Source: Epilithonimonas arachidiradicis (lineage in GTDB: Bacteria; Bacteroidota; Bacteroidia; Flavobacteriales; Weeksellaceae). From it: 64,000 nucleotides of DNA. Below, one piece after another: positions 1 to 64,000 of this stretch. The DNA is taken from positions 310,001-374,000 of the forward strand of contig NZ_RAQH01000003.1 in the NCBI RefSeq assembly GCF_003610695.1, in the 5' to 3' direction. Under the pieces are notes generated by a model that was not told the origin of the DNA, did not search any database, and saw nothing but the letters and a program-made list of their open reading frames with translations. How positions within the stretch are numbered: position 1 is the stretch's first letter; the number at the start of each line of letters is the position of its first letter. Both the position numbers and the translations under genes were made by a program.

Positions 1-700
1 TGATTTCAAGATTCAATTTTTGGATTTCTGTTCCGCTCCAGACATTTTGGGAAACAAAATCTCTGTCAAACTGAATCACAAAATAATTTTTGAAATTCTC
101 CATTTTTCCTCTCGAATATCTTGTAGAATAGCCGATGATTTTTCTTTCAGAAGGAATAATCTTCACATAAGAACCTCGGTCAAAAGCATCCAAAAGAATC
201 TGAGCCTGATTGGTTTCCGGAAAAGTAAAACGCATCATTGCTGAACGTTCTGTCGGTGCAATTTCTGTCCAGACATCGTAATCTGCGAGATAAACTTTGT
301 AATAATAAGGATTTACAACTTCTGTCTTATGAGAAAACCAGCTTGCTCTTTTTTCCTGGTCTATTTCAGGATTTCCAACGATTGGTAAAATGGAAAATTG
401 CCCATAATCATTCATCCAGGGTGATGGTTGATGAGTTTGTTTAAACCCCTGAATTTTATTCGAGTTATAAGTGTATTGCCAGCCATTTCCGTTTTTACCG
501 GTTTGCGGCGTCCAATAATTCATTCCCCAAGGTAACCCGATAATTGGATAAGTATTGCCATTCGATAATTCGTACGAAGATTGTGTTCCCATCAACGGAT
601 TAACGTAATCTACGGGATTTGTAATCCAATCTTTCATTTCTTGAGATTTGAAGGCTAAAGAAAGAAAACTGCAAAAAAGGAATAGCTTGATTTTGGACAT
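1..700 (-). CDS. GH92 family alpha-mannosidase, N-terminal part (gene runs off the window)
   Basis: The reading frame is open from an ATG at 700 to the window edge, giving about 233 residues of the N-terminus. After a short signal peptide ending near SLAFKSQ it reads DWITNPVDYVNPLMGTQ, followed by GNTYPIIGLPWGMNYWTPQTG, which is the characteristic N-terminal beta-sandwich opening of glycoside hydrolase family 92. Known members are secreted calcium-dependent exo-alpha-mannosidases acting on glycoprotein N-glycans. The catalytic domain lies outside the window, so specificity cannot be judged. A flavobacterial secreted GH92 suggests glycan foraging. Family assignment is strong, activity is inferred. 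Confidence 0.86.
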   Translation of the reverse strand, partial: MSKIKLFLFCSFLSLAFKSQEMKDWITNPVDYVNPLMGTQSSYELSNGNTYPIIGLPWGMNYWTPQTGKNGNGWQYTYNSNKIQGFKQTHQPSPWMNDYGQFSILPIVGNPEIDQEKRASWFSHKTEVVNPYYYKVYLADYDVWTEIAPTERSAMMRFTFPETNQAQILLDAFDRGSYVKIIPSERKIIGYSTRYSRGKMENFKNYFVIQFDRDFVSQNVWSGTEIQKLNLEI

Positions 701-805
701 TCGAGATTTATTTATCTCAAAAATAATAAATAATATTTGTGAATTTTCAAATAAAAAAGCAACAATCGTAAATATTGCTGCTTCTATAAATCATAATGAA
801 AATAA

Positions 806-1753
806 TTATTTGCTTTGAATTATTTCCTTTAACTCATTATAAATCTTCTCCGTAAAAGGTGTTCTAATATTCAGTTCTTTTCCGTAATTAATAATCGCTC
901 CTGCAAACAATTCCAATTCGCTATTTTCTTTTTTTACATTGATGTCAAGTTGTAAAGATGTTGGAGTGGTTGGAGGAAAAGTCATTGCTTTTTCAAAGGT
1001 TTTTTCAATAATATCATCTGGTAAATTAATTCCTTTTTTGTCAGCAATCAGTTTCACTTCTTTCATTATTTTCGTTGTTTCCTGTTTTTGAATTTCATCT
1101 GTGCAGACTGTCCCGATTGAAGAATTATATTTGGCTGTAACCAATCCAAAACTTGATACAAAAAAGAATTTGGTCCAGATATCAGCAAAAGAATTATCTT
1201 TAAAATCGAAATCAATTTGACTATTTTTCATCAGTTCAATAATCCAATTAATCTCTGTTGAAAGATGGGCTGGATCTTTTCCAAAAATCAGTTTTCCGGC
1301 TTTACCTTTATGTTCTACAATTCCTTTTTCTTTGATGTGAGAAGCGACGTAAACACAAGCCGGTAAAATCGTATTATCAGGAATAATTTTTCTGACTCTG
1401 TCATAGATATCTGCACCGTTCATCAATGGAAGCAGAATGGTTTTATTTGTAATAACTTGCTTCAATTGATTGCAGACATTTTCCAAATCATATTCTTTCA
1501 CACAAATCAAAATCAGCTCAGGATCATTGATTTCAGAAATATTCTGTAAGACGTGATTCGGTTTTGTAACACTGTTTGGATGTTCCGGAGAAAGTAATGT
1601 CAATCCATTATTTTTTACAATATCATAAGTTTGATTTCTCGCGATGAAAGAAATCGTAAACTGATTTGCCGTTTCATTAAATTGATTGATCTTAAACCCG
1701 AAATAACCGCCAACACCGCCAAGTCCTACAACTACTATATTTTTCATTCTCAT
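806..1753 (-). CDS. 2-dehydropantoate 2-reductase family protein (PanE/ApbA-like)
   Basis: This 315-residue protein has the usual PanE length. The N-terminus (residues 4-20) carries the NAD(P)-binding motif VVVGLGGVGGYFG, a segment LPLMNGADIYDRV follows near residue 105, and the C-terminal half matches the helical ApbA_C domain. Known members reduce ketopantoate to pantoate with NADPH for coenzyme A synthesis. The gene stands alone rather than beside panB or panC, and the family contains paralogues with other substrates, so the exact substrate is uncertain. Two starts, ATG at 1753 and ATG at 1747, are both possible. A TACTTTTG box (minus strand, 1765-1772) lies just upstream and could be the -7 element. 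Confidence 0.8.
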   Translation of the reverse strand: MRMKNIVVVGLGGVGGYFGFKINQFNETANQFTISFIARNQTYDIVKNNGLTLLSPEHPNSVTKPNHVLQNISEINDPELILICVKEYDLENVCNQLKQVITNKTILLPLMNGADIYDRVRKIIPDNTILPACVYVASHIKEKGIVEHKGKAGKLIFGKDPAHLSTEINWIIELMKNSQIDFDFKDNSFADIWTKFFFVSSFGLVTAKYNSSIGTVCTDEIQKQETTKIMKEVKLIADKKGINLPDDIIEKTFEKAMTFPPTTPTSLQLDINVKKENSELELFAGAIINYGKELNIRTPFTEKIYNELKEIIQSK

Positions 1754-1813
1754 TAATTTTTTGTCAAAAGTAAAATACTTGCAACGTAAGTCCGATTGTC
1801 AAATGACAAAAAA

Positions 1814-2395
1814 TCAGATTTTAGTAATTTCTTTCCGGATTCTGCTGAGCGAACTGTTGGTAATTCCGAGATAAGAAGCAATGACTTTCAGTGAAACGTG
1901 CTGGAAAACGTGTGGATGTTCTTTTAGCAATTTCAGATATCGGGTTTCTGCTTTTTGGCTCGTCAGTTCAATAACTCGGTCATTCAGTCGATAATAATTA
2001 ATGACAAACAAAAGCCTGCTGAATTCCCGGAAATCAGAAATGTTATGAAAATTTTGCTGAACATTTTCCAGTCCGGTTTCCCAAAACCAACAATCAGTAA
2101 TTGTTTCGTAGATTTCTTTTGTTGGTTGTTGTTTGAAGAATGATAAAAAATCATTCACGAAGCAAGGCGCAAAAAAGATATTGGTTGTAACTTCCTCATT
2201 GTCTTCATTGATAATGTAAGAACGGACATAGCCTTTTTCCAGAAAATAAGTTTTGGTGCTGATAATTCCGTTATCCAGGAGAATCGTATTTTTCTCCATA
2301 GAAAATTGGGTAAAGGTCTTTGTAATCTCTTCCACAACGTCCTTTTCTATCGGAAATAAGGAATGGAAATAATTGTTGATGCTTGTTTTGTCCAT
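1814..2395 (-). CDS. Crp/Fnr family transcriptional regulator
   Basis: At 193 residues this has the size of the short Crp/Fnr regulators common in Bacteroidota. Residues 25-120 fit a cyclic-nucleotide-binding-like beta-roll (ILLDNGIISTKTYFLEKGYVRSY). The C-terminus ends in a compact helix-turn-helix, SLKVIASYLGITNSSLSRIRK. The residues that bind cAMP in E. coli Crp are not evident, so the ligand is unknown. It lies 60 bp upstream of the PanE-like gene in the same direction and could be co-transcribed. A TAAATTTG box (minus strand, 2406-2413) sits 10 bp ahead of the ATG and suggests a very short leader. A paralogue begins at 63430. Confidence 0.85.
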   Translation of the reverse strand: MDKTSINNYFHSLFPIEKDVVEEITKTFTQFSMEKNTILLDNGIISTKTYFLEKGYVRSYIINEDNEEVTTNIFFAPCFVNDFLSFFKQQPTKEIYETITDCWFWETGLENVQQNFHNISDFREFSRLLFVINYYRLNDRVIELTSQKAETRYLKLLKEHPHVFQHVSLKVIASYLGITNSSLSRIRKEITKI

Positions 2396-2471
2396 AGTAT
2401 TAAAACAAATTTACAATAACTCCAATTATCGGTTAAAATTAAATATCTTTATCCGTGTAAAATCAATACGG

Positions 2472-2488
2472 TTGGCACTTTTGTTGAT
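2472..2488 (+). promoter_or_regulatory. Sigma-54-like promoter upstream of the GIDE-LemA genes
   Basis: TTGGCAC at 2472-2478 is followed after five bases by TTGA at 2484-2487, placing the GG and the downstream G exactly 12 bp apart as in the -24/-12 consensus TGGCAC-N5-TTGC. The -12 element has A in place of C. Transcription would begin near 2498, 30 bp before the ATG at 2528. The same bases form a 6-bp inverted repeat (TTGGCA, TGCCAA, 2472-2493), so a repressor site is an alternative reading. Confidence 0.45.
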
Positions 2489-2527
2489 GCCAAAAAAGTC
2501 AAAATAATAAAAAACTAGTAACCTTTG

Positions 2528-3787
2528 ATGGACGACTTCCTTGCATTTTATAACACTCTAGAAGTTGATAAAGGTCTCATAGTAATGCTGATGCTGATGC
2601 TGATGAGTTTCTTTGTTGCTATTTTCCATACTTTTATTTTAATTGGATTATACGAAATCAATCTCAAACCAAAATGGCTGTTTTTTGTACTAAATCCATT
2701 ATCAGTTGGGCTTTGCTCGCTGTATGATAACAAGTTAGCTGCATTAGTAGCAATCGGTTTGTTTCTTTCGGTTTTTGTTTTGGGGATTGTCGGGATGATC
2801 TATGCGATGATCAGGAGCTCTTATCAAAGTTCCAAAGAGGAAAGCGAGCGGAGAGAAAGAGCAGGATTAGCTAAAATTCCGCTTTGGAAAAAAATTCTTT
2901 ATTCTGTATCAGGATTGTTGTTTTTTGGTTTTGTTCTTACGTTGGGCGTCCCTTATTTCATCCTGATTGTTTTTATTATTCTTCCGTTTTTAACTTCGAT
3001 TTTTAAGCCCAGTAATAAGAAAAGATTTTACAGAATTCAGCGCACATTACCCACTTCCAATATTCGTTCTGTTGCGATGGGTTTGGCAGAGATTTCCGGA
3101 ACCGTGAAGATGATTGAGCCGATGATTTCGCGTATTGGTAAAAAAGAATGTATTGGTTTTCTTTATACAATAGAGACTGTTTCGACGGATAAAGATGGAA
3201 AGGATTCCTATTCTTTAGAATCTTCGGAAACGATTTGTAAACCGTTTTATGTACAAGACAAATCCGGACAAATTAAAGTTATAACTGAAGGCATTGAATT
3301 TATTGATTTTGAAATCGATGAACGATACCAATCCTCAAACAAGCGCTATACGCAATATCTCCTTAAAGAGAATATGGAAGTTCTCTTGATTGGTAAAGCA
3401 AGTGTGAAAGAAAATAATAAACCTGTCTTTGAGAAAGAGGAAATCAAAAATGTGTTCGGGATTGCAACTGTGGAAAGTGTTGATAATCATAATACGTTGC
3501 GTCCTATTTTACAGTCGGCGGGCTATTTCATTTACTTTTGGGTGATTCTGATTGCATTGATTTTTTTAACGCCTGTGAAACTGAGAAATAATCAATTGGA
3601 GATCGGGAAAATAAATCTGGATTTGCCTTTCCAGAATTCCAAACCGGTGAAATCACTGGATGATTTTTATGATAATATCTACGACAGTTACGAATCTAAA
3701 CCTGAAGAAGAAATATATTCTCAACCAGCTTCAGGTGCTGAACCGGTTCCTGCGACAGAGTCAACACAATCAAAACAAACTGAATAA
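2528..3787 (+). CDS. Membrane protein with GIDE-like domain
   Basis: This 419-residue protein has hydrophobic stretches near residues 13-37, 65-90 and 120-155, then a soluble segment of about residues 165-310, a final transmembrane helix near 328-347 (YFIYFWVILIALIFL) and an acidic, proline-rich tail. The soluble segment (MIEPMISRIGKKECIGF, an ESSETICKPFYVQD stretch, then ENMEVLLIGKA) matches the GIDE fold known from the mitochondrial ligase MUL1 and from bacterial membrane proteins encoded beside LemA. No RING finger is present, so ubiquitin-ligase activity should not be inferred. The ATG at 2528 is preferred over a TTG three bases earlier. It leads a cassette with lemA (11 bp gap) and a small membrane protein. 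Function unknown. Confidence 0.68.
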   Translation: MDDFLAFYNTLEVDKGLIVMLMLMLMSFFVAIFHTFILIGLYEINLKPKWLFFVLNPLSVGLCSLYDNKLAALVAIGLFLSVFVLGIVGMIYAMIRSSYQSSKEESERRERAGLAKIPLWKKILYSVSGLLFFGFVLTLGVPYFILIVFIILPFLTSIFKPSNKKRFYRIQRTLPTSNIRSVAMGLAEISGTVKMIEPMISRIGKKECIGFLYTIETVSTDKDGKDSYSLESSETICKPFYVQDKSGQIKVITEGIEFIDFEIDERYQSSNKRYTQYLLKENMEVLLIGKASVKENNKPVFEKEEIKNVFGIATVESVDNHNTLRPILQSAGYFIYFWVILIALIFLTPVKLRNNQLEIGKINLDLPFQNSKPVKSLDDFYDNIYDSYESKPEEEIYSQPASGAEPVPATESTQSKQTE

Positions 3788-3798
3788 AAATAAAAACT

Positions 3799-4359
3799 AT
3801 GATACAAATTTTCGCTTACGTCATTATCGGATTGGTCGTCTTGGGATTACTGAATGTGATTGTTTCCACTTACAACAGATTAGTAATGTTAAAGAATAAT
3901 GTCGATAAATCTTTTGGAAATATCGATGTCCTGTTGAAACAACGAGCAGACGAAATTCCAAATCTAATCAAAGTGGTCAAAGAATCTATGAAATTCGAAG
4001 AATCAATGTTGACGAAACTAACGGAGCTTCGGACTCAATTTCTAAATGCTAATTCGACCGAGGAAAAAGTGGAATTGTCGAACCAAATGCAGAATCAGTT
4101 GAAATCAGTTTTTGCAGTAGCGGAAAATTATCCTGATATCAAAACCAGTCAGAATTTTCAATTGCTTCAAGGTCGTGTTTCTCAAATCGAAGATGCAATC
4201 GCAGACAGAAGAGAATTTTATAACGAAAGCGTTACGATGTACAATATTGGTATCGCAGAATTCCCTAATCTACTGCTTGCCAAACCAATGATGTACGGCA
4301 AAAAACAGTTACTTCAAATCTCTGAACAAGAAAAAAAATACGATGGAGTTGCCTTTTAA
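3799..4359 (+). CDS. lemA: LemA family protein
   Basis: The 186-residue product matches the LemA family: one N-terminal membrane helix (residues 3-22, with the short N-terminus outside) then a long helical bundle beginning RLVMLKNNVDKSFGNIDVLLKQR and ending FPNLLLAKPMMYG. LemA proteins are small membrane-anchored helical proteins of unclear molecular role, found across bacteria, often beside TPM- or GIDE-domain membrane proteins. It sits 11 bp after the GIDE-like gene and its 3' end overlaps the next gene by 17 bp, so the three are almost certainly one transcript. Confidence 0.93.
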   Translation: MIQIFAYVIIGLVVLGLLNVIVSTYNRLVMLKNNVDKSFGNIDVLLKQRADEIPNLIKVVKESMKFEESMLTKLTELRTQFLNANSTEEKVELSNQMQNQLKSVFAVAENYPDIKTSQNFQLLQGRVSQIEDAIADRREFYNESVTMYNIGIAEFPNLLLAKPMMYGKKQLLQISEQEKKYDGVAF

Positions 4360-4729
4360 CATCATAGATATTCTACAGAATATCGAAGCTGAGCCAGGTA
4401 TTTTGGTAGCTTTCGCTGCTTTTCATCCATTTGCGCTGCTGTTGTTGCTTATTCCGCTCGGGATTTTTAAAAAGATAGGGATTTACAAACCTGCTCAAGA
4501 ATTGGGATTATTTGGCTTTTCTATAGTAGTTATTATGATGGTTGGTTGGTTGATGGGTTTTGTTTCCCAAATTTTATTGATGTTTATGGGCGTTTCAGGC
4601 CTGAAAATGTTGCTGATTTATTTCTCGATGTATCTTTGTATTACTGCATTTGTAGTAGTTAATGTAAGAGGTTTGAAGAAGAAATTTGAGCAAGATCAAT
4701 TGAAGAAAAAAACGTGGCTTAAGCCTTAA
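4343..4729 (+). CDS. Small membrane protein, third gene of the GIDE-LemA cassette
   Basis: I do not recognise this 128-residue protein. It has three or four hydrophobic helices (about residues 20-42, 50-80 and 84-110) and a basic C-terminal tail (RGLKKKFEQDQLKKK) that should lie in the cytoplasm. Its ATG lies inside the end of lemA with a 17-bp overlap, which argues for translational coupling and a shared function. It may be a partner subunit for LemA or the GIDE protein, which is inference from position only. Confidence 0.7.
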   Translation: MELPFNIIDILQNIEAEPGILVAFAAFHPFALLLLLIPLGIFKKIGIYKPAQELGLFGFSIVVIMMVGWLMGFVSQILLMFMGVSGLKMLLIYFSMYLCITAFVVVNVRGLKKKFEQDQLKKKTWLKP

Positions 4730-4855
4730 TGAAGAAATCTATGATCATATTTAATTGGTAATTTAGTAATTATCAATATTATTTACTTTTTAATAACAAT
4801 TAAAGCTTCCGATGGCATAAATTATGTTTATAACCCGATAACCAAATTATAAACT

Positions 4856-5266
4856 ATGTCAATAAAATTAAAGCTAGCGCAATGTAATCAATGCAAAGGA
4901 TATCGTTCTTCTACTGTAGTTAATCCAAAAGATATCCATCATCCGGAAGTTGTAGATCATTATTTTTATCACGGTGAACCTTGGTTTACGTTTAACTCTG
5001 AAACTTTTGAGAAATCTGTTAATTATTCTGACATAACAGTTAAGGTTGTTGATCTTAAAGATCACTTTCAAAATGATCTTTGTTACTGTACTTGTCAGCA
5101 TGTTACAGCGAAAAATAAGGATTTTTTCTACTACACTATTCCAGGAAAAGGACAAGTGAAGACTATAGATTTCATAGAAGATTTTGAGAATGATATTTAC
5201 TTCCGTGATCTTTATATTATTTACAACAATTATCATCAGGATATTCCAAAACGTCAAGCTATTTGA
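4856..5266 (+). CDS. Hypothetical protein with CxxC and CxCxC clusters
   Basis: This soluble 136-residue protein has no signal peptide and no family I recognise. It opens with a CNQC pair (residues 9-12) and has a second cluster CYCTCQH near residues 80-86, which together could form a zinc or metal site. The rest is rich in aromatic and acidic residues (FHxYHG-like and YIIYNNYHQD segments). The gene is isolated, with a 126-bp AT-rich leader upstream and a strong terminator downstream at 5302-5328, so it is probably a single-gene unit. The clean start, stop and terminator support it being real. Confidence 0.6.
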   Translation: MSIKLKLAQCNQCKGYRSSTVVNPKDIHHPEVVDHYFYHGEPWFTFNSETFEKSVNYSDITVKVVDLKDHFQNDLCYCTCQHVTAKNKDFFYYTIPGKGQVKTIDFIEDFENDIYFRDLYIIYNNYHQDIPKRQAI

Positions 5267-5301
5267 AACAATTATATTTTCTGAATTTATTCAATATAAA
5301 A

Positions 5302-5328
5302 AGCAGTAATCATCATTACTGCTTTTTT
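5302..5328 (+). terminator. Intrinsic terminator after the cysteine-cluster gene
   Basis: A 9-bp perfect stem, AGCAGTAAT (5302-5310) and ATTACTGCT (5315-5323), closes a 4-base loop and runs into six T residues. A-rich sequence before the stem lets it work on both strands. Confidence 0.9.
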
Positions 5329-5679
5329 AACAACATAAAATTACCCCAACGTTTTATTAATCGTTAAAAGATAAAGTAATATTTTAAAATGATTTTAAAT
5401 GTGAGACAATTCTTTAATTGAGATTGGATTTTGTGTTTTTGCCGCTTATGTAGATGTAGGATTTTAGTTTATAAAACTAAATTCCATTCGATAATCAATT
5501 CTGTATTAAACTATTTTTAATCTGCTTCATATTTATTTTACAATAGAAAGCTTATCAGGAAAAAGTCAAATGTAAAATGAAGACAGGAGAAAAATAAGTT
5601 TTCATGGTTATTAGTTAAAATCGTTTTTAAAGAATTTTGAAATCAAGCAAAGCTAAAAATCGTACAAATATAATCAAAG
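5329..5679. other. AT-rich intergenic region with no recognised gene
   Basis: About 350 bases between the terminator at 5302-5328 and the TetR control region. I see no open frame with family resemblance, no tRNA and no extended inverted repeat. It may hold distal promoter elements. Confidence 0.6.
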
Positions 5680-5714
5680 TCACCAAATGGTGATAATAAA
5701 AATTGTTAATTTTG
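5680..5714 (+). promoter_or_regulatory. TetR gene control region: palindrome plus -7 box
   Basis: TCACCAAATGGTGA (5680-5693) is a 6-bp inverted repeat around two A residues. It lies 13 bases before a TAATTTTG box (5707-5714) matching the Bacteroidota -7 consensus TANNTTTG, so the palindrome covers the expected -33 position. This is the arrangement expected for repressor autoregulation. No good TTTG -33 element is visible. Binding is inferred. Confidence 0.5.
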
Positions 5715-5730
5715 CGAAGATCAAAAAGTG

Positions 5731-6360
5731 ATGATGGAAGAGACCACAAAAACCCGTGTGAAAAATAAAGAAAAAAGCAAACAACAGTTTATGGATGCTG
5801 TTGGAACAATTTTAAAAACAAAGGGTTATAAATATCTTAAAGTGAATGAAATTGCTGCGACTGCCGGGCTTGATAAAAAGTTGATCTATAATTATTTCGG
5901 TGGAACAGAACAGCTTCTGGATGAATATATCAAGACACAGGATTTTTGGAGTAATGTGAAAGAAGAAGATTCGGCAGAAGAAATTACCGATGGCGGACAG
6001 GCGTTCGTAAAACAAATGTTGTCTCAACAATTCGATTTTGTAGCAGCGAATAAGGAACTTCAAAAAATTCTGCTTTGGAGACTTTCCGAAGAACGGACAT
6101 CACTCAGAAAATTGACAGAAGGGCAGGAAAAAAATGGTGAAATTTTATTCAAGAGCATTACAGATCCGCATTTCAATGATAAAAGTGAAGAGTTTCGAGC
6201 AGTAATAGCAATCCTGATTTCCGGCGCCTATTACCTTAATATGTATTCAGAGATCAACGGTAGTATATTTTGTGGTCTGGATTTGAAAACAGAAGCGGGA
6301 AGGTCTAAGATAAAAGATGCTTTGAGCCTATTGGTTGATAAAACGTATGAAAATTTATAA
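5731..6360 (+). CDS. TetR/AcrR family transcriptional regulator
   Basis: The 209-residue protein has a typical TetR N-terminal domain (residues 10-55: KQQFMDAVGTILKTKGYKYL, then NEIAATAGLDKKLIYNYFGG) with the helix-turn-helix ending in the conserved YNYF segment, followed by an all-helical ligand domain of no obvious specificity. Start choice is between GTG at 5728 and ATGs at 5731 and 5734; I take 5731. The neighbour at 6428 is convergent, so no dedicated target gene lies next to it. The palindrome at 5680-5693 suggests it represses itself. Confidence 0.88.
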   Translation: MMEETTKTRVKNKEKSKQQFMDAVGTILKTKGYKYLKVNEIAATAGLDKKLIYNYFGGTEQLLDEYIKTQDFWSNVKEEDSAEEITDGGQAFVKQMLSQQFDFVAANKELQKILLWRLSEERTSLRKLTEGQEKNGEILFKSITDPHFNDKSEEFRAVIAILISGAYYLNMYSEINGSIFCGLDLKTEAGRSKIKDALSLLVDKTYENL

Positions 6361-6387
6361 CTTAATTTGTTATGCAATGGTATCAAA

Positions 6388-6416
6388 AAAGTCTGTTTTA
6401 ATTTCAAACAGACTTT
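6388..6416. terminator. Bidirectional terminator between TetR gene and subtilase gene
   Basis: Stem AAAGTCTGTTT (6388-6398) pairs with AAACAGACTTT (6406-6416) across a 7-base loop. A-rich and T-rich flanks serve both convergent genes. Confidence 0.85.
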
Positions 6417-6427
6417 CTCTTTTCTAA

Positions 6428-8035
6428 TTATTCCTTTATCAGTTTTTCAACAATCTCTCCAGAATCGGTTTTGATTTTTAGAAGATAATTTCCTTTTGAT
6501 AATTGGGTAATGTTTACTTTATTAGAAACATCAGTTTTAATTAATCTTCCTAAAATATCGTAGATTTCGACAGATTTTAGGGTTTTATCAGAAGTAATAT
6601 TAATGAAATCTTTAGCAGGATTCGGATAAAATTTAATATTAGTTTTAGTAATATCTTTTAAGCCTAAAGTCTGATAGGTTTTATAGAAATTCAGAATTCC
6701 GTATCCCATTTGAGCTGATGGATTTGGATAAAGAGAAGCGTTTTGTCTTAGTCTTGTTTTGATTTCCTCTCTGGAAATATTATTAGGTAAAGATTGTAAA
6801 AGACAAGCAACCGCACCGGCAGCTACAGGATTTGCAAGAGAAGTTCCGCTGGCTTGGGTTACTTGGCTTCCATATACTGTGTAAGTTTCTGATCCTCTAG
6901 CCGCACCATCTGGTTTTATTACTCCCACAGAATTTGGTCCAAATGAAGAAAATGACGAAACTTGTCCCTGATTATTCACCGCTCCAATTGTAAAAACTTT
7001 AGCATTATCTGCTGGTGTCGAAATATAATGCCAAGCATTTGCACCCTCATTTCCAGCAGCAAAAGTTACAAAAATTCCTTTTTCAGCAGCAATTTGCGCA
7101 CCTCTTGCGATGAAAGATGTTGTTCCGTTCATATCTGCATAAGTGTAATCATATCTACTGTCATCAAATTCTGTGTAGCCCAACGAAGTAGAAATTACAT
7201 CTACACCTTGTCTGTCAGCCTCTTCCGCAGCTTCTATCCAATAGAGTTCTTCCTCTGGCATTTCATTAGCACCGTCTTCCGAAGCATAGAGATAGAAGTC
7301 TGCATCCGGTGCTGTTCCAACAAATTGATTATTCAGATAACCTCCAATAGCTCCCATACAAATGGTTCCATGAGTGTTTAATGATGTATTATAAATATCT
7401 GTACTCTTATTGATGAAATTATAACCACCTTTGATTTGTCCGTTATCTCGCAGTCTTTTGAACGCATTACCTATATCTACCGAAGGAAAACCCGTATCAA
7501 TCACCGCAATAGTCATTCCTGCTCCGGTAAATCCTGCAACGTGAAGTGCGCGAGCATTAATTTGATTAATTTGCGCTAACCCACCTCCATAATTAAAAAC
7601 AGTTTCAATACTTTTTTCCGCAATTTCCTGATTAAACTGTTTGAATTTTTCCAGCTTTTCTTTGCGTATTCCTCCATTCGGATTTTTGACAAAACTTTCG
7701 ACGTGATCCACATAAGACTGTTGAGATAAAGTTTGGATTTGAGCAGAAGTAGCATTCACAGCGACACCATTCAGCCATTTGGAATAATCGGTTACCGTAA
7801 ATCCAAGATTTTTTACGTTTTGAATATAAGAAGGCTCTATCGGCGCATCTTGATCACTCAGTGCAATTCCAAGATTAGTTCTTCTGTCAAGAGATTTCTG
7901 GGTTAATTCTGACAAAGGGTTGGCATAAAAAGCTGCTTTGTTGGGTTTGTCCTTGAAGAAAACAAAGACCAATTCAGTTTGAGCGCTTATTGTCAACGAA
8001 AAGCCAACTGACAAAATTGTAAAGATTTTTCTCAC
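6428..8035 (-). CDS. S8 family serine peptidase with T9SS type A sorting domain
   Basis: This 535-residue secreted subtilase has a signal peptide (residues 1-18, ending SLTISAQ), a propeptide-like region, then the catalytic domain with Asp in IAVIDTGFP (residue 180), His in NTHGTICMG (residue 222) and Ser in SGTSLANP (about residue 399). The last 70 residues (KFYPNPAKDFINI to GEIVEKLIKE) are a Por-type C-terminal sorting signal, so the protein should cross the outer membrane through the type IX system. The start codon is GTG at 8035; no nearby ATG is in frame and the signal peptide begins there. Substrate is unknown. Confidence 0.93.
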   Translation of the reverse strand: MRKIFTILSVGFSLTISAQTELVFVFFKDKPNKAAFYANPLSELTQKSLDRRTNLGIALSDQDAPIEPSYIQNVKNLGFTVTDYSKWLNGVAVNATSAQIQTLSQQSYVDHVESFVKNPNGGIRKEKLEKFKQFNQEIAEKSIETVFNYGGGLAQINQINARALHVAGFTGAGMTIAVIDTGFPSVDIGNAFKRLRDNGQIKGGYNFINKSTDIYNTSLNTHGTICMGAIGGYLNNQFVGTAPDADFYLYASEDGANEMPEEELYWIEAAEEADRQGVDVISTSLGYTEFDDSRYDYTYADMNGTTSFIARGAQIAAEKGIFVTFAAGNEGANAWHYISTPADNAKVFTIGAVNNQGQVSSFSSFGPNSVGVIKPDGAARGSETYTVYGSQVTQASGTSLANPVAAGAVACLLQSLPNNISREEIKTRLRQNASLYPNPSAQMGYGILNFYKTYQTLGLKDITKTNIKFYPNPAKDFINITSDKTLKSVEIYDILGRLIKTDVSNKVNITQLSKGNYLLKIKTDSGEIVEKLIKE

Positions 8036-8162
8036 GTTTCGGGGAATTAGATTTTTTAAACTGATAAATAAATGTAAATTTACAAAATAATGTTCTTGCT
8101 TTTTAAATCGTTTATAAAATATCTAATGACGATTTTTGAGCATTCAATTTAAATATCAGCAT

Positions 8163-9293
8163 ATGAAAAAAATCCAAATGGTTGATTTACAAAGCCAGTA
8201 TTATAAAATTAAAAGTGAGGTTGATAATGCGGTTCTTAATGTATTGGATTCTGCAGCTTTTATAAACGGCCCCGAAGTCAAATCTTTCCAATCGGATCTT
8301 GAAAATTATCTGGACGTAAAGCACGTTATACCTTGTGCTAATGGGACCGATGCTTTGCAAATTGCATTAATGGCATTGGATCTGGAAGAAGGTGATGAAG
8401 TGATTACAGCAGATTTTACATTTGCAGCAACGGTAGAGGTAATTCATCTATTGAAATTAAAATCAGTTTTGGTTGACGTAGATTATGATACTTTTACCAT
8501 CGATACAGAAGCTGTAAGAAAAGCAATAACGCCAAAAACAAAAGCGATTATTCCTGTTCACCTGTTCGGTCAGTGTGGTAATATGGAAGAAATCCTGAAA
8601 ATTGCCAAGGAACATAATCTCTATGTAATCGAAGATAATGCTCAGGCGATTGGTGCTGATTTTATTTTCTCGGACGGAACGCAGAAAAAATCCGGAACAA
8701 TGGGAACAATTGGAACTACATCATTTTTCCCTTCCAAAAATTTGGGTTGCTACGGAGACGGCGGTGCCATTTTTACCAATGATGACGAATTAGCGCATAG
8801 ATTGAGAGGTATTGTCAACCACGGGATGTACGAGCGTTATTACCACGATGAGGTTGGCGTTAATTCCAGATTGGATAGCGTTCAGGCTGCAATTTTGAGA
8901 AAGAAACTACCAAACCTTGATTCTTATAATGAAGCGAGAAGGAAAGCGGCAGATTATTATGACGAAGCGTTTGCCGGACACGAAAATATTTTGACACCCA
9001 AAAGATCGGAAAATTCAACACATGTTTTTCATCAATATACTTTGAGAATCACCAACGGAAAACGTAATGAATTACAACAATTCTTAACAGAGAAAGAAAT
9101 TCCTGCGATGATTTATTATCCAGTGGCGCTTAGAAAACAGAAAGCTTATTTCCAAGACAGTAACCCAGCAGACTTCATCAATACGGATAAATTACTTGAC
9201 CAAGTAATTTCTTTACCAATGCATACAGAATTGGACGAAGAGCAGTTGAAATATATTACAGATTCTGTTTTGGAATTTTTTGCAAAAAACTAA
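8163..9293 (+). CDS. DegT/DnrJ/EryC1/StrS family aminotransferase
   Basis: The 376-residue product fits the PLP-dependent sugar aminotransferase family. It has the N-terminal ANGTDALQIALMAL segment that binds the cofactor phosphate, the EDNAQAIGA motif and the PLP lysine in SFFPSKNLGCYGDGG (residue 192). These enzymes transaminate keto-sugar nucleotides for lipopolysaccharide or capsule sugars. The start is the ATG at 8163; the frame extends further upstream only through a TTG. galE begins 25 bp downstream, so the pair probably supplies activated sugars for surface glycans. The specific sugar cannot be told from sequence. Confidence 0.9.
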   Translation: MKKIQMVDLQSQYYKIKSEVDNAVLNVLDSAAFINGPEVKSFQSDLENYLDVKHVIPCANGTDALQIALMALDLEEGDEVITADFTFAATVEVIHLLKLKSVLVDVDYDTFTIDTEAVRKAITPKTKAIIPVHLFGQCGNMEEILKIAKEHNLYVIEDNAQAIGADFIFSDGTQKKSGTMGTIGTTSFFPSKNLGCYGDGGAIFTNDDELAHRLRGIVNHGMYERYYHDEVGVNSRLDSVQAAILRKKLPNLDSYNEARRKAADYYDEAFAGHENILTPKRSENSTHVFHQYTLRITNGKRNELQQFLTEKEIPAMIYYPVALRKQKAYFQDSNPADFINTDKLLDQVISLPMHTELDEEQLKYITDSVLEFFAKN

Positions 9294-9318
9294 TAATTCA
9301 TAACTTATAATTAATTAA

Positions 9319-10338
9319 ATGTCCATACTTGTAACAGGCGGTTTAGGTTACATCGGTTCTCACACGGTTGTTGAACTTATTAATCACAATTTTGATGTCA
9401 TCATTGTAGATGATTTATCAAATTCTGAAAAATTCATACTTGATAATATCGAGGAAATCACAGGGAAAAGACCAATTTTCTATCCTTTCGATTTGAGAAG
9501 AAAAGAATTATTACAGCAAGTTTTCGAAGCGCACGATATCGAAGGTTGTATCAATTTTGCGGCTTCAAAAGCAGTAGGAGAGAGTATGACCGAGCCTTTA
9601 AAATATTATGAGAACAATTTGTTTTCATTGATTAATGTCCTTCAGGAATTTAAAGAAAGAAATATTTCCAACTTTATTTTCAGTTCATCCTGTACGGTTT
9701 ACGGTCAAGCCGACAAAATGCCGATTGACGAGAATACGCCTTTGAAAGAAGCCGAATCTTCTTACGGAAAAACCAAACAAATGGGCGAAGATATCCTGAA
9801 AGATTTTTCTCGAGCCTATAACAAAAGGGTTACTCTATTAAGATATTTCAATCCAATTGGTGCGCATCCAACAGCTTTGCTAGGAGAACTGCCTGCAGGA
9901 ATTCCAAATAATTTGGTTCCTTATGTTACGCAGACTGCCGCTGGAATCAGAGAAAAATTGAGCATTTGGGGTGATGATTATCCTACAGAAGACGGAACAG
10001 CTATTCGTGACTATATTTATGTTGTAGATTTGGCGAAAGCTCACGTTGCAGCTTTACAAAAACTGATGCATTCTGAGGAAGAAACAGTTTTGGATATTTA
10101 TAATTTGGGAACAGGAAAAGGATCCTCGGTTTTAGAAGTGGTAAAAGCATTTGAATTAGCGAACGATGTAGCGGTTCCTTACCAGATTTGCCCAAGAAGA
10201 GAAGGTGACATTACAATTGCTTATGCTAATGCCGACAAAGCTGAGAAAGAGCTCAACTGGAAATCAGAAACCACTTTGGAAGAAGCGCTCAAAACCACTT
10301 GGGAATGGCAGAAATATCTGAAAGACAGAAATAATTAA
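9319..10338 (+). CDS. galE: UDP-glucose 4-epimerase
   Basis: At 339 residues the protein has standard GalE length. It begins with the Rossmann motif TGGLGYIGSH, and includes the SSSCTVYG strand with the catalytic serine region and the YGKTK active site (Tyr149). Further matches to GalE are RYFNPIGAHP, GDDYPTEDGTAIRDYIYVVD and the C-terminal NADKAEKELNWK segment. It interconverts UDP-glucose and UDP-galactose with bound NAD. It follows the DegT aminotransferase by 25 bp and is closed by a strong terminator, giving a two-gene sugar-nucleotide unit. Confidence 0.95.
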   Translation: MSILVTGGLGYIGSHTVVELINHNFDVIIVDDLSNSEKFILDNIEEITGKRPIFYPFDLRRKELLQQVFEAHDIEGCINFAASKAVGESMTEPLKYYENNLFSLINVLQEFKERNISNFIFSSSCTVYGQADKMPIDENTPLKEAESSYGKTKQMGEDILKDFSRAYNKRVTLLRYFNPIGAHPTALLGELPAGIPNNLVPYVTQTAAGIREKLSIWGDDYPTEDGTAIRDYIYVVDLAKAHVAALQKLMHSEEETVLDIYNLGTGKGSSVLEVVKAFELANDVAVPYQICPRREGDITIAYANADKAEKELNWKSETTLEEALKTTWEWQKYLKDRNN

Positions 10339-10343
10339 TAAAC

Positions 10344-10374
10344 AAAAATCCAATCAAAGCAGATTGGATTTTTT
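10344..10374. terminator. Terminator after galE, overlapping the end of the convergent gene
   Basis: AAAAATCCAATC (10344-10355) pairs with GATTGGATTTTT (10362-10373) around a 6-base loop, followed by more T. The T-run reaches the stop codon of the convergent reductase gene (10373), so the hairpin can serve both strands. Confidence 0.9.
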
Positions 10375-11029
10375 ATTGTGTTTTCTTCTCGGCAAAACTG
10401 AAAATATTATGAAGTTTTATTTCCGAAAAACTATTGGATTTAATTTTAGAAGCAACAATCATCGCTTTCGCTAATACAGAAGTTGGTAAAGGCTGTTGAC
10501 TTTTGAATAGTCCTAATTTATTAAGGAATTTAATTGCTTTCAAACCTGTGATTTCCGCACTCCTATCAGAGTTTTTCCGTTCCAGCATTCCTGGTTTGAA
10601 GATAGTTGTCTTATCGAATTTCAGATTTTTCACAGCTTCCTCCAACTCACCTTTTATTCTGGAATAGAAGATTTTAGAATCAGGATTGGCGCCGTAGGCA
10701 GAAACCAGAATATAATCCTCTACACCGTTATCTTTCGCCGCTTTAGCAAAATTGAATTGATAGTCATAATCAATAACTTTTTGATTTTCTTTACTTCCCG
10801 CAGATTTCAGAGTTGTTCCAAGACAAGAAAAAGCAACATCGCCTTTCACAAGGTGTTTCCATTCTTCTGGATGGTCAAAATCCACAATATGCGCTATGAC
10901 TTTTTCATTGTGAAAATCAGAACGTCGTCTCACAAAAATATCGATTTGTTCGAAGTCAGCATCTTCACAAAGTTGATTTACGAGGTCATTTCCTGTAGCA
11001 CCGGTGGCACCAATTACCAAAGCTTTCAT
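10373..11029 (-). CDS. NAD(P)H-binding oxidoreductase, HTATIP2/YbjT-like
   Basis: The 218-residue protein starts MKALVIGATGATGNDLV, a TGATGxxG dinucleotide-binding motif of the atypical short-chain dehydrogenase class. VAFSCLGTTLKSAG (near residue 65) and VSAYGANPDSKIFYSRIKGELE (near residue 115) match the NAD(P)-binding proteins related to HTATIP2/TIP30. The frame stays open 34 codons upstream, but the Rossmann motif shows the true start is the ATG at 11029. The substrate is unknown. Upstream of its ATG lies a copy of the dispersed inverted-end repeat (11099-11191). Confidence 0.8.
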   Translation of the reverse strand: MKALVIGATGATGNDLVNQLCEDADFEQIDIFVRRRSDFHNEKVIAHIVDFDHPEEWKHLVKGDVAFSCLGTTLKSAGSKENQKVIDYDYQFNFAKAAKDNGVEDYILVSAYGANPDSKIFYSRIKGELEEAVKNLKFDKTTIFKPGMLERKNSDRSAEITGLKAIKFLNKLGLFKSQQPLPTSVLAKAMIVASKIKSNSFSEIKLHNIFSFAEKKTQ

Positions 11030-11098
11030 AAATAGAGATTTGATAATAAAGTTAAGGATTATTTTCGGGATTGAACTTTTGTAAGCTTTTATTTTTAT

Positions 11099-11191
11099 AA
11101 CCACAAAAGTAACAAAAGCTTTAAAATGCATGCGCCTTTCAAAAATTCAGAAAAGAAATGAAGTTCCAAATTCTTTGTGACTTTTGTGGTT
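11099..11191. repeat. MITE-like intergenic element, copy 1
   Basis: A 93-bp element lies between idi and the reductase gene. Its left end, AACCACAAAAGTAACAAAAG (11099-11118), is inverted relative to its right end, CTTTGTGACTTTTGTGGTT (11173-11191), with one mismatch and one indel. The interior is non-coding and shares a TAAAATGNAT stretch with copy 2. The arm itself is a tandem pair of CACAAAAG units. Confidence 0.85.
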
Positions 11192-11197
11192 GGAATT

Positions 11198-11707
11198 TCA
11201 ATTTAGCTGATTCCGATATTCAGCCCAAATGATTTTAAACCATTCTGTAAAATTGTCCGGATTTTCAGAAATTTCAGTTTGTAAATCAGGAATAGAAACA
11301 TACCGGATTTCCGAAACTTCTTCAGGATTCAAATCAAATTCTCCATCAAAGTTGCCTGTGAAAACATAATCCAACTCGTGTTCCCAAAGTCCTTCCCCAA
11401 CATCTGCTTTGTAAATAAAATGGAATTTTTCCGTCAACTCACAATCGATTCCTAATTCTTCCTTAATCCGTCTTGTCGCTGCATCCAGGTAAGATTCGTT
11501 TAGCCTTGGATGAGAACAGCAGGCATTGGTCCATTGGTTGGGTGAATGGTATTTCTCTTCGGCGCGCTTCTGCAAAAGCATTTCTCCCTTTTCGTTGAAC
11601 AGAAAAACCGAAAAAGCACGATGCAAAAGTCCATTTTCGTGCGCCTGCATTTTTTCCATTTGTCCCAAAACTTCATCCTGAGGATTGACCAAAACCACTT
11701 TTTCCAT
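11198..11707 (-). CDS. idi: Isopentenyl-diphosphate delta-isomerase, type I
   Basis: The 169-residue protein is a Nudix-fold type I IPP isomerase. It has VLVNPQDEVLGQMEK at the N-terminus, LLHRAFSVFLFNEKGEMLLQ, the active-site cysteine segment WTNACCSHPR (near residue 66) and the Nudix-like helix AATRRIKEELGI with its metal-binding glutamates. It interconverts isopentenyl and dimethylallyl diphosphate for isoprenoid synthesis (menaquinone, carotenoids). The stop codon comes 6 bp after the repeat at 11099-11191, which might affect its transcript end. Confidence 0.95.
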   Translation of the reverse strand: MEKVVLVNPQDEVLGQMEKMQAHENGLLHRAFSVFLFNEKGEMLLQKRAEEKYHSPNQWTNACCSHPRLNESYLDAATRRIKEELGIDCELTEKFHFIYKADVGEGLWEHELDYVFTGNFDGEFDLNPEEVSEIRYVSIPDLQTEISENPDNFTEWFKIIWAEYRNQLN

Positions 11708-12008
11708 AGAACAAAAATAAGGATTTTAAAACAAATTTTTAGGAGCTATTTCCCGCTTTCCGTTACAATCTTTTTCTTTTCCTTATGTGAAAGAAAAGAA
11801 AAAGGATTTCCACTACAATCGGGGCTATTAGATTTGTCTTTTTTAGAACATTTGTCGATAATTAGAGCATTATGTATTAAAATAATCAGCATAATATTTG
11901 TCATTCCGTAGGAATCTCGACAGCGACGTTTAGATTCCTACGGAATGACAAATATTATGTTATAATTTAGTTTTTGATAAACACTCAAACACTCAAACAC
12001 TCAGACAC
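11708..12008. other. Intergenic region between rsmA and idi holding two repeat structures
   Basis: About 300 bases hold no credible gene. The left part has a T-rich, purine-poor stretch upstream of idi. The right part holds the 70-bp perfect hairpin (11890-11959) and the 8-bp tandem repeat (from 11981). Promoter elements for idi (minus strand) should lie near 11710-11760 but I see no clear TANNTTTG box. Confidence 0.6.
11890..11959. repeat. Perfect 28-bp inverted repeat with a REP-type core
   Basis: Bases 11890-11917 are an exact reverse complement of 11932-11959, around a 14-base spacer (CGACAGCGACGTTT). The arms contain TCATTCCGTAGGAATCT, a motif I associate with dispersed intergenic repeats in flavobacterial genomes. 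It lies downstream of rsmA and upstream of idi, both on the minus strand, and could act as a transcript 3' end for rsmA or as a REP element. Only this copy is in the window. Confidence 0.88.
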
Positions 12009-12012
12009 TCAA
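11981..12012. repeat. Four-unit 8-bp tandem repeat overlapping the rsmA stop codon
   Basis: ACACTCAA occurs at 11981-11988 and 11989-11996, then ACACTCAG at 11997-12004, then ACACTCAA at 12005-12012. On the minus strand the first unit read supplies the TGA stop of rsmA at 12009-12011. Unit-number changes would move only sequence after the stop. Confidence 0.9.
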
Positions 12013-12785
12013 GCTCCCAAACTCACTTTCCACTCATTCGCAAACGCAATAAAATCAGCAACAGACAATTCTTCTGCTCGGATATCAAGGAAAGGATGAG
12101 ACTTTATATTTTCAGGGATACCAAGAACTTTCAGAGCGTTGCTCATCTTTTTACGTCTTTGCCCAAAACCAGCTTTTACGATTTGTTTGAATAGAACCTC
12201 ATTTCCAGCTAATCCTTCTTTCAAATTTCGGGTCATTCGGATGACGCCGGATTTTACTTTTGGAGGTGGATTGAAGACATTTTCGTGAACCGTAAAAAGA
12301 TATTCCACATCGTAATAAGCCTGAACCAAAACTGATAGAATTCCGTAATCTTTTGTTCTCGGTTTTGCGGCGGTTCTTTCCGCCACTTCTTTCTGGAACA
12401 TTCCGCTCATTTCTGGAACAAACTGGAAATTATCTATAATTTTAAACAAAATCTGAGACGAAATATTATAAGGAAAATTCCCAATCACAGCCAATTCTTC
12501 ATCAAAAACTTCCGGAATGTTGATTTTCAGAAAGTCGCCTACAAAATGTTGTTCTTCAAGTTTAGGGTAATGTTTTTTGAGATAGACAATAGATTCTTGG
12601 TCGATTTCTGCAACATAGATTTCTGACTCTTTTTCGAGAAGGAATTTTGTAAGTACGCCCATTCCCGGACCAACTTCCAAAACTTTTTTGTAGCCTTCAA
12701 AAGATAATGAATCTACAATGTTGCGTGCGATATTCTGGTCTGTAAGAAAATGTTGACCAAGATGTTTTTTTGCTCTAACGTCCAT
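12009..12785 (-). CDS. rsmA: 16S rRNA (adenine1518-N6/adenine1519-N6)-dimethyltransferase
   Basis: The 258-residue protein is RsmA/KsgA. It begins VRAKKHLGQHFLTDQNIARNI, has the SAM-binding motif VLEVGPGMGVLTKFLLE and the catalytic motif NFPYNISSQILFKI (NFPY in place of the more usual NLPY), and a C-terminal KAGFGQRRKKMSNAL helix typical of the family. It dimethylates two adenines in helix 45 of 16S rRNA during 30S assembly. Length is normal. The stop codon lies within an 8-bp tandem repeat, and a MITE-like repeat sits 35 bp upstream of the ATG. Confidence 0.96.
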   Translation of the reverse strand: MDVRAKKHLGQHFLTDQNIARNIVDSLSFEGYKKVLEVGPGMGVLTKFLLEKESEIYVAEIDQESIVYLKKHYPKLEEQHFVGDFLKINIPEVFDEELAVIGNFPYNISSQILFKIIDNFQFVPEMSGMFQKEVAERTAAKPRTKDYGILSVLVQAYYDVEYLFTVHENVFNPPPKVKSGVIRMTRNLKEGLAGNEVLFKQIVKAGFGQRRKKMSNALKVLGIPENIKSHPFLDIRAEELSVADFIAFANEWKVSLGA

Positions 12786-12820
12786 TTTGCAAAGATAGCG
12801 TAATTATAGTAGAAATTATA

Positions 12821-12937
12821 AACCACAAAAGTCACAAAAGAAAGCGTAAAATGGATTTCTAAAAAAAACAAAAAGTTTATCTATTAAGATTTTTTTTGAA
12901 TAGTTTGAGAAAATAAAACTTTGTGACTTTTGTGGTT
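12821..12937. repeat. MITE-like intergenic element, copy 2
   Basis: A 117-bp element lies between rsmA and the lactonase gene. AACCACAAAAGTCACAAAAG (12821-12840) at the left is the reverse complement of CTTTGTGACTTTTGTGGTT (12919-12937) at the right apart from one A. The interior is A/T-rich with no reading frame. It ends 8 bp before the stop codon of the lactonase gene. Confidence 0.9.
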
Positions 12938-12945
12938 AGAAAATA

Positions 12946-14073
12946 TCAATACATCTTCGTTTTCACACAAGTCACATTTTTGATGTGGACAGGTTTTCCA
13001 ACTTTCTTCAACATTCCGGTTTCTAAATTTCTTTTGAAAACAGTTACATCTTGCGAAATAACATTGGTCACAATAATGAACTTTCCAGTTTCATCAATCG
13101 CAAAAGTTCTTGGATGTTTTCCACCAGTTTTTTGATAACCGACAGATTCCAATTTTCCATCATTTAAGACTTTGAAAATTGCAATATTATTCTCTTTTCC
13201 TCTGTTCGTTGCATACAAGAACTTTCCGTCTGGCGAAATATGAACATCGGAACTTTCAAAACCTTCCTTGATTTTATCAGGATGTGTTGCAATTCTTTGG
13301 ATTTCTTTCAGTTTGTTATCAGAAAAATCATAAACTGAAATCATCCCAGCCAATTCCTCAATAGAATATGCTCGTTTTCCATCTTTGCTAAAAGTGATGT
13401 GTCTTGGTCCGCTCCCAGGTTTTGTATTGATGAAAGTATTTTGGCTATCAATTAAAGGTTGCTTCTGATTGGCATCAAATGGATATTGCAAAATTTTATC
13501 CGCTCCCAAATCTGCAAAAAGTACAGTTTTAAAATCGGGCGAAAAAACGACAGAATGCGTGTGTGCTTTCTCCTGCCTTTTCGCATCAACACCACTTCCT
13601 TCCGTGAATTTGAAATGTTGCGCTATCGAATCTATTTTACCATTTTCAAGAAGAGGAAAAACAGAAATAGTAGCTTGATTGTATGTTGCATTAATAAGCC
13701 ATTTTCCGCTTTTATCAACATTCACATAAACAGGATTTTCGCCGCCCGTTTTTTGTTGATTGAGAAAAGTTAATGTTTTCTTATCGGCATCAAATGCAAA
13801 AGAACTTACTGTTCCATAATTCGGAGTTTTGGCATCAGAAGATGCGTAAACGTATTTCCCGTCAGGCGAAACTGTGATATAACCTGGATTGATAACGTCA
13901 GAAGATGAAGCAACTTTAGTCAGTTTTCCGGTCTCGTGATCGAGTTCGTAAACATAAACCGCTTCCGAACCTTTGTCCCAATTGTAAGAACCAAAAAACA
14001 CAAATTGTTTTTGTGAATAAAGATTTGTGAAAATTAAGAAACTTAATAATAGAAAAATTTTTTGGAATTTCAT
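12946..14073 (-). CDS. Secreted lactonase-family beta-propeller protein
   Basis: The 375-residue protein has a signal peptide (residues 1-20, ending TNLYSQ) and a seven-bladed propeller of the Pgl/lactonase family, with repeats such as VSPDGKYVYASSD, DKSGKWLINATY, KPGSGPRHITFSKDGKRAY and ISPDGKFLYATNRG. Cytosolic relatives are 6-phosphogluconolactonases; a secreted copy must have a different substrate. The C-terminal tail is a divergent VTCVKTKMY. It lies 61 bp after the DUF5686 gene and is a clear paralogue of the gene at 16505-17617, so the three form one cluster. Confidence 0.85.
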   Translation of the reverse strand: MKFQKIFLLLSFLIFTNLYSQKQFVFFGSYNWDKGSEAVYVYELDHETGKLTKVASSSDVINPGYITVSPDGKYVYASSDAKTPNYGTVSSFAFDADKKTLTFLNQQKTGGENPVYVNVDKSGKWLINATYNQATISVFPLLENGKIDSIAQHFKFTEGSGVDAKRQEKAHTHSVVFSPDFKTVLFADLGADKILQYPFDANQKQPLIDSQNTFINTKPGSGPRHITFSKDGKRAYSIEELAGMISVYDFSDNKLKEIQRIATHPDKIKEGFESSDVHISPDGKFLYATNRGKENNIAIFKVLNDGKLESVGYQKTGGKHPRTFAIDETGKFIIVTNVISQDVTVFKRNLETGMLKKVGKPVHIKNVTCVKTKMY

Positions 14074-14134
14074 GGTGACGAATTAATCTGGAATTAAACA
14101 TTTACAGAATTAAACCTGTATTGTCACAAATTTC

Positions 14135-16447
14135 CTAAAAATTCATCTGGAAACCAAACTGAACACCGAATTTTCTTACATCGGTATTAGTTGTTTTGTG
14201 GTTCAGGTAATTTCCTCTCCAATTAAAATCGATTCTCATAATTCTGAAATTGCCCCAACCAATATTCTCAATTCCAAAACCATATTCGTAGTAAGGTTTT
14301 TCAGGTGTACTGAGATTAATGTTTCCAGCATTCATATTGATAGATTCTTGTCTCAGGCTTCCTACACCGGAGCGGAAAAATGCTACTTCTCTTAATTTTA
14401 GTTTTTTAATCAAAGGGATTTGAGATAAAATTTTTCCATTGAAATGATGTTCCAAAAACAGAACAGCATAAGAATCAGCAACAAATTCGTAATAATTCAT
14501 CAAAGAGAAAACACCGCGAACTAATCCATAAGATTGGTTGGCAGGCATCACATTTTGCAAAGCGAGTGGAAGCGCATCAAAGTTTTTACCAGCTTCAACA
14601 TTCGCAAATAATCTTCCCCAATTTCCTAAAATCACAGGTTGATAATAATAGAATTGTAATTTGTTGTAATTAAAATCAGAATTAAAAACGCCACCAACGC
14701 CTTTTGTGTATTTTAATATCAAAGTTGGATTATTGGCCAGAGCCGTCATCTCATAACGATCAACACCATAAGTGGAAAATTTGATTCCAGGTCTTGCGAT
14801 AATTGTTGCCGTGAATCTCGTATCATTCAAATCTGTTCGCAAAACGCCGCCTCTGTAATAATTGATATTGAATAAGTTGGAATCAGCAGATTCGATGCTT
14901 TGCTGTGTGGCATCCAGACGCAATTGGATATTTTTCCAAGGCTCAATACTTGTATAAAGACTTGTTTGTTTGACAGAACTCATAGAAGTCGTTTCGCCAC
15001 TGTTAAGTACAGAAGAAGAAGCAAAAGACCTTGTCATAATTCCCTCGTCCGTAGTCAACTGAACGCCTAATTGTAAAACATCTTTTCTAAAGCCTGCACC
15101 AACCTGAAAACGATTGGTCTTATTGAACATATATTTGGCTTCACCTCCAAATTTCCATTTTTGATCCCGGAAACCGTAAGCAGTGTAACCCTGGATTCGC
15201 CACATATCGTTTTTTCCGCGATAGGTTCTGAAACCGCCTCGGAGTCTTGTTCCTTCGATGTCGTTATAACCAAAAGACTGAAAAATATTCCCGAAATCAA
15301 TACCACTTTTCCCGATAGGAATATAGCCCGAGTTTCCGATTTCTACGATTTTGACAATTTTTTTGTACTTCGGATTATGTTCTAACTCGTCGTACATTTT
15401 GTAGATATTCTGCTGGCTGGTTGTTAGTGCTTCAGTTCTGTTGGCTTGCCAATATTCTTCGTCTTTAGCAACCATTTCATCTTCCGGAACAACGATTTTA
15501 TTGAGGAAGTCATCCGTTAATCCTTTGTCAAATTGATAATCGGAATAGTTGGCAACTCTTTTTGCAAGTACATATTTTGCTTTTTCCTTATCATTAAGAA
15601 CCAATTGCAGAGTTGTTTCATTTCTGACTGGGATAAAAGTAGAATCGTCAGGATTATCAAATTCCAAATCTGTAGCAATGTTTTTTACGAAATTGATATT
15701 AATTTTTTTATTCGTTTCCATCTCCACTTTCATCACATTGTATTTGTCCATAGAAATGTAAAGTCGCCCTTTCAGAGCCAATGCATCCTGATTTTTAGGC
15801 GTGAATCGAATCTCGTAAGATTTAACGGTATTAACTTCAATCGTATCCGTGATATTATAATCGAAAATACCGAAACCGTCTCTGGAGACAGGACTTACAA
15901 AACCGATATTCAGATAATTAATCGTGTTGTCATAAATATTGATATCCTGATACATATTCTGTATCGTCTTGGATACGATCTGATTGTTTTTCAATCCCGA
16001 AAGCCTTGTTGCAACCAAATCTTTGCGTTCTTTCTTCGGATTATTTTTACCATAAACATTGAAGATGCTTTCTGTGATGAAGATAGGAAGAACCGCTTTT
16101 CCCGCAATCTCGGAAGAATCATTGTATTTGAAAATGATAGAATCCATTCCACGAAACGCTTTTTTCTTGGTAAAAGCGCTATCAATATTGTCCAAACGAA
16201 AATCGATTTTCTCGTAAGTTTTGTATTGATAATCTTTGTGGAGCAGAAGTCCGTTGGATTTTTTCTTTTTCCAGACTTCCTGCATAATAGCATAAGCCGG
16301 GTTTTCTTTTTTGTTCTTATATTTTTTGACGCCTTTGATAACGACGTTTTCGATTTCATTCTCTTTTTCGGTTTGCGAAAACAGCAATCCGGAACAACAA
16401 ATCAGGAAAAAAGAGAGAATAAATTTATAATCAAGCATCGATTTCAT
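14135..16447 (-). CDS. DUF5686 family outer-membrane protein
   Basis: This 770-residue protein has a signal peptide (LSFFLICCSGLLFSQ) and then the DUF5686 opening, NVVIKGVKKYKNKKENPAYAIMQEVWKKKK. The usual N-terminal carboxypeptidase-regulatory (CarboxypepD_reg) domain is absent or reduced. The middle part is a beta-rich region, and from about residue 400 alternating strands end in FGVQFGFQMNF, an aromatic C-terminus typical of outer-membrane barrels. Function is unknown; related Bacteroidota proteins are often near TonB-linked systems. Start ATG at 16447; 16438 is a second option. Flanked on both sides by paralogous lactonase-fold genes at 57 and 61 bp spacing. Confidence 0.78.
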   Translation of the reverse strand: MKSMLDYKFILSFFLICCSGLLFSQTEKENEIENVVIKGVKKYKNKKENPAYAIMQEVWKKKKSNGLLLHKDYQYKTYEKIDFRLDNIDSAFTKKKAFRGMDSIIFKYNDSSEIAGKAVLPIFITESIFNVYGKNNPKKERKDLVATRLSGLKNNQIVSKTIQNMYQDINIYDNTINYLNIGFVSPVSRDGFGIFDYNITDTIEVNTVKSYEIRFTPKNQDALALKGRLYISMDKYNVMKVEMETNKKININFVKNIATDLEFDNPDDSTFIPVRNETTLQLVLNDKEKAKYVLAKRVANYSDYQFDKGLTDDFLNKIVVPEDEMVAKDEEYWQANRTEALTTSQQNIYKMYDELEHNPKYKKIVKIVEIGNSGYIPIGKSGIDFGNIFQSFGYNDIEGTRLRGGFRTYRGKNDMWRIQGYTAYGFRDQKWKFGGEAKYMFNKTNRFQVGAGFRKDVLQLGVQLTTDEGIMTRSFASSSVLNSGETTSMSSVKQTSLYTSIEPWKNIQLRLDATQQSIESADSNLFNINYYRGGVLRTDLNDTRFTATIIARPGIKFSTYGVDRYEMTALANNPTLILKYTKGVGGVFNSDFNYNKLQFYYYQPVILGNWGRLFANVEAGKNFDALPLALQNVMPANQSYGLVRGVFSLMNYYEFVADSYAVLFLEHHFNGKILSQIPLIKKLKLREVAFFRSGVGSLRQESINMNAGNINLSTPEKPYYEYGFGIENIGWGNFRIMRIDFNWRGNYLNHKTTNTDVRKFGVQFGFQMNF

Positions 16448-16504
16448 CTAGCATTAACCTTTTAATAACTATTTTTTATTTTAAATATTGTATCGATGAA
16501 AAAT

Positions 16505-17617
16505 TTATTTGCCTTTTTCATAAAAAATAACATTCACCGGTGCGCAAACGGGAATGGATTTGTTGGTTGGAGCCAGCTCGCCGGATTCCAGGTCTCTGCT
16601 GAAAATATTAATCCTGTTCGTATCCTGGTTGGCAATCAAAACCAGTTTATTATTAGGACTAATGGCGAAATTTCTGGGATTTCTGCCGGTTGTTTTGATT
16701 TGTTGGATTCTTTTCACTTTGCCGTCTTCGAGGATTTTGAAAGTAGTAATATCATCTGCATCATCACGGTTTGTCACATATAGGAATTTTTCATTGTCTG
16801 ATAAATGAATGTCCGCAGCTCTGAAATTAAATCTAACTTTTCTGGACAACAATGTCTCTTCCTGAATTAATTTGATTTTCCCGTCATCAAAACTTAAAAC
16901 AGACAAGTCGCCACTCAGTTCCTGAACAAGATAGAATAAATTTCCTGATTTATTGAACGCAATATGTCTTGGACCGGAACCTTTCTTCGCATCATATTCA
17001 TCAACTTTTTCAAGAACTTTATCGCCGCTTTTATTGTACTTGAACACATATATCTTGTCCAGTCCCAGATCGTTAGCTAAAACATATCGGCCGTCCGGAG
17101 AAAACTGAACCTGATGAATATGTGATTTTTCCTGTCTTTTCGGATTTACACCAACACCTTCGAATTTGATATTCTGGAAAACATCGGATAATTTTCCGTC
17201 AGCATAACGTTTAAAAACATTAATGCTTCCACCGGAATAATTCGCAACGATAAGATTTTGGTCATCAGAAATCAAGAAACACGGATCTTCACCTTGTGTT
17301 TTTCTTTCGTCTTTTTTGATAAGCGTTCCGTTAGCTTCGTCAATCGTAAAAGAAGTGACTGTACTTTTGTCGCCGTTTTCATTCACAGAAAAAAGGAATT
17401 TTTTATCCGGACTCAAACTCACAAAACTAGGATTGATGATATTTTCTGTATGATATTTGAGATTATACTGATAAGTGTTTTCATCAAAATCAAAAACATA
17501 AATCCCGCCGCTATTGCACTTCTCACTATTGGTGTAAGTCCCTACAATAATGGTATTCTGCGCTGATAAATTGACCATAAAAAATATTGAAAAAATAAAA
17601 CTGTTCCAGATTTTCAT
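16505..17617 (-). CDS. Secreted lactonase-family beta-propeller protein (paralogue)
   Basis: The 370-residue product has a signal peptide (FSIFFMVNLSAQ) and propeller repeats (LSPDKKFLFSVNENG, FSPDGRYVLANDLGLDK, KGSGPRHIAFNKSGNLFY, LSDNEKFLYVTNRDDADD). It ends CAPVNVIFYEKGK, closer to the family norm than its paralogue at 12946-14073. Both share the RQEKxHxHxVxFSPD and GSGPRHI signatures. As the first gene of the minus-strand cluster it probably carries the promoter. The substrate is unknown; a periplasmic sugar-lactone or organophosphate-lactone role is only a guess. Confidence 0.85.
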   Translation of the reverse strand: MKIWNSFIFSIFFMVNLSAQNTIIVGTYTNSEKCNSGGIYVFDFDENTYQYNLKYHTENIINPSFVSLSPDKKFLFSVNENGDKSTVTSFTIDEANGTLIKKDERKTQGEDPCFLISDDQNLIVANYSGGSINVFKRYADGKLSDVFQNIKFEGVGVNPKRQEKSHIHQVQFSPDGRYVLANDLGLDKIYVFKYNKSGDKVLEKVDEYDAKKGSGPRHIAFNKSGNLFYLVQELSGDLSVLSFDDGKIKLIQEETLLSRKVRFNFRAADIHLSDNEKFLYVTNRDDADDITTFKILEDGKVKRIQQIKTTGRNPRNFAISPNNKLVLIANQDTNRINIFSRDLESGELAPTNKSIPVCAPVNVIFYEKGK

Positions 17618-17738
17618 TCTACGATGGGCTGTTTTTATAGATAATAACTCAAAAATCGCCCGAATTTATTACAATAAAAATTAAGCCAAATAGCTTTTAA
17701 GATAAATTAACTTTATTTTTCACAGAAAAGTCAACAAA

Positions 17739-17770
17739 TTTGCTTTAATCGAATTGTAAATTTAATTTTG
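17739..17770 (+). promoter_or_regulatory. Promoter of ung
   Basis: TTTG (17739-17742), a 20-base spacer and TAATTTTG (17763-17770) match the Bacteroidota -33/-7 consensus. The -7 box ends 15 bases before the ung ATG, giving a leader of only about 8-10 bases. Confidence 0.75.
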
Positions 17771-17785
17771 TAAAAAATCTGAACA

Positions 17786-18430
17786 ATGACCTGGAAAGAA
17801 GTTCTGAAGCCAATTAAAGAAAGTGATTATTTCAAAAATCTTTGGGAGAAAGTAAAAATTCAATATAATTCGACCAAATGTTTTCCTCCGAAAAATGAGA
17901 TTTTCCGCGCCTTGGAACTCACGGAATTTGATGATGTGGAAGTGGTGATTCTAGGCCAGGATCCTTATCATAATGACGGTCAAGCGAATGGACTTTGCTT
18001 TTCTGTTTCAGAAAATGTCACTGCGCCACCTTCTCTCAAAAATATCTTTATTGAACTGAGAGAAGATATGGGAATCGAGAGAAAAAATAAAGATTTGCAG
18101 GATTGGGCGAAACAAGGTGTTCTCCTTCTCAATGCAACTTTAACAGTAAAAGCGCACGAACCAAATTCCCACAAAGACCTTGGATGGGAAACATTTACGG
18201 ATTATATCATTAAACAAATCTCTGATCAAAAGCAAAATGTGGTGTTCGTACTTTGGGGCGCTTTTGCACAAAAAAAAGCCTCGCTGATTGACGAGACTAA
18301 GCATTTTATCATTCAATCGGCGCATCCTTCACCATTTTCCGTTCATAGAGGTTTTTTCGGAAGCAAGCCTTTTTCAAAAATCAATAATTACCTTTTGGAG
18401 AAAGGAAAAAATCCAATTGTTTGGGGGTAA
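17786..18430 (+). CDS. ung: Uracil-DNA glycosylase, family 1
   Basis: The 214-residue enzyme carries the catalytic water-activating motif GQDPYHNDGQANGLCFSV (Asp near residue 59), the WAKQGVLLLNATLTV segment and the minor-groove loop HPSPFSVHRGFFGSKPFS near residue 182. It removes uracil from DNA as the first step of base-excision repair. The length is slightly under the common 220-230, but both motifs and termini are intact. It has its own short promoter and is followed by convergent genes. Confidence 0.97.
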   Translation: MTWKEVLKPIKESDYFKNLWEKVKIQYNSTKCFPPKNEIFRALELTEFDDVEVVILGQDPYHNDGQANGLCFSVSENVTAPPSLKNIFIELREDMGIERKNKDLQDWAKQGVLLLNATLTVKAHEPNSHKDLGWETFTDYIIKQISDQKQNVVFVLWGAFAQKKASLIDETKHFIIQSAHPSPFSVHRGFFGSKPFSKINNYLLEKGKNPIVWG

Positions 18431-18476
18431 TTAAGTTTTAGAGTAAGAGAATTCTAGAGTTTATTATCTCATAGAT

Positions 18477-18887
18477 TTACTCTTCTTTCTCATATTTAAG
18501 AGTCACACTTGGCGCTTCTTCTTTTCCTCCAGGATAAGGTTTTACTTCTTGCACTGTGAATTTATAACCCGCATAATTAAAAGATTTGGTAACTTCTTTT
18601 GGTAAGAAATCTCTTGTTGCGACTTTGATGTCTTTAGTATCTTTTCCTGAAAATGTATTTAGATTCACAATCGCAATACCTTCCCAAACACAAGTTACAT
18701 TGGCAGGACAACGGCTGTCTTCGATAATTTCTTTAAATTCTAAACTCGTCTTTGAATTTGGAATCGTAACCTTTTTGTTGACTCCAAGTCTAATAATATT
18801 ATCTGATGTTGAAGTTTGAGATTGTGTTTTGCAATTGCTCATCAACAAAAGGATAGGTGCAAATAAAAGTGCTTTAAATTTCATCAT
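18477..18887 (-). CDS. Hypothetical lipoprotein
   Basis: The 136-residue protein has a lipoprotein signal ending in the lipobox LMSNC, so it is likely anchored in a membrane. The mature part has a recurring flavobacterial motif, EDSRCPANVTCVWEGIAIV, with two cysteines that may form a disulfide. I do not know a function for this family. Two ATGs (18887 and 18884) are possible starts. It is 9 bp downstream of the DUF456 gene on the same strand, which suggests a shared transcript. Confidence 0.75.
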   Translation of the reverse strand: MMKFKALLFAPILLLMSNCKTQSQTSTSDNIIRLGVNKKVTIPNSKTSLEFKEIIEDSRCPANVTCVWEGIAIVNLNTFSGKDTKDIKVATRDFLPKEVTKSFNYAGYKFTVQEVKPYPGGKEEAPSVTLKYEKEE

Positions 18888-18896
18888 TCAAAAATT

Positions 18897-19385
18897 TTAA
18901 AAGAAAATATAATAGCCAACAACCAAAAACATTGCCAGCCCAACCATTAAACTAAATCCGGTGCCATATACAAAGCCAATAAAAGCGCCTTTCATAGAGT
19001 TGAAGGCTTTTTTTCTATCGTTAACATCGTGTAACAATTCTCCAAGAAAAACACCTAATAACATTCCGATCAAAAATCCTAAAGGAATATGAATGAAAAA
19101 GAAACCGAGAAGCGTTCCAATAAAAGAACCAATACTTCCGTAGCGAGTTCCGCCATATTTTTTGTTGGTTTTTGCGGGAATAACGTAATTCAGAACTGTG
19201 GAAACAAGAGTTAGGAACGCGAAAATCCAGACATAAACCATTGGCATATTATTTTCTGTCCCAAATTTGAATATCAGTAAGCCACAGATACTCAGTAGCA
19301 ATCCGGGCAAAACGGGAAGGAAAGTTCCCAGCATTCCTACAAAAAGCAGAACCAAAGCGATAATGTCGATAAAAACAGAATCCAT
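18897..19385 (-). CDS. DUF456 family membrane protein
   Basis: The 162-residue product is very hydrophobic with glycine-rich helices: LLFVGMLGTFLPVLPGLLLSICGLLIF (two helices), a central VYVWIFAFLTLVSTVLNYVIPA, then KYGGTRYGSIGSFIGTLLGFFF and a final pair. The GGTRYGSIGSFIGTLLG segment is the hallmark of DUF456. These are inner-membrane proteins of unknown function. The gene lies upstream of the lipoprotein gene (9 bp gap). Confidence 0.85.
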   Translation of the reverse strand: MDSVFIDIIALVLLFVGMLGTFLPVLPGLLLSICGLLIFKFGTENNMPMVYVWIFAFLTLVSTVLNYVIPAKTNKKYGGTRYGSIGSFIGTLLGFFFIHIPLGFLIGMLLGVFLGELLHDVNDRKKAFNSMKGAFIGFVYGTGFSLMVGLAMFLVVGYYIFF

Positions 19386-19471
19386 AGTTTTTAAATTAAT
19401 TTAAAAATACAACATTCAAAGTAATGCCAAAAGTTTTTTTTTATCCTTAAATTTGAAAAATATTTCCAACA

Positions 19472-20731
19472 ATGAAAAACGAAATCAAAGATTATAAAGA
19501 TTTTCTTCAGCGAATCAGTGATGAAATTCATTTCTTCTGCAAAGATTTCTTTCCTGATGATTTCGTTTTGGCTTGTCAGATTACGCTCAAATTTGCATTG
19601 CTTACACTACTGGTTTATGTGGTTTCCTTTATCTTGAAAAATGGGATTAATCTTGTTTTCAGATTCTTTTTTGATAAAGAGAAATATCCTGTAATGAAAT
19701 CTATATATCAGGCAAAAGTTACCAATTCTGTGGCTAATATTTTGGCACTGATAATCGGGAAGTTTGCTTTATATTCTATTTTTTACAGACATCCGAAAAG
19801 CTTTGACCTTCTTGAAAGGATGATCAATTTTGTGATAGTTCTTGCTATAGCCAATATGGCATTCCGGTTTATCAAAGTGTTGCAGAATTATTACCTGATC
19901 CAGAGAGATTATTATAAAATCATTGCTATCAATTCCATTTCGCAGACCGTGAGGATTTTTGGAATGTTTATTTTCAGCGTTATTGCCATTTGTGTTATTT
20001 TCAATATTAGTGGCACTACGGTTTTAGGAAGTCTGGGAGCGATTACAGCTGTTATTGTCTTGATATTCCGAGATACGATTTTGGGCTTTGTAACGGGTAT
20101 TCACGTGGCGACATCCAAGAATCTGAAAGTGGGAGACTGGGTTGCGATTCCAAAATATTCTATCGAAGGTAATATCGAAGACATCGACTTGCTGACGACC
20201 AAAATCAGAAACTTTGATAAGACTCTTTCCACAATTCCTACCTACGACTTGCTGACAACGGAAATCAAGAATATGCAGGTGATGTCCGAAACCAATACGA
20301 GAAGAATAAAAAAATCCATTGTCTTTAATATCAAATCCTTCAAATTTTTGGATGATGAAGCTTTTGGAAAGTTGTTGAAAATCAACCTGATTCACGATTA
20401 TCTTGTTGATAAGAAAAAAGAGATTGATTCTCAGAAAGGAGCACTTAAAAATTCTGAAGAAATTATCAACGGCCAACAATTGACCAACATTGGAACTTTC
20501 AGAATCTACGCTTTGAATTATCTGAAAAACAATCATAATATCGACCAGGAAGGAACGATAATGGTGAGACAAATGGAGATTACACCGCAAGGAATGCCTT
20601 TGGAGATCTATTGTTTTGCCAATGACTCTAATTGGGTCAATTTTGAGCAGATTCAGGCAGATATTTTTGATCACCTTTTGGTAGCTTCTAAAGAATTTGA
20701 CCTCGAGATAATGCAGGTAAACAAAATATAA
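19472..20731 (+). CDS. MscS/YbdG-type mechanosensitive channel
   Basis: The 419-residue protein has about five membrane helices in its first 200 residues and then the MscS pore and beta domain: GTTVLGSLGAITAVIVLIFRDTILGFVTGI (pore helix), then VGDWVAIPKYSIEGNIEDIDLLTTKIRNFDKTLSTIPTYDL. The C-terminal extension (MVRQMEITPQGMPLEIYCF) is typical of the YbdG/Msc miniature-conductance group. It likely releases solutes upon hypo-osmotic shock. A TAAATTTG box at 19448-19455 lies 16 bases before the ATG. pdxJ follows at 23 bp. Confidence 0.92.
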   Translation: MKNEIKDYKDFLQRISDEIHFFCKDFFPDDFVLACQITLKFALLTLLVYVVSFILKNGINLVFRFFFDKEKYPVMKSIYQAKVTNSVANILALIIGKFALYSIFYRHPKSFDLLERMINFVIVLAIANMAFRFIKVLQNYYLIQRDYYKIIAINSISQTVRIFGMFIFSVIAICVIFNISGTTVLGSLGAITAVIVLIFRDTILGFVTGIHVATSKNLKVGDWVAIPKYSIEGNIEDIDLLTTKIRNFDKTLSTIPTYDLLTTEIKNMQVMSETNTRRIKKSIVFNIKSFKFLDDEAFGKLLKINLIHDYLVDKKKEIDSQKGALKNSEEIINGQQLTNIGTFRIYALNYLKNNHNIDQEGTIMVRQMEITPQGMPLEIYCFANDSNWVNFEQIQADIFDHLLVASKEFDLEIMQVNKI

Positions 20732-20754
20732 AAATCAATTATCATTTATAAATT

Positions 20755-21474
20755 ATGACCAAACTTAGTGTCAATATCAATAAAATCGCAACGCTGAGAA
20801 ATGCCAGAGGCGGCGATGTTCCAAGTGTAACGCAAGTCGCTGTTGATCTGGAAAGATTCGGAGCGCAGGGAATTACCATTCATCCAAGACCGGATGAGAG
20901 ACACATCACCAGAAAAGATGTCTATGATTTGAAACCATTGGTAACAACGGAATTCAATATTGAAGGTAATCCTCATCAGGCGTTTATCGATATGGTCTTG
21001 GAAGTAAAACCGGAGCAAGTGACTTTAGTTCCGGATGCTGATGATGCGATTACTTCTAACGCCGGCTGGGATTGTGAAAAGAATCTGGATTTTTTGAAAT
21101 CTGTTATCGCTGAATTCAAAAATGCCGGAATCAGAACGTCTGTTTTTCTTGACCCCAATCCGGAAATGGTGAAATTTGCTGCAGAAACCGCAACCGACAG
21201 GATCGAACTTTACACAGAAGCTTACGCCAAACATTATTTTGATAATAAAGAATTAGCAATAGAATCTTATTTTAAAACAGCGGTAGTTGCAACCGAATAT
21301 GGTTTGGGAATCAATGCCGGACACGATTTGTCATTAGACAACTTAAAATATTTCTCAGATAACATCCCGAATCTCTTGGAGGTTTCTATCGGTCACGCCT
21401 TGATTTCGGAAGCTTTATATCTAGGTTTAGAAAATACAGTTCAGGCTTATCTTAAAAGATTGGCGAAGTGGTAA
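20755..21474 (+). CDS. pdxJ: Pyridoxine 5'-phosphate synthase
   Basis: The 239-residue protein has normal PdxJ length and motifs: [17 protein letters not shown] at the N-terminus (R in RGGDVPS binds phosphate), [13 protein letters not shown] with the active-site histidines, TEFNIEGNP and the C-terminal [15 protein letters not shown] plus [13 protein letters not shown]. It condenses 3-amino-2-oxopropyl phosphate with deoxyxylulose 5-phosphate to give pyridoxine 5'-phosphate, so this organism makes vitamin B6 by the DXP-dependent route. An alpha/beta hydrolase gene follows at 16 bp, likely in the same operon. Confidence 0.97.
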
Positions 21475-21490
21475 TTATATTTAATTATTG

Positions 21491-22264
21491 ATGGAAATTT
21501 TACATTCAAAAATATACGGAGAACAAAGAACCGAAACACCATTATTGGTATTCCACGGATTGTTTGGGATGCTCGATAATTGGGGAAGCTTCGGGAAAGA
21601 ATTTGGAGAATTAATGCCGACACATTTACTGGATTTGAGGAATCACGGCCGCAGTTTTCATTCAGATTCTATGACGCACGATGATTTGGCTCAGGACATT
21701 GTTAATTATATGGACGCTCATAATATTCCAAAAGCAAATCTCCTAGGCCACTCATTAGGAGGAAAGGCGGTAATGCAGTTCGCCATCAGCTTTCCTGATC
21801 GATTGGAAAAACTGATTGTTGCTGATATTGCTCCAAAAGCTTATCCGCCACATCATCAGGGAATTATCAAAGCGCTGCAATCTGTTGATTTTTCTACTGT
21901 AGAATCCAGGCAGGATGTGGAAAAAGTCTTGGAAGAATATATTCACGAGAAGTTTGTGATTCAGTTTCTAATGAAGAATCTCTATTGGACAGACGACAAG
22001 AAACTGGCCTGGCGATTTAACTTGAAAACTTTAGCTGAAAAATATACAGAGTTTGTCTCAAATGCTATTAAGTTCGGTGTTTTCAATGGTCCGACTTTGT
22101 TCATCGCAGGTGCTAATTCCAATTATATTTTACCACAGGACGAATTCCTGATTAAGCAACAATTTCCGGACTCCAAAATTATTAAAATCAAAAATGCGGA
22201 ACATTGGGTTCAGGCCAATAATCCTGTCGATTTCAATGCAGCTGTGAAAGATTTTCTTCTTTAG
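21491..22264 (+). CDS. Alpha/beta hydrolase, YbfF-like
   Basis: The 257-residue cytosolic protein has an oxyanion segment LLVFHGLFGMLDNWG, the DLRNHGRSFHS motif, nucleophile elbow GHSLGGKAVMQ and a C-terminal AEHWVQA with the catalytic His. This matches the YbfF esterase group. Its natural substrate is not evident. The start is the ATG at 21491; a TTG three bases before is less likely. It is close behind pdxJ, and in many Bacteroidota the two are neighbours. Confidence 0.87.
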   Translation: MEILHSKIYGEQRTETPLLVFHGLFGMLDNWGSFGKEFGELMPTHLLDLRNHGRSFHSDSMTHDDLAQDIVNYMDAHNIPKANLLGHSLGGKAVMQFAISFPDRLEKLIVADIAPKAYPPHHQGIIKALQSVDFSTVESRQDVEKVLEEYIHEKFVIQFLMKNLYWTDDKKLAWRFNLKTLAEKYTEFVSNAIKFGVFNGPTLFIAGANSNYILPQDEFLIKQQFPDSKIIKIKNAEHWVQANNPVDFNAAVKDFLL

Positions 22265-22339
22265 CTGATTTCAAAAATTAATACGGATTTGATAATGGTA
22301 TAAGCCTTGTATTATCGGATCCATATTTAATTTTCTTCT

Positions 22340-23287
22340 ATGAAATGGCCGATTTCTGTTATCCTGATTTTTATTTTGTCGTTTACCAATGCTCAGGAAA
22401 AGCTTTCCGAAACTTTGAACTATAAAGATGTTACGTACAAAATAAAAGACACGGCTCAGCAGAAGCTCGACATCTATCTTCCTCAAAAAACAAATAAAAA
22501 ATCTCCCGTTCTGGTTTTTGTTCACGGAGGTGGTTGGGCGCAAGGTGATAAAGAGTTGAGAGACGATTATTACCTCAGTGATTTTGTTCTTAGATTTGTA
22601 AAACAAGGTTACGCCGTGGTGAGTATCAACTATACTTTGCTTAATGAAAAGACACATTTCCCGACACCGATTGAAGATACAAAAGAAGCCATACGCTGGA
22701 TTCGTGCAAATGCCGAAATATATAATTTTGATTCTGATAATATTGGAATTTGGGGCGCTTCGGCTGGCTCACAGATTGGGATGATTGCTGCATATACGGA
22801 TGATTCCCAGTTTTCAGAAAATACAAAATTTCCTAATTATTTAGCAAAAGTCAATTATTTCATCGATTATTTTGGACCGTCTGATATGAACAAATTGTTC
22901 CGTACAGAAGCGCCGGGATTTGTAATATTTATTTTTAAACTGATTTTTCCAAAGATTTATGACATCAGGAACAAACTGGTTTTTGGTTTTACAGGTTATG
23001 ATGTCAAAGAAGAAAAAGACGACGCTATTAACCTGCTGAATGTTTATTCACCAATCACTTATGTCAGCAATTCTTCTGTTCCTACCTTGATGATTCATGG
23101 GACAAAGGATAAAATTGTTCCCTATTCACAGTCTGAAATTTTAAAGGAAAGCCTGGATAAGAATAATGTTAAAAATGAACTGATTTCTATTAAAAAAGGC
23201 GATCACGGACTTAATAAAGATGCTGACCACGAATTGATGTTTGAAAAGACCTTTAATTTTGTCAAAGAAAATACAAACGGATTCTGA
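22340..23287 (+). CDS. Secreted alpha/beta hydrolase of the esterase/lipase class
   Basis: The 315-residue protein has a signal peptide (ILIFILSFTNAQ). It shows the HGGGWAQGDKE oxyanion-hole motif, the nucleophile segment GIWGASAGSQIG with Ser near residue 150, VPTLMIHGTKDKIVPYSQ with the catalytic Asp, and KKGDHGL with the His. This resembles BD-FAE-type carboxylesterases (feruloyl or acetyl esterases). A periplasmic or surface location fits deacetylation of imported glycans, which is inference. It has a 75-bp gap from the preceding hydrolase. Confidence 0.85.
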   Translation: MKWPISVILIFILSFTNAQEKLSETLNYKDVTYKIKDTAQQKLDIYLPQKTNKKSPVLVFVHGGGWAQGDKELRDDYYLSDFVLRFVKQGYAVVSINYTLLNEKTHFPTPIEDTKEAIRWIRANAEIYNFDSDNIGIWGASAGSQIGMIAAYTDDSQFSENTKFPNYLAKVNYFIDYFGPSDMNKLFRTEAPGFVIFIFKLIFPKIYDIRNKLVFGFTGYDVKEEKDDAINLLNVYSPITYVSNSSVPTLMIHGTKDKIVPYSQSEILKESLDKNNVKNELISIKKGDHGLNKDADHELMFEKTFNFVKENTNGF

Positions 23288-23351
23288 TTGATTTCAATAG
23301 CGTTTAGACAGGTTTTTATGGAGAATTAAATTATCTTTGTAAAAATCTCTA

Positions 23352-23585
23352 ATGAAGAAATATCAGGAAACGATTTATAAAATCATCTTACTTTTTTCTG
23401 TTCTTATCAATCTATTTTTGATAGGTCTTTTATTTTTTGTTCTTCGCGACTCCTTTGCGGGAAAAGGAGGCTGGTCTATGGAAGGCAGAGGTTTTTGGTT
23501 CTTCATAGGAATTATATTCGCTTATTCTTTAATGAACTCTATATTTATCATAAGATTTTTAAAAATTAAATCCACACAGGAATGA
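23352..23585 (+). CDS. Small two-helix membrane protein
   Basis: This 77-residue protein has two hydrophobic helices (about residues 10-32, IILLFSVLINLFLIGLLFFVL, and 50-68) with a short glycine-rich loop (FAGKGGWSMEGRGF). I do not recognise it. A TATCTTTG box at 23332-23339 fits a -7 promoter element 12 bases upstream. Its stop overlaps the next gene's start in an ATGA tetranucleotide, so the two are translationally coupled. Confidence 0.65.
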   Translation: MKKYQETIYKIILLFSVLINLFLIGLLFFVLRDSFAGKGGWSMEGRGFWFFIGIIFAYSLMNSIFIIRFLKIKSTQE

Positions 23586-24580
23586 TTCTAGTAACCGGAG
23601 CAACAGGGATTTTAGGAAGAGTTATCGTTCTTGAACTTTTGAAACAAGGAAAGGAGGTTTGTGCAGCTAAACGACCTTCCAGTAACCTGAAAAAGGTTAA
23701 AGAATCATATCGTTTTTATACAGATCAGCCGGATTTTTATTTTGATAAGATCCAATGGATTGATATTGATTTTAATGATTTGGATTCGATTCAGATGGCA
23801 TTGCAAAATGTGGATGAAGTGTATCATTGCGCCGCCAAAGTGAGTTTCAATCCCAATAATGACAAAGAGCTTTACAAAACCAATATTGGCGGAACGAAGA
23901 ATCTTTTGTACGCTGTGGAAAATTCCGAAGTTAAGAAATTCCTTTTCGTAAGTTCAATCGCCGTTCTGGATGGTTATAACGAAAACGGAATGATGGACGA
24001 GAATTCTGATTTCAATCCAAAGCTTGACCATTCAGGCTATGCAATTTCCAAGCATCTTTCCGAGATGGAAGTCTGGAGAGCTTCTGCAGAAGGACTGAAT
24101 ACGATTATCATTAATCCAGGCCTGATCATTGGTTCAGGAAACTGGGGCGTCAGTAGTGGTGATTTATTTTCAAAATCTGCTTATCCGTTTACTTACACTG
24201 GCGGAACGGCTTTCGTAGATGTCCGCGATGTGGCGAATGTAGCTATCAAGCTGATGGAGAACAATGCTTTTGGTGAACGTTTTATCGTTATTTCAGAAAA
24301 TTCCAAATTCAGTTTGATATCTGATAAAGTGAGAGCGGCTCTAGGAAAAACACCTGCGAAACCAGTTCCTGATTTTGTTTTCAATATTTTACCCATTTTA
24401 TCCTTTTTTGGATGGTTATTCCCGGTGTTGAGACTATTGAGTAAAACCTCTTTGGAATCCTTGAAGCTGGATTCTAAAATTTCTAACGACAAGATCAGGA
24501 ATCAGCTTAATTACCAGTTTATTTCAACGGCGGACAGTGTCGATTTTCATTTAAAAAACTACCTTTCTGATAGGAAATAG
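23582..24580 (+). CDS. NAD-dependent epimerase/dehydratase family protein
   Basis: The 332-residue protein is an extended short-chain dehydrogenase. It begins MILVTGATGILGRVI (Rossmann GxxGxxG), contains VYHCAAKVSF, FVSSIAVLDGY and the YAISKHLSE catalytic YxxxK. The C-terminal half has hydrophobic stretches near residues 255-285, as in 3-beta-hydroxysteroid-dehydrogenase-like and dihydroflavonol-reductase-like members. The substrate is unknown. The ATG overlaps the stop of the preceding small membrane protein by 4 bp. Confidence 0.87.
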   Translation: MILVTGATGILGRVIVLELLKQGKEVCAAKRPSSNLKKVKESYRFYTDQPDFYFDKIQWIDIDFNDLDSIQMALQNVDEVYHCAAKVSFNPNNDKELYKTNIGGTKNLLYAVENSEVKKFLFVSSIAVLDGYNENGMMDENSDFNPKLDHSGYAISKHLSEMEVWRASAEGLNTIIINPGLIIGSGNWGVSSGDLFSKSAYPFTYTGGTAFVDVRDVANVAIKLMENNAFGERFIVISENSKFSLISDKVRAALGKTPAKPVPDFVFNILPILSFFGWLFPVLRLLSKTSLESLKLDSKISNDKIRNQLNYQFISTADSVDFHLKNYLSDRK

Positions 24581-24605
24581 AACTTTCGATTTTCGATATT
24601 ATAGA

Positions 24606-24636
24606 TTGCCCAGTTCTCTGAAAATTAGTATTTTTA
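24606..24636 (+). promoter_or_regulatory. Promoter of gcvP
   Basis: TTG at 24606-24608, a 20-base spacer and TATTTTTA at 24629-24636 (one mismatch to TANNTTTG) give a reasonable Bacteroidota promoter 37 bases before the ATG. No glycine-riboswitch-like structure is visible in the short leader. Confidence 0.6.
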
Positions 24637-24673
24637 CGAACCTTTTTAGTAAAATCTAATTCAAAGTTTATAA

Positions 24674-27532
24674 ATGAACACACAGCAATTTGTAAACCGC
24701 CATATCAGTCTCAATGAAGCTGATAAAGCGGAAATGCTTAACAAAATCGGGGTTAACAGTATCGATGAACTCATTTCTCAAACCATTCCGGACAGTATAA
24801 GATTAGAAAAAGATTTGGAGCTTTCTGAGCCGCTTTCGGAATACGAAATGTTACTCCATTCCAAAGATCTGGCATCTAAGAATGTTGATTTCGATACTTA
24901 CATCGGATTCGGTTACAACAACACGATCCTACCTTCTCCAATCCAAAGGAATATTCTTGAAAACCCAAGCTGGTACACAGCTTACACACCATATCAGGCA
25001 GAGATTGCACAAGGTAGGTTGGAAGCACTTCTTAATTTCCAGACAGTTGTTTGTGACTTAACAGGATTTCCGATGGCTAATGCTTCTCTATTGGACGAAT
25101 CTACGGCTGCTGCGGAAGCGATGCATATGTTCTTCAATAACAGAACGAAGGATCAGAAGAAAAACAATGCAATTAAATTCTTCGTTTCCGATTTAGTATT
25201 GCCACAGACGATCTCTGTATTGAAAACAAAAGCAGAAGGTCTTGGAATCGATATTATTGTAGGAAATCACGATAATCATCAATTTAATGATTCTTACTAC
25301 GGAATCTTGTTGCAATATCCTGGCAAAAATGGAATCGTTCTGGATTATACGGATTTTATCACTTCAGCAAAAGGATTTGATTTGCAGGTTGTAGTCGCTT
25401 GTGACCCGATGGCTTTGGTTAAACTGAAATCTCCTGCTTCAATGGGTGCCGATTGCGCAGTTGGAACTACACAGAGATTTGGTATTCCTATTGGTTATGG
25501 AGGTCCTCACGCTGCGTTTTTTGCTTGTAAAGACGATTATAAAAGAGATATTCCGGGTAGAATTATCGGTGTTTCTCAGGATATGTACGGAAGACGTGCA
25601 CTGAGAATGGCACTTCAGACCAGAGAACAGCATATCAAAAGGGAAAGAGCAACATCCAATATCTGTACTGCACAGGTTCTTTTGGCTGTAATGGCTGGGA
25701 TGTATGCTGTTTATCACGGTCCAAAAGGTCTTAATTTTATCGCTGACCAAATCCATTATAAAACCAATGCTTTAGCAGATGCTTTGAGAATTTTGGGTTA
25801 TGATATTGTGGATGAACCGGTTTTTGATACGGTGAAATTCAGACTTCACGAGGAAGAGAAGACTTCTTTGAGAATGAAGATGAGAGACCAGAAAATCAAT
25901 CTTAATTATTTCTCTCAGGGTATTGTAAGTATTTCAATTAATGAAACTACGACTGTTGAAAAGCTAAATAGATTGGTTGAAGCTTTTGCTCAATTCAAAG
26001 CTAAACAAGGTTATAAACTGACACTTAAAGAAGAATATTGGATTCCAGCTGAATTGTTGAGAACTGACGAGATTCTTAAAGAAGAGGTTTTTAATAAATA
26101 CCATACTGAAACTGAATTGATGCGTTACATCAAGCGTCTGGAAAGAAAAGATTTGTCTTTGACACATTCGATGATTTCTTTGGGTTCTTGTACAATGAAA
26201 CTGAATGCTGCAACGCAGATGATTCCGTTGTCTTGGGCAGAATGGGGAAGTATCCATCCATTTATCCCGACAGAACAGGCAGGCGGTTATCAGGAAATGA
26301 TTAAGCAGCTTGAGAAAGATTTGGCAGAGATTACTGGTTTTGCAGGAACATCACTTCAGCCAAATTCCGGTGCACAGGGCGAATATGCAGGATTAATGGT
26401 TATCCGCGAATATCACAAAAATAGAGGAGAAGGGCACAGAAATATCGTGTTGATTCCTCAATCTGCACACGGAACTAATCCTGCTTCTGCTGCAATGGCA
26501 GGAATGAAGATTGTAGTGGTGAAGAATCTTGAAAATGGAGAAATCGATTTTGAGGATTTGAAAGCTAAGACAGAACAGCATTCTGAGAACCTGTCATGTG
26601 TGATGATTACTTACCCTTCGACTTACGGTTTCTTCGATGCGAATATCAAAGAAATTACAAAACTAATCCACGAACACGGCGGACAAGTTTATATGGACGG
26701 TGCTAATATGAATGCTCAGGTTGGATTCACAAGTCCTGGAAATATCGGAGCAGACGTTTGTCACCTTAATCTTCATAAGACTTTTGCAATTCCTCACGGT
26801 GGTGGTGGTCCTGGTGTTGGTCCGATCTGTGTGGCGGAACATTTGGTCACTTTCTTACCAACCAATGCCAATATTCCAGTAGGAACAAAAGATGCGATTG
26901 AAGGGATTTCTGCTGCGCCTTATGGTTCTGGATTGATTCTTAATATCTCTTATGCTTATATCAAATTATTAGGAACTTCCGGTTTGAAAAAAGCTACTGA
27001 ATATGCGATTTTGAATGCTAATTATCTGAAAGAATTATTGGCAGAACATTTCCCGATTCTTTACGCCAATGCGAACGGCAGAGTAGCACACGAGTGTATC
27101 GTGGACTTCCGCCAATTCAAATCTTTGGGAATTGAAGTGGCCGACGTTGCAAAAAGATTGATGGATTACGGTTTCCACGCACCAACAGTGAGTTTCCCTG
27201 TAGCAGGTACATTGATGATTGAGCCAACTGAATCTGAAAGTAAAGAAGAAATCGAGCGTTTTGCTGAAGCATTAATCAGTATCAAAAATGAAATTGATGA
27301 GATTGCTAATGGTGAAGCTGATGCTACCAACAATGTTTTGAAAAATGCACCTCATACTGAGCAATTGGTCATCTCAGATAACTGGGATAAACCTTACGGC
27401 AGAGAAAAAGCAGCTTATCCACTAGAATGGGTAAGAACACACAAATTCTTTGCTACCGTTGCCAGAGTGGACGAAGCTTATGGTGACAGAAATCTGATTT
27501 GTACCTGCGAACCGATTGAAGCGTATATGTAG
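24674..27532 (+). CDS. gcvP: Glycine dehydrogenase (decarboxylating), P-protein
   Basis: The 952-residue protein is the full-length single-chain form of the glycine cleavage P-protein. It opens FVNRHISLNEADKAEML, has YTPYQAEIAQGRLE and LDESTAAAEAM in the first half, and the PLP lysine in HLNLHKTFAIPHGGGGPG (Lys702). It decarboxylates glycine and transfers the aminomethyl group to the lipoyl H-protein. The gcvT and gcvH genes are not in the window, so the pathway genes are split in this genome. A terminator follows at 27594-27620. Confidence 0.98.
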   Translation: MNTQQFVNRHISLNEADKAEMLNKIGVNSIDELISQTIPDSIRLEKDLELSEPLSEYEMLLHSKDLASKNVDFDTYIGFGYNNTILPSPIQRNILENPSWYTAYTPYQAEIAQGRLEALLNFQTVVCDLTGFPMANASLLDESTAAAEAMHMFFNNRTKDQKKNNAIKFFVSDLVLPQTISVLKTKAEGLGIDIIVGNHDNHQFNDSYYGILLQYPGKNGIVLDYTDFITSAKGFDLQVVVACDPMALVKLKSPASMGADCAVGTTQRFGIPIGYGGPHAAFFACKDDYKRDIPGRIIGVSQDMYGRRALRMALQTREQHIKRERATSNICTAQVLLAVMAGMYAVYHGPKGLNFIADQIHYKTNALADALRILGYDIVDEPVFDTVKFRLHEEEKTSLRMKMRDQKINLNYFSQGIVSISINETTTVEKLNRLVEAFAQFKAKQGYKLTLKEEYWIPAELLRTDEILKEEVFNKYHTETELMRYIKRLERKDLSLTHSMISLGSCTMKLNAATQMIPLSWAEWGSIHPFIPTEQAGGYQEMIKQLEKDLAEITGFAGTSLQPNSGAQGEYAGLMVIREYHKNRGEGHRNIVLIPQSAHGTNPASAAMAGMKIVVVKNLENGEIDFEDLKAKTEQHSENLSCVMITYPSTYGFFDANIKEITKLIHEHGGQVYMDGANMNAQVGFTSPGNIGADVCHLNLHKTFAIPHGGGGPGVGPICVAEHLVTFLPTNANIPVGTKDAIEGISAAPYGSGLILNISYAYIKLLGTSGLKKATEYAILNANYLKELLAEHFPILYANANGRVAHECIVDFRQFKSLGIEVADVAKRLMDYGFHAPTVSFPVAGTLMIEPTESESKEEIERFAEALISIKNEIDEIANGEADATNNVLKNAPHTEQLVISDNWDKPYGREKAAYPLEWVRTHKFFATVARVDEAYGDRNLICTCEPIEAYM

Positions 27533-27593
27533 CAATATAAATAATAGATTAAGAATTATAAATGATTTTACGATTCTTAATTATAAGAAAAAG

Positions 27594-27620
27594 ACCTCTC
27601 AATTTTTGAGAGGTTTTTTT
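27594..27620 (+). terminator. Intrinsic terminator after gcvP
   Basis: ACCTCTCAA (27594-27602) pairs with TTGAGAGGT (27606-27614) around a 3-base loop and continues into seven T residues. Confidence 0.92.
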
Positions 27621-27797
27621 ATGTTTTATTAAATCATCCTATTCCGGTGAATCCTAATAGATTGGCTTATAAAAGGGATGAAAAAATCACCTGAATTATT
27701 TTTGAATTATTCAAAAAAATAAACAAATATTATTATTGGTATAGTAATTGAATATTTGATCGTGTATCTCTCTGAATATGGTAATATTTGGAAAACA

Positions 27798-27819
27798 AGT
27801 ATAATAATCCAATTATACT
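27798..27819. promoter_or_regulatory. Perfect inverted repeat upstream of the OmpA gene
   Basis: AGTATAAT (27798-27805) and ATTATACT (27812-27819) are exact reverse complements around AATCCA. It lies 33 bases before the ATG and may be a leader hairpin or a regulator site. Confidence 0.5.
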
Positions 27820-27852
27820 ATCAATAAGTAAAACAATTAAAATTTATTTTTT

Positions 27853-29271
27853 ATGAAATCAAAATTAACCATTTTGTCACTGGCCTTGGCGTGCCCGGCC
27901 GTGATGTTCTCGCAAGAAATGACACAGACCACCTCAGCTCCAGTTGAACCTACAACAATGGAGACAATGCCAAGTTACAACAGCTGGTCTATCTCTTTTG
28001 GTGGCGGTATTCCATTTATGCAGCAAGCGGACCTAAAATCTATCCAGAGTGGCAATACATTGGTGGGCTATTCAGCTTACTTTAGTATTGACAAAGCGCT
28101 TTCTCATACATTTGGACTGAAGTTACAATACGACCGTGGGGAAACCAGACAAGGGTACTTCAATACAAAAGATGCAGCTCCGGCGAACGCTGCTGCTAAT
28201 CTACAAGTTGCCGGAAGAACACAATATGATGGGATTTCCCTTATTGGAGATGTTAACCTATCTAACTTACTAAGAAGAGTAGATAGAAAAGCGGATTTCA
28301 GATGGGCGATCCACGGCTATGCTGGGGTTGGTGTTCTGGCTTACCGTGCTTATCAGAAAGATGAATTCGGTCAAAGACTGATGACAGAGAATAAACCATT
28401 CAAATTTAATTCCCTGTTTGGACAGGCAGGTGCTGGTTTGAAATATAAAATCAGTAACAGAGTGGACATCGAAGGTAGATTGATGTACGTCGTAACAGGT
28501 GATGATGCTTTTGATGGTGGTGGAGACCAATATAGTGCTGTCAACAGCATCAGTGCTAAACATTCGGATAACTTCTTCAATGCAACACTTGGTTTATCCA
28601 TCAATCTAGGTAAGAATGCTAACCATATCATGTGGGTGGATCCTTTGAAAGATATCTATAACAGAATCGATGAATTGGAAACCAAAGTGGATAATATCCA
28701 ACTTTGTAAGTCAGGTGATGCTGATAACGATGGGGTTTGCGATGACTGGGACAGACAGCTTGACACACCTGCAGGAGCTAGAGTAGACGGTGCTGGTGTT
28801 GCCCTGGACGTAGATATGGATGGTGTTATCGATTTATATGATAAATGTGTAACCGTGCCTGGTCCTGTAGAAAATAATGGTTGTCCTACAACCACTTCCA
28901 ATAACGGCCTAGTGAGCGAAAATGAAACAAAACTGGATGGAATTGAGTTCGATTTGAATTCTGACAGAATCCTTCCGAGCAGTAACCCTATCCTTAACAG
29001 TGCCATCAGCTATATCAACTCTTCTAATGACTCTTATACCGTTGTAGGTGCAACAGATACCAGAGGTACTGATGCTTATAACCAGACTTTGTCTGAAAGA
29101 AGAGCGAGCAATGTTAAACAATATCTGATCAATAATGGTGTGCAATCTAGCAGAATAGATATCCAGGGTAATGGTAAGCACGATCTAAAATATCCGGAAT
29201 GTGACCCGGCTTCCAAATGTCCGGAATGGAAAAATAGAGCTAATAGAAGAGTATATTTTAAAGCAAAATAA
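27853..29271 (+). CDS. OmpA family outer-membrane protein with thrombospondin type 3-like repeats
   Basis: This 472-residue protein has a signal peptide (ALACPAVMFSQ). It continues with an N-terminal beta-barrel of about residues 40-265 (SISFGGGIPFMQ to ATLGLSINLGKN), a calcium-binding TSP3-like linker (DADNDGVCDDWDRQ, then DVDMDGVIDLYDKC) and a C-terminal OmpA peptidoglycan-binding domain (IEFDLNSDRILP, DTRGTDAYNQTLSERRASNVK). The order barrel, TSP3, OmpA is the standard Bacteroidota architecture. It should tether the outer membrane to peptidoglycan and is probably abundant: it has its own long promoter region and a strong terminator. Confidence 0.95.
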   Translation: MKSKLTILSLALACPAVMFSQEMTQTTSAPVEPTTMETMPSYNSWSISFGGGIPFMQQADLKSIQSGNTLVGYSAYFSIDKALSHTFGLKLQYDRGETRQGYFNTKDAAPANAAANLQVAGRTQYDGISLIGDVNLSNLLRRVDRKADFRWAIHGYAGVGVLAYRAYQKDEFGQRLMTENKPFKFNSLFGQAGAGLKYKISNRVDIEGRLMYVVTGDDAFDGGGDQYSAVNSISAKHSDNFFNATLGLSINLGKNANHIMWVDPLKDIYNRIDELETKVDNIQLCKSGDADNDGVCDDWDRQLDTPAGARVDGAGVALDVDMDGVIDLYDKCVTVPGPVENNGCPTTTSNNGLVSENETKLDGIEFDLNSDRILPSSNPILNSAISYINSSNDSYTVVGATDTRGTDAYNQTLSERRASNVKQYLINNGVQSSRIDIQGNGKHDLKYPECDPASKCPEWKNRANRRVYFKAK

Positions 29272-29293
29272 ATTTTAATTTTTCTATTGAAGG

Positions 29294-29321
29294 AGACTGT
29301 CAGCAATGGCAGTCTTTTTTT
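29294..29321 (+). terminator. Intrinsic terminator after the OmpA gene
   Basis: AGACTGTCA (29294-29302) pairs with TGGCAGTCT (29307-29315), one G-T wobble, with a GCAA tetraloop, followed by a run of T. Confidence 0.88.
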
Positions 29322-29367
29322 ATTGACGTAATAAGGTCGAATTGAATGTGACTTTCAAAATAATAAT

Positions 29368-29396
29368 TTGTCAGTGAAAAAAAATCTTTATTTTAG
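29368..29396 (+). promoter_or_regulatory. Promoter of the lipocalin-like lipoprotein gene
   Basis: TTG (29368-29370), an 18-base spacer and TATTTTAG (29389-29396) match the -33/-7 pattern with one mismatch. A possible in-frame TTG start is the -33 element itself, which supports choosing the ATG at 29413. Confidence 0.6.
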
Positions 29397-29412
29397 TAAA
29401 AAAGTTGTGAAA

Positions 29413-29850
29413 ATGAAAAAGAATATCTTATTAGCACTATGTACCATCGGTCTTTTAGCAAGCTCTTGTTCAAAGGATGAAGAAAGTACCCAGGAGTTTT
29501 CCATTGTTGGCATTTGGAGTCCATCCAGAGAAATCGTGGTTGGCAGCAATGGTGTAACCATCTCCAATACGGCTTACACCGATTGTTATAAGGCCAGCAC
29601 CTTTGATTTCAAGTCTGATAATAAAATGACATCGCATATTTATAACACAGACGGAGCAGGGGATTGTAAAAATTATGGTATCGTAACGGTCTCTTACAGT
29701 TATGATCATAATGCAAAAAAACTTATTATCGACGGAGAAGATGTTGAAATAGTAAGTAGAACCAATAACGAATTGCAGTTCGTGTCAGACTATGATGATG
29801 TGGATGGTGACGGCAAAGATGATAAGATTGTAACTGTTTTGGTTAAATAA
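29413..29850 (+). CDS. Lipocalin-like lipoprotein
   Basis: The 145-residue protein begins MKKNILLALCTIGLLASSC, a clean lipoprotein signal. The mature region SIVGIWSPSREIVVGSNG and the closing DGEDVEIVSRTNNELQFV, ending DDKIVTVLVK, fit the lipocalin-like small lipoproteins common in flavobacteria, which form a short beta-barrel. The DDVDGDGKDDK stretch resembles a calcium-binding loop. Ligand unknown. It lies between two terminators and is thus a single-gene unit. Confidence 0.75.
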   Translation: MKKNILLALCTIGLLASSCSKDEESTQEFSIVGIWSPSREIVVGSNGVTISNTAYTDCYKASTFDFKSDNKMTSHIYNTDGAGDCKNYGIVTVSYSYDHNAKKLIIDGEDVEIVSRTNNELQFVSDYDDVDGDGKDDKIVTVLVK

Positions 29851-29860
29851 AATCTCAAAA

Positions 29861-29890
29861 AAAAGACTAACGTATCGAAGTTAGTCTTTT
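29861..29890. terminator. Bidirectional terminator between the lipoprotein and DUF3817 genes
   Basis: AAAAGACTAAC (29861-29871) pairs exactly with GTTAGTCTTTT (29880-29890) around an 8-base loop, with T and A tracts outside. Confidence 0.92.
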
Positions 29891-29897
29891 TTATTTC

Positions 29898-30212
29898 TTA
29901 TGAAGCCGTTAAAGATTCTTTCTTCAGTTGCTTATCAATCAGGAAAGGCAGAAAGGGAAGTACCGACGCTATCAGGTAATAGATTATTCTTAAAATACTC
30001 CAACGGTATTTGAACGCTGCAACAACCAGAACTGCAAAGTAGAAAAGAAATAACCAACCGTGTATCCATCCCATATATTTGACGCCTTCTGGGATATCCC
30101 AAATATATTTTAAAGGCATTGCAATAAACAACAGTATCAAATAAGAAATGGCTTCCACCAAAGCCGTATGACGATATAGATTGATTAGTTTGAATTTTTT
30201 TCCTTCTGACAT
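29898..30212 (-). CDS. DUF3817 family membrane protein
   Basis: The 104-residue protein has three membrane helices and the DUF3817 signature YRHTALVEAISYLILLFIAMP, KYIWDIPEGVKYMGWIHG, then LFLFYFAVLVVAAFKYRW. The function of this integral membrane family is unknown. The frame is open further upstream, but the start at ATG 30212 (MSEGKKFKLINLYRHT) fits the family length best. Confidence 0.85.
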   Translation of the reverse strand: MSEGKKFKLINLYRHTALVEAISYLILLFIAMPLKYIWDIPEGVKYMGWIHGWLFLFYFAVLVVAAFKYRWSILRIIYYLIASVLPFLPFLIDKQLKKESLTAS

Positions 30213-30339
30213 TGTATGTTGATTTGAGATAATATTGATATTAAAAGACAAAGAAACGAATTACTTCCTAGAATCTAAAAGTGAAATCTCATTCCAAAGT
30301 TAAATTTCCATCAATATTAATCATCGTTTCCAAATTCTA

Positions 30340-30894
30340 TTAGTTTCCCCAATTAACATTCAGGTTGTTTTCTTTGGCAAAAGCTTTTCCGTCATCCATC
30401 AGGTCGATGTACATCTGTTCGAATTTGGCCGCATATTTTTGTTCGATAACATTGATGATTTCGTCTTTCTTGGCTTGGTCTGCTTTGCTGTCGCAGAGTT
30501 TAGCATAATTGGTGTATTCGTTTTTATAAACAGGAATTACGTATTCATATAGTGCCACAGATTTTTCCTTGATGGCCTTTCTATCATCAGAATTAGCATT
30601 CAGCGCTTTGATATCGTTCAAAGATTTTTCCAGATAAGCGATTTTGTTGTTGACGAAAGTAATGGCTTCATCAGCTTTATTCTTACTGGAAGGGATATCA
30701 GCAAATTCAACCGTTTCGTCATTGATATGTTTTGCCAAAGTAGGGGTTGCAAAATCATTGATGATATTGGTATTCAGAACTGCGATTCCAAAAAATTTGT
30801 CGGGAGATTCTGAACAGGATTGAAGGGATAGCGTAAAGATAGCAACCATTGATGCAGCCGAATACTTGGTAATGATTTGTGTGATGTTTTGCAT
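30340..30894 (-). CDS. Hypothetical helical lipoprotein
   Basis: The 184-residue protein starts MQNITQIITKYSAASMVAIF and has a lipobox SLQSC near residue 28, so it is a predicted lipoprotein. The mature protein is helical and charged, with KADEAITFVNNKIAYLEKSL and a lysine-rich NEYTNYAKLCDSKADQAKK segment, which suggests a helical bundle. I do not recognise a family. The frame is open 18 codons upstream, but the signal peptide favours ATG 30894. It sits 127 bp upstream of DUF3817 on the same strand. Confidence 0.65.
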   Translation of the reverse strand: MQNITQIITKYSAASMVAIFTLSLQSCSESPDKFFGIAVLNTNIINDFATPTLAKHINDETVEFADIPSSKNKADEAITFVNNKIAYLEKSLNDIKALNANSDDRKAIKEKSVALYEYVIPVYKNEYTNYAKLCDSKADQAKKDEIINVIEQKYAAKFEQMYIDLMDDGKAFAKENNLNVNWGN

Positions 30895-31388
30895 ATGATA
30901 TAGATTTAATTTTTTGACTGATTCCGAATAACATTTAGTTTTTAACAAGAATTGAATGCCGATGCTTATTGAGAAAAACCATTAATTGTTCAGCCCAGTC
31001 TTGCAGCAAATTTCAGACCTTTTAAACCGATTGAGGTATAAATTATCATAAGGTTTTCATTCTCTGTTATTTTAAATTTTAATGCAATTAAGACTTTATA
31101 AATTATGCCAATCAGTATTTTAGTTAACTGAGTCAAATCTATCAAGTTTAATAAAAGATTGCTTTACTTCTTTCGCAATAAATGACTTTTGAAATGTCTT
31201 ATCAAACCCAAATATTCCTACCTTTTGCCCATTAGGCAAAACAAAGCTAATGAGTTTGGAACTAAGGAACATTAGAATTAGTGTGGATTGCCTTTACTTT
31301 TCATTCTTCTCATCAGTAACAATCCTCACTTCTTTGTGACTAATAAAATGTTGCGTAAATTACGCTCCGAAAAAATAAAAGTATTACT
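30895..31388. other. Long intergenic region between divergent lipoprotein and M16 peptidase genes
   Basis: Nearly 500 bases without a gene. I see two structures: a hairpin at 31224-31242 (TTTTGCC, five-base loop, GGCAAAA) and a palindrome at 31353-31365 (GCGTAA-A-TTACGC) just upstream of the peptidase start. A CTTTGTGACT stretch at 31332-31341 equals ten bases of the dispersed repeat arm but has no partner. Confidence 0.6.
31353..31365. promoter_or_regulatory. 13-bp palindrome upstream of the M16 peptidase gene
   Basis: GCGTAAATTACGC is a perfect palindrome around a central A, 24 bases before the ATG. Its position suits an operator or leader hairpin. No known regulator is assigned. Confidence 0.4.
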
Positions 31389-34301
31389 ATGAAGAAACTA
31401 TTTATTTCGATTTCACTATTATTTATGATGAATGCAATGGCACAGAAATTTGAAACACAAACCGCTACAGATAAACAAGGCTACACCTACGAGACGGTAA
31501 AAAATGACCAATCGGGCGTTAGGGTTTACACCTTAAAAAACGGACTGAAAGTCTATCTTGCTAAAAATGATGATGCACCAAGAATCCAGACTTACATTCC
31601 TGTAAGAACAGGTTCTAATAACGACCCAAGCGACAATACAGGATTAGCACATTACCTGGAACATATGGTTTTCAAGGGAACTTCTAAATTGGGAACCAGC
31701 GACTGGGCAAAAGAAAAAGCATTGTTGGCACAGATTTCCGACTTGTATGAACAGCACAAAGCAGAAAAAGATCCTGCAAAGAAAAAAGCATTATACAAGA
31801 AAATCGATGAGGTTTCTCAGGAAGCGTCAAAATATGCGATCGCTAATGAGTATGATAAAGCGATCTCTTCTCTTGGAGCAACCGGAACCAATGCGCACAC
31901 CTGGCTGGACGAAACGGTTTACAAAAACAATATTCCATCCAATGAACTGGAAAAATGGCTAAAAGTTGAACACGAGCGTTTCTCTGAATTGGTTTTGAGA
32001 TTATTCCACACAGAGTTGGAAGCGGTTTACGAAGAGTACAACCGTGCTCAGGATAATGATGGAAGATTGGTGAATTATGCCATGATGGAAGCGCTTTTCC
32101 CAAAACATCCAAATGGTCAGCAAACGACAATTGGAACATCTGAGCATTTGAAAAGTCCTTCTATGGTGGCGATTCATAAATATTTTGATACTTATTATGT
32201 GCCTAATAATATGGCAGTAGTTTTAGTTGGTGATTTAGATTTTGATAAAACAATTAAACTGGTGGATCAGTATTTTGGCACATTCAAATATAAAGAGTTG
32301 CCGATGAAGAAAATGGTTTCTGAAGAGCCAATGACGAGCATTGTCTCAAGAACCGTGAAAAGCCCTTCTGCACCAAGAATGACCTTGGCCTGGAGAACAG
32401 ATTCTAACGGAACCCAGGAAGCCAGATTAGCTGATGTAGTTGCAGAGATATTAAGTAACAGCGGTGATGCAGGTTTAATCGACCTTAACATCAATCAAAA
32501 GCAAAAAACGTTAGGAGCTGGTGCTTACGAATCGCCCTTCAAAACGTATGGTGCATTTGTTTTAAGCGTGGTTCCAAAAGATGGACAAAGCTTCGATGAT
32601 GCTAAAAAATTGCTATTGGAACAAATCGATTTAGTTAAGAAAGGACAATTCCCGGATTGGATGCTGAACGCAATAGTAAATGATTTGAAAGTTCAGAGAA
32701 TGAAACGTTGGGAAACGGCAGATGGATTGGCTACAACATTATATTCAACTTACATAGGTAACAGAACGTGGGAGCAGGAGCTGGACGAAATCAACCAATA
32801 CGAAGCGATTACCAAAGCGGATATAGTAAAGTTTGCTAACGAATTCTTCAAGGATAACTATGTTGTTGTTTACAAAGAAAAAGGTGTGAATGATAAACTG
32901 GTGCGTGTAGAAAACCCGGGAATCACACCAATTAAACTAAACAGAGAGGCGCAATCGCCTTTTCTGAAAGACATCATCAATACCAAATCTTCTGACATCA
33001 AACCGGAATTTATTGATTTCAAAACCGCCATTGCAACTTCTACAATCAAAGACAAAAAAGTTAGCTTCATCAAGAATAAATACAATGAAGTGGCTCAGGT
33101 GAATTATGTTTTCCCTTTCGGGACTGATAATGACAAAGAACTGGCGCTGGGTGTAACGGTTCTTCAATATCTTGGAACGGATAAATACACGCCGGAACAA
33201 CTGAAAGAAGAGTTCTACAAACTGGGAATTACGAATCAATTCAGAACGTCAAACGACCAGATGATTATTGCGCTAAGCGGATTGGAAAGCAATATGAAGA
33301 AAGGAGTAGAGCTGATGAATCACTGGATCAATAACGTGAAAGCAGATCAAGCTATCTACGACCAAACGGTTAATACCATTTTGGAATCCAGAGAAGTGGC
33401 GAAGAAAGACAAGAACAGGATAATGGCTGCGTTGGCTAACTATGCTAAATTTGGTAAAGACTCCAGAATGACGGATGTGATTTCTAAAGACCGTTTGAAA
33501 AGCATCAACGTAACTGAATTGATTTCTAAAATCAAAACATTGAACGAATATCCTTACGAAGTTTTCCTTTACGGAGAAGACCAAAAAGGATTGGAAAAAG
33601 CGGTGAAGCCTTACATTGTTAATACAAAATTACAGCCTGCAGCTGCTAAAGAATATGCTGAACCTGCAACTGCCGGAAAAGTGTATTTCACGCCGTATGA
33701 TATGGTCCAGATGGAAATGTCTAAGGTTGCAAAAGCTGGTAATGTGAATGTCGCGAACTTCGGAAAAGCGAGTGTTTTCAATGAGTATTTTGGGCGTGGA
33801 TTGTCTTCTATCGTGTTCCAGGAAATTAGAGAAAGTAAGTCTCTGGCATATTCAGCTTATGTATCTTATGCCAATGCGACGGAGAAAAATCACGCGAACT
33901 ATGTGACTAACTACATCGGAACTCAAGCTAACAAATTACCATTAGCAGTTGCTGCAATGGGTGATCTAATGGCAGAATTACCTCAAATCCCGGCTCAGTT
34001 TGAGAATGCAAAAGGATCTGCTTTGAAACAAATCGCATCTAACAGAATCAACCGAACGGTAACTTACTACAATCAGTTATCGCTTAAGAAATTAGGAATA
34101 GATTACGATGTGAGAAAAGATATCTATGCCGAGATCCAAAAACTGACTTTGCCAGAATTAACCAGTTTCTACAATACCGAAATCAAACCGTTGCAATACA
34201 ACACGGCAATCATCGGTAAAAAAGAAAACCTGAATATGGAGTCTATCAACAAGATGGGAACTTTCACAGAAGTAAGTCTTGAGGAGATTTTCGGATATTA
34301 A
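31389..34301 (+). CDS. M16 family zinc metallopeptidase (two-domain)
   Basis: The 970-residue protein has a signal peptide (ISLLFMMNAMAQ) and two tandem M16 units. The first has the inverted zinc motif HYLEH (residues 88-92, in GLAHYLEHMVFKGT) and the distal glutamate region HTELEAVYEEYNRAQD. The second half (from about residue 540) lacks HxxEH and ends with LGIDYDVRKDIYAEIQKLT; it is the inactive M16_C-like unit. An insert of about 50 residues with HKAEKDPAKKKALYKK follows the zinc motif. It likely degrades peptides in the periplasm. A terminator follows at 34324-34353. Confidence 0.94.
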   Translation: MKKLFISISLLFMMNAMAQKFETQTATDKQGYTYETVKNDQSGVRVYTLKNGLKVYLAKNDDAPRIQTYIPVRTGSNNDPSDNTGLAHYLEHMVFKGTSKLGTSDWAKEKALLAQISDLYEQHKAEKDPAKKKALYKKIDEVSQEASKYAIANEYDKAISSLGATGTNAHTWLDETVYKNNIPSNELEKWLKVEHERFSELVLRLFHTELEAVYEEYNRAQDNDGRLVNYAMMEALFPKHPNGQQTTIGTSEHLKSPSMVAIHKYFDTYYVPNNMAVVLVGDLDFDKTIKLVDQYFGTFKYKELPMKKMVSEEPMTSIVSRTVKSPSAPRMTLAWRTDSNGTQEARLADVVAEILSNSGDAGLIDLNINQKQKTLGAGAYESPFKTYGAFVLSVVPKDGQSFDDAKKLLLEQIDLVKKGQFPDWMLNAIVNDLKVQRMKRWETADGLATTLYSTYIGNRTWEQELDEINQYEAITKADIVKFANEFFKDNYVVVYKEKGVNDKLVRVENPGITPIKLNREAQSPFLKDIINTKSSDIKPEFIDFKTAIATSTIKDKKVSFIKNKYNEVAQVNYVFPFGTDNDKELALGVTVLQYLGTDKYTPEQLKEEFYKLGITNQFRTSNDQMIIALSGLESNMKKGVELMNHWINNVKADQAIYDQTVNTILESREVAKKDKNRIMAALANYAKFGKDSRMTDVISKDRLKSINVTELISKIKTLNEYPYEVFLYGEDQKGLEKAVKPYIVNTKLQPAAAKEYAEPATAGKVYFTPYDMVQMEMSKVAKAGNVNVANFGKASVFNEYFGRGLSSIVFQEIRESKSLAYSAYVSYANATEKNHANYVTNYIGTQANKLPLAVAAMGDLMAELPQIPAQFENAKGSALKQIASNRINRTVTYYNQLSLKKLGIDYDVRKDIYAEIQKLTLPELTSFYNTEIKPLQYNTAIIGKKENLNMESINKMGTFTEVSLEEIFGY

Positions 34302-34323
34302 TCTTAATTGAATTTTAAATAAG

Positions 34324-34353
34324 AAAAGTGGAGCAGAAGTGCTTCACTTTTTT
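34324..34353. terminator. Terminator after the M16 peptidase gene
   Basis: AAAAGTGGAGCA pairs with TGCTTCACTTTT with one G-T wobble around GAAG, then TT. It lies just before the stop of a convergent gene and can act in both directions. Confidence 0.85.
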
Positions 34354-34363
34354 GTTTTTGATG

Positions 34364-34960
34364 TTATGGTTTAGTTGCGCCCGGAACGGTATAATAATTA
34401 TCAAAACTGGTATAGACTCTGGTCTTCTTTACTTCACCATTTTCGTAGATCTCAACTTTAGTAGTAGTTTCGGATTTTTTATCAATATATCGGACTTCAT
34501 CCAGTTGTTCTTTTCTGTTGTACAATTCCGTTTTGACATTTCTGCCATCCTCCATATAGTGAACGCTTCTCAATTTGCCATTGTCTCTATATCTGTAGGT
34601 TTTGGAATTGTAGAAATCGCCTTGTTTTGTGGTGTGACCTTCATAAGTATATTGAGCATCATAACGCCCTTCCATAAAAAGCTTTCCTTCATTATCATAA
34701 ATGTAATAATACACACCATCTTTTGGCCTTTTCAATTCGTAAATAGTAACTGGTTCAGGCGTTTGACCTGGATTGCCAATCATGATTTCTTTCTGATTAA
34801 AAACAATAGAATCATTTTGAGAAACCCAAAGTGTATCAATAATCTTTGAATTGGGTTTGTAATGAGCTTTTGAGATGATGATATTCTTATGTCCTGTTTC
34901 TTTGGTGTCACAGCTCATCAAAATTAACAATAGAAAGAATGGAAAAAGTTGTGTTTTCAT
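34364..34960 (-). CDS. Lipoprotein with MORN-2-like repeats
   Basis: The 198-residue protein has a lipoprotein signal with lipobox LMSC (residues 14-17). The mature part contains repeated YxxxGxLxxxxxY units: YIYDNEGKLFMEGRYD, YRYRDNGKLRSVHYMEDG, YNRKEQLDEVRYID and IYENGEVKKTRVY, the pattern of bacterial MORN-variant (YwqK-type) repeats. Such repeats are common in Bacteroidota lipoproteins of unknown role. It is 8 bp downstream of the next minus-strand gene and probably co-transcribed. Confidence 0.75.
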   Translation of the reverse strand: MKTQLFPFFLLLILMSCDTKETGHKNIIISKAHYKPNSKIIDTLWVSQNDSIVFNQKEIMIGNPGQTPEPVTIYELKRPKDGVYYYIYDNEGKLFMEGRYDAQYTYEGHTTKQGDFYNSKTYRYRDNGKLRSVHYMEDGRNVKTELYNRKEQLDEVRYIDKKSETTTKVEIYENGEVKKTRVYTSFDNYYTVPGATKP

Positions 34961-34968
34961 TTTTAATT

Positions 34969-35565
34969 TTAATCTTCAATCCTGACGCCATTTTTGTTAA
35001 TCAGATGAGTATTTTGTTTCAAAAACTCTGCTTCTGCAGGATGACTTTTGTGATAAGTTATTTTAGAGATCAAAGTTTTGTCCTGATACAGATAAATCGA
35101 GCATCTTCTGAAGCGTCCAAAATTTACACGTTTGATCTTGATAAAATTAATTGTATTAGGATGAATCAATTGTGTTTTGAAATTCATAAATACCAATAAT
35201 CCTTTCTGGGAAAACAGATACAAAGGAATAACTGTCATTAACCGTTGGATCAATCGGATATAATTCTGATAATGGATGACAAATTCATCATTAAGATCAG
35301 CAAGCTCATTAATAACACTTCTGAATCTCCTATGTATGATTATAATGGGTGGACCAAAACCTAATGCCAAAACCAACTGCAGATAAAAAACCGTCGGAAA
35401 GATATAGCTGATAAAGTTTTCCTGAATGTCCCTGCTGACGTAAACCTCATAAAATAAGTACACAAAACAACCAATGATGGCAAAATTGACCAAAACCAGA
35501 AATCCTATAGCTGTTAATCGTAGTTTTTTCAGATTTTTGATTTCTTTGCTTATAAATTCATTCAT
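34969..35565 (-). CDS. Two-helix membrane protein of unknown function
   Basis: The 198-residue protein has two membrane helices (about residues 16-40, LTAIGFLVLVNFAIIGCFVYLF, and 50-76, FISYIFPTVFYLQLVLALGF), then a soluble, basic C-terminal domain containing KIKRVNFGRFRRCSIYLYQ. I do not recognise a family. It lies 18 bp after the YqaE-like gene and 8 bp before the MORN-like lipoprotein gene, so the three form an envelope-related operon candidate. Confidence 0.6.
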   Translation of the reverse strand: MNEFISKEIKNLKKLRLTAIGFLVLVNFAIIGCFVYLFYEVYVSRDIQENFISYIFPTVFYLQLVLALGFGPPIIIIHRRFRSVINELADLNDEFVIHYQNYIRLIQRLMTVIPLYLFSQKGLLVFMNFKTQLIHPNTINFIKIKRVNFGRFRRCSIYLYQDKTLISKITYHKSHPAEAEFLKQNTHLINKNGVRIED

Positions 35566-35583
35566 CGTCGAAAAATAATTTTA

Positions 35584-35784
35584 TCATTTCTGATTTCCTT
35601 TGATAGCTCTAATCAATTCCTGATTGCGCTTCTCTGCTCTGGCATTATTCAAAGACAGTGCTGCCCAAATGGCTGCCGGAAGCCAACCTAAAATAGTAAT
35701 TTGTAAAATGAAACAAATAATGGCTGTAATGATTTTTCCTCTTACAAAAAATGAGACAAAGGGTAGAAGAATGGCTAATAACAT
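35584..35784 (-). CDS. YqaE/Pmp3 family membrane protein
   Basis: This 66-residue protein has the two-helix Pmp3 layout: LLAILLPFVSFFVRG, then IITAIICFILQITILGWLPAAIWAAL, ending with a basic helix (RAEKRNQELIRAIKG). ITILGWLPAAIWA is the family signature. Relatives are small stress-induced membrane proteins. The frame opens upstream only through a TTG, so ATG 35784 is the better start. Confidence 0.85.
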   Translation of the reverse strand: MLLAILLPFVSFFVRGKIITAIICFILQITILGWLPAAIWAALSLNNARAEKRNQELIRAIKGNQK

Positions 35785-35921
35785 CGGCAAAAATATTTTA
35801 TTCCAGTAAATATAACGAAATCCCAAACATTAGATAGACAACAATATTTTATTCTTAATGCTAATTATTTAGTTATTTAGATCAGGAAATGCCATAGAAG
35901 ATGGAGTCTGAGAATAGAGTG

Positions 35922-36419
35922 TTAGAATTTTGTGATTTTTCTAAATTGGTTTAAAACAGAATCGTCAGAATCAGAAAAATTGATGAAGTATTTGGTCTGC
36001 CAATCCTTAGTTTTCTCCGCTTGTTTGTTGTTTGGAAAATGCCAATCCGCATAAACTCTGAAGCCTCTTTTACCTTCTTTTTGTTCGGTGGAGATTAGAT
36101 TCTCTTTTTCTAAAACAGCTTTTGTAAAAATAAAGAAACCAGAATTCTTGTTTTCTTCAATTGAAATTATATAAAAATCAAAATCGTCATTGATATCAAA
36201 TGGAATGGTTTTTCCATCCAAATCTCGTTTCCAAAAAGTCACGAATTGACCAATCTTCTTCGGTGTTAATTTTGACTTTCGGAATTTGAACTGGCTTTGA
36301 TTAATTTTAAAATTAAAACCAAAATAATCTTCACATTCCAAATCTTGAGTGATTTCTGAAAGTTGAAGACTTAATCTTTTTGAAATTAAATCATTTAATT
36401 GTTGTAGTTCAATGTTCAT
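35922..36419 (-). CDS. MepB family protein
   Basis: The 165-residue soluble protein matches MepB: LECEDYFGFNFKINQSQFKFRKSKLTPKKIGQFVTFWKRD, a central DFYIISIEENKNSGFFIFTK and the C-terminal GKRGFRVYADWHFPNNKQAEKTKDWQ. The family is named from a gene near a multidrug efflux locus in Staphylococcus but has no known activity. Its ATG follows the GNAT gene's stop by 8 bp, so they share a transcript. Confidence 0.87.
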   Translation of the reverse strand: MNIELQQLNDLISKRLSLQLSEITQDLECEDYFGFNFKINQSQFKFRKSKLTPKKIGQFVTFWKRDLDGKTIPFDINDDFDFYIISIEENKNSGFFIFTKAVLEKENLISTEQKEGKRGFRVYADWHFPNNKQAEKTKDWQTKYFINFSDSDDSVLNQFRKITKF

Positions 36420-36427
36420 TGATCTAT

Positions 36428-37498
36428 TTAGGTAAAAGAAAAATCGCCGTCACCATCGGTAAAGTTGAATTTGAAATCTTTGCCCAATTTCTCTTTGAAT
36501 TCTTTATGAATCAGATAACCACGCACTAATGGACGTTTGTAGATGGATTTTGGACTTTTACTTTTTTGGATAATTATATTAAGTTTTTCATCATAAATTG
36601 TCATCATTTTGACTTTATATCTTTTGATGATTTTTGGAAGAATTCCTGCTACAAATTCTACATTTCCAAAATAATAAAGAACCTTCAGATGTCCGTCCCT
36701 CACCGAACAAAACATTGCCGCAACAATCTCCTGGTTCTGATACACCGAGACCCAAAACATCTCATAATCTTTGGAATAGGAAGAAAAAAGATAGTTGGGT
36801 TGTTCTTTTTCCTGAGAAAGCCAAGGATAATCCAACATCCATTGGAAATCTTCTGCATTTCTCGCAATCGGATTTTTCTTTTGATTGATGAGAAATTGAT
36901 TTAAGTTTTTATCAATCGTTTTTGTGATTTTATAAAGATTGTTTTTCCCAGCGCTGAGATAAGGAATGAAAATATTAATCAGGTTATCAAATCTTTTTAA
37001 CCAGATCTTATTCTTATCAAAAAAGGATTTCTTCGAAGGTAAAAGTTCAGCCAGATTGGATTTATAATAATATCGGACTGCATTTTTAGAAGTCAAATCT
37101 TCAAACAATCTTATTTTACGGTAGAGCCTTTCAGCACTTGGCGTAAACTCGGTAATCATTAGATTTTTATGATAAGCTTCTTCAGCAGAATAAAGCAACT
37201 TCTGAGCAATCTGCTTGCCTCTGTGCTTTTCGCTGACGAATAATGTGGAAAGCCAACCAAAATGGATTTTTCCACCATTTTTATCATTAACATCATCAGG
37301 AAGAATGCCTAGATAACCTGCCAATTGATCATCATCATAAGCTAAAAACAGTAAGATGTCTATATCATTAGCGCGTGGATTGTGGATATGAGAAATTTCT
37401 CTAAGTTCGGAAATGGGAGCAAATTCAAAATTTTTGAATTGTGCAGTTTGAGTAAATCCTTTTAATTGAGCTTTATTTAATCCAACAATATTTATCAC
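36428..37498 (-). CDS. GNAT family N-acetyltransferase, long form
   Basis: The 356-residue protein has an N-terminal GNAT domain (residues 10-150). The acetyl-CoA loop is in KHRGKQIAQKLL, preceded by FGWLSTLFVSE. The C-terminal 200 residues are a second region of unknown type, possibly a degenerate second GNAT unit. The start is a GTG at 37498: an in-frame TGA lies two codons upstream and no ATG fits. It follows the polysaccharide deacetylase gene by 51 bp, hinting at acetylation or deacetylation of a surface glycan; that link is inference. Confidence 0.75.
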   Translation of the reverse strand: MINIVGLNKAQLKGFTQTAQFKNFEFAPISELREISHIHNPRANDIDILLFLAYDDDQLAGYLGILPDDVNDKNGGKIHFGWLSTLFVSEKHRGKQIAQKLLYSAEEAYHKNLMITEFTPSAERLYRKIRLFEDLTSKNAVRYYYKSNLAELLPSKKSFFDKNKIWLKRFDNLINIFIPYLSAGKNNLYKITKTIDKNLNQFLINQKKNPIARNAEDFQWMLDYPWLSQEKEQPNYLFSSYSKDYEMFWVSVYQNQEIVAAMFCSVRDGHLKVLYYFGNVEFVAGILPKIIKRYKVKMMTIYDEKLNIIIQKSKSPKSIYKRPLVRGYLIHKEFKEKLGKDFKFNFTDGDGDFSFT

Positions 37499-37549
37499 CG
37501 ATCATTAATTTTAAACAAATATAGCAAACACTTTATTCAAAGCATAATT

Positions 37550-38557
37550 TCAGCTTCTTTTAATCGTGTTTTTGCCAAGCATTTTCAACACCTGATAATA
37601 GATAATTTCGTTTTTAAGAATTTCTTCGGCCGAATAATTTTTAGTTTCGATAGGAATTCTCTGTATATTTTTAGAATAAGAATCCAGTTTCAAACCTGCA
37701 GCCCCGAAAGTGAATTTTAAATCAGAATTTTGTTTAAAAATCAAATCAAAAAATTGCTCTGTCAACAAATGATCTGTAAAAGGAAAAGCAAAAGAATCAT
37801 TCAGAAATTGATTATCCATCATATAATCTAAGGATTTCTGTGTATTATCGATTTGTTGTTCTAGAGAAAGTTGATTATAAAGCGGGTGATCCCAACCGTG
37901 AGAGGCAATTCCAAAACCATCTTTTTTTAGTTTGATTAATTGCTCAGTAGTTAGGTAAACTGGATTTGTTTTGAGATAATCATTGAAATCGATGTTAAGA
38001 AAATCTGCAATCTCATTCAATTGATTTCTATTCTCATAATTTATTTTTAAGATTGAAGAAATATTAGTTTCTAAATTATCTCCTAATCCTGAAAAATTAC
38101 TAATCTTATTCTTATAATTATTATTCTCATTGATTTCTGAAACAAGCAAACTGGCTTTGTTCCGCCACATCAATTCTTTGTTATCAATGAATTTTGGATT
38201 AATGAAATTGATGGCAAAAATCCCTTTTCTGAGAAGAATGGGAGAGATAATGTTGTAAAACTCGCTGTAACCATCGTCAAAAGTCAATAGAAGTTTTGGC
38301 TTGGAAGTTTTCTTTTGATTGAGATAATCTTCCCAATTAACGAATTCAAAATGTTTTGACAGAAAGTCTAGATCTTTTTCAAACTGTCTGACAGAGCGGT
38401 AAGGAAAAAGATGTTTGACATGTTTTACATCTTCATCAGAAACCAAATGATAAACCAAAATCAAATTATCAAAAGGTAATGAACCAAAAAATTTTTCAAA
38501 GGAAAAATTCTTTGTAATTGGATTGGCGATTCGGAAAAATTTGGTTTTAAAGCTCAT
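37550..38557 (-). CDS. Polysaccharide deacetylase family protein
   Basis: The 335-residue protein has the NodB-homology opening LLLTFDDGYSEFYNIISPIL (metal-binding DD) near residue 90, GIFAINFIN, a second metal motif in GIASHGWDHPLYN (SHxxxH near residue 217) and SFAFPFTDH. It lacks a signal peptide. Family members remove acetyl groups from chitin, peptidoglycan or exopolysaccharide. The first ATG is 4 bp beyond the T-run of the preceding gene's terminator, so it must have a very compact promoter or read-through. Confidence 0.87.
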   Translation of the reverse strand: MSFKTKFFRIANPITKNFSFEKFFGSLPFDNLILVYHLVSDEDVKHVKHLFPYRSVRQFEKDLDFLSKHFEFVNWEDYLNQKKTSKPKLLLTFDDGYSEFYNIISPILLRKGIFAINFINPKFIDNKELMWRNKASLLVSEINENNNYKNKISNFSGLGDNLETNISSILKINYENRNQLNEIADFLNIDFNDYLKTNPVYLTTEQLIKLKKDGFGIASHGWDHPLYNQLSLEQQIDNTQKSLDYMMDNQFLNDSFAFPFTDHLLTEQFFDLIFKQNSDLKFTFGAAGLKLDSYSKNIQRIPIETKNYSAEEILKNEIIYYQVLKMLGKNTIKRS

Positions 38558-38560
38558 TAG

Positions 38561-38597
38561 AAAAAAACTTTGCCAAAGATAATCATCTTTGGCAAAG
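38561..38597 (-). terminator. Terminator of the S46 peptidase gene
   Basis: CTTTGCCAAAGAT (38568-38580) pairs exactly with ATCTTTGGCAAAG (38585-38597) around AATC. Read on the minus strand it ends in seven T residues, immediately before the deacetylase start. Confidence 0.93.
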
Positions 38598-38621
38598 CTA
38601 TATTTTAATTTAAAGATTTAA

Positions 38622-40757
38622 TTATTTTACGATTTTCATTTCATTCAGCAACCATTTTGCATCCGCATATTTGTCAATCACGAAAAGAATATATTTGGTG
38701 TCCACCATAATGTTTCTGCACAATTTAGGATCATAATTGATGTCGCTCATTGTACCTTCCCATTGTCTGTCGAAGTTAAGACCAATTAGGTTTCCGTAAG
38801 CATCCAAAGCAGGACTTCCAGAGTTTCCACCAGTTGTATGATTGGTTGCAGTGAAGTTTACAGGAACGTCACCAGATTTATCTTTATAGATTCCGTAATC
38901 CTTGGTGTTGTAAAGATTGATCAGTTTTTTAGGCAAATCAAATTCATAATCTCCAGGGATATATTTTTCCATCACCCCAGAAAGATGCGTTTGATAACCA
39001 TAAGTAACGGCATCTCTTGGGTTAGAGCCTTTCACTTTTCCGTAGGTCACACGAAGCGTAGAATTGGCATCTGGAAAGAATTTTCTGTCTTTATCCGTTT
39101 CCATTTGCTGAGCCATAAACTGCTTTTGCAACACATCGATTTCAGTTTGATAGGACGTCACTTTTTCGTGCGTTGTTTTTACATAAGTTCCTTTGATAGC
39201 TGCATAAAGCTGAACAATTGGATCATTTTTAAGCGCTTGAACCAAAGCATTCTGATCTGCAAAAACTTTATTAATATCAGAATAAACGGTTGCGCCATTC
39301 ACTTTTCCGCTTCCCATCACGACAGAGTTTTTCGCCCAATTTTCTATGGTTGCAATGTTTTGATTAACATCTTTGTATTTTTCAAAACCAGCTGGTAAAA
39401 ACTGCTGAGGTGTTTTGTTGGCATAAAGTGCAATCACTTTTGCAGTTACTTTTGCATCAAGACCGCTCTCGTAATCTTTATAAATTTCAGACAATCTGGA
39501 TTTTAGATTATCCAAAGATTTCTGAGAAGACGTTCCGTTCTCAACAGCTTCTACATAACTCCCAAACAAACTTCCAAGAGCCAAAGTTTCCGCATTTCTT
39601 GGCAATTCACTGTAGTAAGCTCTGTTCAATGCGTAAGGCGCTTGCTCATTATAAAGTTTGTTAAGTCCGTCGATTGTTGTTTTGATAGCCGGATTTTTCG
39701 AAATCAAAGATTGCTCGTATTGCTGTTTCTTTCCAACAGCATTAGACTTTTTAAGACCTTCGATCTCACCTTGCCATTTTTTCCAGGCGTTGGAGATTCT
39801 TGCATACTTAGATGCGTATTTTATTCTTGTAGCGTTGTCCACTCTCATTTTTTCATCAAGCGTTTTAAGAGTGACATCACGCACAGAAATCATCGCCGGA
39901 TCAATTTCCGTCATAATTTTTTCAACTGCTACAGCAGGAAGATATTCCGTTGTTCTTCCTGGGAATCCGAAAACAAAAGTGAAATCATCCTCTTTCTTAT
40001 CCTTGATAGAAATTGGTAAGAAATGTTTCGGTGTATAGGGAATATTATCTTTGGAATATTCTGCAGGTTTATTGTTCTTATCAGCGTAGATTCTAAACAT
40101 AGAAAAATCTCCCGTATGTCTTGGCCAAACCCAGTTATCTGTATCAGAACCGTATTTTCCAATCGCTGAAGGCGGTGCGCCAACCAAACGGATATCTTTG
40201 TAAGTTTCTATGACATAAGCATAATATTTATTACCATAGTACATAGACCTTACGGATATTTTCTGATAGCTCTCTGGTTTTTGAGAAGCAATATAAGCGT
40301 CTGTATTTTGTTTGATTTTCGCATCAAGATCTTTTCCAGTTAGACCGTTAGTTCCTGCAAGAATGTCTTTTGTCACTTCTTTGATATCAGTAATGAAATC
40401 TACAGTCACTCCAGGATTTGGTAATTCTCCATTCATATCTTTTGCCCAGAATCCGTTGGTCAAAAGGTCATTTTCTACTGTTGAGTGGGACTGGATATTA
40501 TCATAACCACAATGATGATTGGTCAATAACAATCCTTTTCCCGAAATGATTTCCGCAGTACAACCACCATCAAACTGAACAACAGCATCTTTGATGCTCG
40601 CTTTTTCCGGATTAAAGATATCTTTAGCAGAAATCTTCATTCCAAGTTCTTTCATTTCTTTTTCATTAACTTCTGTCGGAATCCACATCCCTCCGTATTG
40701 CTGTGCAAATGTCATTACTGCTGACAAAGCAAAAGCTGATAAGAGAATTTTTTTCAT
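38622..40757 (-). CDS. S46 family dipeptidyl-peptidase, DPP11-type
   Basis: The 711-residue protein has a signal peptide (SAVMTFAQ) and the S46 layout: His in TNHHCGYD (residues 81-82), Asp in GSDTDNWVWPRHTGDFSMFRIYAD and Ser646 in TGGNSGSPALDAYG. Eighteen residues after that serine is Arg664 in LNFDRQWEG, equivalent to Arg673 that gives Porphyromonas gingivalis DPP11 its preference for Asp or Glu at P1 (DPP7 has Gly). I therefore predict an acidic-specific dipeptidyl-peptidase in the periplasm. The gene has its own terminator. Confidence 0.92.
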   Translation of the reverse strand: MKKILLSAFALSAVMTFAQQYGGMWIPTEVNEKEMKELGMKISAKDIFNPEKASIKDAVVQFDGGCTAEIISGKGLLLTNHHCGYDNIQSHSTVENDLLTNGFWAKDMNGELPNPGVTVDFITDIKEVTKDILAGTNGLTGKDLDAKIKQNTDAYIASQKPESYQKISVRSMYYGNKYYAYVIETYKDIRLVGAPPSAIGKYGSDTDNWVWPRHTGDFSMFRIYADKNNKPAEYSKDNIPYTPKHFLPISIKDKKEDDFTFVFGFPGRTTEYLPAVAVEKIMTEIDPAMISVRDVTLKTLDEKMRVDNATRIKYASKYARISNAWKKWQGEIEGLKKSNAVGKKQQYEQSLISKNPAIKTTIDGLNKLYNEQAPYALNRAYYSELPRNAETLALGSLFGSYVEAVENGTSSQKSLDNLKSRLSEIYKDYESGLDAKVTAKVIALYANKTPQQFLPAGFEKYKDVNQNIATIENWAKNSVVMGSGKVNGATVYSDINKVFADQNALVQALKNDPIVQLYAAIKGTYVKTTHEKVTSYQTEIDVLQKQFMAQQMETDKDRKFFPDANSTLRVTYGKVKGSNPRDAVTYGYQTHLSGVMEKYIPGDYEFDLPKKLINLYNTKDYGIYKDKSGDVPVNFTATNHTTGGNSGSPALDAYGNLIGLNFDRQWEGTMSDINYDPKLCRNIMVDTKYILFVIDKYADAKWLLNEMKIVK

Positions 40758-40805
40758 TTCAAACTTTAATTTATAATAGTCCCAAATTTAGACAGATTTT
40801 TTTAA

Positions 40806-43256
40806 TCAGTCTCTTTTTAATAATAACCATTGGCTTCTTTTAATAATAGTATTTGTTTTAGGATCATTAACTTGATAAATGACCCAATAAGTATTACTAG
40901 GATAATTAATTCCTGAGGTGCTTTTTCCATCCCATTTGTATGGCATCCCAGTTTTGAATTGGTAGATCTCTTTACCTGTACGATCATAGATTTTTAATTG
41001 AAAATCTAAAAAATCAGAAAGCTTAGAAAAATCAAAATAATCATTTATACCATCGTTATTTGGCGTAAATACATTGGGTAAAAGAAGCGCATCATCATCA
41101 ATTATCTTTGGTTTATTCAATTGTATTTTCTTAATTGATGAACAACCAAAAGAGTTTTTAATTAAAACATAGACTTCATCTTCTATGGTTTCGTAATTAT
41201 TTTTATCAATTGATGAAATTGGTATATCGTCATCTAGATCATCATGATTTTTATAAAAAGTAAAAGTTTCATTGTTGTAATTAACAATGGCATTTTCAAG
41301 ATCATAAATATTAAATTGATCTTCAGTTCTTATCGGATCAATATTACTAAGTAAATCAGCAATAGGATTATTAAAAATTGTATAATCTATTTTTTGAATT
41401 TCTGTAATTCCACTGCCACTCAATTTTATAACAATTCTGTCAGGTCCATTATAATCTGGGTTGCCTTTAATTATTAAATTATCAACTGAAGGTTCCGCTT
41501 CCCCGTTATTAGGCTGAGTCATTATTTCAATTTTAGAAATTATTACAGACTGATTAGGTGCGGAAAATTTGGGTTCAAAGATAATTTGGCCGCAATCTGT
41601 ACCCAATGCAATATCAGTTATCGCATAATTACAATTTTTAACTTCAACAGGTTCAACTTTATAAGTAAAGCCACTATATGAAACATTGCAGCTGTAGTTG
41701 CCTTCTACAGTGGGTGAAAATGTCGATAAATTAGCACCTGGAATATCTACGTCATTTAATTGCCACTGGAAGCTTTCAAAATCACTATTGCTTAATTTAA
41801 GTGTAATACCTTCCTGAATGCAATTGCCATTAACTTGTACAACCGGATCATTAGAATATCCTGTATAATATCCTGCAAATGAACCAGATCGTTTTTGAGT
41901 TTCAAATCCCCCAATAATTCCCATAATTATGGAGTTGTCAGAGGTAATATTGGCATTACCTTTTAGATTTTTAATTGTAAAATATTTCCAATCATTGTTA
42001 CCTTGGATATCAGAAAAAGTAGTATAACTCTGATTATTAATTGTCAGTTCTGTAGGTTTATAGGCTAAGATGTGAGTAAGATTTTCCAATGAAAAATCAT
42101 CGATTTTCTCAATGTCATTGATTATTCCAATTGTATTTGGTAATTGTTGATCCAAAGGCGGAACGAATGCCATAGATGGTGTTAAATAGGGATAAAGAGT
42201 TAATTTATCATTATTATTGTTTCCTCCAGCAAATTGATAAAAGTATATTGGTTTTTCCGACTTTACAAAAATTCCTTCATCTTTAAAATCTATAGCTTTT
42301 AGAATTTTAAAATCGCCTTCATTTAATGTATAGGTTGGTGTCGATGATCCATTTAGATATATTTTATTATTATTTTCGGTAGAAACTATAAGTCCTCCTT
42401 CAATTTCCCAATCTAATGAAACAAAACCTTTTCTTATATAATATTCTTTACCTATTTTTTTAACGGGCACTGATTGATCCATTAAGATTTTTCCACCTTT
42501 TTCAAAAAAGTAATTACCTTTAAAATTACCATTTGTAATCGCAATAGGTTTATCAGATTCTATTTTTGCACCAATAAAACTATCCCAATATAAAAAATCT
42601 AAGACTGGATCATTATCGGAATTATCTGCTTTTGTAGAGACAAAACAATAAGACTCTCCTTTATTAAGAGTGATTTCAATACCATCAGGGTGTTTTTTGC
42701 CATCAGCAAAAGTAATTTTAGGACTATAGCCTGATATTTTTATTTTAGTATTGTCCTTAGTAGCTATAATATTGGACTGAAAGTTAACTTCTTTATTTCG
42801 TGGGAAATCCTGATAAGGTGCATTGACTGAATAAAATAAATTACCTATTGCTGTTTTGCCTTTTGAAGTAATCAATTCAGTGTTTTGACCATTGTCAAAA
42901 TTAAGCCTTATACTAGCATACAAGCTACTGGCCCCTGAAACATGGAATCCCTTCTTAATAGGTCTCATTCCTTCATATTTGCTCGCAAGATAAATACTTA
43001 AAGGTATGTCATAAACTAAAGGAGTAGAATTTGTTATAAATCCAGACTTTCTTACTACATTATTACTGTCAAAGATTTTGTACTCAACAGGTGTAGTGCT
43101 GGGTGTCGATAAATTAAGAGTAACACTGGTTATAATATGACTATTTTGTATAAATATTGGTGAAAACCAATGCTCCAAATCTAATTGTGCATTTAAACTA
43201 ATCGACTTAAAGATTAAAATTAAAACTAAGAATTTTAAAAAACTAAACTTGGACAT
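40806..43256 (-). CDS. T9SS type B sorting-domain protein with IgGFc-binding-like region
   Basis: This 816-residue secreted protein has a signal peptide (LILIFKSISLNAQ). The region about residues 30-460 resembles IgGFc-binding N-terminal propeller modules (YYIRKGFVSLDWEIEGGLIVS, YLTPSMAFVPPLDQQLP). An Ig-like stretch follows, and the C-terminal 90 residues form the gliding-motility-associated type B sorting domain: LPNVFTPNNDGINDYF, YDRTGKEIYQF, NTYWVIYQV, ending LLLKRD. It should be exported by the T9SS. ATG 43256 is preferred to an earlier TTG. The ligand is unknown. Confidence 0.88.
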   Translation of the reverse strand: MSKFSFLKFLVLILIFKSISLNAQLDLEHWFSPIFIQNSHIITSVTLNLSTPSTTPVEYKIFDSNNVVRKSGFITNSTPLVYDIPLSIYLASKYEGMRPIKKGFHVSGASSLYASIRLNFDNGQNTELITSKGKTAIGNLFYSVNAPYQDFPRNKEVNFQSNIIATKDNTKIKISGYSPKITFADGKKHPDGIEITLNKGESYCFVSTKADNSDNDPVLDFLYWDSFIGAKIESDKPIAITNGNFKGNYFFEKGGKILMDQSVPVKKIGKEYYIRKGFVSLDWEIEGGLIVSTENNNKIYLNGSSTPTYTLNEGDFKILKAIDFKDEGIFVKSEKPIYFYQFAGGNNNNDKLTLYPYLTPSMAFVPPLDQQLPNTIGIINDIEKIDDFSLENLTHILAYKPTELTINNQSYTTFSDIQGNNDWKYFTIKNLKGNANITSDNSIIMGIIGGFETQKRSGSFAGYYTGYSNDPVVQVNGNCIQEGITLKLSNSDFESFQWQLNDVDIPGANLSTFSPTVEGNYSCNVSYSGFTYKVEPVEVKNCNYAITDIALGTDCGQIIFEPKFSAPNQSVIISKIEIMTQPNNGEAEPSVDNLIIKGNPDYNGPDRIVIKLSGSGITEIQKIDYTIFNNPIADLLSNIDPIRTEDQFNIYDLENAIVNYNNETFTFYKNHDDLDDDIPISSIDKNNYETIEDEVYVLIKNSFGCSSIKKIQLNKPKIIDDDALLLPNVFTPNNDGINDYFDFSKLSDFLDFQLKIYDRTGKEIYQFKTGMPYKWDGKSTSGINYPSNTYWVIYQVNDPKTNTIIKRSQWLLLKRD

Positions 43257-43326
43257 TTTATGCTTCGTCAATTCCCAAATTTAATAAATGTTATTGATAA
43301 TCTATTATAATCCGAATATTAAAGCT

Positions 43327-43731
43327 TTATAAATCATTTTTTTTAACATACAGTCGATCCTCAACATATTCGATTTTTGTTTTGCCGTGAGGTTTTGGGT
43401 TGCCATCTTCGCCCAGCGCCACAAAAACCAATTTATCGATTGTAATGATTTTCTGATGTGTCATTTTATTTCGAACTTCACATCTTAGTGTCAAAGATGT
43501 CTTTCCAAATTCTACTGCTTCAATTCCGATTTCGATAATGTCACCTTGTTTGGCTGAACTTACAAAGTTAATTTCGGATATATATTTAGTTACTGTTCTC
43601 GAATTTTCTAGTTGGATGATTGCATAAAGTGCCGCTTCTTCATCAATCCATTGCAAAAGTCTTCCTCCAAAAAGTGAATGATTGGGATTAAGGTCTTCTG
43701 GCTTTATCCATTTTCTGGTATGATAATTCAT
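43327..43731 (-). CDS. Acyl-CoA thioesterase, hotdog fold
   Basis: The 134-residue protein begins KWIKPEDLNPNHSLFGGRLLQWIDEEAALYA, the conserved N-terminal segment of cytosolic YciA/acyl-CoA hydrolase hotdog enzymes (Asn and Asp active-site region), and continues FVSSAKQGDIIEIGIEAVEFGKTSLTLRCEV. It hydrolyses acyl-CoA thioesters; chain preference cannot be read. It is monocistronic, divergent from aguB. Confidence 0.9.
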   Translation of the reverse strand: MNYHTRKWIKPEDLNPNHSLFGGRLLQWIDEEAALYAIIQLENSRTVTKYISEINFVSSAKQGDIIEIGIEAVEFGKTSLTLRCEVRNKMTHQKIITIDKLVFVALGEDGNPKPHGKTKIEYVEDRLYVKKNDL

Positions 43732-43860
43732 AATAATTCTGTCACATTTTAATTTGATGCAAAGGTAAAATTTATTCGAGAATTTAATATCGCAGAATCA
43801 TAGAAACTATGGATGACAACATTAATTTTTGGAAATATCTGCAAATTATTTTGGTTGAAT

Positions 43861-43890
43861 TTTTGATTCCCTAGAATCTTAGTATTTTTG
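43861..43890 (+). promoter_or_regulatory. Promoter of the aguB-aguA operon
   Basis: TTTTG (43861-43865), a 17-base spacer and TATTTTTG (43883-43890) resemble the -33/-7 consensus. The -7 box ends 14 bases before the aguB ATG. Confidence 0.6.
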
Positions 43891-43904
43891 TAAAAATTTT
43901 TAGA

Positions 43905-44780
43905 ATGTCAAAAGTGAAAATTGGAACGGTTCAGATGTCTTGTGTTGCTGATAAGCAGTCAAATCTGAATAAAGCCATTGAAAAAATAAAAGAAGCCGCT
44001 GCAAAAGGCGCTCAAATTGTTTGTTTGCAGGAACTTTTTACATCATTGTATTTTTGTGATGTAGAAGATTATGATAATTTCGAGTTGGCGGAACCAATTC
44101 CTGGACCTTCAACTGATGCACTTTCTTCGGTTGCAAAAGAATTAGGGGTTGTTATTATCGCTTCGTTATTTGAGAAAAGAGCACAAGGTCTTTACCACAA
44201 CACAACAGCTGTTATTGATGCAGACGGTACCTATCTTGGTAAATACCGTAAAATGCACATCCCGGATGATCCGGCGTTTTACGAAAAATTTTATTTCACG
44301 CCAGGCGATTTAGGTTATAAAAATTTTGATACAAAATTCGGAAGAATTGGTGTATTGATTTGTTGGGATCAATGGTATCCTGAAGCTTCAAGAATTACGG
44401 CGTTGATGGGAGCGGATATTATGTTCTATCCGACAGCCATCGGCTGGGCAACTGACCAGGATGAAGAAACCAATCAAGATCAATACAATGCCTGGCAGAC
44501 AATTCAGCGTTCTCACGCAGTTGCGAATGGCGTTCCTGTAGTTTCTGTAAATAGAGTAGGCTTTGAGCAGGATGGCGCAATGAAATTCTGGGGCGGAAGT
44601 TTCGTGACCAATGCTCAAGGAAAGCTTTTATATCTAGGTTCTCACGATAAGGAAGAAGTGGTGGTAACAGAAGTTGACCTTGCCCAAACCGATTATATGA
44701 GAAAACATTGGCCATTCTTGAGAGACCGAAGAATCGAAACTTATTCGCCGATTACAAAGAGATTTATAGATGAAGAGTAA
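43905..44780 (+). CDS. aguB: N-carbamoylputrescine amidase
   Basis: The 291-residue nitrilase-superfamily enzyme has the Glu-Lys-Cys triad in LQELFTSLYF (Glu41), KYRKMHIPDDPAFYEKFYFTPGD (Lys near 117) and VLICWDQWYPEASR (Cys near 150). The closing RDRRIETY segment is typical of AguB. It hydrolyses N-carbamoylputrescine to putrescine, ammonia and carbon dioxide. Its stop overlaps the next gene by 11 bp, and aguA follows that gene, giving an aguB-membrane gene-aguA operon. Confidence 0.95.
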   Translation: MSKVKIGTVQMSCVADKQSNLNKAIEKIKEAAAKGAQIVCLQELFTSLYFCDVEDYDNFELAEPIPGPSTDALSSVAKELGVVIIASLFEKRAQGLYHNTTAVIDADGTYLGKYRKMHIPDDPAFYEKFYFTPGDLGYKNFDTKFGRIGVLICWDQWYPEASRITALMGADIMFYPTAIGWATDQDEETNQDQYNAWQTIQRSHAVANGVPVVSVNRVGFEQDGAMKFWGGSFVTNAQGKLLYLGSHDKEEVVVTEVDLAQTDYMRKHWPFLRDRRIETYSPITKRFIDEE

Positions 44781-45504
44781 AACCAATAAAAAAGATATTT
44801 TAATTTATATCATATTTTTATTATTTACTTCTATGTCAATCTATTCACTTGTGAATGGAGATGGAGATTCTGAACGAAAGTTCATTATAAACTTAGGAAC
44901 TTTGATTTTTTTCGGGGGTGGAGGTGTTACTTATTTCTTTTTGAAAAATAATTTTGGAGCTGGAAAATCAATTGATGATAAAACTTTAATCATTTATGAA
45001 AGCAAAAGGAAGATATTTTTTTATTTTCTGGGAGGTTTAGTGTTCGTTACAATGGGAATTATTATGATAATTTATAATTCTTATTTTGATGGGAGGAGAA
45101 TGAATCCACAAATAGCATTGTTTCTAGGAATAATTTGTGTTTGTTTTTTTGGATTAATCTTTTTGGCATCACTTATCAGATTAATTACTTCAGCTAGAAA
45201 ATTAATTGAAGTTACCCAATCAACATTAGAAATTCAAACTGGATTTCTAAATAGTGAGATGATTATAATTCCAAAAAGTGAAATTGAATTTATTAAAGAA
45301 AGTCAAATTTCATCGAATAGTTTTATATCTATATATGTTAATCAACCTGAAAAATATGTTAAAAAAGGATTTCTAAAAAATATGAATTATAAAATAACAG
45401 GAACTCCAATTAATATAAATCCTAATATATCTAATTTTTCAAGTGATGAAATTTTAAAATTTCTGAGCAAAAATATCAATATTGAAAACCAAAATGAGCA
45501 ATAA
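44770..45504 (+). CDS. Membrane protein, possibly STM3941-like, embedded between aguB and aguA
   Basis: The 244-residue protein has an N-terminal helix (residues 10-30), a second near 38-58, then two more (about 75-98 and 110-132), and a soluble C-terminal domain of roughly 100 residues (LIEVTQSTLEIQTGFLNSEMIIIPKSEIEFI). The layout recalls the STM3941 family, which I propose with low certainty. It overlaps aguB by 11 bp at its start and aguA by 11 bp at its end, so it belongs to that operon. Codon use is noticeably more AT-rich (Asn, Ile, Lys) than its neighbours, suggesting later acquisition. Confidence 0.6.
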   Translation: MKSKTNKKDILIYIIFLLFTSMSIYSLVNGDGDSERKFIINLGTLIFFGGGGVTYFFLKNNFGAGKSIDDKTLIIYESKRKIFFYFLGGLVFVTMGIIMIIYNSYFDGRRMNPQIALFLGIICVCFFGLIFLASLIRLITSARKLIEVTQSTLEIQTGFLNSEMIIIPKSEIEFIKESQISSNSFISIYVNQPEKYVKKGFLKNMNYKITGTPININPNISNFSSDEILKFLSKNINIENQNEQ

Positions 45505-46552
45505 TATCCCTGTAAATATCAATCTTTCAGATTACGCCTTCCCAGCAGAATGGGAAGAACACGAAGCAACTTGGTTGTCTTGGCCTCACAAAGAAGAATC
45601 CTGGCCGGAAAGAATTGATTTGATTTACCCTGCTTATGCACAATTCATTGCTGAATTAACAAAAGGCGAATTCGTTTGTATCAATGTCAAAGACCAGGAA
45701 ATGCAGGCTTTTGCAATGGAACATATTTCTAAAGCTGGCGCTGATATCTCTAAAGTTGAATTTTATTTCCACGAAACCAATGACGCTTGGTGCAGAGACC
45801 ACGGTCCGGCATTTTTAGTAAATAAAAATGGAGAAGAACCAAAGAAAATCATTGTAGATTGGGGCTTCAATGCCTGGGGAGGAAAATATCCGCCTTTCGA
45901 ATTGGATGATGTCATTCCGACTAAAATTGCTGAAGAAAAAGGATTGCCCGTTCTTTATCCCGGAATTATTATGGAAGGCGGTTCAGTTGAATTCAATGGT
46001 GCCGGAACGGTTTTAACTTCAAAGTCCTGTTTGCTTAACGAAAATAGAAATCCGCATCTATCGCAGGACGAAGTGGAAGAGTTCCTGAAAAAATATTATG
46101 GACAAAAACAGGTTCTTTGGGTTGATGACGGAATTGTAGGTGATGATACAGACGGTCACGTAGACGACACGATTCGTTTCATAAATGAAAACACGGTTTT
46201 GACCGTAATTGAAGATAATCCTGAAGATGACAATTACGAAATTCTTCAAAACAATCTTCGTCAACTGCAGGAAATGACTTTGCTAAACGGTGAAAAACTG
46301 AACATCATCCAATTACCAATGCCAGATCCGGTTTACTGTGACGGACAAAGATTACCAGCTTCTTATGCTAATTTTTATATTGCCAATAAGTCAGTTATTG
46401 TGCCGACTTACAGATGTAACAAAGATGAAGTCGCTTTGGAAATTATCCAAAAATGTTTTCCTGATAGAGAGGTCGTTGGGATAGATTCTACCGACATTAT
46501 TTGGGGATTGGGGAGTTTCCATTGTTTGAGCCAACAAGAACCTTTGGTATAA
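45494..46552 (+). CDS. aguA: Agmatine deiminase
   Basis: The 352-residue enzyme is a peptidylarginine-deiminase-fold agmatine deiminase: FPAEWEEHEATWLSWPH at the N-terminus, NDAWCRDHGPAFLV, IIMEGGSVEFNGAGTVLTS, DGHVDDTIRF and the catalytic Cys near residue 343 in WGLGSFHCLSQQEP. It converts agmatine to N-carbamoylputrescine, the substrate of AguB encoded upstream. The start is ATG 45494 rather than an earlier TTG. A terminator follows at 46559-46581. Confidence 0.96.
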   Translation: MSNNIPVNINLSDYAFPAEWEEHEATWLSWPHKEESWPERIDLIYPAYAQFIAELTKGEFVCINVKDQEMQAFAMEHISKAGADISKVEFYFHETNDAWCRDHGPAFLVNKNGEEPKKIIVDWGFNAWGGKYPPFELDDVIPTKIAEEKGLPVLYPGIIMEGGSVEFNGAGTVLTSKSCLLNENRNPHLSQDEVEEFLKKYYGQKQVLWVDDGIVGDDTDGHVDDTIRFINENTVLTVIEDNPEDDNYEILQNNLRQLQEMTLLNGEKLNIIQLPMPDPVYCDGQRLPASYANFYIANKSVIVPTYRCNKDEVALEIIQKCFPDREVVGIDSTDIIWGLGSFHCLSQQEPLV

Positions 46553-46558
46553 AATTAG

Positions 46559-46581
46559 GTCCGCATTAGGCGGACTTTTTT
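46559..46581 (+). terminator. Terminator after aguA
   Basis: GTCCGC (46559-46564) and GCGGAC (46570-46575) flank a 5-base loop and lead into six T residues. This separates aguA from the transporter gene 11 bases later. Confidence 0.9.
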
Positions 46582-46591
46582 ATAAATAATT

Positions 46592-47989
46592 ATGAACGAA
46601 AATTTGACCACCGATTCTGTTAAAAAATTTCTTCCTCTAATTTTGGGAACAGCGATTTTTATGCAGATGCTGGATTCCACAATTCTAAATACATCTTTGC
46701 CATCCATTGCCCGCGATTTGCAGGAATTGCCATTGGATATGCAAAATGCCATCATCAGTTATGTTTTGACTTTAGCTTTGTTTATGCCAGTCAGCGGATT
46801 TTTGGCGGACAAATTTGGGACAAAAAAAATATTCATTTTTTCGTTGTTTGTCTTTTCGTTAGGTTCATTATTTTGCTCATTATCACAAAATCTTACCGAA
46901 TTGGTAATTTCCAGAGTGATTCAAGGGATTGGAGGCAGTTTGATGACGCCTGTTGGGAAATTAGCATTAATTCGCGCTTTCAACAAAAATGAACTTTTGA
47001 AAGCAATGAATTTCGCCATCATTCCCGCATTGATTGGGCCGGTTATGGGGCCTGTCGTAGGTGGGTATATGGTAGATTATCTCAGCTGGCACTGGATTTT
47101 TTTGATTAATATTCCAATAGGAGTTCTGGGAATTCTTCTTAGTTTGAAATATATGCCGAATTACAAATCACCCGTCATCGATTTCGATTTGAAGGGATTT
47201 CTGATTTTTGCTTTGGCTTCTCTATTACTTTCAAGTGCGTTGGAATTATTGGGAAATGCTCAAAATATCACACCCGTTCTGATGATATTTTTTTTGGGAT
47301 TTCTGATGCTTTACTTCTATTACAAACACGCGAAAAAGGACAATAATCCGATTTTTCCTCTCAATCTTTTTAAAGTTCGAACATTCCGGGTTGGGATTCT
47401 TGGAAACTTAGCAACAAGACTGGGAATCAGTTCAATCCCGCTTTTGGTTCCGCTGATGATCCAGATCGCTTATGGACAATCGGCGTTGACTTCGGGTTGG
47501 ATTATTGCGCCGATGGCCCTTACGGCAATGTTCGGAAAATCTTTTGTAATCGGGATTTTGGATAAGTTTGGATATCGCAAAACTTTGATGGTCAATACGT
47601 TTACAATCGGAATTTTGATTTGCTGTCTGGCGATTCCGAGTGTTCACAGCTCAATTTATTGGTTTGTTCCGATTTTGTTGATTCTTGGATTTTTCAATTC
47701 GATTCAATTTACGTCGATGAATACGATTTCTATTGCTGATCTGCGACCATATCAAAATAGCAGTGGCAATTCTCTGGTTTCTGTTAATCAACAGTTTGCG
47801 GTTGGATTCGGGATTGCATTTGGTTTGATTGTTTTAAAATTGTTTGAAGGCGACACGACTTTAGTTAAAAATCAGGTTCACACGGCGTTTCGTTACACAT
47901 TTTTGTTGGTAGGATTTCTCACGATACTTTCAGGTCTAGTTTTCAGAAGACTGAATTTCAGAGATGGTGATAATATGAAATCGGTTTAA
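46592..47989 (+). CDS. MFS transporter, DHA2 (14-helix) drug-exporter family
   Basis: The 465-residue protein shows motif A GFLADKFGTKKIF after helix 2, motif C PALIGPVMGPVVGGYMVDYL and the W-rich HWIFLINIPIG turn that mark the EmrB/QacA DHA2 family. Fourteen helices are plausible. Substrate is unknown, and no membrane-fusion partner is adjacent, so it may act alone. The next gene follows after a 10-bp gap. Confidence 0.9.
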   Translation: MNENLTTDSVKKFLPLILGTAIFMQMLDSTILNTSLPSIARDLQELPLDMQNAIISYVLTLALFMPVSGFLADKFGTKKIFIFSLFVFSLGSLFCSLSQNLTELVISRVIQGIGGSLMTPVGKLALIRAFNKNELLKAMNFAIIPALIGPVMGPVVGGYMVDYLSWHWIFLINIPIGVLGILLSLKYMPNYKSPVIDFDLKGFLIFALASLLLSSALELLGNAQNITPVLMIFFLGFLMLYFYYKHAKKDNNPIFPLNLFKVRTFRVGILGNLATRLGISSIPLLVPLMIQIAYGQSALTSGWIIAPMALTAMFGKSFVIGILDKFGYRKTLMVNTFTIGILICCLAIPSVHSSIYWFVPILLILGFFNSIQFTSMNTISIADLRPYQNSSGNSLVSVNQQFAVGFGIAFGLIVLKLFEGDTTLVKNQVHTAFRYTFLLVGFLTILSGLVFRRLNFRDGDNMKSV

Positions 47990-47999
47990 ATAATAATCA

Positions 48000-49172
48000 A
48001 TGGATTTTTCAAAATTAATTTCTTCTGATATTCAAAATTATATCAATCAAAATCTCAATTCTGATTTAAATAAATTATTATTGAAAAAGTCGCCATTTGA
48101 TAATGTTTCGATGCAAGAAATCGTACAACAAATCAAAGGCAAAAAAACAGCCGAGAAGAAGTTTCCATTCCTTTTAAAAAAAGGAATTATTTTCCCTCCA
48201 AATCTCAATCTGGAACAAGCTTCATCCCAATCAACTGCAGAATACAAAGCTCAAAATCTCAAAGAAAAATCTTTCCTTGATTTAACTTGTGGATTTGGAA
48301 TTGACGCTTATTTTTTATCAAAGAATTTTGATGAAGTTACTTTAATTGAACAAAATTCAGAATTGATTTCAATAGTTGAAAATAATTGGAGGGTATTAAA
48401 TCGAAAAGCCAATTTCATTAATGAAAATCTGGAAGTGTTTTTAGAAAGTCTTCGAGAGCCTCGGACTGACAACTTTAAAAAGTTTGACGTCGTTTATCTT
48501 GACCCAGCGAGAAGAGACCAACAAAACAAAAAGAAATTTTTACTTGAAGATCTATCACCAAGTCTATTAGAAATAGAAGAAAAATTACATTCGATTGCAG
48601 ACAAAATTATTGTGAAATTATCACCATTAATTGATATTTCATATCTCATTTCAGAATTAAAAAATATTACTGAAATTCAAATTATTGCAGTTCGAAATGA
48701 AGTCAAAGAATTGGTTTTAATTATTGAGAATCAATTAAAAAAAGATGTTAAGATTCGTTGTGTCGATCTGGAATCCGATGAGCCTGAATTTTCTTTCAAT
48801 TTCAATGACGAAAAATCAGCAAAGTCAGAATTCTCAGGAAGTTTGAATTTCCTCTATATTCCAAACAATTCAATTTTAAAAGCGGGCGCATTTAATATCA
48901 TTTCAGAAAAATTTGGATTGAAAAAATTGCATCCAAACACACATTTCTATACTTCAAAATATAAAATCGAAAATTTTCCTGGAAGAGTTTTAGAAATAGA
49001 AAAAATCGACGCTAAAGATTTGAAAAAAGGTGAGAAGTACAATATTATTTCCAAAAATTATCCTCTAAAACCGCAAGAAATCAAGAAAAAATACAAGCTG
49101 AATGACGGCGGAAATCATTATCTGATTTTTACGCAATCCGTTGATGGAAAAGAAATCCTTAAAAGCATCTAA
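48000..49172 (+). CDS. Class I SAM-dependent methyltransferase with THUMP-like domain
   Basis: The 390-residue protein has a methyltransferase core in its middle: FLDLTCGFGIDAYFLSKNF (motif I), VTLIEQNSELISIVENN and KFDVVYLDPARRDQQNKKKF (motif IV DPxRR). The C-terminal half (LYIPNNSILKAGAFNIISEKFGLKKLHPNTHFYTS) is the THUMP-like domain described for a Bacteroidota family. An RNA substrate is likely but unproven. Codons are Lys- and Ile-rich. It follows the MFS gene closely and ends at a terminator-like hairpin. Confidence 0.82.
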   Translation: MDFSKLISSDIQNYINQNLNSDLNKLLLKKSPFDNVSMQEIVQQIKGKKTAEKKFPFLLKKGIIFPPNLNLEQASSQSTAEYKAQNLKEKSFLDLTCGFGIDAYFLSKNFDEVTLIEQNSELISIVENNWRVLNRKANFINENLEVFLESLREPRTDNFKKFDVVYLDPARRDQQNKKKFLLEDLSPSLLEIEEKLHSIADKIIVKLSPLIDISYLISELKNITEIQIIAVRNEVKELVLIIENQLKKDVKIRCVDLESDEPEFSFNFNDEKSAKSEFSGSLNFLYIPNNSILKAGAFNIISEKFGLKKLHPNTHFYTSKYKIENFPGRVLEIEKIDAKDLKKGEKYNIISKNYPLKPQEIKKKYKLNDGGNHYLIFTQSVDGKEILKSI

Positions 49173-49190
49173 ATTAATTCACTGATTAAC

Positions 49191-49230
49191 AAGGCGTTAA
49201 CTAGATGTTAATTATTTCGCCTTATTTTTA
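49191..49230 (+). terminator. Probable terminator after the methyltransferase gene
   Basis: AAGGCG (49191-49196) pairs with CGCCTT (49218-49223), enclosing an inner TTAAC/GTTAA stem, and is followed by ATTTTTA. The composite stem and short T-run make it weaker than others here. Confidence 0.6.
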
Positions 49231-49271
49231 AAAATAATTGAATCTAAGTTTATCATCCCGTAAAAATTCAT

Positions 49272-49279
49272 TACATTTG
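49272..49279 (+). promoter_or_regulatory. -7 promoter box of typA
   Basis: TACATTTG matches TANNTTTG exactly and lies 12 bases before the ATG at 49292. No convincing -33 element is visible at the right distance. Confidence 0.55.
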
Positions 49280-49291
49280 CACGCGTAAAAA

Positions 49292-51106
49292 ATGGATATG
49301 CAAAACATTAGAAATATAGCGATTATCGCACACGTTGACCACGGAAAAACAACTTTGGTTGATAAGATTATTCATGCAACCAACATCTTCAGAGAGAATC
49401 AGGAGAGTGGTGAGTTGATTATGGATAACAACGATCTGGAGAGAGAAAGAGGAATTACCATTCTTTCAAAAAACATCTCTGTTAATTACAAAGACGTTAA
49501 AATTAACGTTATCGACACGCCTGGTCACGCCGATTTTGGTGGTGAGGTAGAAAGAGTTCTTAAGATGGCCGATGGTGTTATTTTGTTGGTGGATGCGTTT
49601 GAAGGACCAATGCCGCAGACAAGATTCGTACTTCAAAAAGCTTTGGAATTGGGGTTGAGGCCTTTGGTTGTAATTAACAAAGTTGATAAGCCAAACTGTC
49701 GTCCGGACGAGGTTCACGACCAAGTTTTTGACTTGTTCTTCAACCTGGATGCAACAGAGGAGCAGTTGGATTTTCCAACGTTCTACGGTTCATCTAAGCA
49801 AGGCTGGTTCAACACTTCGTTAGAACAAACAGATAATATTTTCCCATTACTAGACGGGATTTTACAATACGTTCCAGAACCGAAAGTAACTGAAGGTAAT
49901 CTTCAGATGCAGATTACTTCATTGGATTTTTCTTCTTTCCTGGGAAGAATTGCCATCGGTAAAGTAACAAGAGGTGAAATCAAAGAATCTCAATGGATTG
50001 GTCTGGCGCAGGCTGACGGAAAAATTGTGAAAGGAAAAGTAAAAGAGCTTTATGTTTTCGAAGGTCTTGGAAAGAAAAAAGTAACCGAAGTTGGCGCAGG
50101 CGATATCTGTGCTGTTGTAGGTTTTGACGCATTCCAGATTGGAGATTCTTTCGTTGACTTGGAAAATCCTGAACCGTTGGAAAGAACAGCGATTGATGAG
50201 CCGACATTGAATATGACGTTTTCTATCAACAATTCGCCTTTCTTCGGTAAAGATGGTAAGTATGTAACTTCTAACCACTTAAAAGAAAGATTAACTAAAG
50301 AATTAGAGAAAAACTTGGCATTGAGAGTTCAACAGACTGATGATGCAAACACTTTCCTAGTTTTTGGTAGAGGTATTCTTCACTTGTCAGTTTTAATTGA
50401 AACGATGAGAAGAGAAGGTTACGAGATGACGATTGGTCAGCCACAAGTTATCTTGAAAGAAGGTGAAAATGGTGAAAAATTAGAACCGTATGAATCTTTA
50501 GTTGTTGATGTTCCTGAGGAGTTTGCTTCTAGAGTTATCGATTTGGCCACTCAGAGAAAAGGAGATCTTCACATTATGGAAACCAAAGGTGAAATGCAAC
50601 ATATGGAATTCGAGATTCCTTCCAGAGGTCTAATCGGATTACGTTCTCAGATGTTGACTGCAACTGCTGGTGAAGCGATTATGGCGCACCGTTTCACAGA
50701 GTATAAACCTTTCAAAGGGGCGATTCCAGGAAGAAACAATGGTGTATTAGTAAGTAAAGGAACTGGTCCTGCTACAGAATATTCCATCAACAAACTACAA
50801 GATAGAGGCAAATTCTTCGTTGATCCAGGTGAGGAAATCTACACAGGGATGATCATCGGTGAGCAAAATAAGCCGGGAGATTTGGTGGTGAATATTGTTG
50901 AAGCAAAGCAGTTGAACAATATGCGTGCTGCCGGAAAAGATAAAGATACTGGTGTTGCACCAAAAATCCTGTTCTCTCTGGAAGAATGTATGGAATATAT
51001 CCAAGCTGATGAAGCGATAGAAGTTACGCCAAACTTCATCCGTATGAGAAAGAAAATCCTTTCTGAAGAAGAAAGAAAAAGATTGGAAAGACAAGCGAAA
51101 GCTTAA
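49292..51106 (+). CDS. typA: Translational GTPase TypA/BipA
   Basis: The 604-residue protein is a ribosome-associated GTPase of the elongation-factor class: IRNIAIIAHVDHGKTTLVDK (P-loop), ERERGITI, DTPGHADFGGEVERV, NKVDKPNCRPDEV, and the C-terminal domain V segment RGLIGLRSQMLTATAGEAIM with HRFTEYKPFKG. TypA takes part in ribosome assembly and stress or cold adaptation. ATG 49292 and ATG 49298 are both possible. A strong terminator follows, and the next gene's -33 box sits in its T-tract. Confidence 0.97.
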   Translation: MDMQNIRNIAIIAHVDHGKTTLVDKIIHATNIFRENQESGELIMDNNDLERERGITILSKNISVNYKDVKINVIDTPGHADFGGEVERVLKMADGVILLVDAFEGPMPQTRFVLQKALELGLRPLVVINKVDKPNCRPDEVHDQVFDLFFNLDATEEQLDFPTFYGSSKQGWFNTSLEQTDNIFPLLDGILQYVPEPKVTEGNLQMQITSLDFSSFLGRIAIGKVTRGEIKESQWIGLAQADGKIVKGKVKELYVFEGLGKKKVTEVGAGDICAVVGFDAFQIGDSFVDLENPEPLERTAIDEPTLNMTFSINNSPFFGKDGKYVTSNHLKERLTKELEKNLALRVQQTDDANTFLVFGRGILHLSVLIETMRREGYEMTIGQPQVILKEGENGEKLEPYESLVVDVPEEFASRVIDLATQRKGDLHIMETKGEMQHMEFEIPSRGLIGLRSQMLTATAGEAIMAHRFTEYKPFKGAIPGRNNGVLVSKGTGPATEYSINKLQDRGKFFVDPGEEIYTGMIIGEQNKPGDLVVNIVEAKQLNNMRAAGKDKDTGVAPKILFSLEECMEYIQADEAIEVTPNFIRMRKKILSEEERKRLERQAKA

Positions 51107-51130
51107 TTTTTCCCAAATATTATATCAAAA

Positions 51131-51155
51131 GCATCCATTATTGGATGCTTTTTTT
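51131..51155 (+). terminator. Intrinsic terminator after typA
   Basis: GCATCCA (51131-51137) pairs with TGGATGC (51142-51148), followed by seven T residues. Preceding AAAA extends the stem. Confidence 0.92.
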
Positions 51156-51183
51156 GTTATTCTGATTTTATCGTTTAGTTTTG
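51153..51183 (+). promoter_or_regulatory. Promoter of the GHL10-type lipoprotein gene, with very short leader
   Basis: TTTG (51153-51156), a 19-base spacer and TAGTTTTG (51176-51183) match the consensus fully. The -33 element uses the end of the typA terminator T-tract. The -7 box ends 6 bases before the ATG at 51190, so the transcript would be nearly or fully leaderless. Confidence 0.72.
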
Positions 51184-51189
51184 CAAACT

Positions 51190-52758
51190 ATGCGTTTCAG
51201 ATTATCATTTTTCCAAATTGTTTTATTGGCGATCTTTGTAGTTTCGTGTGCTACGAAAACTAAAAAATCACCAACTAAATCTGGTGTTAAAAAACCAATT
51301 ACAAAAACCGAAATCAAGCTTCCGCCCAAACCAGTTGTTCAATTGAATAACATTAAATTACCTGAAATCAAAAGAGAGTTCAGAGCAGTTTGGATTGCAT
51401 CGGTTGCAAATATCAATTGGCCTTCGAAAAATAATCTGTCCGTAGATCAGCAAAAACAAGAAGCGATACAAATGTTGGATATGTTGGTTGATCTGAATTT
51501 TAATGCGGTTATTTTACAAGTTCGTCCTTCGGCGGATGCTTTGTACAAAAGCTCTCACGAGCCTTGGTCACATTTTTTGACTGGACAAATTGGTCTTGCA
51601 CCTTATCCTGAATATGATCCTATGCAATTCTGGATTGATGAATGTCATAAACGAGGTCTGGAATTTCACGCTTGGCTAAATCCGTTCCGTGCCCATCATT
51701 CCAATGGTGGTGCAATCTCCTCAGAATCAATGGTGAGAAAATCGCCTGACAATGTTGTGAAGCTAAAAAACGGAATGTATTGGTTTGATCCGGCTGATGA
51801 CAGAACACAAGATCAGGCTTCGAAAGTGATTAAAGATATTATTTCGAGGTATGATGTTGATGGAATTCATTTAGATGACTATTTCTATCCATATGCCGAA
51901 TATAATGGCGGAAAAGATTTTCCTGATTACAAAACTTGGTCCGTTTATCAGCAATCTGGCGGAACGCTTTCCAGAGCCGATTGGCGAAGAGCCAATGTCA
52001 ACAAATTTGTGAAAAGAATCTATGACGAAATCAAAGCTCAGAAAAATGATGTGAAGTTCGGAATCAGTCCTTTTGGGATTTGGAAACCTGATTTTCCTGC
52101 AGGAATCAAAGGTTCTTCTCAATATGACGAATTGTATGCAGATGCCAAATTATGGCTGAATCAAGGTTGGGTAGATTATTTCACGCCTCAGCTGTATTGG
52201 CCTGTAGATTCTCCTGGACAGAGCTTTCCGCTTCTGTTGCAATGGTGGAATGATGAGAATACAAAAGGTCGTCATCTTTGGCCAGGATTGAATACCGTTG
52301 CTGTAAAATCTCCGAATAAAGCCACAGAAATTGCCCGAGAAATAGAGGTGACAAGACAAATTATTAAAAATAATGCTGGCGAAGTCCATTACAGCATCGC
52401 AGGAATCAGTAAAAATTACGAGATGCAACAGGAGTTGAAAAACAATTCTTATAAAGACAAAGTTCTCATTCCTGAAACAACTTGGCTGACTTCAAAACCA
52501 TTATCAGAACTGAATGTAGATTTGAAAAAACAAGGCAATAATGTTGTGATTAATTGGACAAAAAATAACGATGCTCTGTCTTATGTAATCTATTTGAAAT
52601 ATGGCGATAATTGGCAAACAGAAATTGTCTCTCCACAGATTAATACAAAAACAGTTACTTCATCTTCAAATGGGAAAAAGTTAACAACAGTTGTGGCTAG
52701 ATATGCTGATAAATTGGGGAAACTGAGTGGTTATAAAGTTGTTTCTGTTACAATTTAA
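51190..52758 (+). CDS. Glycoside hydrolase family 10-like (GHL10) lipoprotein
   Basis: The 522-residue protein has a lipoprotein signal with lipobox VVSC. After a Lys/Pro-rich spacer it reads REFRAVWIASVANINWPSK, the opening of the GHL10/UPF0748 family, followed by NAVILQVRPSADALY, GLEFHAWLNPFR, VDGIHLDDYFYPY and GISPFGIWKP. The C-terminal 90 residues (VNWTKNNDALSYVIYLKYG) form a fibronectin type III-like domain. It is a surface-exposed predicted glycosidase, perhaps for amidated or cell-wall glycans. ATG 51190 is preferred over a TTG that lies inside the promoter. Confidence 0.88.
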   Translation: MRFRLSFFQIVLLAIFVVSCATKTKKSPTKSGVKKPITKTEIKLPPKPVVQLNNIKLPEIKREFRAVWIASVANINWPSKNNLSVDQQKQEAIQMLDMLVDLNFNAVILQVRPSADALYKSSHEPWSHFLTGQIGLAPYPEYDPMQFWIDECHKRGLEFHAWLNPFRAHHSNGGAISSESMVRKSPDNVVKLKNGMYWFDPADDRTQDQASKVIKDIISRYDVDGIHLDDYFYPYAEYNGGKDFPDYKTWSVYQQSGGTLSRADWRRANVNKFVKRIYDEIKAQKNDVKFGISPFGIWKPDFPAGIKGSSQYDELYADAKLWLNQGWVDYFTPQLYWPVDSPGQSFPLLLQWWNDENTKGRHLWPGLNTVAVKSPNKATEIAREIEVTRQIIKNNAGEVHYSIAGISKNYEMQQELKNNSYKDKVLIPETTWLTSKPLSELNVDLKKQGNNVVINWTKNNDALSYVIYLKYGDNWQTEIVSPQINTKTVTSSSNGKKLTTVVARYADKLGKLSGYKVVSVTI

Positions 52759-52766
52759 AAATAAAT

Positions 52767-52795
52767 AAAAGCCTTCAATAATTTGAATGCTTTTT
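52767..52795. terminator. Bidirectional terminator between the GHL10 gene and the response regulator gene
   Basis: AAAAGC and inner TTCAA (52767-52778) pair with TTGAA and GCTTTT (52783-52794) with one mismatch and a 4-base loop; T-runs lie on each strand. Confidence 0.72.
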
Positions 52796-53501
52796 ATCTA
52801 ATCCCCAAAATCTGATACAATTCCTCTTTTTTATTCAAAGCAATTGAAATACTTTTTCCGTTCGTCAATTCGACCATATTTCCGTTCAGACTTCGGATAG
52901 CTTCCAAATTGACAATGAATGACCTTTGAACTCGGAAAAATTTGGGTAAAGTCAGAACTTCATCCATCGATTTTAAAGTGGCTAAAGTCGTGTACGATTC
53001 ATTATTAATAACGATTTTCAAATAATCGCCTTGGGCTTCAACATACAGGATTTCGTCCAAAAGAATCTTCGTCAGTTTTCCGTCAGACTTAATGAAAATT
53101 CGGTCAGAATTCACTTGATGAACGGTTGAATTTTGCTTTAAATTGATATAATCTTTCGCTTTGTTGGCGGCTTTTAAAAATCGGTCAAATCGAACAGGTT
53201 TTACAAGATAATCCGTCGCTCCGGTTTCAAATCCATCTAAAGCAAAATCTCTGTGAGCCGTAATGAAAATAATAACCGGTGGATTTTCCAAAGTTTTAAC
53301 CAAATCCAAACCATTGATTTTCGGCATCTGAATATCACTGAAAATAATATCCACCGAATTATTCTCCAAAAACATCAGCGCTTCCACAGAATCTCCAAAA
53401 GAATCTGTCAGTTCCAAAAACGGAATTTCTTTGACAAAATTCTCAATAATTTCTCTTCCAATCGGTTCGTCATCCAATACGACACAGCGTAATTTTTCCA
53501 T
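52794..53501 (-). CDS. LytTR-family response regulator
   Basis: The 235-residue protein has a receiver domain with acidic pocket VVLDDEPIG, phospho-acceptor Asp56 in IIFSDIQMP and Lys in DYLVKPVRFDRF. A C-terminal LytTR DNA-binding domain follows: IFIKSDGKLTKILLDEILYVEAQGDYLKI, HxxRSFIVN-like FFRVQRSFIVNLEAI. It is the output of the histidine kinase encoded 150 bp upstream, with a MITE-like repeat in the gap. Targets are unknown. Confidence 0.94.
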   Translation of the reverse strand: MEKLRCVVLDDEPIGREIIENFVKEIPFLELTDSFGDSVEALMFLENNSVDIIFSDIQMPKINGLDLVKTLENPPVIIFITAHRDFALDGFETGATDYLVKPVRFDRFLKAANKAKDYINLKQNSTVHQVNSDRIFIKSDGKLTKILLDEILYVEAQGDYLKIVINNESYTTLATLKSMDEVLTLPKFFRVQRSFIVNLEAIRSLNGNMVELTNGKSISIALNKKEELYQILGIR

Positions 53502-53525
53502 CGTTACAAATGATTAAAATATTCC

Positions 53526-53642
53526 ACCACAAAAGTCACAAAAGAAAGAAGGGAAATAAAGTTTTTAAAGTACAAAATAATAAAAATACTTTTTTAAACT
53601 TTAAAAATTTACTACAATTAAATCTTTGTGACTTTTGTGGTT
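53526..53642. repeat. MITE-like intergenic element, copy 3
   Basis: A 117-bp element lies between the kinase and response-regulator genes. Its left arm ACCACAAAAGTCACAAAAG (53526-53544) and right arm CTTTGTGACTTTTGTGGTT (53624-53642) are near-exact inverted copies. The interior holds a further imperfect inverted pair (AGTTTTTAAAGTA and TACTTTTTTAAACT). Confidence 0.9.
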
Positions 53643-53652
53643 TATTATATGA

Positions 53653-54837
53653 TTACAAATTGATTTTTAGTTCGATTTTGAAGCTATTTTCCAAAGTTTT
53701 TATATTCAGAATATGTTGATTGGGATAGAGGAGTTGTAGTCTCTTTTTGATATTCTCTAATCCAATTCCGCCAAACTCTTTTTTGATGTCAGTTTTATCA
53801 ATGTCATTTTCTAAAACAAAATAAAACGTATTGTTTTTGATTTCAATTACTTGTTTGATGAACTGATGCTGGGAACTTTTTAAACCATATTTAAAAGCGT
53901 TTTCTATAAAAGTAAATGTCATCAAAGGCGCAATGTAAAGTCCTGAAATTTCATCTTCGCCCAAAATTTCCAACTGAATGTTTTTATCTTTTGGATAACG
54001 CATTTTCTCCAGTTCAAAATAATTTTTGATAAAGTCGATTTCTTTTTCCAGAGCTACTTTTTCAGCATTAGATTCGTAAAGTGTGTAACTCATTATATCG
54101 GAAAGGTTCAAGATCACTTCCGGTGCAAGATCATCTTTTTTGACACTTAAACCATAAAGATTATTCAAAGTATTGAAGAGAAAATGTGGGTTCAGTTGCG
54201 ATTTCAGAAAGTCTTTTTCGATGTTGATATTCTGGATTTCAACTTCCAGTTTTTGCTGTTGTAATTCCGTTGTCTTGTTATAAATTTTAACGATTTCCAA
54301 CAAAATCTTAACGAAGAAAAATGGTAACATAGAGAAGATAACAAGAACCGCATTGGCGAGGACTGCCTTTATATTTATAGCCTCCATCAAGCTTCGGGAA
54401 CCATTTCGTTTGATAATGTCTTTGTAAACTGGAATGTTGATTTCTAATCCTAAATGATAGTAAATTTTAAAGATAAAATGATTGACTGTCATCCAAATAT
54501 AAATTAAAACCGGAATACTAAGAATTAGTAAAACTACAGAAGCCTTTCTGTTTAACAATAGTATTTTTGGAACTAAAAAATAAAAGAAAAAGTAGAAAAC
54601 AACCATATTGTTGACAGCATTTCTTATGGTCAAAATGATGCTGTCGAAAGCAGGTAATTTCAGTTCCCAGAGATAATTAAGATACAACAAAACCGAAAAG
54701 ACAAACCACATCAAAAAATGAAAAATTATCTTCGTACTTCGGTTATAGAATTTCTCAAAATCCTGTAAGATATTTTGATTGGAAATAAAGTCGATTGGTT
54801 TCTGCTTTGTCCGCATTTTTCTTTTGTTGAAAGGCAT
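53653..54837 (-). CDS. LytS-type sensor histidine kinase
   Basis: The 394-residue protein has four hydrophobic helices in its first 200 residues, then a coiled stretch and the His_kinase domain: FLKSQLNPHFLFNTLNNLYGL (phosphorylated His near residue 215), YTLYESNAEKVALEKEIDFIKNYFELEKMRY and an ATPase N-box FIENAFKYGL and GGIGLENIKKRLQLLYP. It is the partner of the LytTR regulator at 52794-53501. The input signal is unknown. ATG 54837 is used; ATG 54816 is possible. Confidence 0.93.
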   Translation of the reverse strand: MPFNKRKMRTKQKPIDFISNQNILQDFEKFYNRSTKIIFHFLMWFVFSVLLYLNYLWELKLPAFDSIILTIRNAVNNMVVFYFFFYFLVPKILLLNRKASVVLLILSIPVLIYIWMTVNHFIFKIYYHLGLEINIPVYKDIIKRNGSRSLMEAINIKAVLANAVLVIFSMLPFFFVKILLEIVKIYNKTTELQQQKLEVEIQNINIEKDFLKSQLNPHFLFNTLNNLYGLSVKKDDLAPEVILNLSDIMSYTLYESNAEKVALEKEIDFIKNYFELEKMRYPKDKNIQLEILGEDEISGLYIAPLMTFTFIENAFKYGLKSSQHQFIKQVIEIKNNTFYFVLENDIDKTDIKKEFGGIGLENIKKRLQLLYPNQHILNIKTLENSFKIELKINL

Positions 54838-54869
54838 TTCAAAAATAAGCTTTTGAGATTAGAATCAAA

Positions 54870-55601
54870 CTAAAGAATCCTAATAATGGCATTCATCACA
54901 TTGATTACATTGTGACCAGCCACAGAGTAAATAAGATTTCCCGAGAATTTTCTAAGAACTCCAAGACTTAAAGATGAAATCAAAGTGAGATAAACAATCG
55001 TAATAATGTCGAATTTGAATTGATAATCTGAAGTCAAAATGATTCCGTGAGCAATTCCGAAAAGCAATGTAACGGTTATAAATCCCCAACCGAATCGGAT
55101 TCCTTTGAAATTCCAGTTGGGTAAAAATACTTTGTCGAAAATCCACAAGTAGATTCCACGGAAAAATATTTCTTCTGTCAAACCTGGCATTGTTGCCTGA
55201 AATGCAAAGGTTTCCAAATCAAACTTGCCACCTTTTGGGAATAGAATAAATTTAAAAATAAAATCGAAAATCAAGAATCCAAGGAAAACTAAAATCCCAT
55301 ATCTGATTTGACTTTTAGAATTGGTAGAAGTCGTGAATCCAATTGCTTTTCTGTCATTTTTATTGATGAAGAAGATAACTGATAATGCTAAAGTCAGACT
55401 TAGAAATTTACCAATCCAGGGAAATTTTAATCCAAAATCCGGTAAATAAAATTTGCTGAAAATCTGCAAATAATTATCAGCTAAAAATATAATGACGAAT
55501 AATAATAGAAATTTAAAATTTCCTTTTTTAGATTTGAAGAAAGCGAGAATAAAGATTGGCAACATTATCAAAAGCCAAATAAGTGGAGTAAATAAAGACA
55601 T
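54870..55601 (-). CDS. CPBP-family intramembrane protease
   Basis: The 243-residue protein has about eight hydrophobic helices and the CPBP (Abi) signature: GLTEEIFFRGIYLWIF (EExxxR, near residue 148) and FGIAHGI (second metal-binding-like motif), plus VAGHNVINVMNAI near the C-terminus. Members cleave membrane substrates or process CAAX-like and bacteriocin-related peptides. It lies 32 bp upstream of the histidine kinase gene on the same strand and may share its transcript. Confidence 0.88.
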   Translation of the reverse strand: MSLFTPLIWLLIMLPIFILAFFKSKKGNFKFLLLFVIIFLADNYLQIFSKFYLPDFGLKFPWIGKFLSLTLALSVIFFINKNDRKAIGFTTSTNSKSQIRYGILVFLGFLIFDFIFKFILFPKGGKFDLETFAFQATMPGLTEEIFFRGIYLWIFDKVFLPNWNFKGIRFGWGFITVTLLFGIAHGIILTSDYQFKFDIITIVYLTLISSLSLGVLRKFSGNLIYSVAGHNVINVMNAIIRIL

Positions 55602-55761
55602 TGTAATCGTTTTAATTTCTGATTCAAAAGTAGAATTGGCAGAAACGAATTCAAATCAAAATCGGTGAAAGAGAAATTTTATCGGTTAGAATTCTACTTT
55701 TTTCCGATGAAATAAATTCGTTTTCAAATAATATTTTAATTTTAATGAATAAAACCTGACT

Positions 55762-56865
55762 ATGTCTATCAACAGAAGAGATTGGCTGAAAACTGCTTTT
55801 TTTGGAAGTGCTGCTTTAACACTTTCGCCATTAGAGCTTTTGGCAAAGGAGACCCCTAATTTCAATGAGTTAAAAAACAGTAACGAAGCCATTCGGCTTT
55901 GCTTTAACGAAAATCCGTTTGGAACTTCACCAAAAGCTTTGGAATCGATGCAAAAAAGTCTCAATCTTTCTTCGATGTATGATTTTAAATTGGCGGATGT
56001 TTTATGTGAAAAATTAGCCGAGAAAAATCAACTTAAGAAAGAAAACATTTTAGTTTCTGCTGGTTCATCTTTCCTTTTGGAATTGATTACAAAATTTGTT
56101 TCTCAGGAGAATGGGCATTTCATTATCCCGAATCCTTCATTCACCATCTTCGAGCCTATTGCAGAGTTTTTGGGAATGTCAAAAACAGTTGTTGCTTTGG
56201 ATGAAAAGAAAAGGATCAATCTTGATGCTATGAGAGATTTGATTAGAAAAAGCACAAGGCTGATTTATATCTGTAACCCGAATAATCCAACCGGAGATTT
56301 ACTTTCAAGAGAAAAAATTGTACGATTTATAAAAGCTTTACCAAGTCACATTACGATTTTGGTAGATGAAGCTTATATTGAGTTTACGAATCAAAAATCA
56401 TTATCAGATTTGGTTGATATTTATCCGAATCTGATAATTACCAGAACCTTTTCCAAACTTTATGGGTTTGCAGGCGCAAGATTAGGTTATGCAATCGGAC
56501 ATCCTGGAACAATTAAAAATCTTAAAAAACTTCAAAGCTGGAGTGGTGCAGAAATAAGTGTTGTGACAATGGCTGGTGCAATCGCGGCAATGGAAGATCA
56601 GGAATTTATTTCTAAAGTTTTAGATAATAATCAAAAAGTGAAAGATTTTACTGTTTCGGAATTTAATAAAAGAGGAATTAAAACCATTCCGTCTTCTGCT
56701 AATTTTGTTTATTTTTCTTTGGAAAATTACAAAGGCGATTATTTCAAAAAGTTGAAGGATACAAAAATCCTTGGTGGAAAAACTTATGAGGAAGAAGGGA
56801 AGTGGACGCGGATTAGCTTGGGAACAATTGAAGAGATGGAGAGGTATTTTGAAGCGATTTCTTAA
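55762..56865 (+). CDS. PLP-dependent aminotransferase with twin-arginine signal
   Basis: The 367-residue protein resembles histidinol-phosphate aminotransferase (class I/II): VSAGSSFLLELI, ICNPNNPTGDLLS, LVDEAYIEF and the PLP lysine segment TRTFSKLYGFAGARLGYAIG. Unlike cytosolic HisC it begins with NRRDWLKTAFFGSAALTLSP, a twin-arginine (Tat) export signal, so it should be folded with PLP and exported to the periplasm. The substrate is unknown. It stands alone, divergent from the CPBP gene. Confidence 0.85.
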   Translation: MSINRRDWLKTAFFGSAALTLSPLELLAKETPNFNELKNSNEAIRLCFNENPFGTSPKALESMQKSLNLSSMYDFKLADVLCEKLAEKNQLKKENILVSAGSSFLLELITKFVSQENGHFIIPNPSFTIFEPIAEFLGMSKTVVALDEKKRINLDAMRDLIRKSTRLIYICNPNNPTGDLLSREKIVRFIKALPSHITILVDEAYIEFTNQKSLSDLVDIYPNLIITRTFSKLYGFAGARLGYAIGHPGTIKNLKKLQSWSGAEISVVTMAGAIAAMEDQEFISKVLDNNQKVKDFTVSEFNKRGIKTIPSSANFVYFSLENYKGDYFKKLKDTKILGGKTYEEEGKWTRISLGTIEEMERYFEAIS

Positions 56866-56952
56866 TGTGAAATTTATTAATAAATTCCTTCCAAAGTAGA
56901 GATTTAAAAATGATTACTGGAAAATGGGGATTTTTGAATTGCTTGAACTTCA

Positions 56953-57825
56953 TCAAGCCAAAATATTACTAAACTCCTTCCGATACTGCGACGGACTTTT
57001 CTGCGTATGCTCCTTAAAAGTTTTGTTGAAGTAACTGAAATTATTAAATCCACTATCAAAACAAACCTCGGTAATACTCATTGGTTGTTCTGCCAAGAGC
57101 TTTAGAGAATGCGTGATTCTATATTCATTTACAAATTGAGTAAATGTTTTGTTCGTAATTTTCTTGAAATATCGGCAGAAAGAAGGAACCGTCATATTGG
57201 ATAATTCTGCCACAGTTTCCAAAGTGATTTGCTCCTTAAAATGGTCTTTTACGTAGTTGAAAATCACACTGATTCGGTCGTTATCTTCCTTTTGAGTTTG
57301 CAGATAATATTTTGAAGCATTCAGGATTTTGTAATCCTGGGTCTGGGATAATTGGTTCAGAATCTCAATCAGAATAATTAGTTTGTTCAGGGATGTAGCT
57401 TCTGTCAAGGCATCAATTCTTGGTTTCAGCGTTTTTTTAATTTGTTCGCCGTAGACAATTCCGCTTTTTGCTTTTTCCAATAATGCTGAAATCCGCATCA
57501 TTTCCGGCGCTTTCCAAAACTGCGAACCCAGAAAATCCATTGAGAACTGTATCACCACTTCATATTCGTTTTTGGTATTTTCATTCGTCATTCCACAATG
57601 TGGCAAATTGCTGCCAATGAGAATCAAATCACCATCCGTAAAATAAGAAATGTTGCTCCCAATCTGCCGTTTCCCTGAACCTTTGTGCACAAAGATCAAT
57701 TCAATCTCCGGATGAAAATGCCAGAAATTACTCTTAATATTTTCATTTCTAAAATATTTGAGACAAGTAAAACTACTGCCGACATCGGGACTTACAGTTT
57801 CCAGAACCGGATTGTAATGTTTCAT
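56953..57825 (-). CDS. AraC family transcriptional regulator with cupin domain
   Basis: The 290-residue protein has an N-terminal cupin region (FWHFHPEIELIFVHKGSGKRQIGSNI) and a C-terminal AraC DNA-binding domain with two helix-turn-helix units: ITLETVAELSNMTVPSFCRYFKKIT and SITEVCFDSGFNNFSYFNKTFKEH. Such regulators in Bacteroidota usually respond to sugars or stress ligands. No obvious target operon is beside it. Confidence 0.93.
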   Translation of the reverse strand: MKHYNPVLETVSPDVGSSFTCLKYFRNENIKSNFWHFHPEIELIFVHKGSGKRQIGSNISYFTDGDLILIGSNLPHCGMTNENTKNEYEVVIQFSMDFLGSQFWKAPEMMRISALLEKAKSGIVYGEQIKKTLKPRIDALTEATSLNKLIILIEILNQLSQTQDYKILNASKYYLQTQKEDNDRISVIFNYVKDHFKEQITLETVAELSNMTVPSFCRYFKKITNKTFTQFVNEYRITHSLKLLAEQPMSITEVCFDSGFNNFSYFNKTFKEHTQKSPSQYRKEFSNILA

Positions 57826-58036
57826 AGTTAGGTTTTATTCTATTAATTTTTCTTGTTTTCAAACACGGCAATAGAACAAAATTACGGAATTAATATTATA
57901 TGTCTTAAATTGTCATATTTTTCCTGTTAACATTTATTTAATGTTAATATAGAACATATTTTTGAAAATTCAATTGTATCATAGCATTGCTATCGTATCT
58001 AAATTTGCTTCATTATTAATCAGTAAATCAAGTATT

Positions 58037-58633
58037 ATGAAAAATATAGTAAAACTAAGTTTGATAGTTGGTGCAATGCTAATTTCAATGGGTATGTCGG
58101 CAAAAGATAAATTCTTTTCTTTGTCTTTGACAGAAGCAAGTTCTAAGACACTTCGTTTTGAGATTTTCAATGCGGAAAATGTTTCGCTTTATTTCTATAA
58201 CGACAGAAAAGATGAGATCTATTCAGAAAATATCGGGAATAGAGAGAATGTTGAAAAATCTTATGATCTTTCTACATTAGCTGAAGGTGATTATTTTCTG
58301 GTAGCTGAGTCGGATTTCAAAATCGAAAAATATAAAGTAACGATCGATAAAAATGGAAATGTAACTGCGGCCAAAACGCCGGTTCTGGCTTTCAACAAAC
58401 CGGAATATACGATTGAAAACAACATCGTGAAATTGCATATGAGTAATGTGAACGATGCGGTGACTGTAACGGTATCTGACCTTTCCAACACCGAATATTA
58501 CAACAAATCTGTTAGATCCAGCAATGGCGAAATCAATTTGAAATTCGATTTGAATACGAATAATTCACCTGCTTATCTCATTAGCGTAGAAAGAAACGGT
58601 GATGTTTTTAACAGACTGATTACCCTGAAATAG
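58037..58633 (+). CDS. Secreted hypothetical protein
   Basis: The 198-residue protein has a signal peptide (KLSLIVGAMLISMGMSA). The mature portion is beta-rich with two similar blocks of about 75 residues (ESxxxxLRFEIFNAENVSLYFYNDR and KLHMSNVNDAVTVTVSDLSN). The tail PAYLISVERNGDVFNRLITLK recalls the T9SS sorting-tail pattern but is too short to assert. I do not recognise a family. The start is ATG 58037; the frame extends upstream only through TTG. Confidence 0.65.
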   Translation: MKNIVKLSLIVGAMLISMGMSAKDKFFSLSLTEASSKTLRFEIFNAENVSLYFYNDRKDEIYSENIGNRENVEKSYDLSTLAEGDYFLVAESDFKIEKYKVTIDKNGNVTAAKTPVLAFNKPEYTIENNIVKLHMSNVNDAVTVTVSDLSNTEYYNKSVRSSNGEINLKFDLNTNNSPAYLISVERNGDVFNRLITLK

Positions 58634-58665
58634 TTTCTTTAAACTAAGGTTATATATTATTTTCG

Positions 58666-58697
58666 AAAAGCCTCATAAACTATTTATGAGGCTTTTT
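58666..58697. terminator. Terminator between the secreted protein gene and the glycosyltransferase gene
   Basis: AAAAGCCTCATAAA (58666-58679) pairs exactly with TTTATGAGGCTTTT (58683-58696) around CTA, with T and A tracts usable on both strands. Confidence 0.93.
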
Positions 58698-58702
58698 TAT
58701 GA

Positions 58703-59701
58703 TTAATGAAAATGTTTCGGGAAAGCTTCTCTCGGCGATTGCTTAAGGATATTTAATTGAAACCAGGATTTCAGGAAACCATAACCATAAGAAAACATTT
58801 GGATATAGGTTGAGATAATTGCCATTGATGCAATGCTGATGTTTCTCGTCACCACTAAGGCGTGGAAAAAAACGAGAAAAGTATAAAGTCCGTACAGAGC
58901 GAGAATCAAACCATTTCCCCAAACAAAATAATGGATGACACCGACGACATAGCCTAATAAGAAAATGCTTGGAAACCAGAATGTTGGTTTTACATATTGT
59001 GGATGCCTTTGATTAAGAATCGGTCTTGCACAACCAAATTGATACACTTGTTTTGAAAACTTTCCAAAATCTGTTCTGCGTTTGTGATAGACGCCGATAT
59101 TATCGTAAAACGTTGTTGTGTAGCCATTTTCCCAAAGTGTCATAGACAAGTCCGGATCTTCACCGATTCGCATTTCGGAAAATCCACCGACTTTAAGAAA
59201 AATTTCTTTGTTAACCCCCATATTGAAACTTCTCGGCTGGAATTTGGTCACCGCTTTTTTATTGCCACGGATGCCGCCAGTTGTGAAAACTGAGGTCATA
59301 GAATAAGAAATGGCTTTCTGCATCAGATTGAAACCTCTGTGCGCTTTGTCCGCACCGCCAAAAGCATCTGCAGGATTTTCTGTGAGATTTTTCTTGATGT
59401 TTTCTATATAATCTGTTTCTACAATCACATCAGAATCTACAAAAACCAGCCAATCATTTTTGGCTCGTTTTGCACCGTAGTTCCTGCTCAATCCCGGACC
59501 GGAATTATCTTTTCGGAAAAACTGAATATCCAGCTGATCTTCAAATAATTCCACAGTCGGAAGAAGCTTTATTAATGAACCATCATCCACAACAATGACT
59601 TCAAAATCTTTATCGGTTTGACGTGATAATGAATTCAGAAGTTCGAAGAGTTCGTCTTTTCTGTTGAATATGGCGATAATGATGGAGATTGTTGGATTCA
59701 A
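58703..59701 (-). CDS. Glycosyltransferase family 2 protein, TTG start
   Basis: The 332-residue protein has the GT2 core: ISIIIAIFNRKDELFELLNSLSRQ, EVIVVDDGSLIK, WLVFVDSDVIVETDYI (DxD) and GEDPDLSMTLWENGY. The C-terminal third has two membrane helices (YVVGVIHYFVWGNGLILALYGLYTFLVFFHAL), as in membrane-associated polysaccharide synthases. The start is a TTG at 59701: an in-frame stop lies five codons upstream and there is no ATG before the first beta strand. The acceptor is unknown. Confidence 0.88.
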   Translation of the reverse strand: MNPTISIIIAIFNRKDELFELLNSLSRQTDKDFEVIVVDDGSLIKLLPTVELFEDQLDIQFFRKDNSGPGLSRNYGAKRAKNDWLVFVDSDVIVETDYIENIKKNLTENPADAFGGADKAHRGFNLMQKAISYSMTSVFTTGGIRGNKKAVTKFQPRSFNMGVNKEIFLKVGGFSEMRIGEDPDLSMTLWENGYTTTFYDNIGVYHKRRTDFGKFSKQVYQFGCARPILNQRHPQYVKPTFWFPSIFLLGYVVGVIHYFVWGNGLILALYGLYTFLVFFHALVVTRNISIASMAIISTYIQMFSYGYGFLKSWFQLNILKQSPREAFPKHFH

Positions 59702-59744
59702 ATTAGAAATAAATTATATGATAATGATTCTCAAAAATATGGAA

Positions 59745-60101
59745 TTATATTTTCAATAATAGAATAATTAATGAAAGAAAAATTGAGCTTGAAATTAAAC
59801 TAATTACAAAACTTGAAACCGTTAAGGAGTGAATGATTTTATATTTATTCAGAATTAATATTAATCCAAATGAAAATAATAATGAACCTCCAAAACTTAT
59901 TAAAAATGAAATGAATAGTTTCTTCAATTCAAAGAAATCTGATTTGAAGAAATAGAGTATCAATCCCGAAGCTATTAATAATAATATTGAAAACAAAATC
60001 ATTTTCCGATTGATTGGGTCAATGTCCACTTTGTTTTCTTCTCCATTTCCAATAAATCCAGACAGAGAAAATAATTCAAATATAAAATCTAAAAAATTCA
60101 T
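59745..60101 (-). CDS. Small membrane protein coupled to the THUMP methyltransferase gene
   Basis: The 118-residue protein has three hydrophobic helices (about residues 34-52, 64-82 and 90-116) and an acidic N-terminus. I do not recognise a family. Its ATG overlaps the upstream methyltransferase stop in an ATGA tetranucleotide, so the two are translationally coupled despite having no obvious functional link. Base composition is very AT-rich. Confidence 0.6.
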   Translation of the reverse strand: MNFLDFIFELFSLSGFIGNGEENKVDIDPINRKMILFSILLLIASGLILYFFKSDFFELKKLFISFLISFGGSLLFSFGLILILNKYKIIHSLTVSSFVISLISSSIFLSLIILLLKI

Positions 60102-61258
60102 TCTTTAATTTTATGTACTTTTTTCGTTCCATCATACATCTCATAATGCAAAAACCGCGTTTCCAGTTTTCCGTTAAATAATTTGATTTTTCTCGAAGGT
60201 CTTAGTCCTATTTTTTTCGACGCATCCAGATCGGCAGAAATCAGCCAGGCCAAAGTATTTGGATAATGTTGTTTAAAAGTATCACCGATTTTTTTGTAAA
60301 AATCATCATCATTAATACTGATTCTCTCGTCATAAGGCGGATTGAAAACCATCAATAACGGGAACATATCTTTCTCTGATTCAAAAAAGTTTTGTTTTCT
60401 GACTTCGATAATGTCTTCCATTTCTGCAGCCTCAATATTGGTTCTTGCAGCATTCAAAGCCCTGGCATCCATATCGTAACCCACAATTTTCCCGGTGAAT
60501 TCTTTCACCCTGTTGATGCGGAATTCTTTGATCTTTTGGAACAAATCTTCGTCATAATTTTTCCAGTTTTGGAAAGCAAATTCTTTTCTGAAAATCTGTG
60601 CCGGCAGATCCAGGGCAATCATTGCTGCCTCTATTAATAATGTTCCGGAACCACACATCGGATCCAGGAAATTACCTTTTCCGTCCCAGCCTGCCAATTG
60701 TAACATTCCGCTGGCCAAAACTTCGTTGATCGGCGCAACAGTCTGTTCTTTTCTATAACCACGTTTGAAAAGGGGATCGCCTGAACTATCCAGAGAAATC
60801 GTCACCAATTCTCTATCGATATGAAGATGAAATTTGATATCCGGATTGTCTTTGTTAACATTCGGTCTGATGTTATGCTTTTCCTGAAAATAATCGACGA
60901 TCGCATCTTTCATTTTCAAAGTCATAAACTGAGAATGGCTAAATCTTTCCGAGTTTACAGTCGCATCAATCGCAAATGACTGATGTTTCTCCAGAAACTG
61001 ATCCCATTCAAACTTGAATAATTTATCGTAATATTTAGATTCATTAAAGGCTTTGAATTCTAAAATCGGAATAATAATTTTAAGCGCAGTTCTGCAAGAA
61101 TAATTGAGTTTGTAAAGGAAACCCAAATCACCTTCGCAAGTCACCGCACGATTTCTGGCTTCAACTTTTTTACCGCCTAATTTTTTAACTTCTTCGGCCA
61201 AAACCTGTTCCAACCCGAAAAAAGTTTTGATCTGTATCTGCAGATTTTCTGTATTCAT
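60098..61258 (-). CDS. THUMP-domain class I RNA methyltransferase (RlmL/YpsC-like)
   Basis: The 386-residue protein starts with an RNA-binding THUMP module (residues 40-150) and continues with the UPF0020 methylase: FLDPMCGSGTLLIEAAMIAL (SAM motif) and VFNPPYDERI (catalytic NPPY). This matches the 23S rRNA guanine-2445-type N2-methyltransferase family. The rRNA site is inferred from family. The last 4 bases overlap the next gene on the same strand. Confidence 0.93.
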   Translation of the reverse strand: MNTENLQIQIKTFFGLEQVLAEEVKKLGGKKVEARNRAVTCEGDLGFLYKLNYSCRTALKIIIPILEFKAFNESKYYDKLFKFEWDQFLEKHQSFAIDATVNSERFSHSQFMTLKMKDAIVDYFQEKHNIRPNVNKDNPDIKFHLHIDRELVTISLDSSGDPLFKRGYRKEQTVAPINEVLASGMLQLAGWDGKGNFLDPMCGSGTLLIEAAMIALDLPAQIFRKEFAFQNWKNYDEDLFQKIKEFRINRVKEFTGKIVGYDMDARALNAARTNIEAAEMEDIIEVRKQNFFESEKDMFPLLMVFNPPYDERISINDDDFYKKIGDTFKQHYPNTLAWLISADLDASKKIGLRPSRKIKLFNGKLETRFLHYEMYDGTKKVHKIKE

Positions 61259-61354
61259 CCCACAAAGATAATAGATATTTAGATGATAGATAATAGACTT
61301 TTGAACTTATAGAAAATCTCTTCCTTAATCTGCGGGTCTCACATCTATTTTCCT

Positions 61355-61362
61355 TATTTTTG
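61355..61362 (+). promoter_or_regulatory. -7 promoter box just upstream of the SAM methyltransferase gene
   Basis: TATTTTTG matches TANNTTTG and ends four bases before the ATG at 61367, so the transcript would be leaderless. No clear -33 element is visible. Confidence 0.5.
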
Positions 61363-61366
61363 CAAG

Positions 61367-62092
61367 ATGCAATGGTTCGAAGAATGGTTTGATACACCAT
61401 ATTATCATATTTTATACAGCAACCGGGATTATCAGGAAGCCGAAAATTTTCTGAATCTGTTAACCGGTTTTCTGAAACTCGAGAAAAACTCAACAATAAT
61501 TGATTTGGCTTGCGGAAAGGGCAGACATTCGGTGTATCTGAATAAGCTTGGTTACAATGTTCTAGGACTGGATTTGTCCGAACAAAGTATCAGTTATGAT
61601 AAGCAATTCGAAAATGACGCTTTGAAATTTCGAGTTCACGATATGAGAAATAGGATTGAAACCGAACCTGTTGATGCGGTTTTTAACTTGTTTACAAGCT
61701 TTGGATATTTCGAAACGGAAGAAGAAGACAAAAGTGTTTTTCGCTCTGTTTCCGATGCTCTGAAAAATGAAGGTTATTTTGTCCTTGATTTCCTGAATGC
61801 AGAATACGTAAAAAGTGTGATTACACCAAAAGCTACTGTTGAAAAGGAAAACATCACATTCAATATCAAAAAACATATTGAAGGCGAATATATACTGAAG
61901 GAAATCGATTTTGAAGACCAGGGAAAGCAATTTCATTTCTTTGAACGTGTTAAGCTGACTTCGCCTGAAAGAATCCTGAAATTTGCTGATGAATTTGGAT
62001 TTGAATTAATCCAGCGCTGGGGCGATTATCAGCTTAATGATTTTGATGAAAAGAGTTCCCAAAGATGTATTAACTTATTTAGAAAACGTTAG
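61367..62092 (+). CDS. Class I SAM-dependent methyltransferase
   Basis: The 241-residue protein has a standard methyltransferase core: IIDLACGKGRHSVYLNKLGYNVLGLDLSEQS (motif I and II), FRVHDMRN and AVFNLFTSFGYFETEEED (motif IV). No extra domain identifies its substrate. Small metabolite or protein methylation is possible. It is divergent from the THUMP methyltransferase gene, with a short shared promoter region (61259-61366). Confidence 0.86.
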   Translation: MQWFEEWFDTPYYHILYSNRDYQEAENFLNLLTGFLKLEKNSTIIDLACGKGRHSVYLNKLGYNVLGLDLSEQSISYDKQFENDALKFRVHDMRNRIETEPVDAVFNLFTSFGYFETEEEDKSVFRSVSDALKNEGYFVLDFLNAEYVKSVITPKATVEKENITFNIKKHIEGEYILKEIDFEDQGKQFHFFERVKLTSPERILKFADEFGFELIQRWGDYQLNDFDEKSSQRCINLFRKR

Positions 62093-62159
62093 AAGTTAGA
62101 AGATGGATGGTGAAAGATTTCCAGTATTTTACATCCAGCTTCCATTTTAAATTTAGTTT

Positions 62160-62855
62160 ATGATAATTATTCTATTAATTTTAAGTGTTCTGATCGGTGT
62201 TTTTCTCGGAAAGTATTTCGGGAGCAAACAACAATTCGCTAAAAATCTTTTGATTCTAAGTGCCGGTTTCCTGATAACGATTTGTTTAAATGAGGTTTTT
62301 CCGGAAGTTTATCATTCCGAAGACCATAATATCGGGATTTTTGTGATCCTCGGTGTTTTGATCCAGATGTTGCTGGAAAGCTTGACCAAAGGTTTTGAAC
62401 ACGGGCATCTTCATCATCATTCGGATGAACACTCGATTATTCCTGTTGCTTTGATTATCGGACTGTTTGTTCACGCTTTTATAGAAGGGATCCCTTTGTC
62501 ACACGAGAAAGAAACGTTATCTCCTTATTTGCTAGGAATTCTGTTTCATAACATTCCGATTTCCTTTGTTTTGGGAAGTTTCTTAGCACACAGCAAAAAT
62601 TTCTCTACCAAATTCTGGCTGATTGTTCTCGTTTTTGCCTTAGCTTCGCCTTTGGGAATGCTTTTAGGAAAATACTTTGACGAAAATCTGAAAGTCTATT
62701 TCTTAGCCGTAGTTGGTGGGATTTTCCTTCATATTTCTTCCGTCATTATTTTTGAAAGCAACAAGAACCACAAGATGGACTGGCAAAAGATTGTTCTGGT
62801 CATTTGCGGAATTGTTTTGGCATTAGGCGGACATTTGTTTCATCATCATCAATAA
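62160..62855 (+). CDS. ZIP family metal transporter
   Basis: The 231-residue protein has eight helices and a histidine-rich cytoplasmic loop, GFEHGHLHHHSDEHS (near residue 85), followed by the conserved helices VHAFIEGIPLSH and LGILFHNIPISFVLGS that form the metal path. It likely imports zinc or another divalent cation. A basic tail HLFHHHQ ends the protein. A decayed repeat copy follows the stop. Confidence 0.9.
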   Translation: MIIILLILSVLIGVFLGKYFGSKQQFAKNLLILSAGFLITICLNEVFPEVYHSEDHNIGIFVILGVLIQMLLESLTKGFEHGHLHHHSDEHSIIPVALIIGLFVHAFIEGIPLSHEKETLSPYLLGILFHNIPISFVLGSFLAHSKNFSTKFWLIVLVFALASPLGMLLGKYFDENLKVYFLAVVGGIFLHISSVIIFESNKNHKMDWQKIVLVICGIVLALGGHLFHHHQ

Positions 62856-62857
62856 AA

Positions 62858-62952
62858 AACCACAAAAGAAATATTGAAATTATTTTAATTTCTATTATCA
62901 ACTGGATTTTTGAAATTACAAATTTGAAGAGAAATTTTGTGATTTTTAAGGT
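62858..62952. repeat. MITE-like intergenic element, decayed copy 4
   Basis: AACCACAAAAGAA (62858-62870) at the left and TTTTGTGATTTTTAAGGT (62935-62952) at the right keep parts of the arms of copies 1-3 in inverted orientation, 95 bp in all. Both arms have mismatches, so this is a low-certainty, probably old copy. Confidence 0.5.
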
Positions 62953-63020
62953 GAATAAAAAACGTAATATTTATTTTTCTATTTTGATAGGAAAATCATA
63001 ATTTTACTCAAATCGATTTT

Positions 63021-63395
63021 ATGGGATTTTTAGATCAAATATTTGGTAAAAAAGAAGAGCAGGACCAGACCAAAAGTCTTTGGAAAAAAATTGAATCTGA
63101 AAAGGATTTAGACTTGGCAGTTGAGAAATCCTCTCAGCAAAAAGTCTTGATTTTCAAACATTCTACACGTTGTTTTATCAGTAAAACTGTGTTGAAAAAT
63201 TTTGAAAAGCAAATGCAAAACTCGGATAAAAATTATGCCTTTTATTTTTTGGATTTGCTAGCTCACAGAAATTTATCAAATGAAATAGAATCCCGTTTTG
63301 ATGTTGTTCACCAGAGTCCGCAGCTTATCGTTTTGGAAAATGGAAAACCAACTCACAACGCATCTCATCAAAATATTGATTTGGACACAGTTTAA
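63021..63395 (+). CDS. ytxJ: Bacillithiol system redox-active protein YtxJ
   Basis: The 124-residue thioredoxin-fold protein carries the YtxJ signature LIFKHSTRCFISKTVLKNFE with a single active cysteine (Cys51), followed by YAFYFLDLLAHRNLSNEIESRFDVVHQSPQLIVLENG. Other members usually have CP(I/V)S after the arginine; here it is CFIS. It probably acts as a bacilliredoxin, reducing bacillithiol mixed disulfides. The gene lies between the ZIP gene and a Crp/Fnr gene. Confidence 0.9.
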   Translation: MGFLDQIFGKKEEQDQTKSLWKKIESEKDLDLAVEKSSQQKVLIFKHSTRCFISKTVLKNFEKQMQNSDKNYAFYFLDLLAHRNLSNEIESRFDVVHQSPQLIVLENGKPTHNASHQNIDLDTV

Positions 63396-63429
63396 TTATT
63401 AATCTTCCCATTAAACACAATCAACACAA

Positions 63430-64000
63430 ATGGAATATCAGAATTTCCGCAATCATCTTTCTCAAATACTAGGCGTTCCCATTGGAAGCTTAGAACTATG
63501 TTCATCTTTTTATGAAATCAAAGAAGTTAAGAAAAACGAAATCATCCTGAGAGAAGGCGAGATTTCTGACTGTACTTTTTTTGTGGAAAAAGGGTTGTTG
63601 AGAATGTATTCTATAGACAAGGCAGGGAAGGAACACGTGATACAATTTGCACCGGAAAACTGGATTATTTCGGATACAACCAGCCAGTTGCTTAATGAAA
63701 AATCGAGATTCTATATAGAAGCCATCGAAGAAAGTACGATTGTTGTGACAAGAGAAGGTTTTTTTGAAAATCTTTCGAAAATCTATCCTGATGTTGCCGA
63801 GAAAAATCAAAGATTGATGTTTAATCACATCAAAAATCTCCAAAATAGAGTGAATGCCTTGATCAGCACAACTGCAGAAGAGCGCTATCTCGATTTCCTG
63901 AAAAAATATCCAAATCTGATGCTACGTGCGCCACAATGGATGGTAGCTTCTTACCTTGGAATTACGCCGGAAAGTTTGAGCCGTGTAAGAAAAGAATTGG
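63430..64000 (+). CDS. Crp/Fnr family transcriptional regulator, truncated by the window end
   Basis: The frame is open from ATG 63430 to the window edge, about 190 residues. It has a cNMP-binding-like fold (ILREGEISDCTFFVEKGLLRMY, HVIQFAPENWIISD) and a C-terminal helix-turn-helix (WMVASYLGITPESLSRVRKEL) nearly complete at the edge. The domain order and HTH resemble the gene at 1814-2395. Only the last few residues are likely missing. Its relation to the YtxJ gene 34 bp upstream (same strand) suggests a shared transcript. Confidence 0.88.
   Translation, partial: MEYQNFRNHLSQILGVPIGSLELCSSFYEIKEVKKNEIILREGEISDCTFFVEKGLLRMYSIDKAGKEHVIQFAPENWIISDTTSQLLNEKSRFYIEAIEESTIVVTREGFFENLSKIYPDVAEKNQRLMFNHIKNLQNRVNALISTTAEERYLDFLKKYPNLMLRAPQWMVASYLGITPESLSRVRKEL

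Follow-up and report, generated by a model that had tools for sequence, protein, structure and literature searches.

The short inverted-repeat elements dispersed through a 64,000-nucleotide window of the Epilithonimonas arachidiradicis genome (contig NZ_RAQH01000003.1) are probably gene-less relatives of a larger element in which such arms enclose a GxxExxY gene, whose product would be a nuclease handling its own arms. By analogy, the family is best read as resembling REPIN-RAYT in logic, with a putative RecB/Cas4-like nuclease replacing the transposase. We observed common arms, one internal deletion, coupling between arms and protein, co-directional placement, and turnover of sites between species. 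A sequence-only reading of the window had described the short copies; it did not anticipate the partner gene, its co-directional gene-bearing copies, or a parallel family with a different protein.

The three good copies were re-found with the coordinates and arms first assigned to them (Table 1). Their arms, AACCACAAAAGtCACAAAAG ... CTTTGTGACTTTTGTGGTT, constitute six of the seven arm matches in the window at up to three mismatches, where 0.49 were expected and 0 of 100 shuffles reached seven. Their RNA folds were far stronger than those of shuffled sequences (z -4.1, -6.3, and -8.8, the last for element 3), whereas the fold of element 4 was not better than shuffles (z -1.07). Element 4, initially called a weak copy, proved to be a real insertion: the orthologous gap measures 165 bp in the host and 15-56 bp, an empty site, in 19 of 23 genomes of the genus, while better-preserved, recognisable arms occupy gaps of 183 and 187 bp in two relatives (G015 and G009) and a further genome (G008) holds other DNA. 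The DNA missing from the empty site of G022 extends to about 62974. At Rfam gathering thresholds, the elements matched no family, and Flavo-1 alone was found, nearby.

Table 1. Gene-less elements in the window.
Feature	Position	Strand	Arms
Gene-less element 1	11099..11191	.	11099-11118 (left), 11172-11191 (right)
Gene-less element 2	12821..12937	.	12821-12840 (left), 12918-12937 (right)
Gene-less element 3	53526..53642	.	53526-53544 (left), 53623-53642 (right)
Gene-less element 4	62858..62952	.	decayed

The dispersal proposed from the window extends well beyond it, as a search of the 3.65-Mb genome returned 83 arm matches (at most one mismatch; 0 for a reversed control pattern) and 40 paired elements, some of them counted with one poor arm. 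Thirty-nine of these span 42-174 bp; the remaining one, of 538 bp (C6:147150-147687 of the host genome), encloses a GxxExxY gene (TIGR04256/PF13366) for a 135-residue protein between arms of the same kind as those of the short copies. The supposed lack of a reading frame thus holds for the window copies but not for the family. In the host genome and its relatives, inverted arms were significant at 66 of 94 GxxExxY loci, compared to 2 of 164 control genes, and at 51 of 79 loci in a second, named set with no locus in common with the first (the best 80 of 578, less L280, whose flank was too short). Arms were not significant at 28 loci in each set (28/94, and 28/79 for the best 80 of 578), and an intact GxxExxY gene of the host genome, L033, gave p 0.33. 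The 94 GxxExxY loci and 52 loci of four-helix-bundle genes (TIGR02436) combine best-scoring matches with picks down the list, own genome included, a choice that favours intact genes. These two sets gave the same counts when re-run, and the 164-control figure comes from one run. Direct repeats exceeded 50 shuffles at 33 of 94 GxxExxY and 8 of 52 four-helix-bundle loci, inverted repeats being commoner. The arms consist of a repeated unit of 8-10 bp, which varies from element to element, often with TTTAACC[A/G]C at the outer end. In the tandem-unit test, p 0.05 was reached by 20 of 66 GxxExxY arms (18 of 28 four-helix-bundle arms), a low score perhaps because the aligned stretch extends past the units.

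The orientation of the gene-bearing form is strict: in both GxxExxY sets together (the second being the best 80 of 578), 104 of 112 elements run in the same direction as the genes on either side, compared to 74 of 156 ordinary genes. Gene pairs at 70-85% identity have different flanks in 412 of 480 cases, and pairs at 85% identity or above have common flanks in 56 of 58; since near-identical genes almost always sit in the same flanks, the gene moves rarely. GxxExxY relatives were absent from 50,697 phage records and present in 8 of 72,556 plasmid records. Among six of these 8 plasmid loci, inverted arms reached p 0.005 in Bernardetia, Bacteroides, and Gemmatirosa and p 0.05 in Treponema, and none were detected at the Sphingomonas and Fusobacteria loci.

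The enclosed gene comprises about 120-150 codons, and its family name denotes a motif and is silent on function. The D, ExK, and QxxxY catalytic motifs are invariant in 18 of 18 sequences; in the larger collection, D..ExK and QxxxY were each found in 117/117 (with patterns permitting E or Q at one position each), and 112 of 117 genes had an open frame with intact motifs. The predicted model (pLDDT 93.8) matched PDB entry 4ic1 (SSO0001), which we take to be Cas4, with probability 0.92-1.00, and lambda exonuclease with 0.75-0.87, although these matches were weak (best E 0.0018, none at or below 0.001; TM 0.42-0.50). In profile searches, PF13366 scored well over its cut-off and Cas_Cas4 fell under it (E 5e-4), while a PDB sequence search returned nothing up to E 1. 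On the predicted model, the protein conforms to the PD-(D/E)XK fold as a RecB/Cas4-like nuclease. Moreover, dN/dS of about 0.03-0.08 in four comparisons shows that the protein is under strong purifying selection, which, together with stable residence, could alternatively mean a host function.

Presence and absence at orthologous sites, suggested earlier as a check, were found within the genus, and the arms pair at comparable spacing in relatives. By arm types judged by eye, 19 genomes could be compared at the element 1 site: 5 lack arms there (41-73 bp), 7 carry arms of the same type, at least two of them decayed, and 7 carry other unit types. The element 2 site is empty in G017 (43 bp), holds the same type in G020, and is occupied by different inserts in the other 16 of the 18 genomes compared; the element 3 site was not found in the genome stretches compared. 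At one orthologous site, G002 and G013 retain both arms together with the initial portion of the GxxExxY gene, a single case that is evidence of derivation from the gene-bearing form by internal deletion. Short copies of the host genome contained no gene remnants (ORF p 0.98), and subterminal similarity was weak (p 0.014 and 0.076, uncorrected). The expected target-site duplication did not emerge as a general feature, either among 37 own copies tested against mismatched pairs (p 0.06-0.23) or in the gene-bearing sets (p 0.23-0.76). A small excess in an offset scan, one of some 300 combinations, was discounted as a duplication, and AATAAAAAA on either side of element 4 is a single case in AT-rich DNA. 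Inverted ends, many copies, site turnover, and internal deletion sustain the proposed MITE or REP-like character in the broad sense; membership of the strict REP class does not stand, as none of 40 copies had the GTAG/CGTC tag within six bases to the outside or inside of either arm, and the target-site duplication of a classical MITE is unsupported.

An unlikely but still substantial alternative is that the arms fold into a hairpin within operon mRNA, acting in processing, stability, or termination, with a domesticated nuclease and mobility in the past. The strong folds of the good copies, their position after stop codons, and a protein under purifying selection at a fixed site would all accord with it. 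However, if RNA pairing maintained the arms, their free bases should agree, and in copies of at least 70 bp they did so in only 7 of 21 cases in the host genome (7.8 expected) and 2 of 14 in hand-read pairs from a partial list (4.9 expected), leaving RNA pairing unsupported there as the cause of arm matching. In the short palindromes tested (47-62 bp), free bases agreed in 9 of 9, where composition alone predicts 5.9. Congeners with empty, refilled, or swapped sites further oppose this explanation.

The arms are also coupled to the protein. Arm similarity tracks the identity of the GxxExxY proteins (Spearman 0.34, permutation p 0.002), a correlation that is gone in pairs at or below 50% identity (rho -0.06). 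At least two C[A/G]C units occur in 91 of 117 GxxExxY elements, compared to 0 of 28 four-helix-bundle elements. For CACATAG arms, the 7 carriers, genomes in which such arms accompany a GxxExxY gene, hold 22-60 of them, whereas 16 non-carriers, which may hold further carrier genes overlooked, have 0-21. The difference lies in the expected direction in 5 of 5 sister pairs, although one pair differs merely by 22 vs 21, its carrier assembly being 73% complete. For CACAAAAG, the contrast was weaker (median 36 vs 25.5, p 0.02). Carrier state was assigned from DNA matches and arms read at the gene; the G009 gene has its downstream arm in direct orientation, and the G001 copy of the 538-bp element is truncated by a contig end. 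These data bear on a rather improbable alternative, in which another enzyme, such as an IS200/RAYT-type transposase, spreads the copies with GxxExxY as a passenger. The enclosed gene could be cargo because elements of like architecture hold a different protein, the four-helix bundle, and a passage in PMC3733652 indicates that RAYT genes may have flanking TIRs; conversely, units specific to one protein family, arms that track protein relatedness, and an arm copy number that is higher where the matching gene is present argue against it. Chance palindromes or ordinary transcription terminators are scarcely credible: the AT-richness of the arms and a convergent setting called for 5 of 39 copies (including element 1, in error because of a spurious ORF) speak for them, but a reversed control gave 0 matches against 83 for the arm, empty sites are clean, and 27 of 39 copies have co-directional genes on either side. 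Copies were nearer the stop side in 21 cases, farther from it in 5, and tied in 1, as read by hand with the 538-bp element included and neighbours from a simple ORF picker.

Under the preferred reading of a nuclease handling its own arms, the gene-bearing form would settle between a stop codon and the next start on the same strand, and because it lies co-directionally between genes, it may be expressed by read-through, perhaps with no need of its own promoter. We infer that the GxxExxY protein binds and cuts the arms and mobilises the element: it would recognise the arm units that belong to its lineage, cutting DNA at or near them, after which repair would copy or move the arm-bounded segment. 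Gene-less copies may be handled in trans. No movement within a species was seen.

Four-helix-bundle genes showed significant arms at 28 of 52 loci, with a best period of 7 bp in 24 of the 28. We tentatively consider a class of operon-squatting elements, in which unrelated small proteins, each between its own arms, may insert sense after stops, be carried along by host transcription, and give rise to gene-less copies, with rRNA intervening sequences (IVSs) as members that landed in rRNA. Candidate members are GxxExxY (8-10-mer arms), the S23-type four-helix bundle (7-mer arms), and perhaps GIY-YIG genes with palindromic ends, which fit less well because only 17 of the 28 tested, from 30 loci, share the direction of both adjoining genes. 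The strict sense orientation of GxxExxY and four-helix-bundle genes would fit transcript-coupled or RNA-mediated insertion. If GxxExxY and the arms are indeed linked, a dispersed-repeat system would be operated by a RecB/Cas4-like nuclease and an origin for rRNA IVSs would be suggested; an orphan protein family and an orphan repeat family, tied together, would each gain a testable hypothesis.

Free-standing homing endonuclease genes are likewise small nuclease genes placed co-directionally between genes, but the present family has arms of repeated units and, besides the gene-bearing form, dozens of copies that lack a gene. MITEs are similarly short and gene-less, with inverted ends and no complete ORF, and the internal-deletion site adds to the likeness; here, however, no classical transposase was seen at the elements, and duplication was not general. 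To our knowledge, intergenic repeats of the CACAGAG/CGCAAAG kind, found in many genomes, have no identified owner. In the literature accessible in part, no link between GxxExxY and repeats was found, GxxExxY being named in passing and PF13366 barely mentioned; one of six arm strings occurs, in papers unrelated by title. As portrayed in parts of PMC3116915, PMC8049555, and PMC3733652, REPINs are short inverted doublets in extragenic space with a vertically inherited partner gene, commoner where that gene is present and sited close to where the gene upstream ends. The present family shares the extragenic doublets, the long vertical inheritance of the partner gene, the larger number of copies where it is present, and the location, but its partner is a predicted PD-(D/E)XK nuclease rather than an HUH transposase, the tag is absent, the ends are iterated 8-10-bp units, and the repeat arms themselves enclose the gene. 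The 23S rRNA IVS with its S23 four-helix-bundle ORF also combines a small ORF and inverted ends inside a host transcript, a layout shared by the four-helix-bundle genes found here, whereas our loci lie between protein genes and the partner in the window is a nuclease; a passage in PMC4990558 calls IVS origin unclear. Short intergenic iterated units also characterize the heptamer repeats of Beggiatoaceae, Cyanobacteria, and some Bacteroidetes and the multicopy sequences of Geobacter metallireducens, which differ in being mostly direct arrays with no partner gene described in the sections available; a fourth G. metallireducens set is described there as similar to multicopy sequences in numerous genomes (PMC4679880, PMC2700814).

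The three good window copies lie, to within one base, where the sequence-only reading had placed them. Their arms are inverted, each consisting of two CACAAAAG units spaced nine bases apart, and the proposed dispersal was borne out by an arm search across the 3.65-Mb genome, which returned 83 matches against 0 for the reversed control pattern. This genome holds 40 arm pairs, of which 8 are shorter than 70 bp, 31 span 76-174 bp and one spans 538 bp; the interiors are very dissimilar, yet weakly related (p 0.002; 28 copies of 80-180 bp). The fourth copy, earlier called weak, proved to be a true insertion that has decayed: across 23 genomes, its site was empty in 19, filled in 3 and occupied by another insert in 1.

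The 538-bp arm pair contains a 135-codon gene of the GxxExxY family (TIGR04256/PF13366). Three further GxxExxY genes are present in the window's genome, two intact (loci L031 and L033) and one broken (L034/L035), and a sixth match scored under the family cut-off. Inverted arms, of the CGCAAAG and ACACAAAG types, were significant at L031 and L034/L035; L033 shows CGCAAAG units by eye, with non-significant arm pairing (p 0.33). Flanks paired above shuffles at p 0.01 at 66 of 94 GxxExxY loci from this genome and its relatives, and at 51 of 79 tested loci in a second set (the best 80 of 578 matches in GTDB species genomes, mainly Bacteroidota, with no locus shared with the first), compared to 2 of 164 ordinary-gene controls. 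Arms also reached significance in MAGs catalogued under Melioribacter/Melioribacteraceae, Planctomycetota, Pyrinomonadaceae and Methylobacter, where binning errors are possible, and were seen on complete plasmids from Gemmatirosa (Gemmatimonadota), Bacteroides and Bernardetia.

Locations of the repeat elements and associated features
Feature	Location	Strand	Remark
Window element 1	window 11099-11191		gene-less
Window element 2	window 12821-12937		gene-less
Window element 3	window 53526-53642		gene-less
Window element 4	window 62858-62952		gene-less, decayed arms
GxxExxY element	C6:147150-147687		gene-bearing
Rfam Flavo-1 RNA	window 11745-11830	-	82.7 bits
TTTGTCATTCCGTAGGAATC...GATTCCTACGGAATGACAAA palindrome	window 11894-11965		second dispersed element
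ACTCAAAC units in tandem	window 11981-12012		AACACTCAAACACTCAAACACTC
L359	G000:C3:10062-10265		decayed GIY-YIG gene

The arm unit of GxxExxY elements is mostly 8-10 bp (a period of 8, 9 or 10 fitted best in 50 of 66), and the outer end of the arm is frequently TTTAACC[A/G]C; 55 of 117 elements have AACC[A/G]C in at least one arm. Units are alike within one element and unlike between elements, the mean arm score being 41 within elements versus 15 between elements with proteins 35-45% identical; between-element similarity climbs with protein identity from about 55% up. Among genes 71-77% DNA-identical to the gene of locus L032, seven have CACATAG arms and two (in genomes G005 and G010) have CACAAAAG arms, and three of the four members of the 67-68% identity group were read and are flanked by ACACTTAAGT arms. 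G004 and G011, both of which have a ACACTTAAGT-arm gene, also carry the ACACTTAAGT unit without a gene at the site orthologous to window element 1.

Arm dosage followed the presence of the gene at matching arms. Counted on both strands with at most one mismatch, CACATAG arms numbered 22-60 in seven carriers versus 0-21 in the other sixteen genomes (p 9e-5). Five sister pairs differing in carrier state, drawn from a three-gene tree, gave 22/21 (a near tie, the carrier assembly being 73% complete), 38/21, 42/9, 57/0 (the 0 from an 88%-complete assembly) and 40/9, carrier first. CACAAAAG arms showed the same direction more weakly (p 0.02; sister pairs 80/42, 42/36 and 35/26), with overlapping ranges and several non-carriers at 36-44. 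Some arm copies persist in genomes without the gene, as relics would.

Orthologous sites showed turnover. The site of the 538-bp element, readable in 21 of 23 genomes, held the full element in 5, arms with a gene stump in 2, arm remnants around another unit type in 5 and a different gene in 3, and was armless in 6. With insert types assigned by eye, the site of window element 1 (readable in 19 of 22 congeners) held the same type in 7, at least two of them decayed, and other types in 7, and was armless in 5; that of window element 2 (18 of 22) held the same type in 1, the CGCAAAG type in 8, a third type in 5 and longer inserts in 3, and was empty in 1. At L134, the orthologue of element 2 in G004, a CGCAAAG element encloses a CACATAG element whose own ends are AGAGCCTGTTTAAA...TTTAAAACAGGCTCT.

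Gene-bearing elements were scored for orientation where their arms were significant and both neighbours could be seen: 58 of 63 (first set) and 46 of 49 (second set) were co-directional with the two neighbours, versus 74 of 156 ordinary genes (Fisher p 2e-16). Where the upstream gene was co-directional, its stop codon and the outer arm edge were no more than 25 bases apart in 47 of 59 elements of the first set and 34 of 47 of the second. In Bacteroides finegoldii the annotated order is radA, GxxExxY, next gene; on a Sphingomonas parapaucimobilis plasmid (L421), GxxExxY lies between fabD and fabG, with repeat-like units upstream and no arm pair. Gene-less copies showed no clear excess in co-directional gaps (27 of 39, versus 49 of 76 among gaps of at least 80 bp); inside co-directional gaps they favoured the stop-codon side (21 of 26, p 0.001), as could result if insertions that harm the region ahead of a start codon are selected against. 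A comparable preference is described for REPs (PMC3733652).

G.G..E..Y, D, E.K and Q...Y were conserved in all 18 aligned GxxExxY homologues. The AlphaFold2 model was confident (pLDDT 93.8), and its top PDB fold matches, none with an E-value of 0.001 or less, were lambda exonuclease and SSO0001, a Cas4. Compared with four orthologues, the gene of the window's genome gave dN/dS values of about 0.03-0.08, indicating that the protein is retained for some role; these low values and the stable residence at one site recall the domesticated RAYT of REPIN systems (PMC8049555).

We propose that the nuclease would recognise the arm units of its own element and cut there, that repair would spread arm-bounded DNA, chiefly gene-less forms, and that the gene would be expressed via read-through. 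That no target duplications could be detected speaks against an ordinary cut-and-paste transposase, although they may have disappeared from old copies. In longer copies the free base of one arm does not tend to match that of the other, which argues that a protein reads each arm separately, rather than that arms are kept for pairing; in the short palindromes tested the free base agreed in 9 of 9, versus 5.9 expected, and these may have originated by fold-back.

The same layout, among protein genes and with inverted arms of 7-bp units, was found for TIGR02436 four-helix-bundle genes (L037, L038, L039 and relatives). Inverted arms were significant at 28 of 52 such loci, and all 28 genes with arms were co-directional with both neighbours; the intervening sequences of rRNA carry an ORF of this kind and may be a special case. 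Stand-alone GIY-YIG genes were less strictly oriented (17 of 28 co-directional), and their flanking repeats, inverted in 19 of 28 and direct in 15 of 28, were of various kinds, several of the TGTCATTCCGTAGGAATC kind also present in the window. Ends like those of the TTTGTCATTCCGTAGGAATC...GATTCCTACGGAATGACAAA palindrome (matches to query 981-1070) bound some stand-alone GIY-YIG genes of relatives, and a unit resembling ACTCAAAC adjoins the gene of L038 in the window's genome. The stretch surrounding the Flavo-1 RNA is multicopy in congeners and in its own genome (matches to query 834-940). At four GIY-YIG loci (L359, L372, L373 and L380), the direct repeats flanking the gene look, by eye, like duplicated tRNA sequence.
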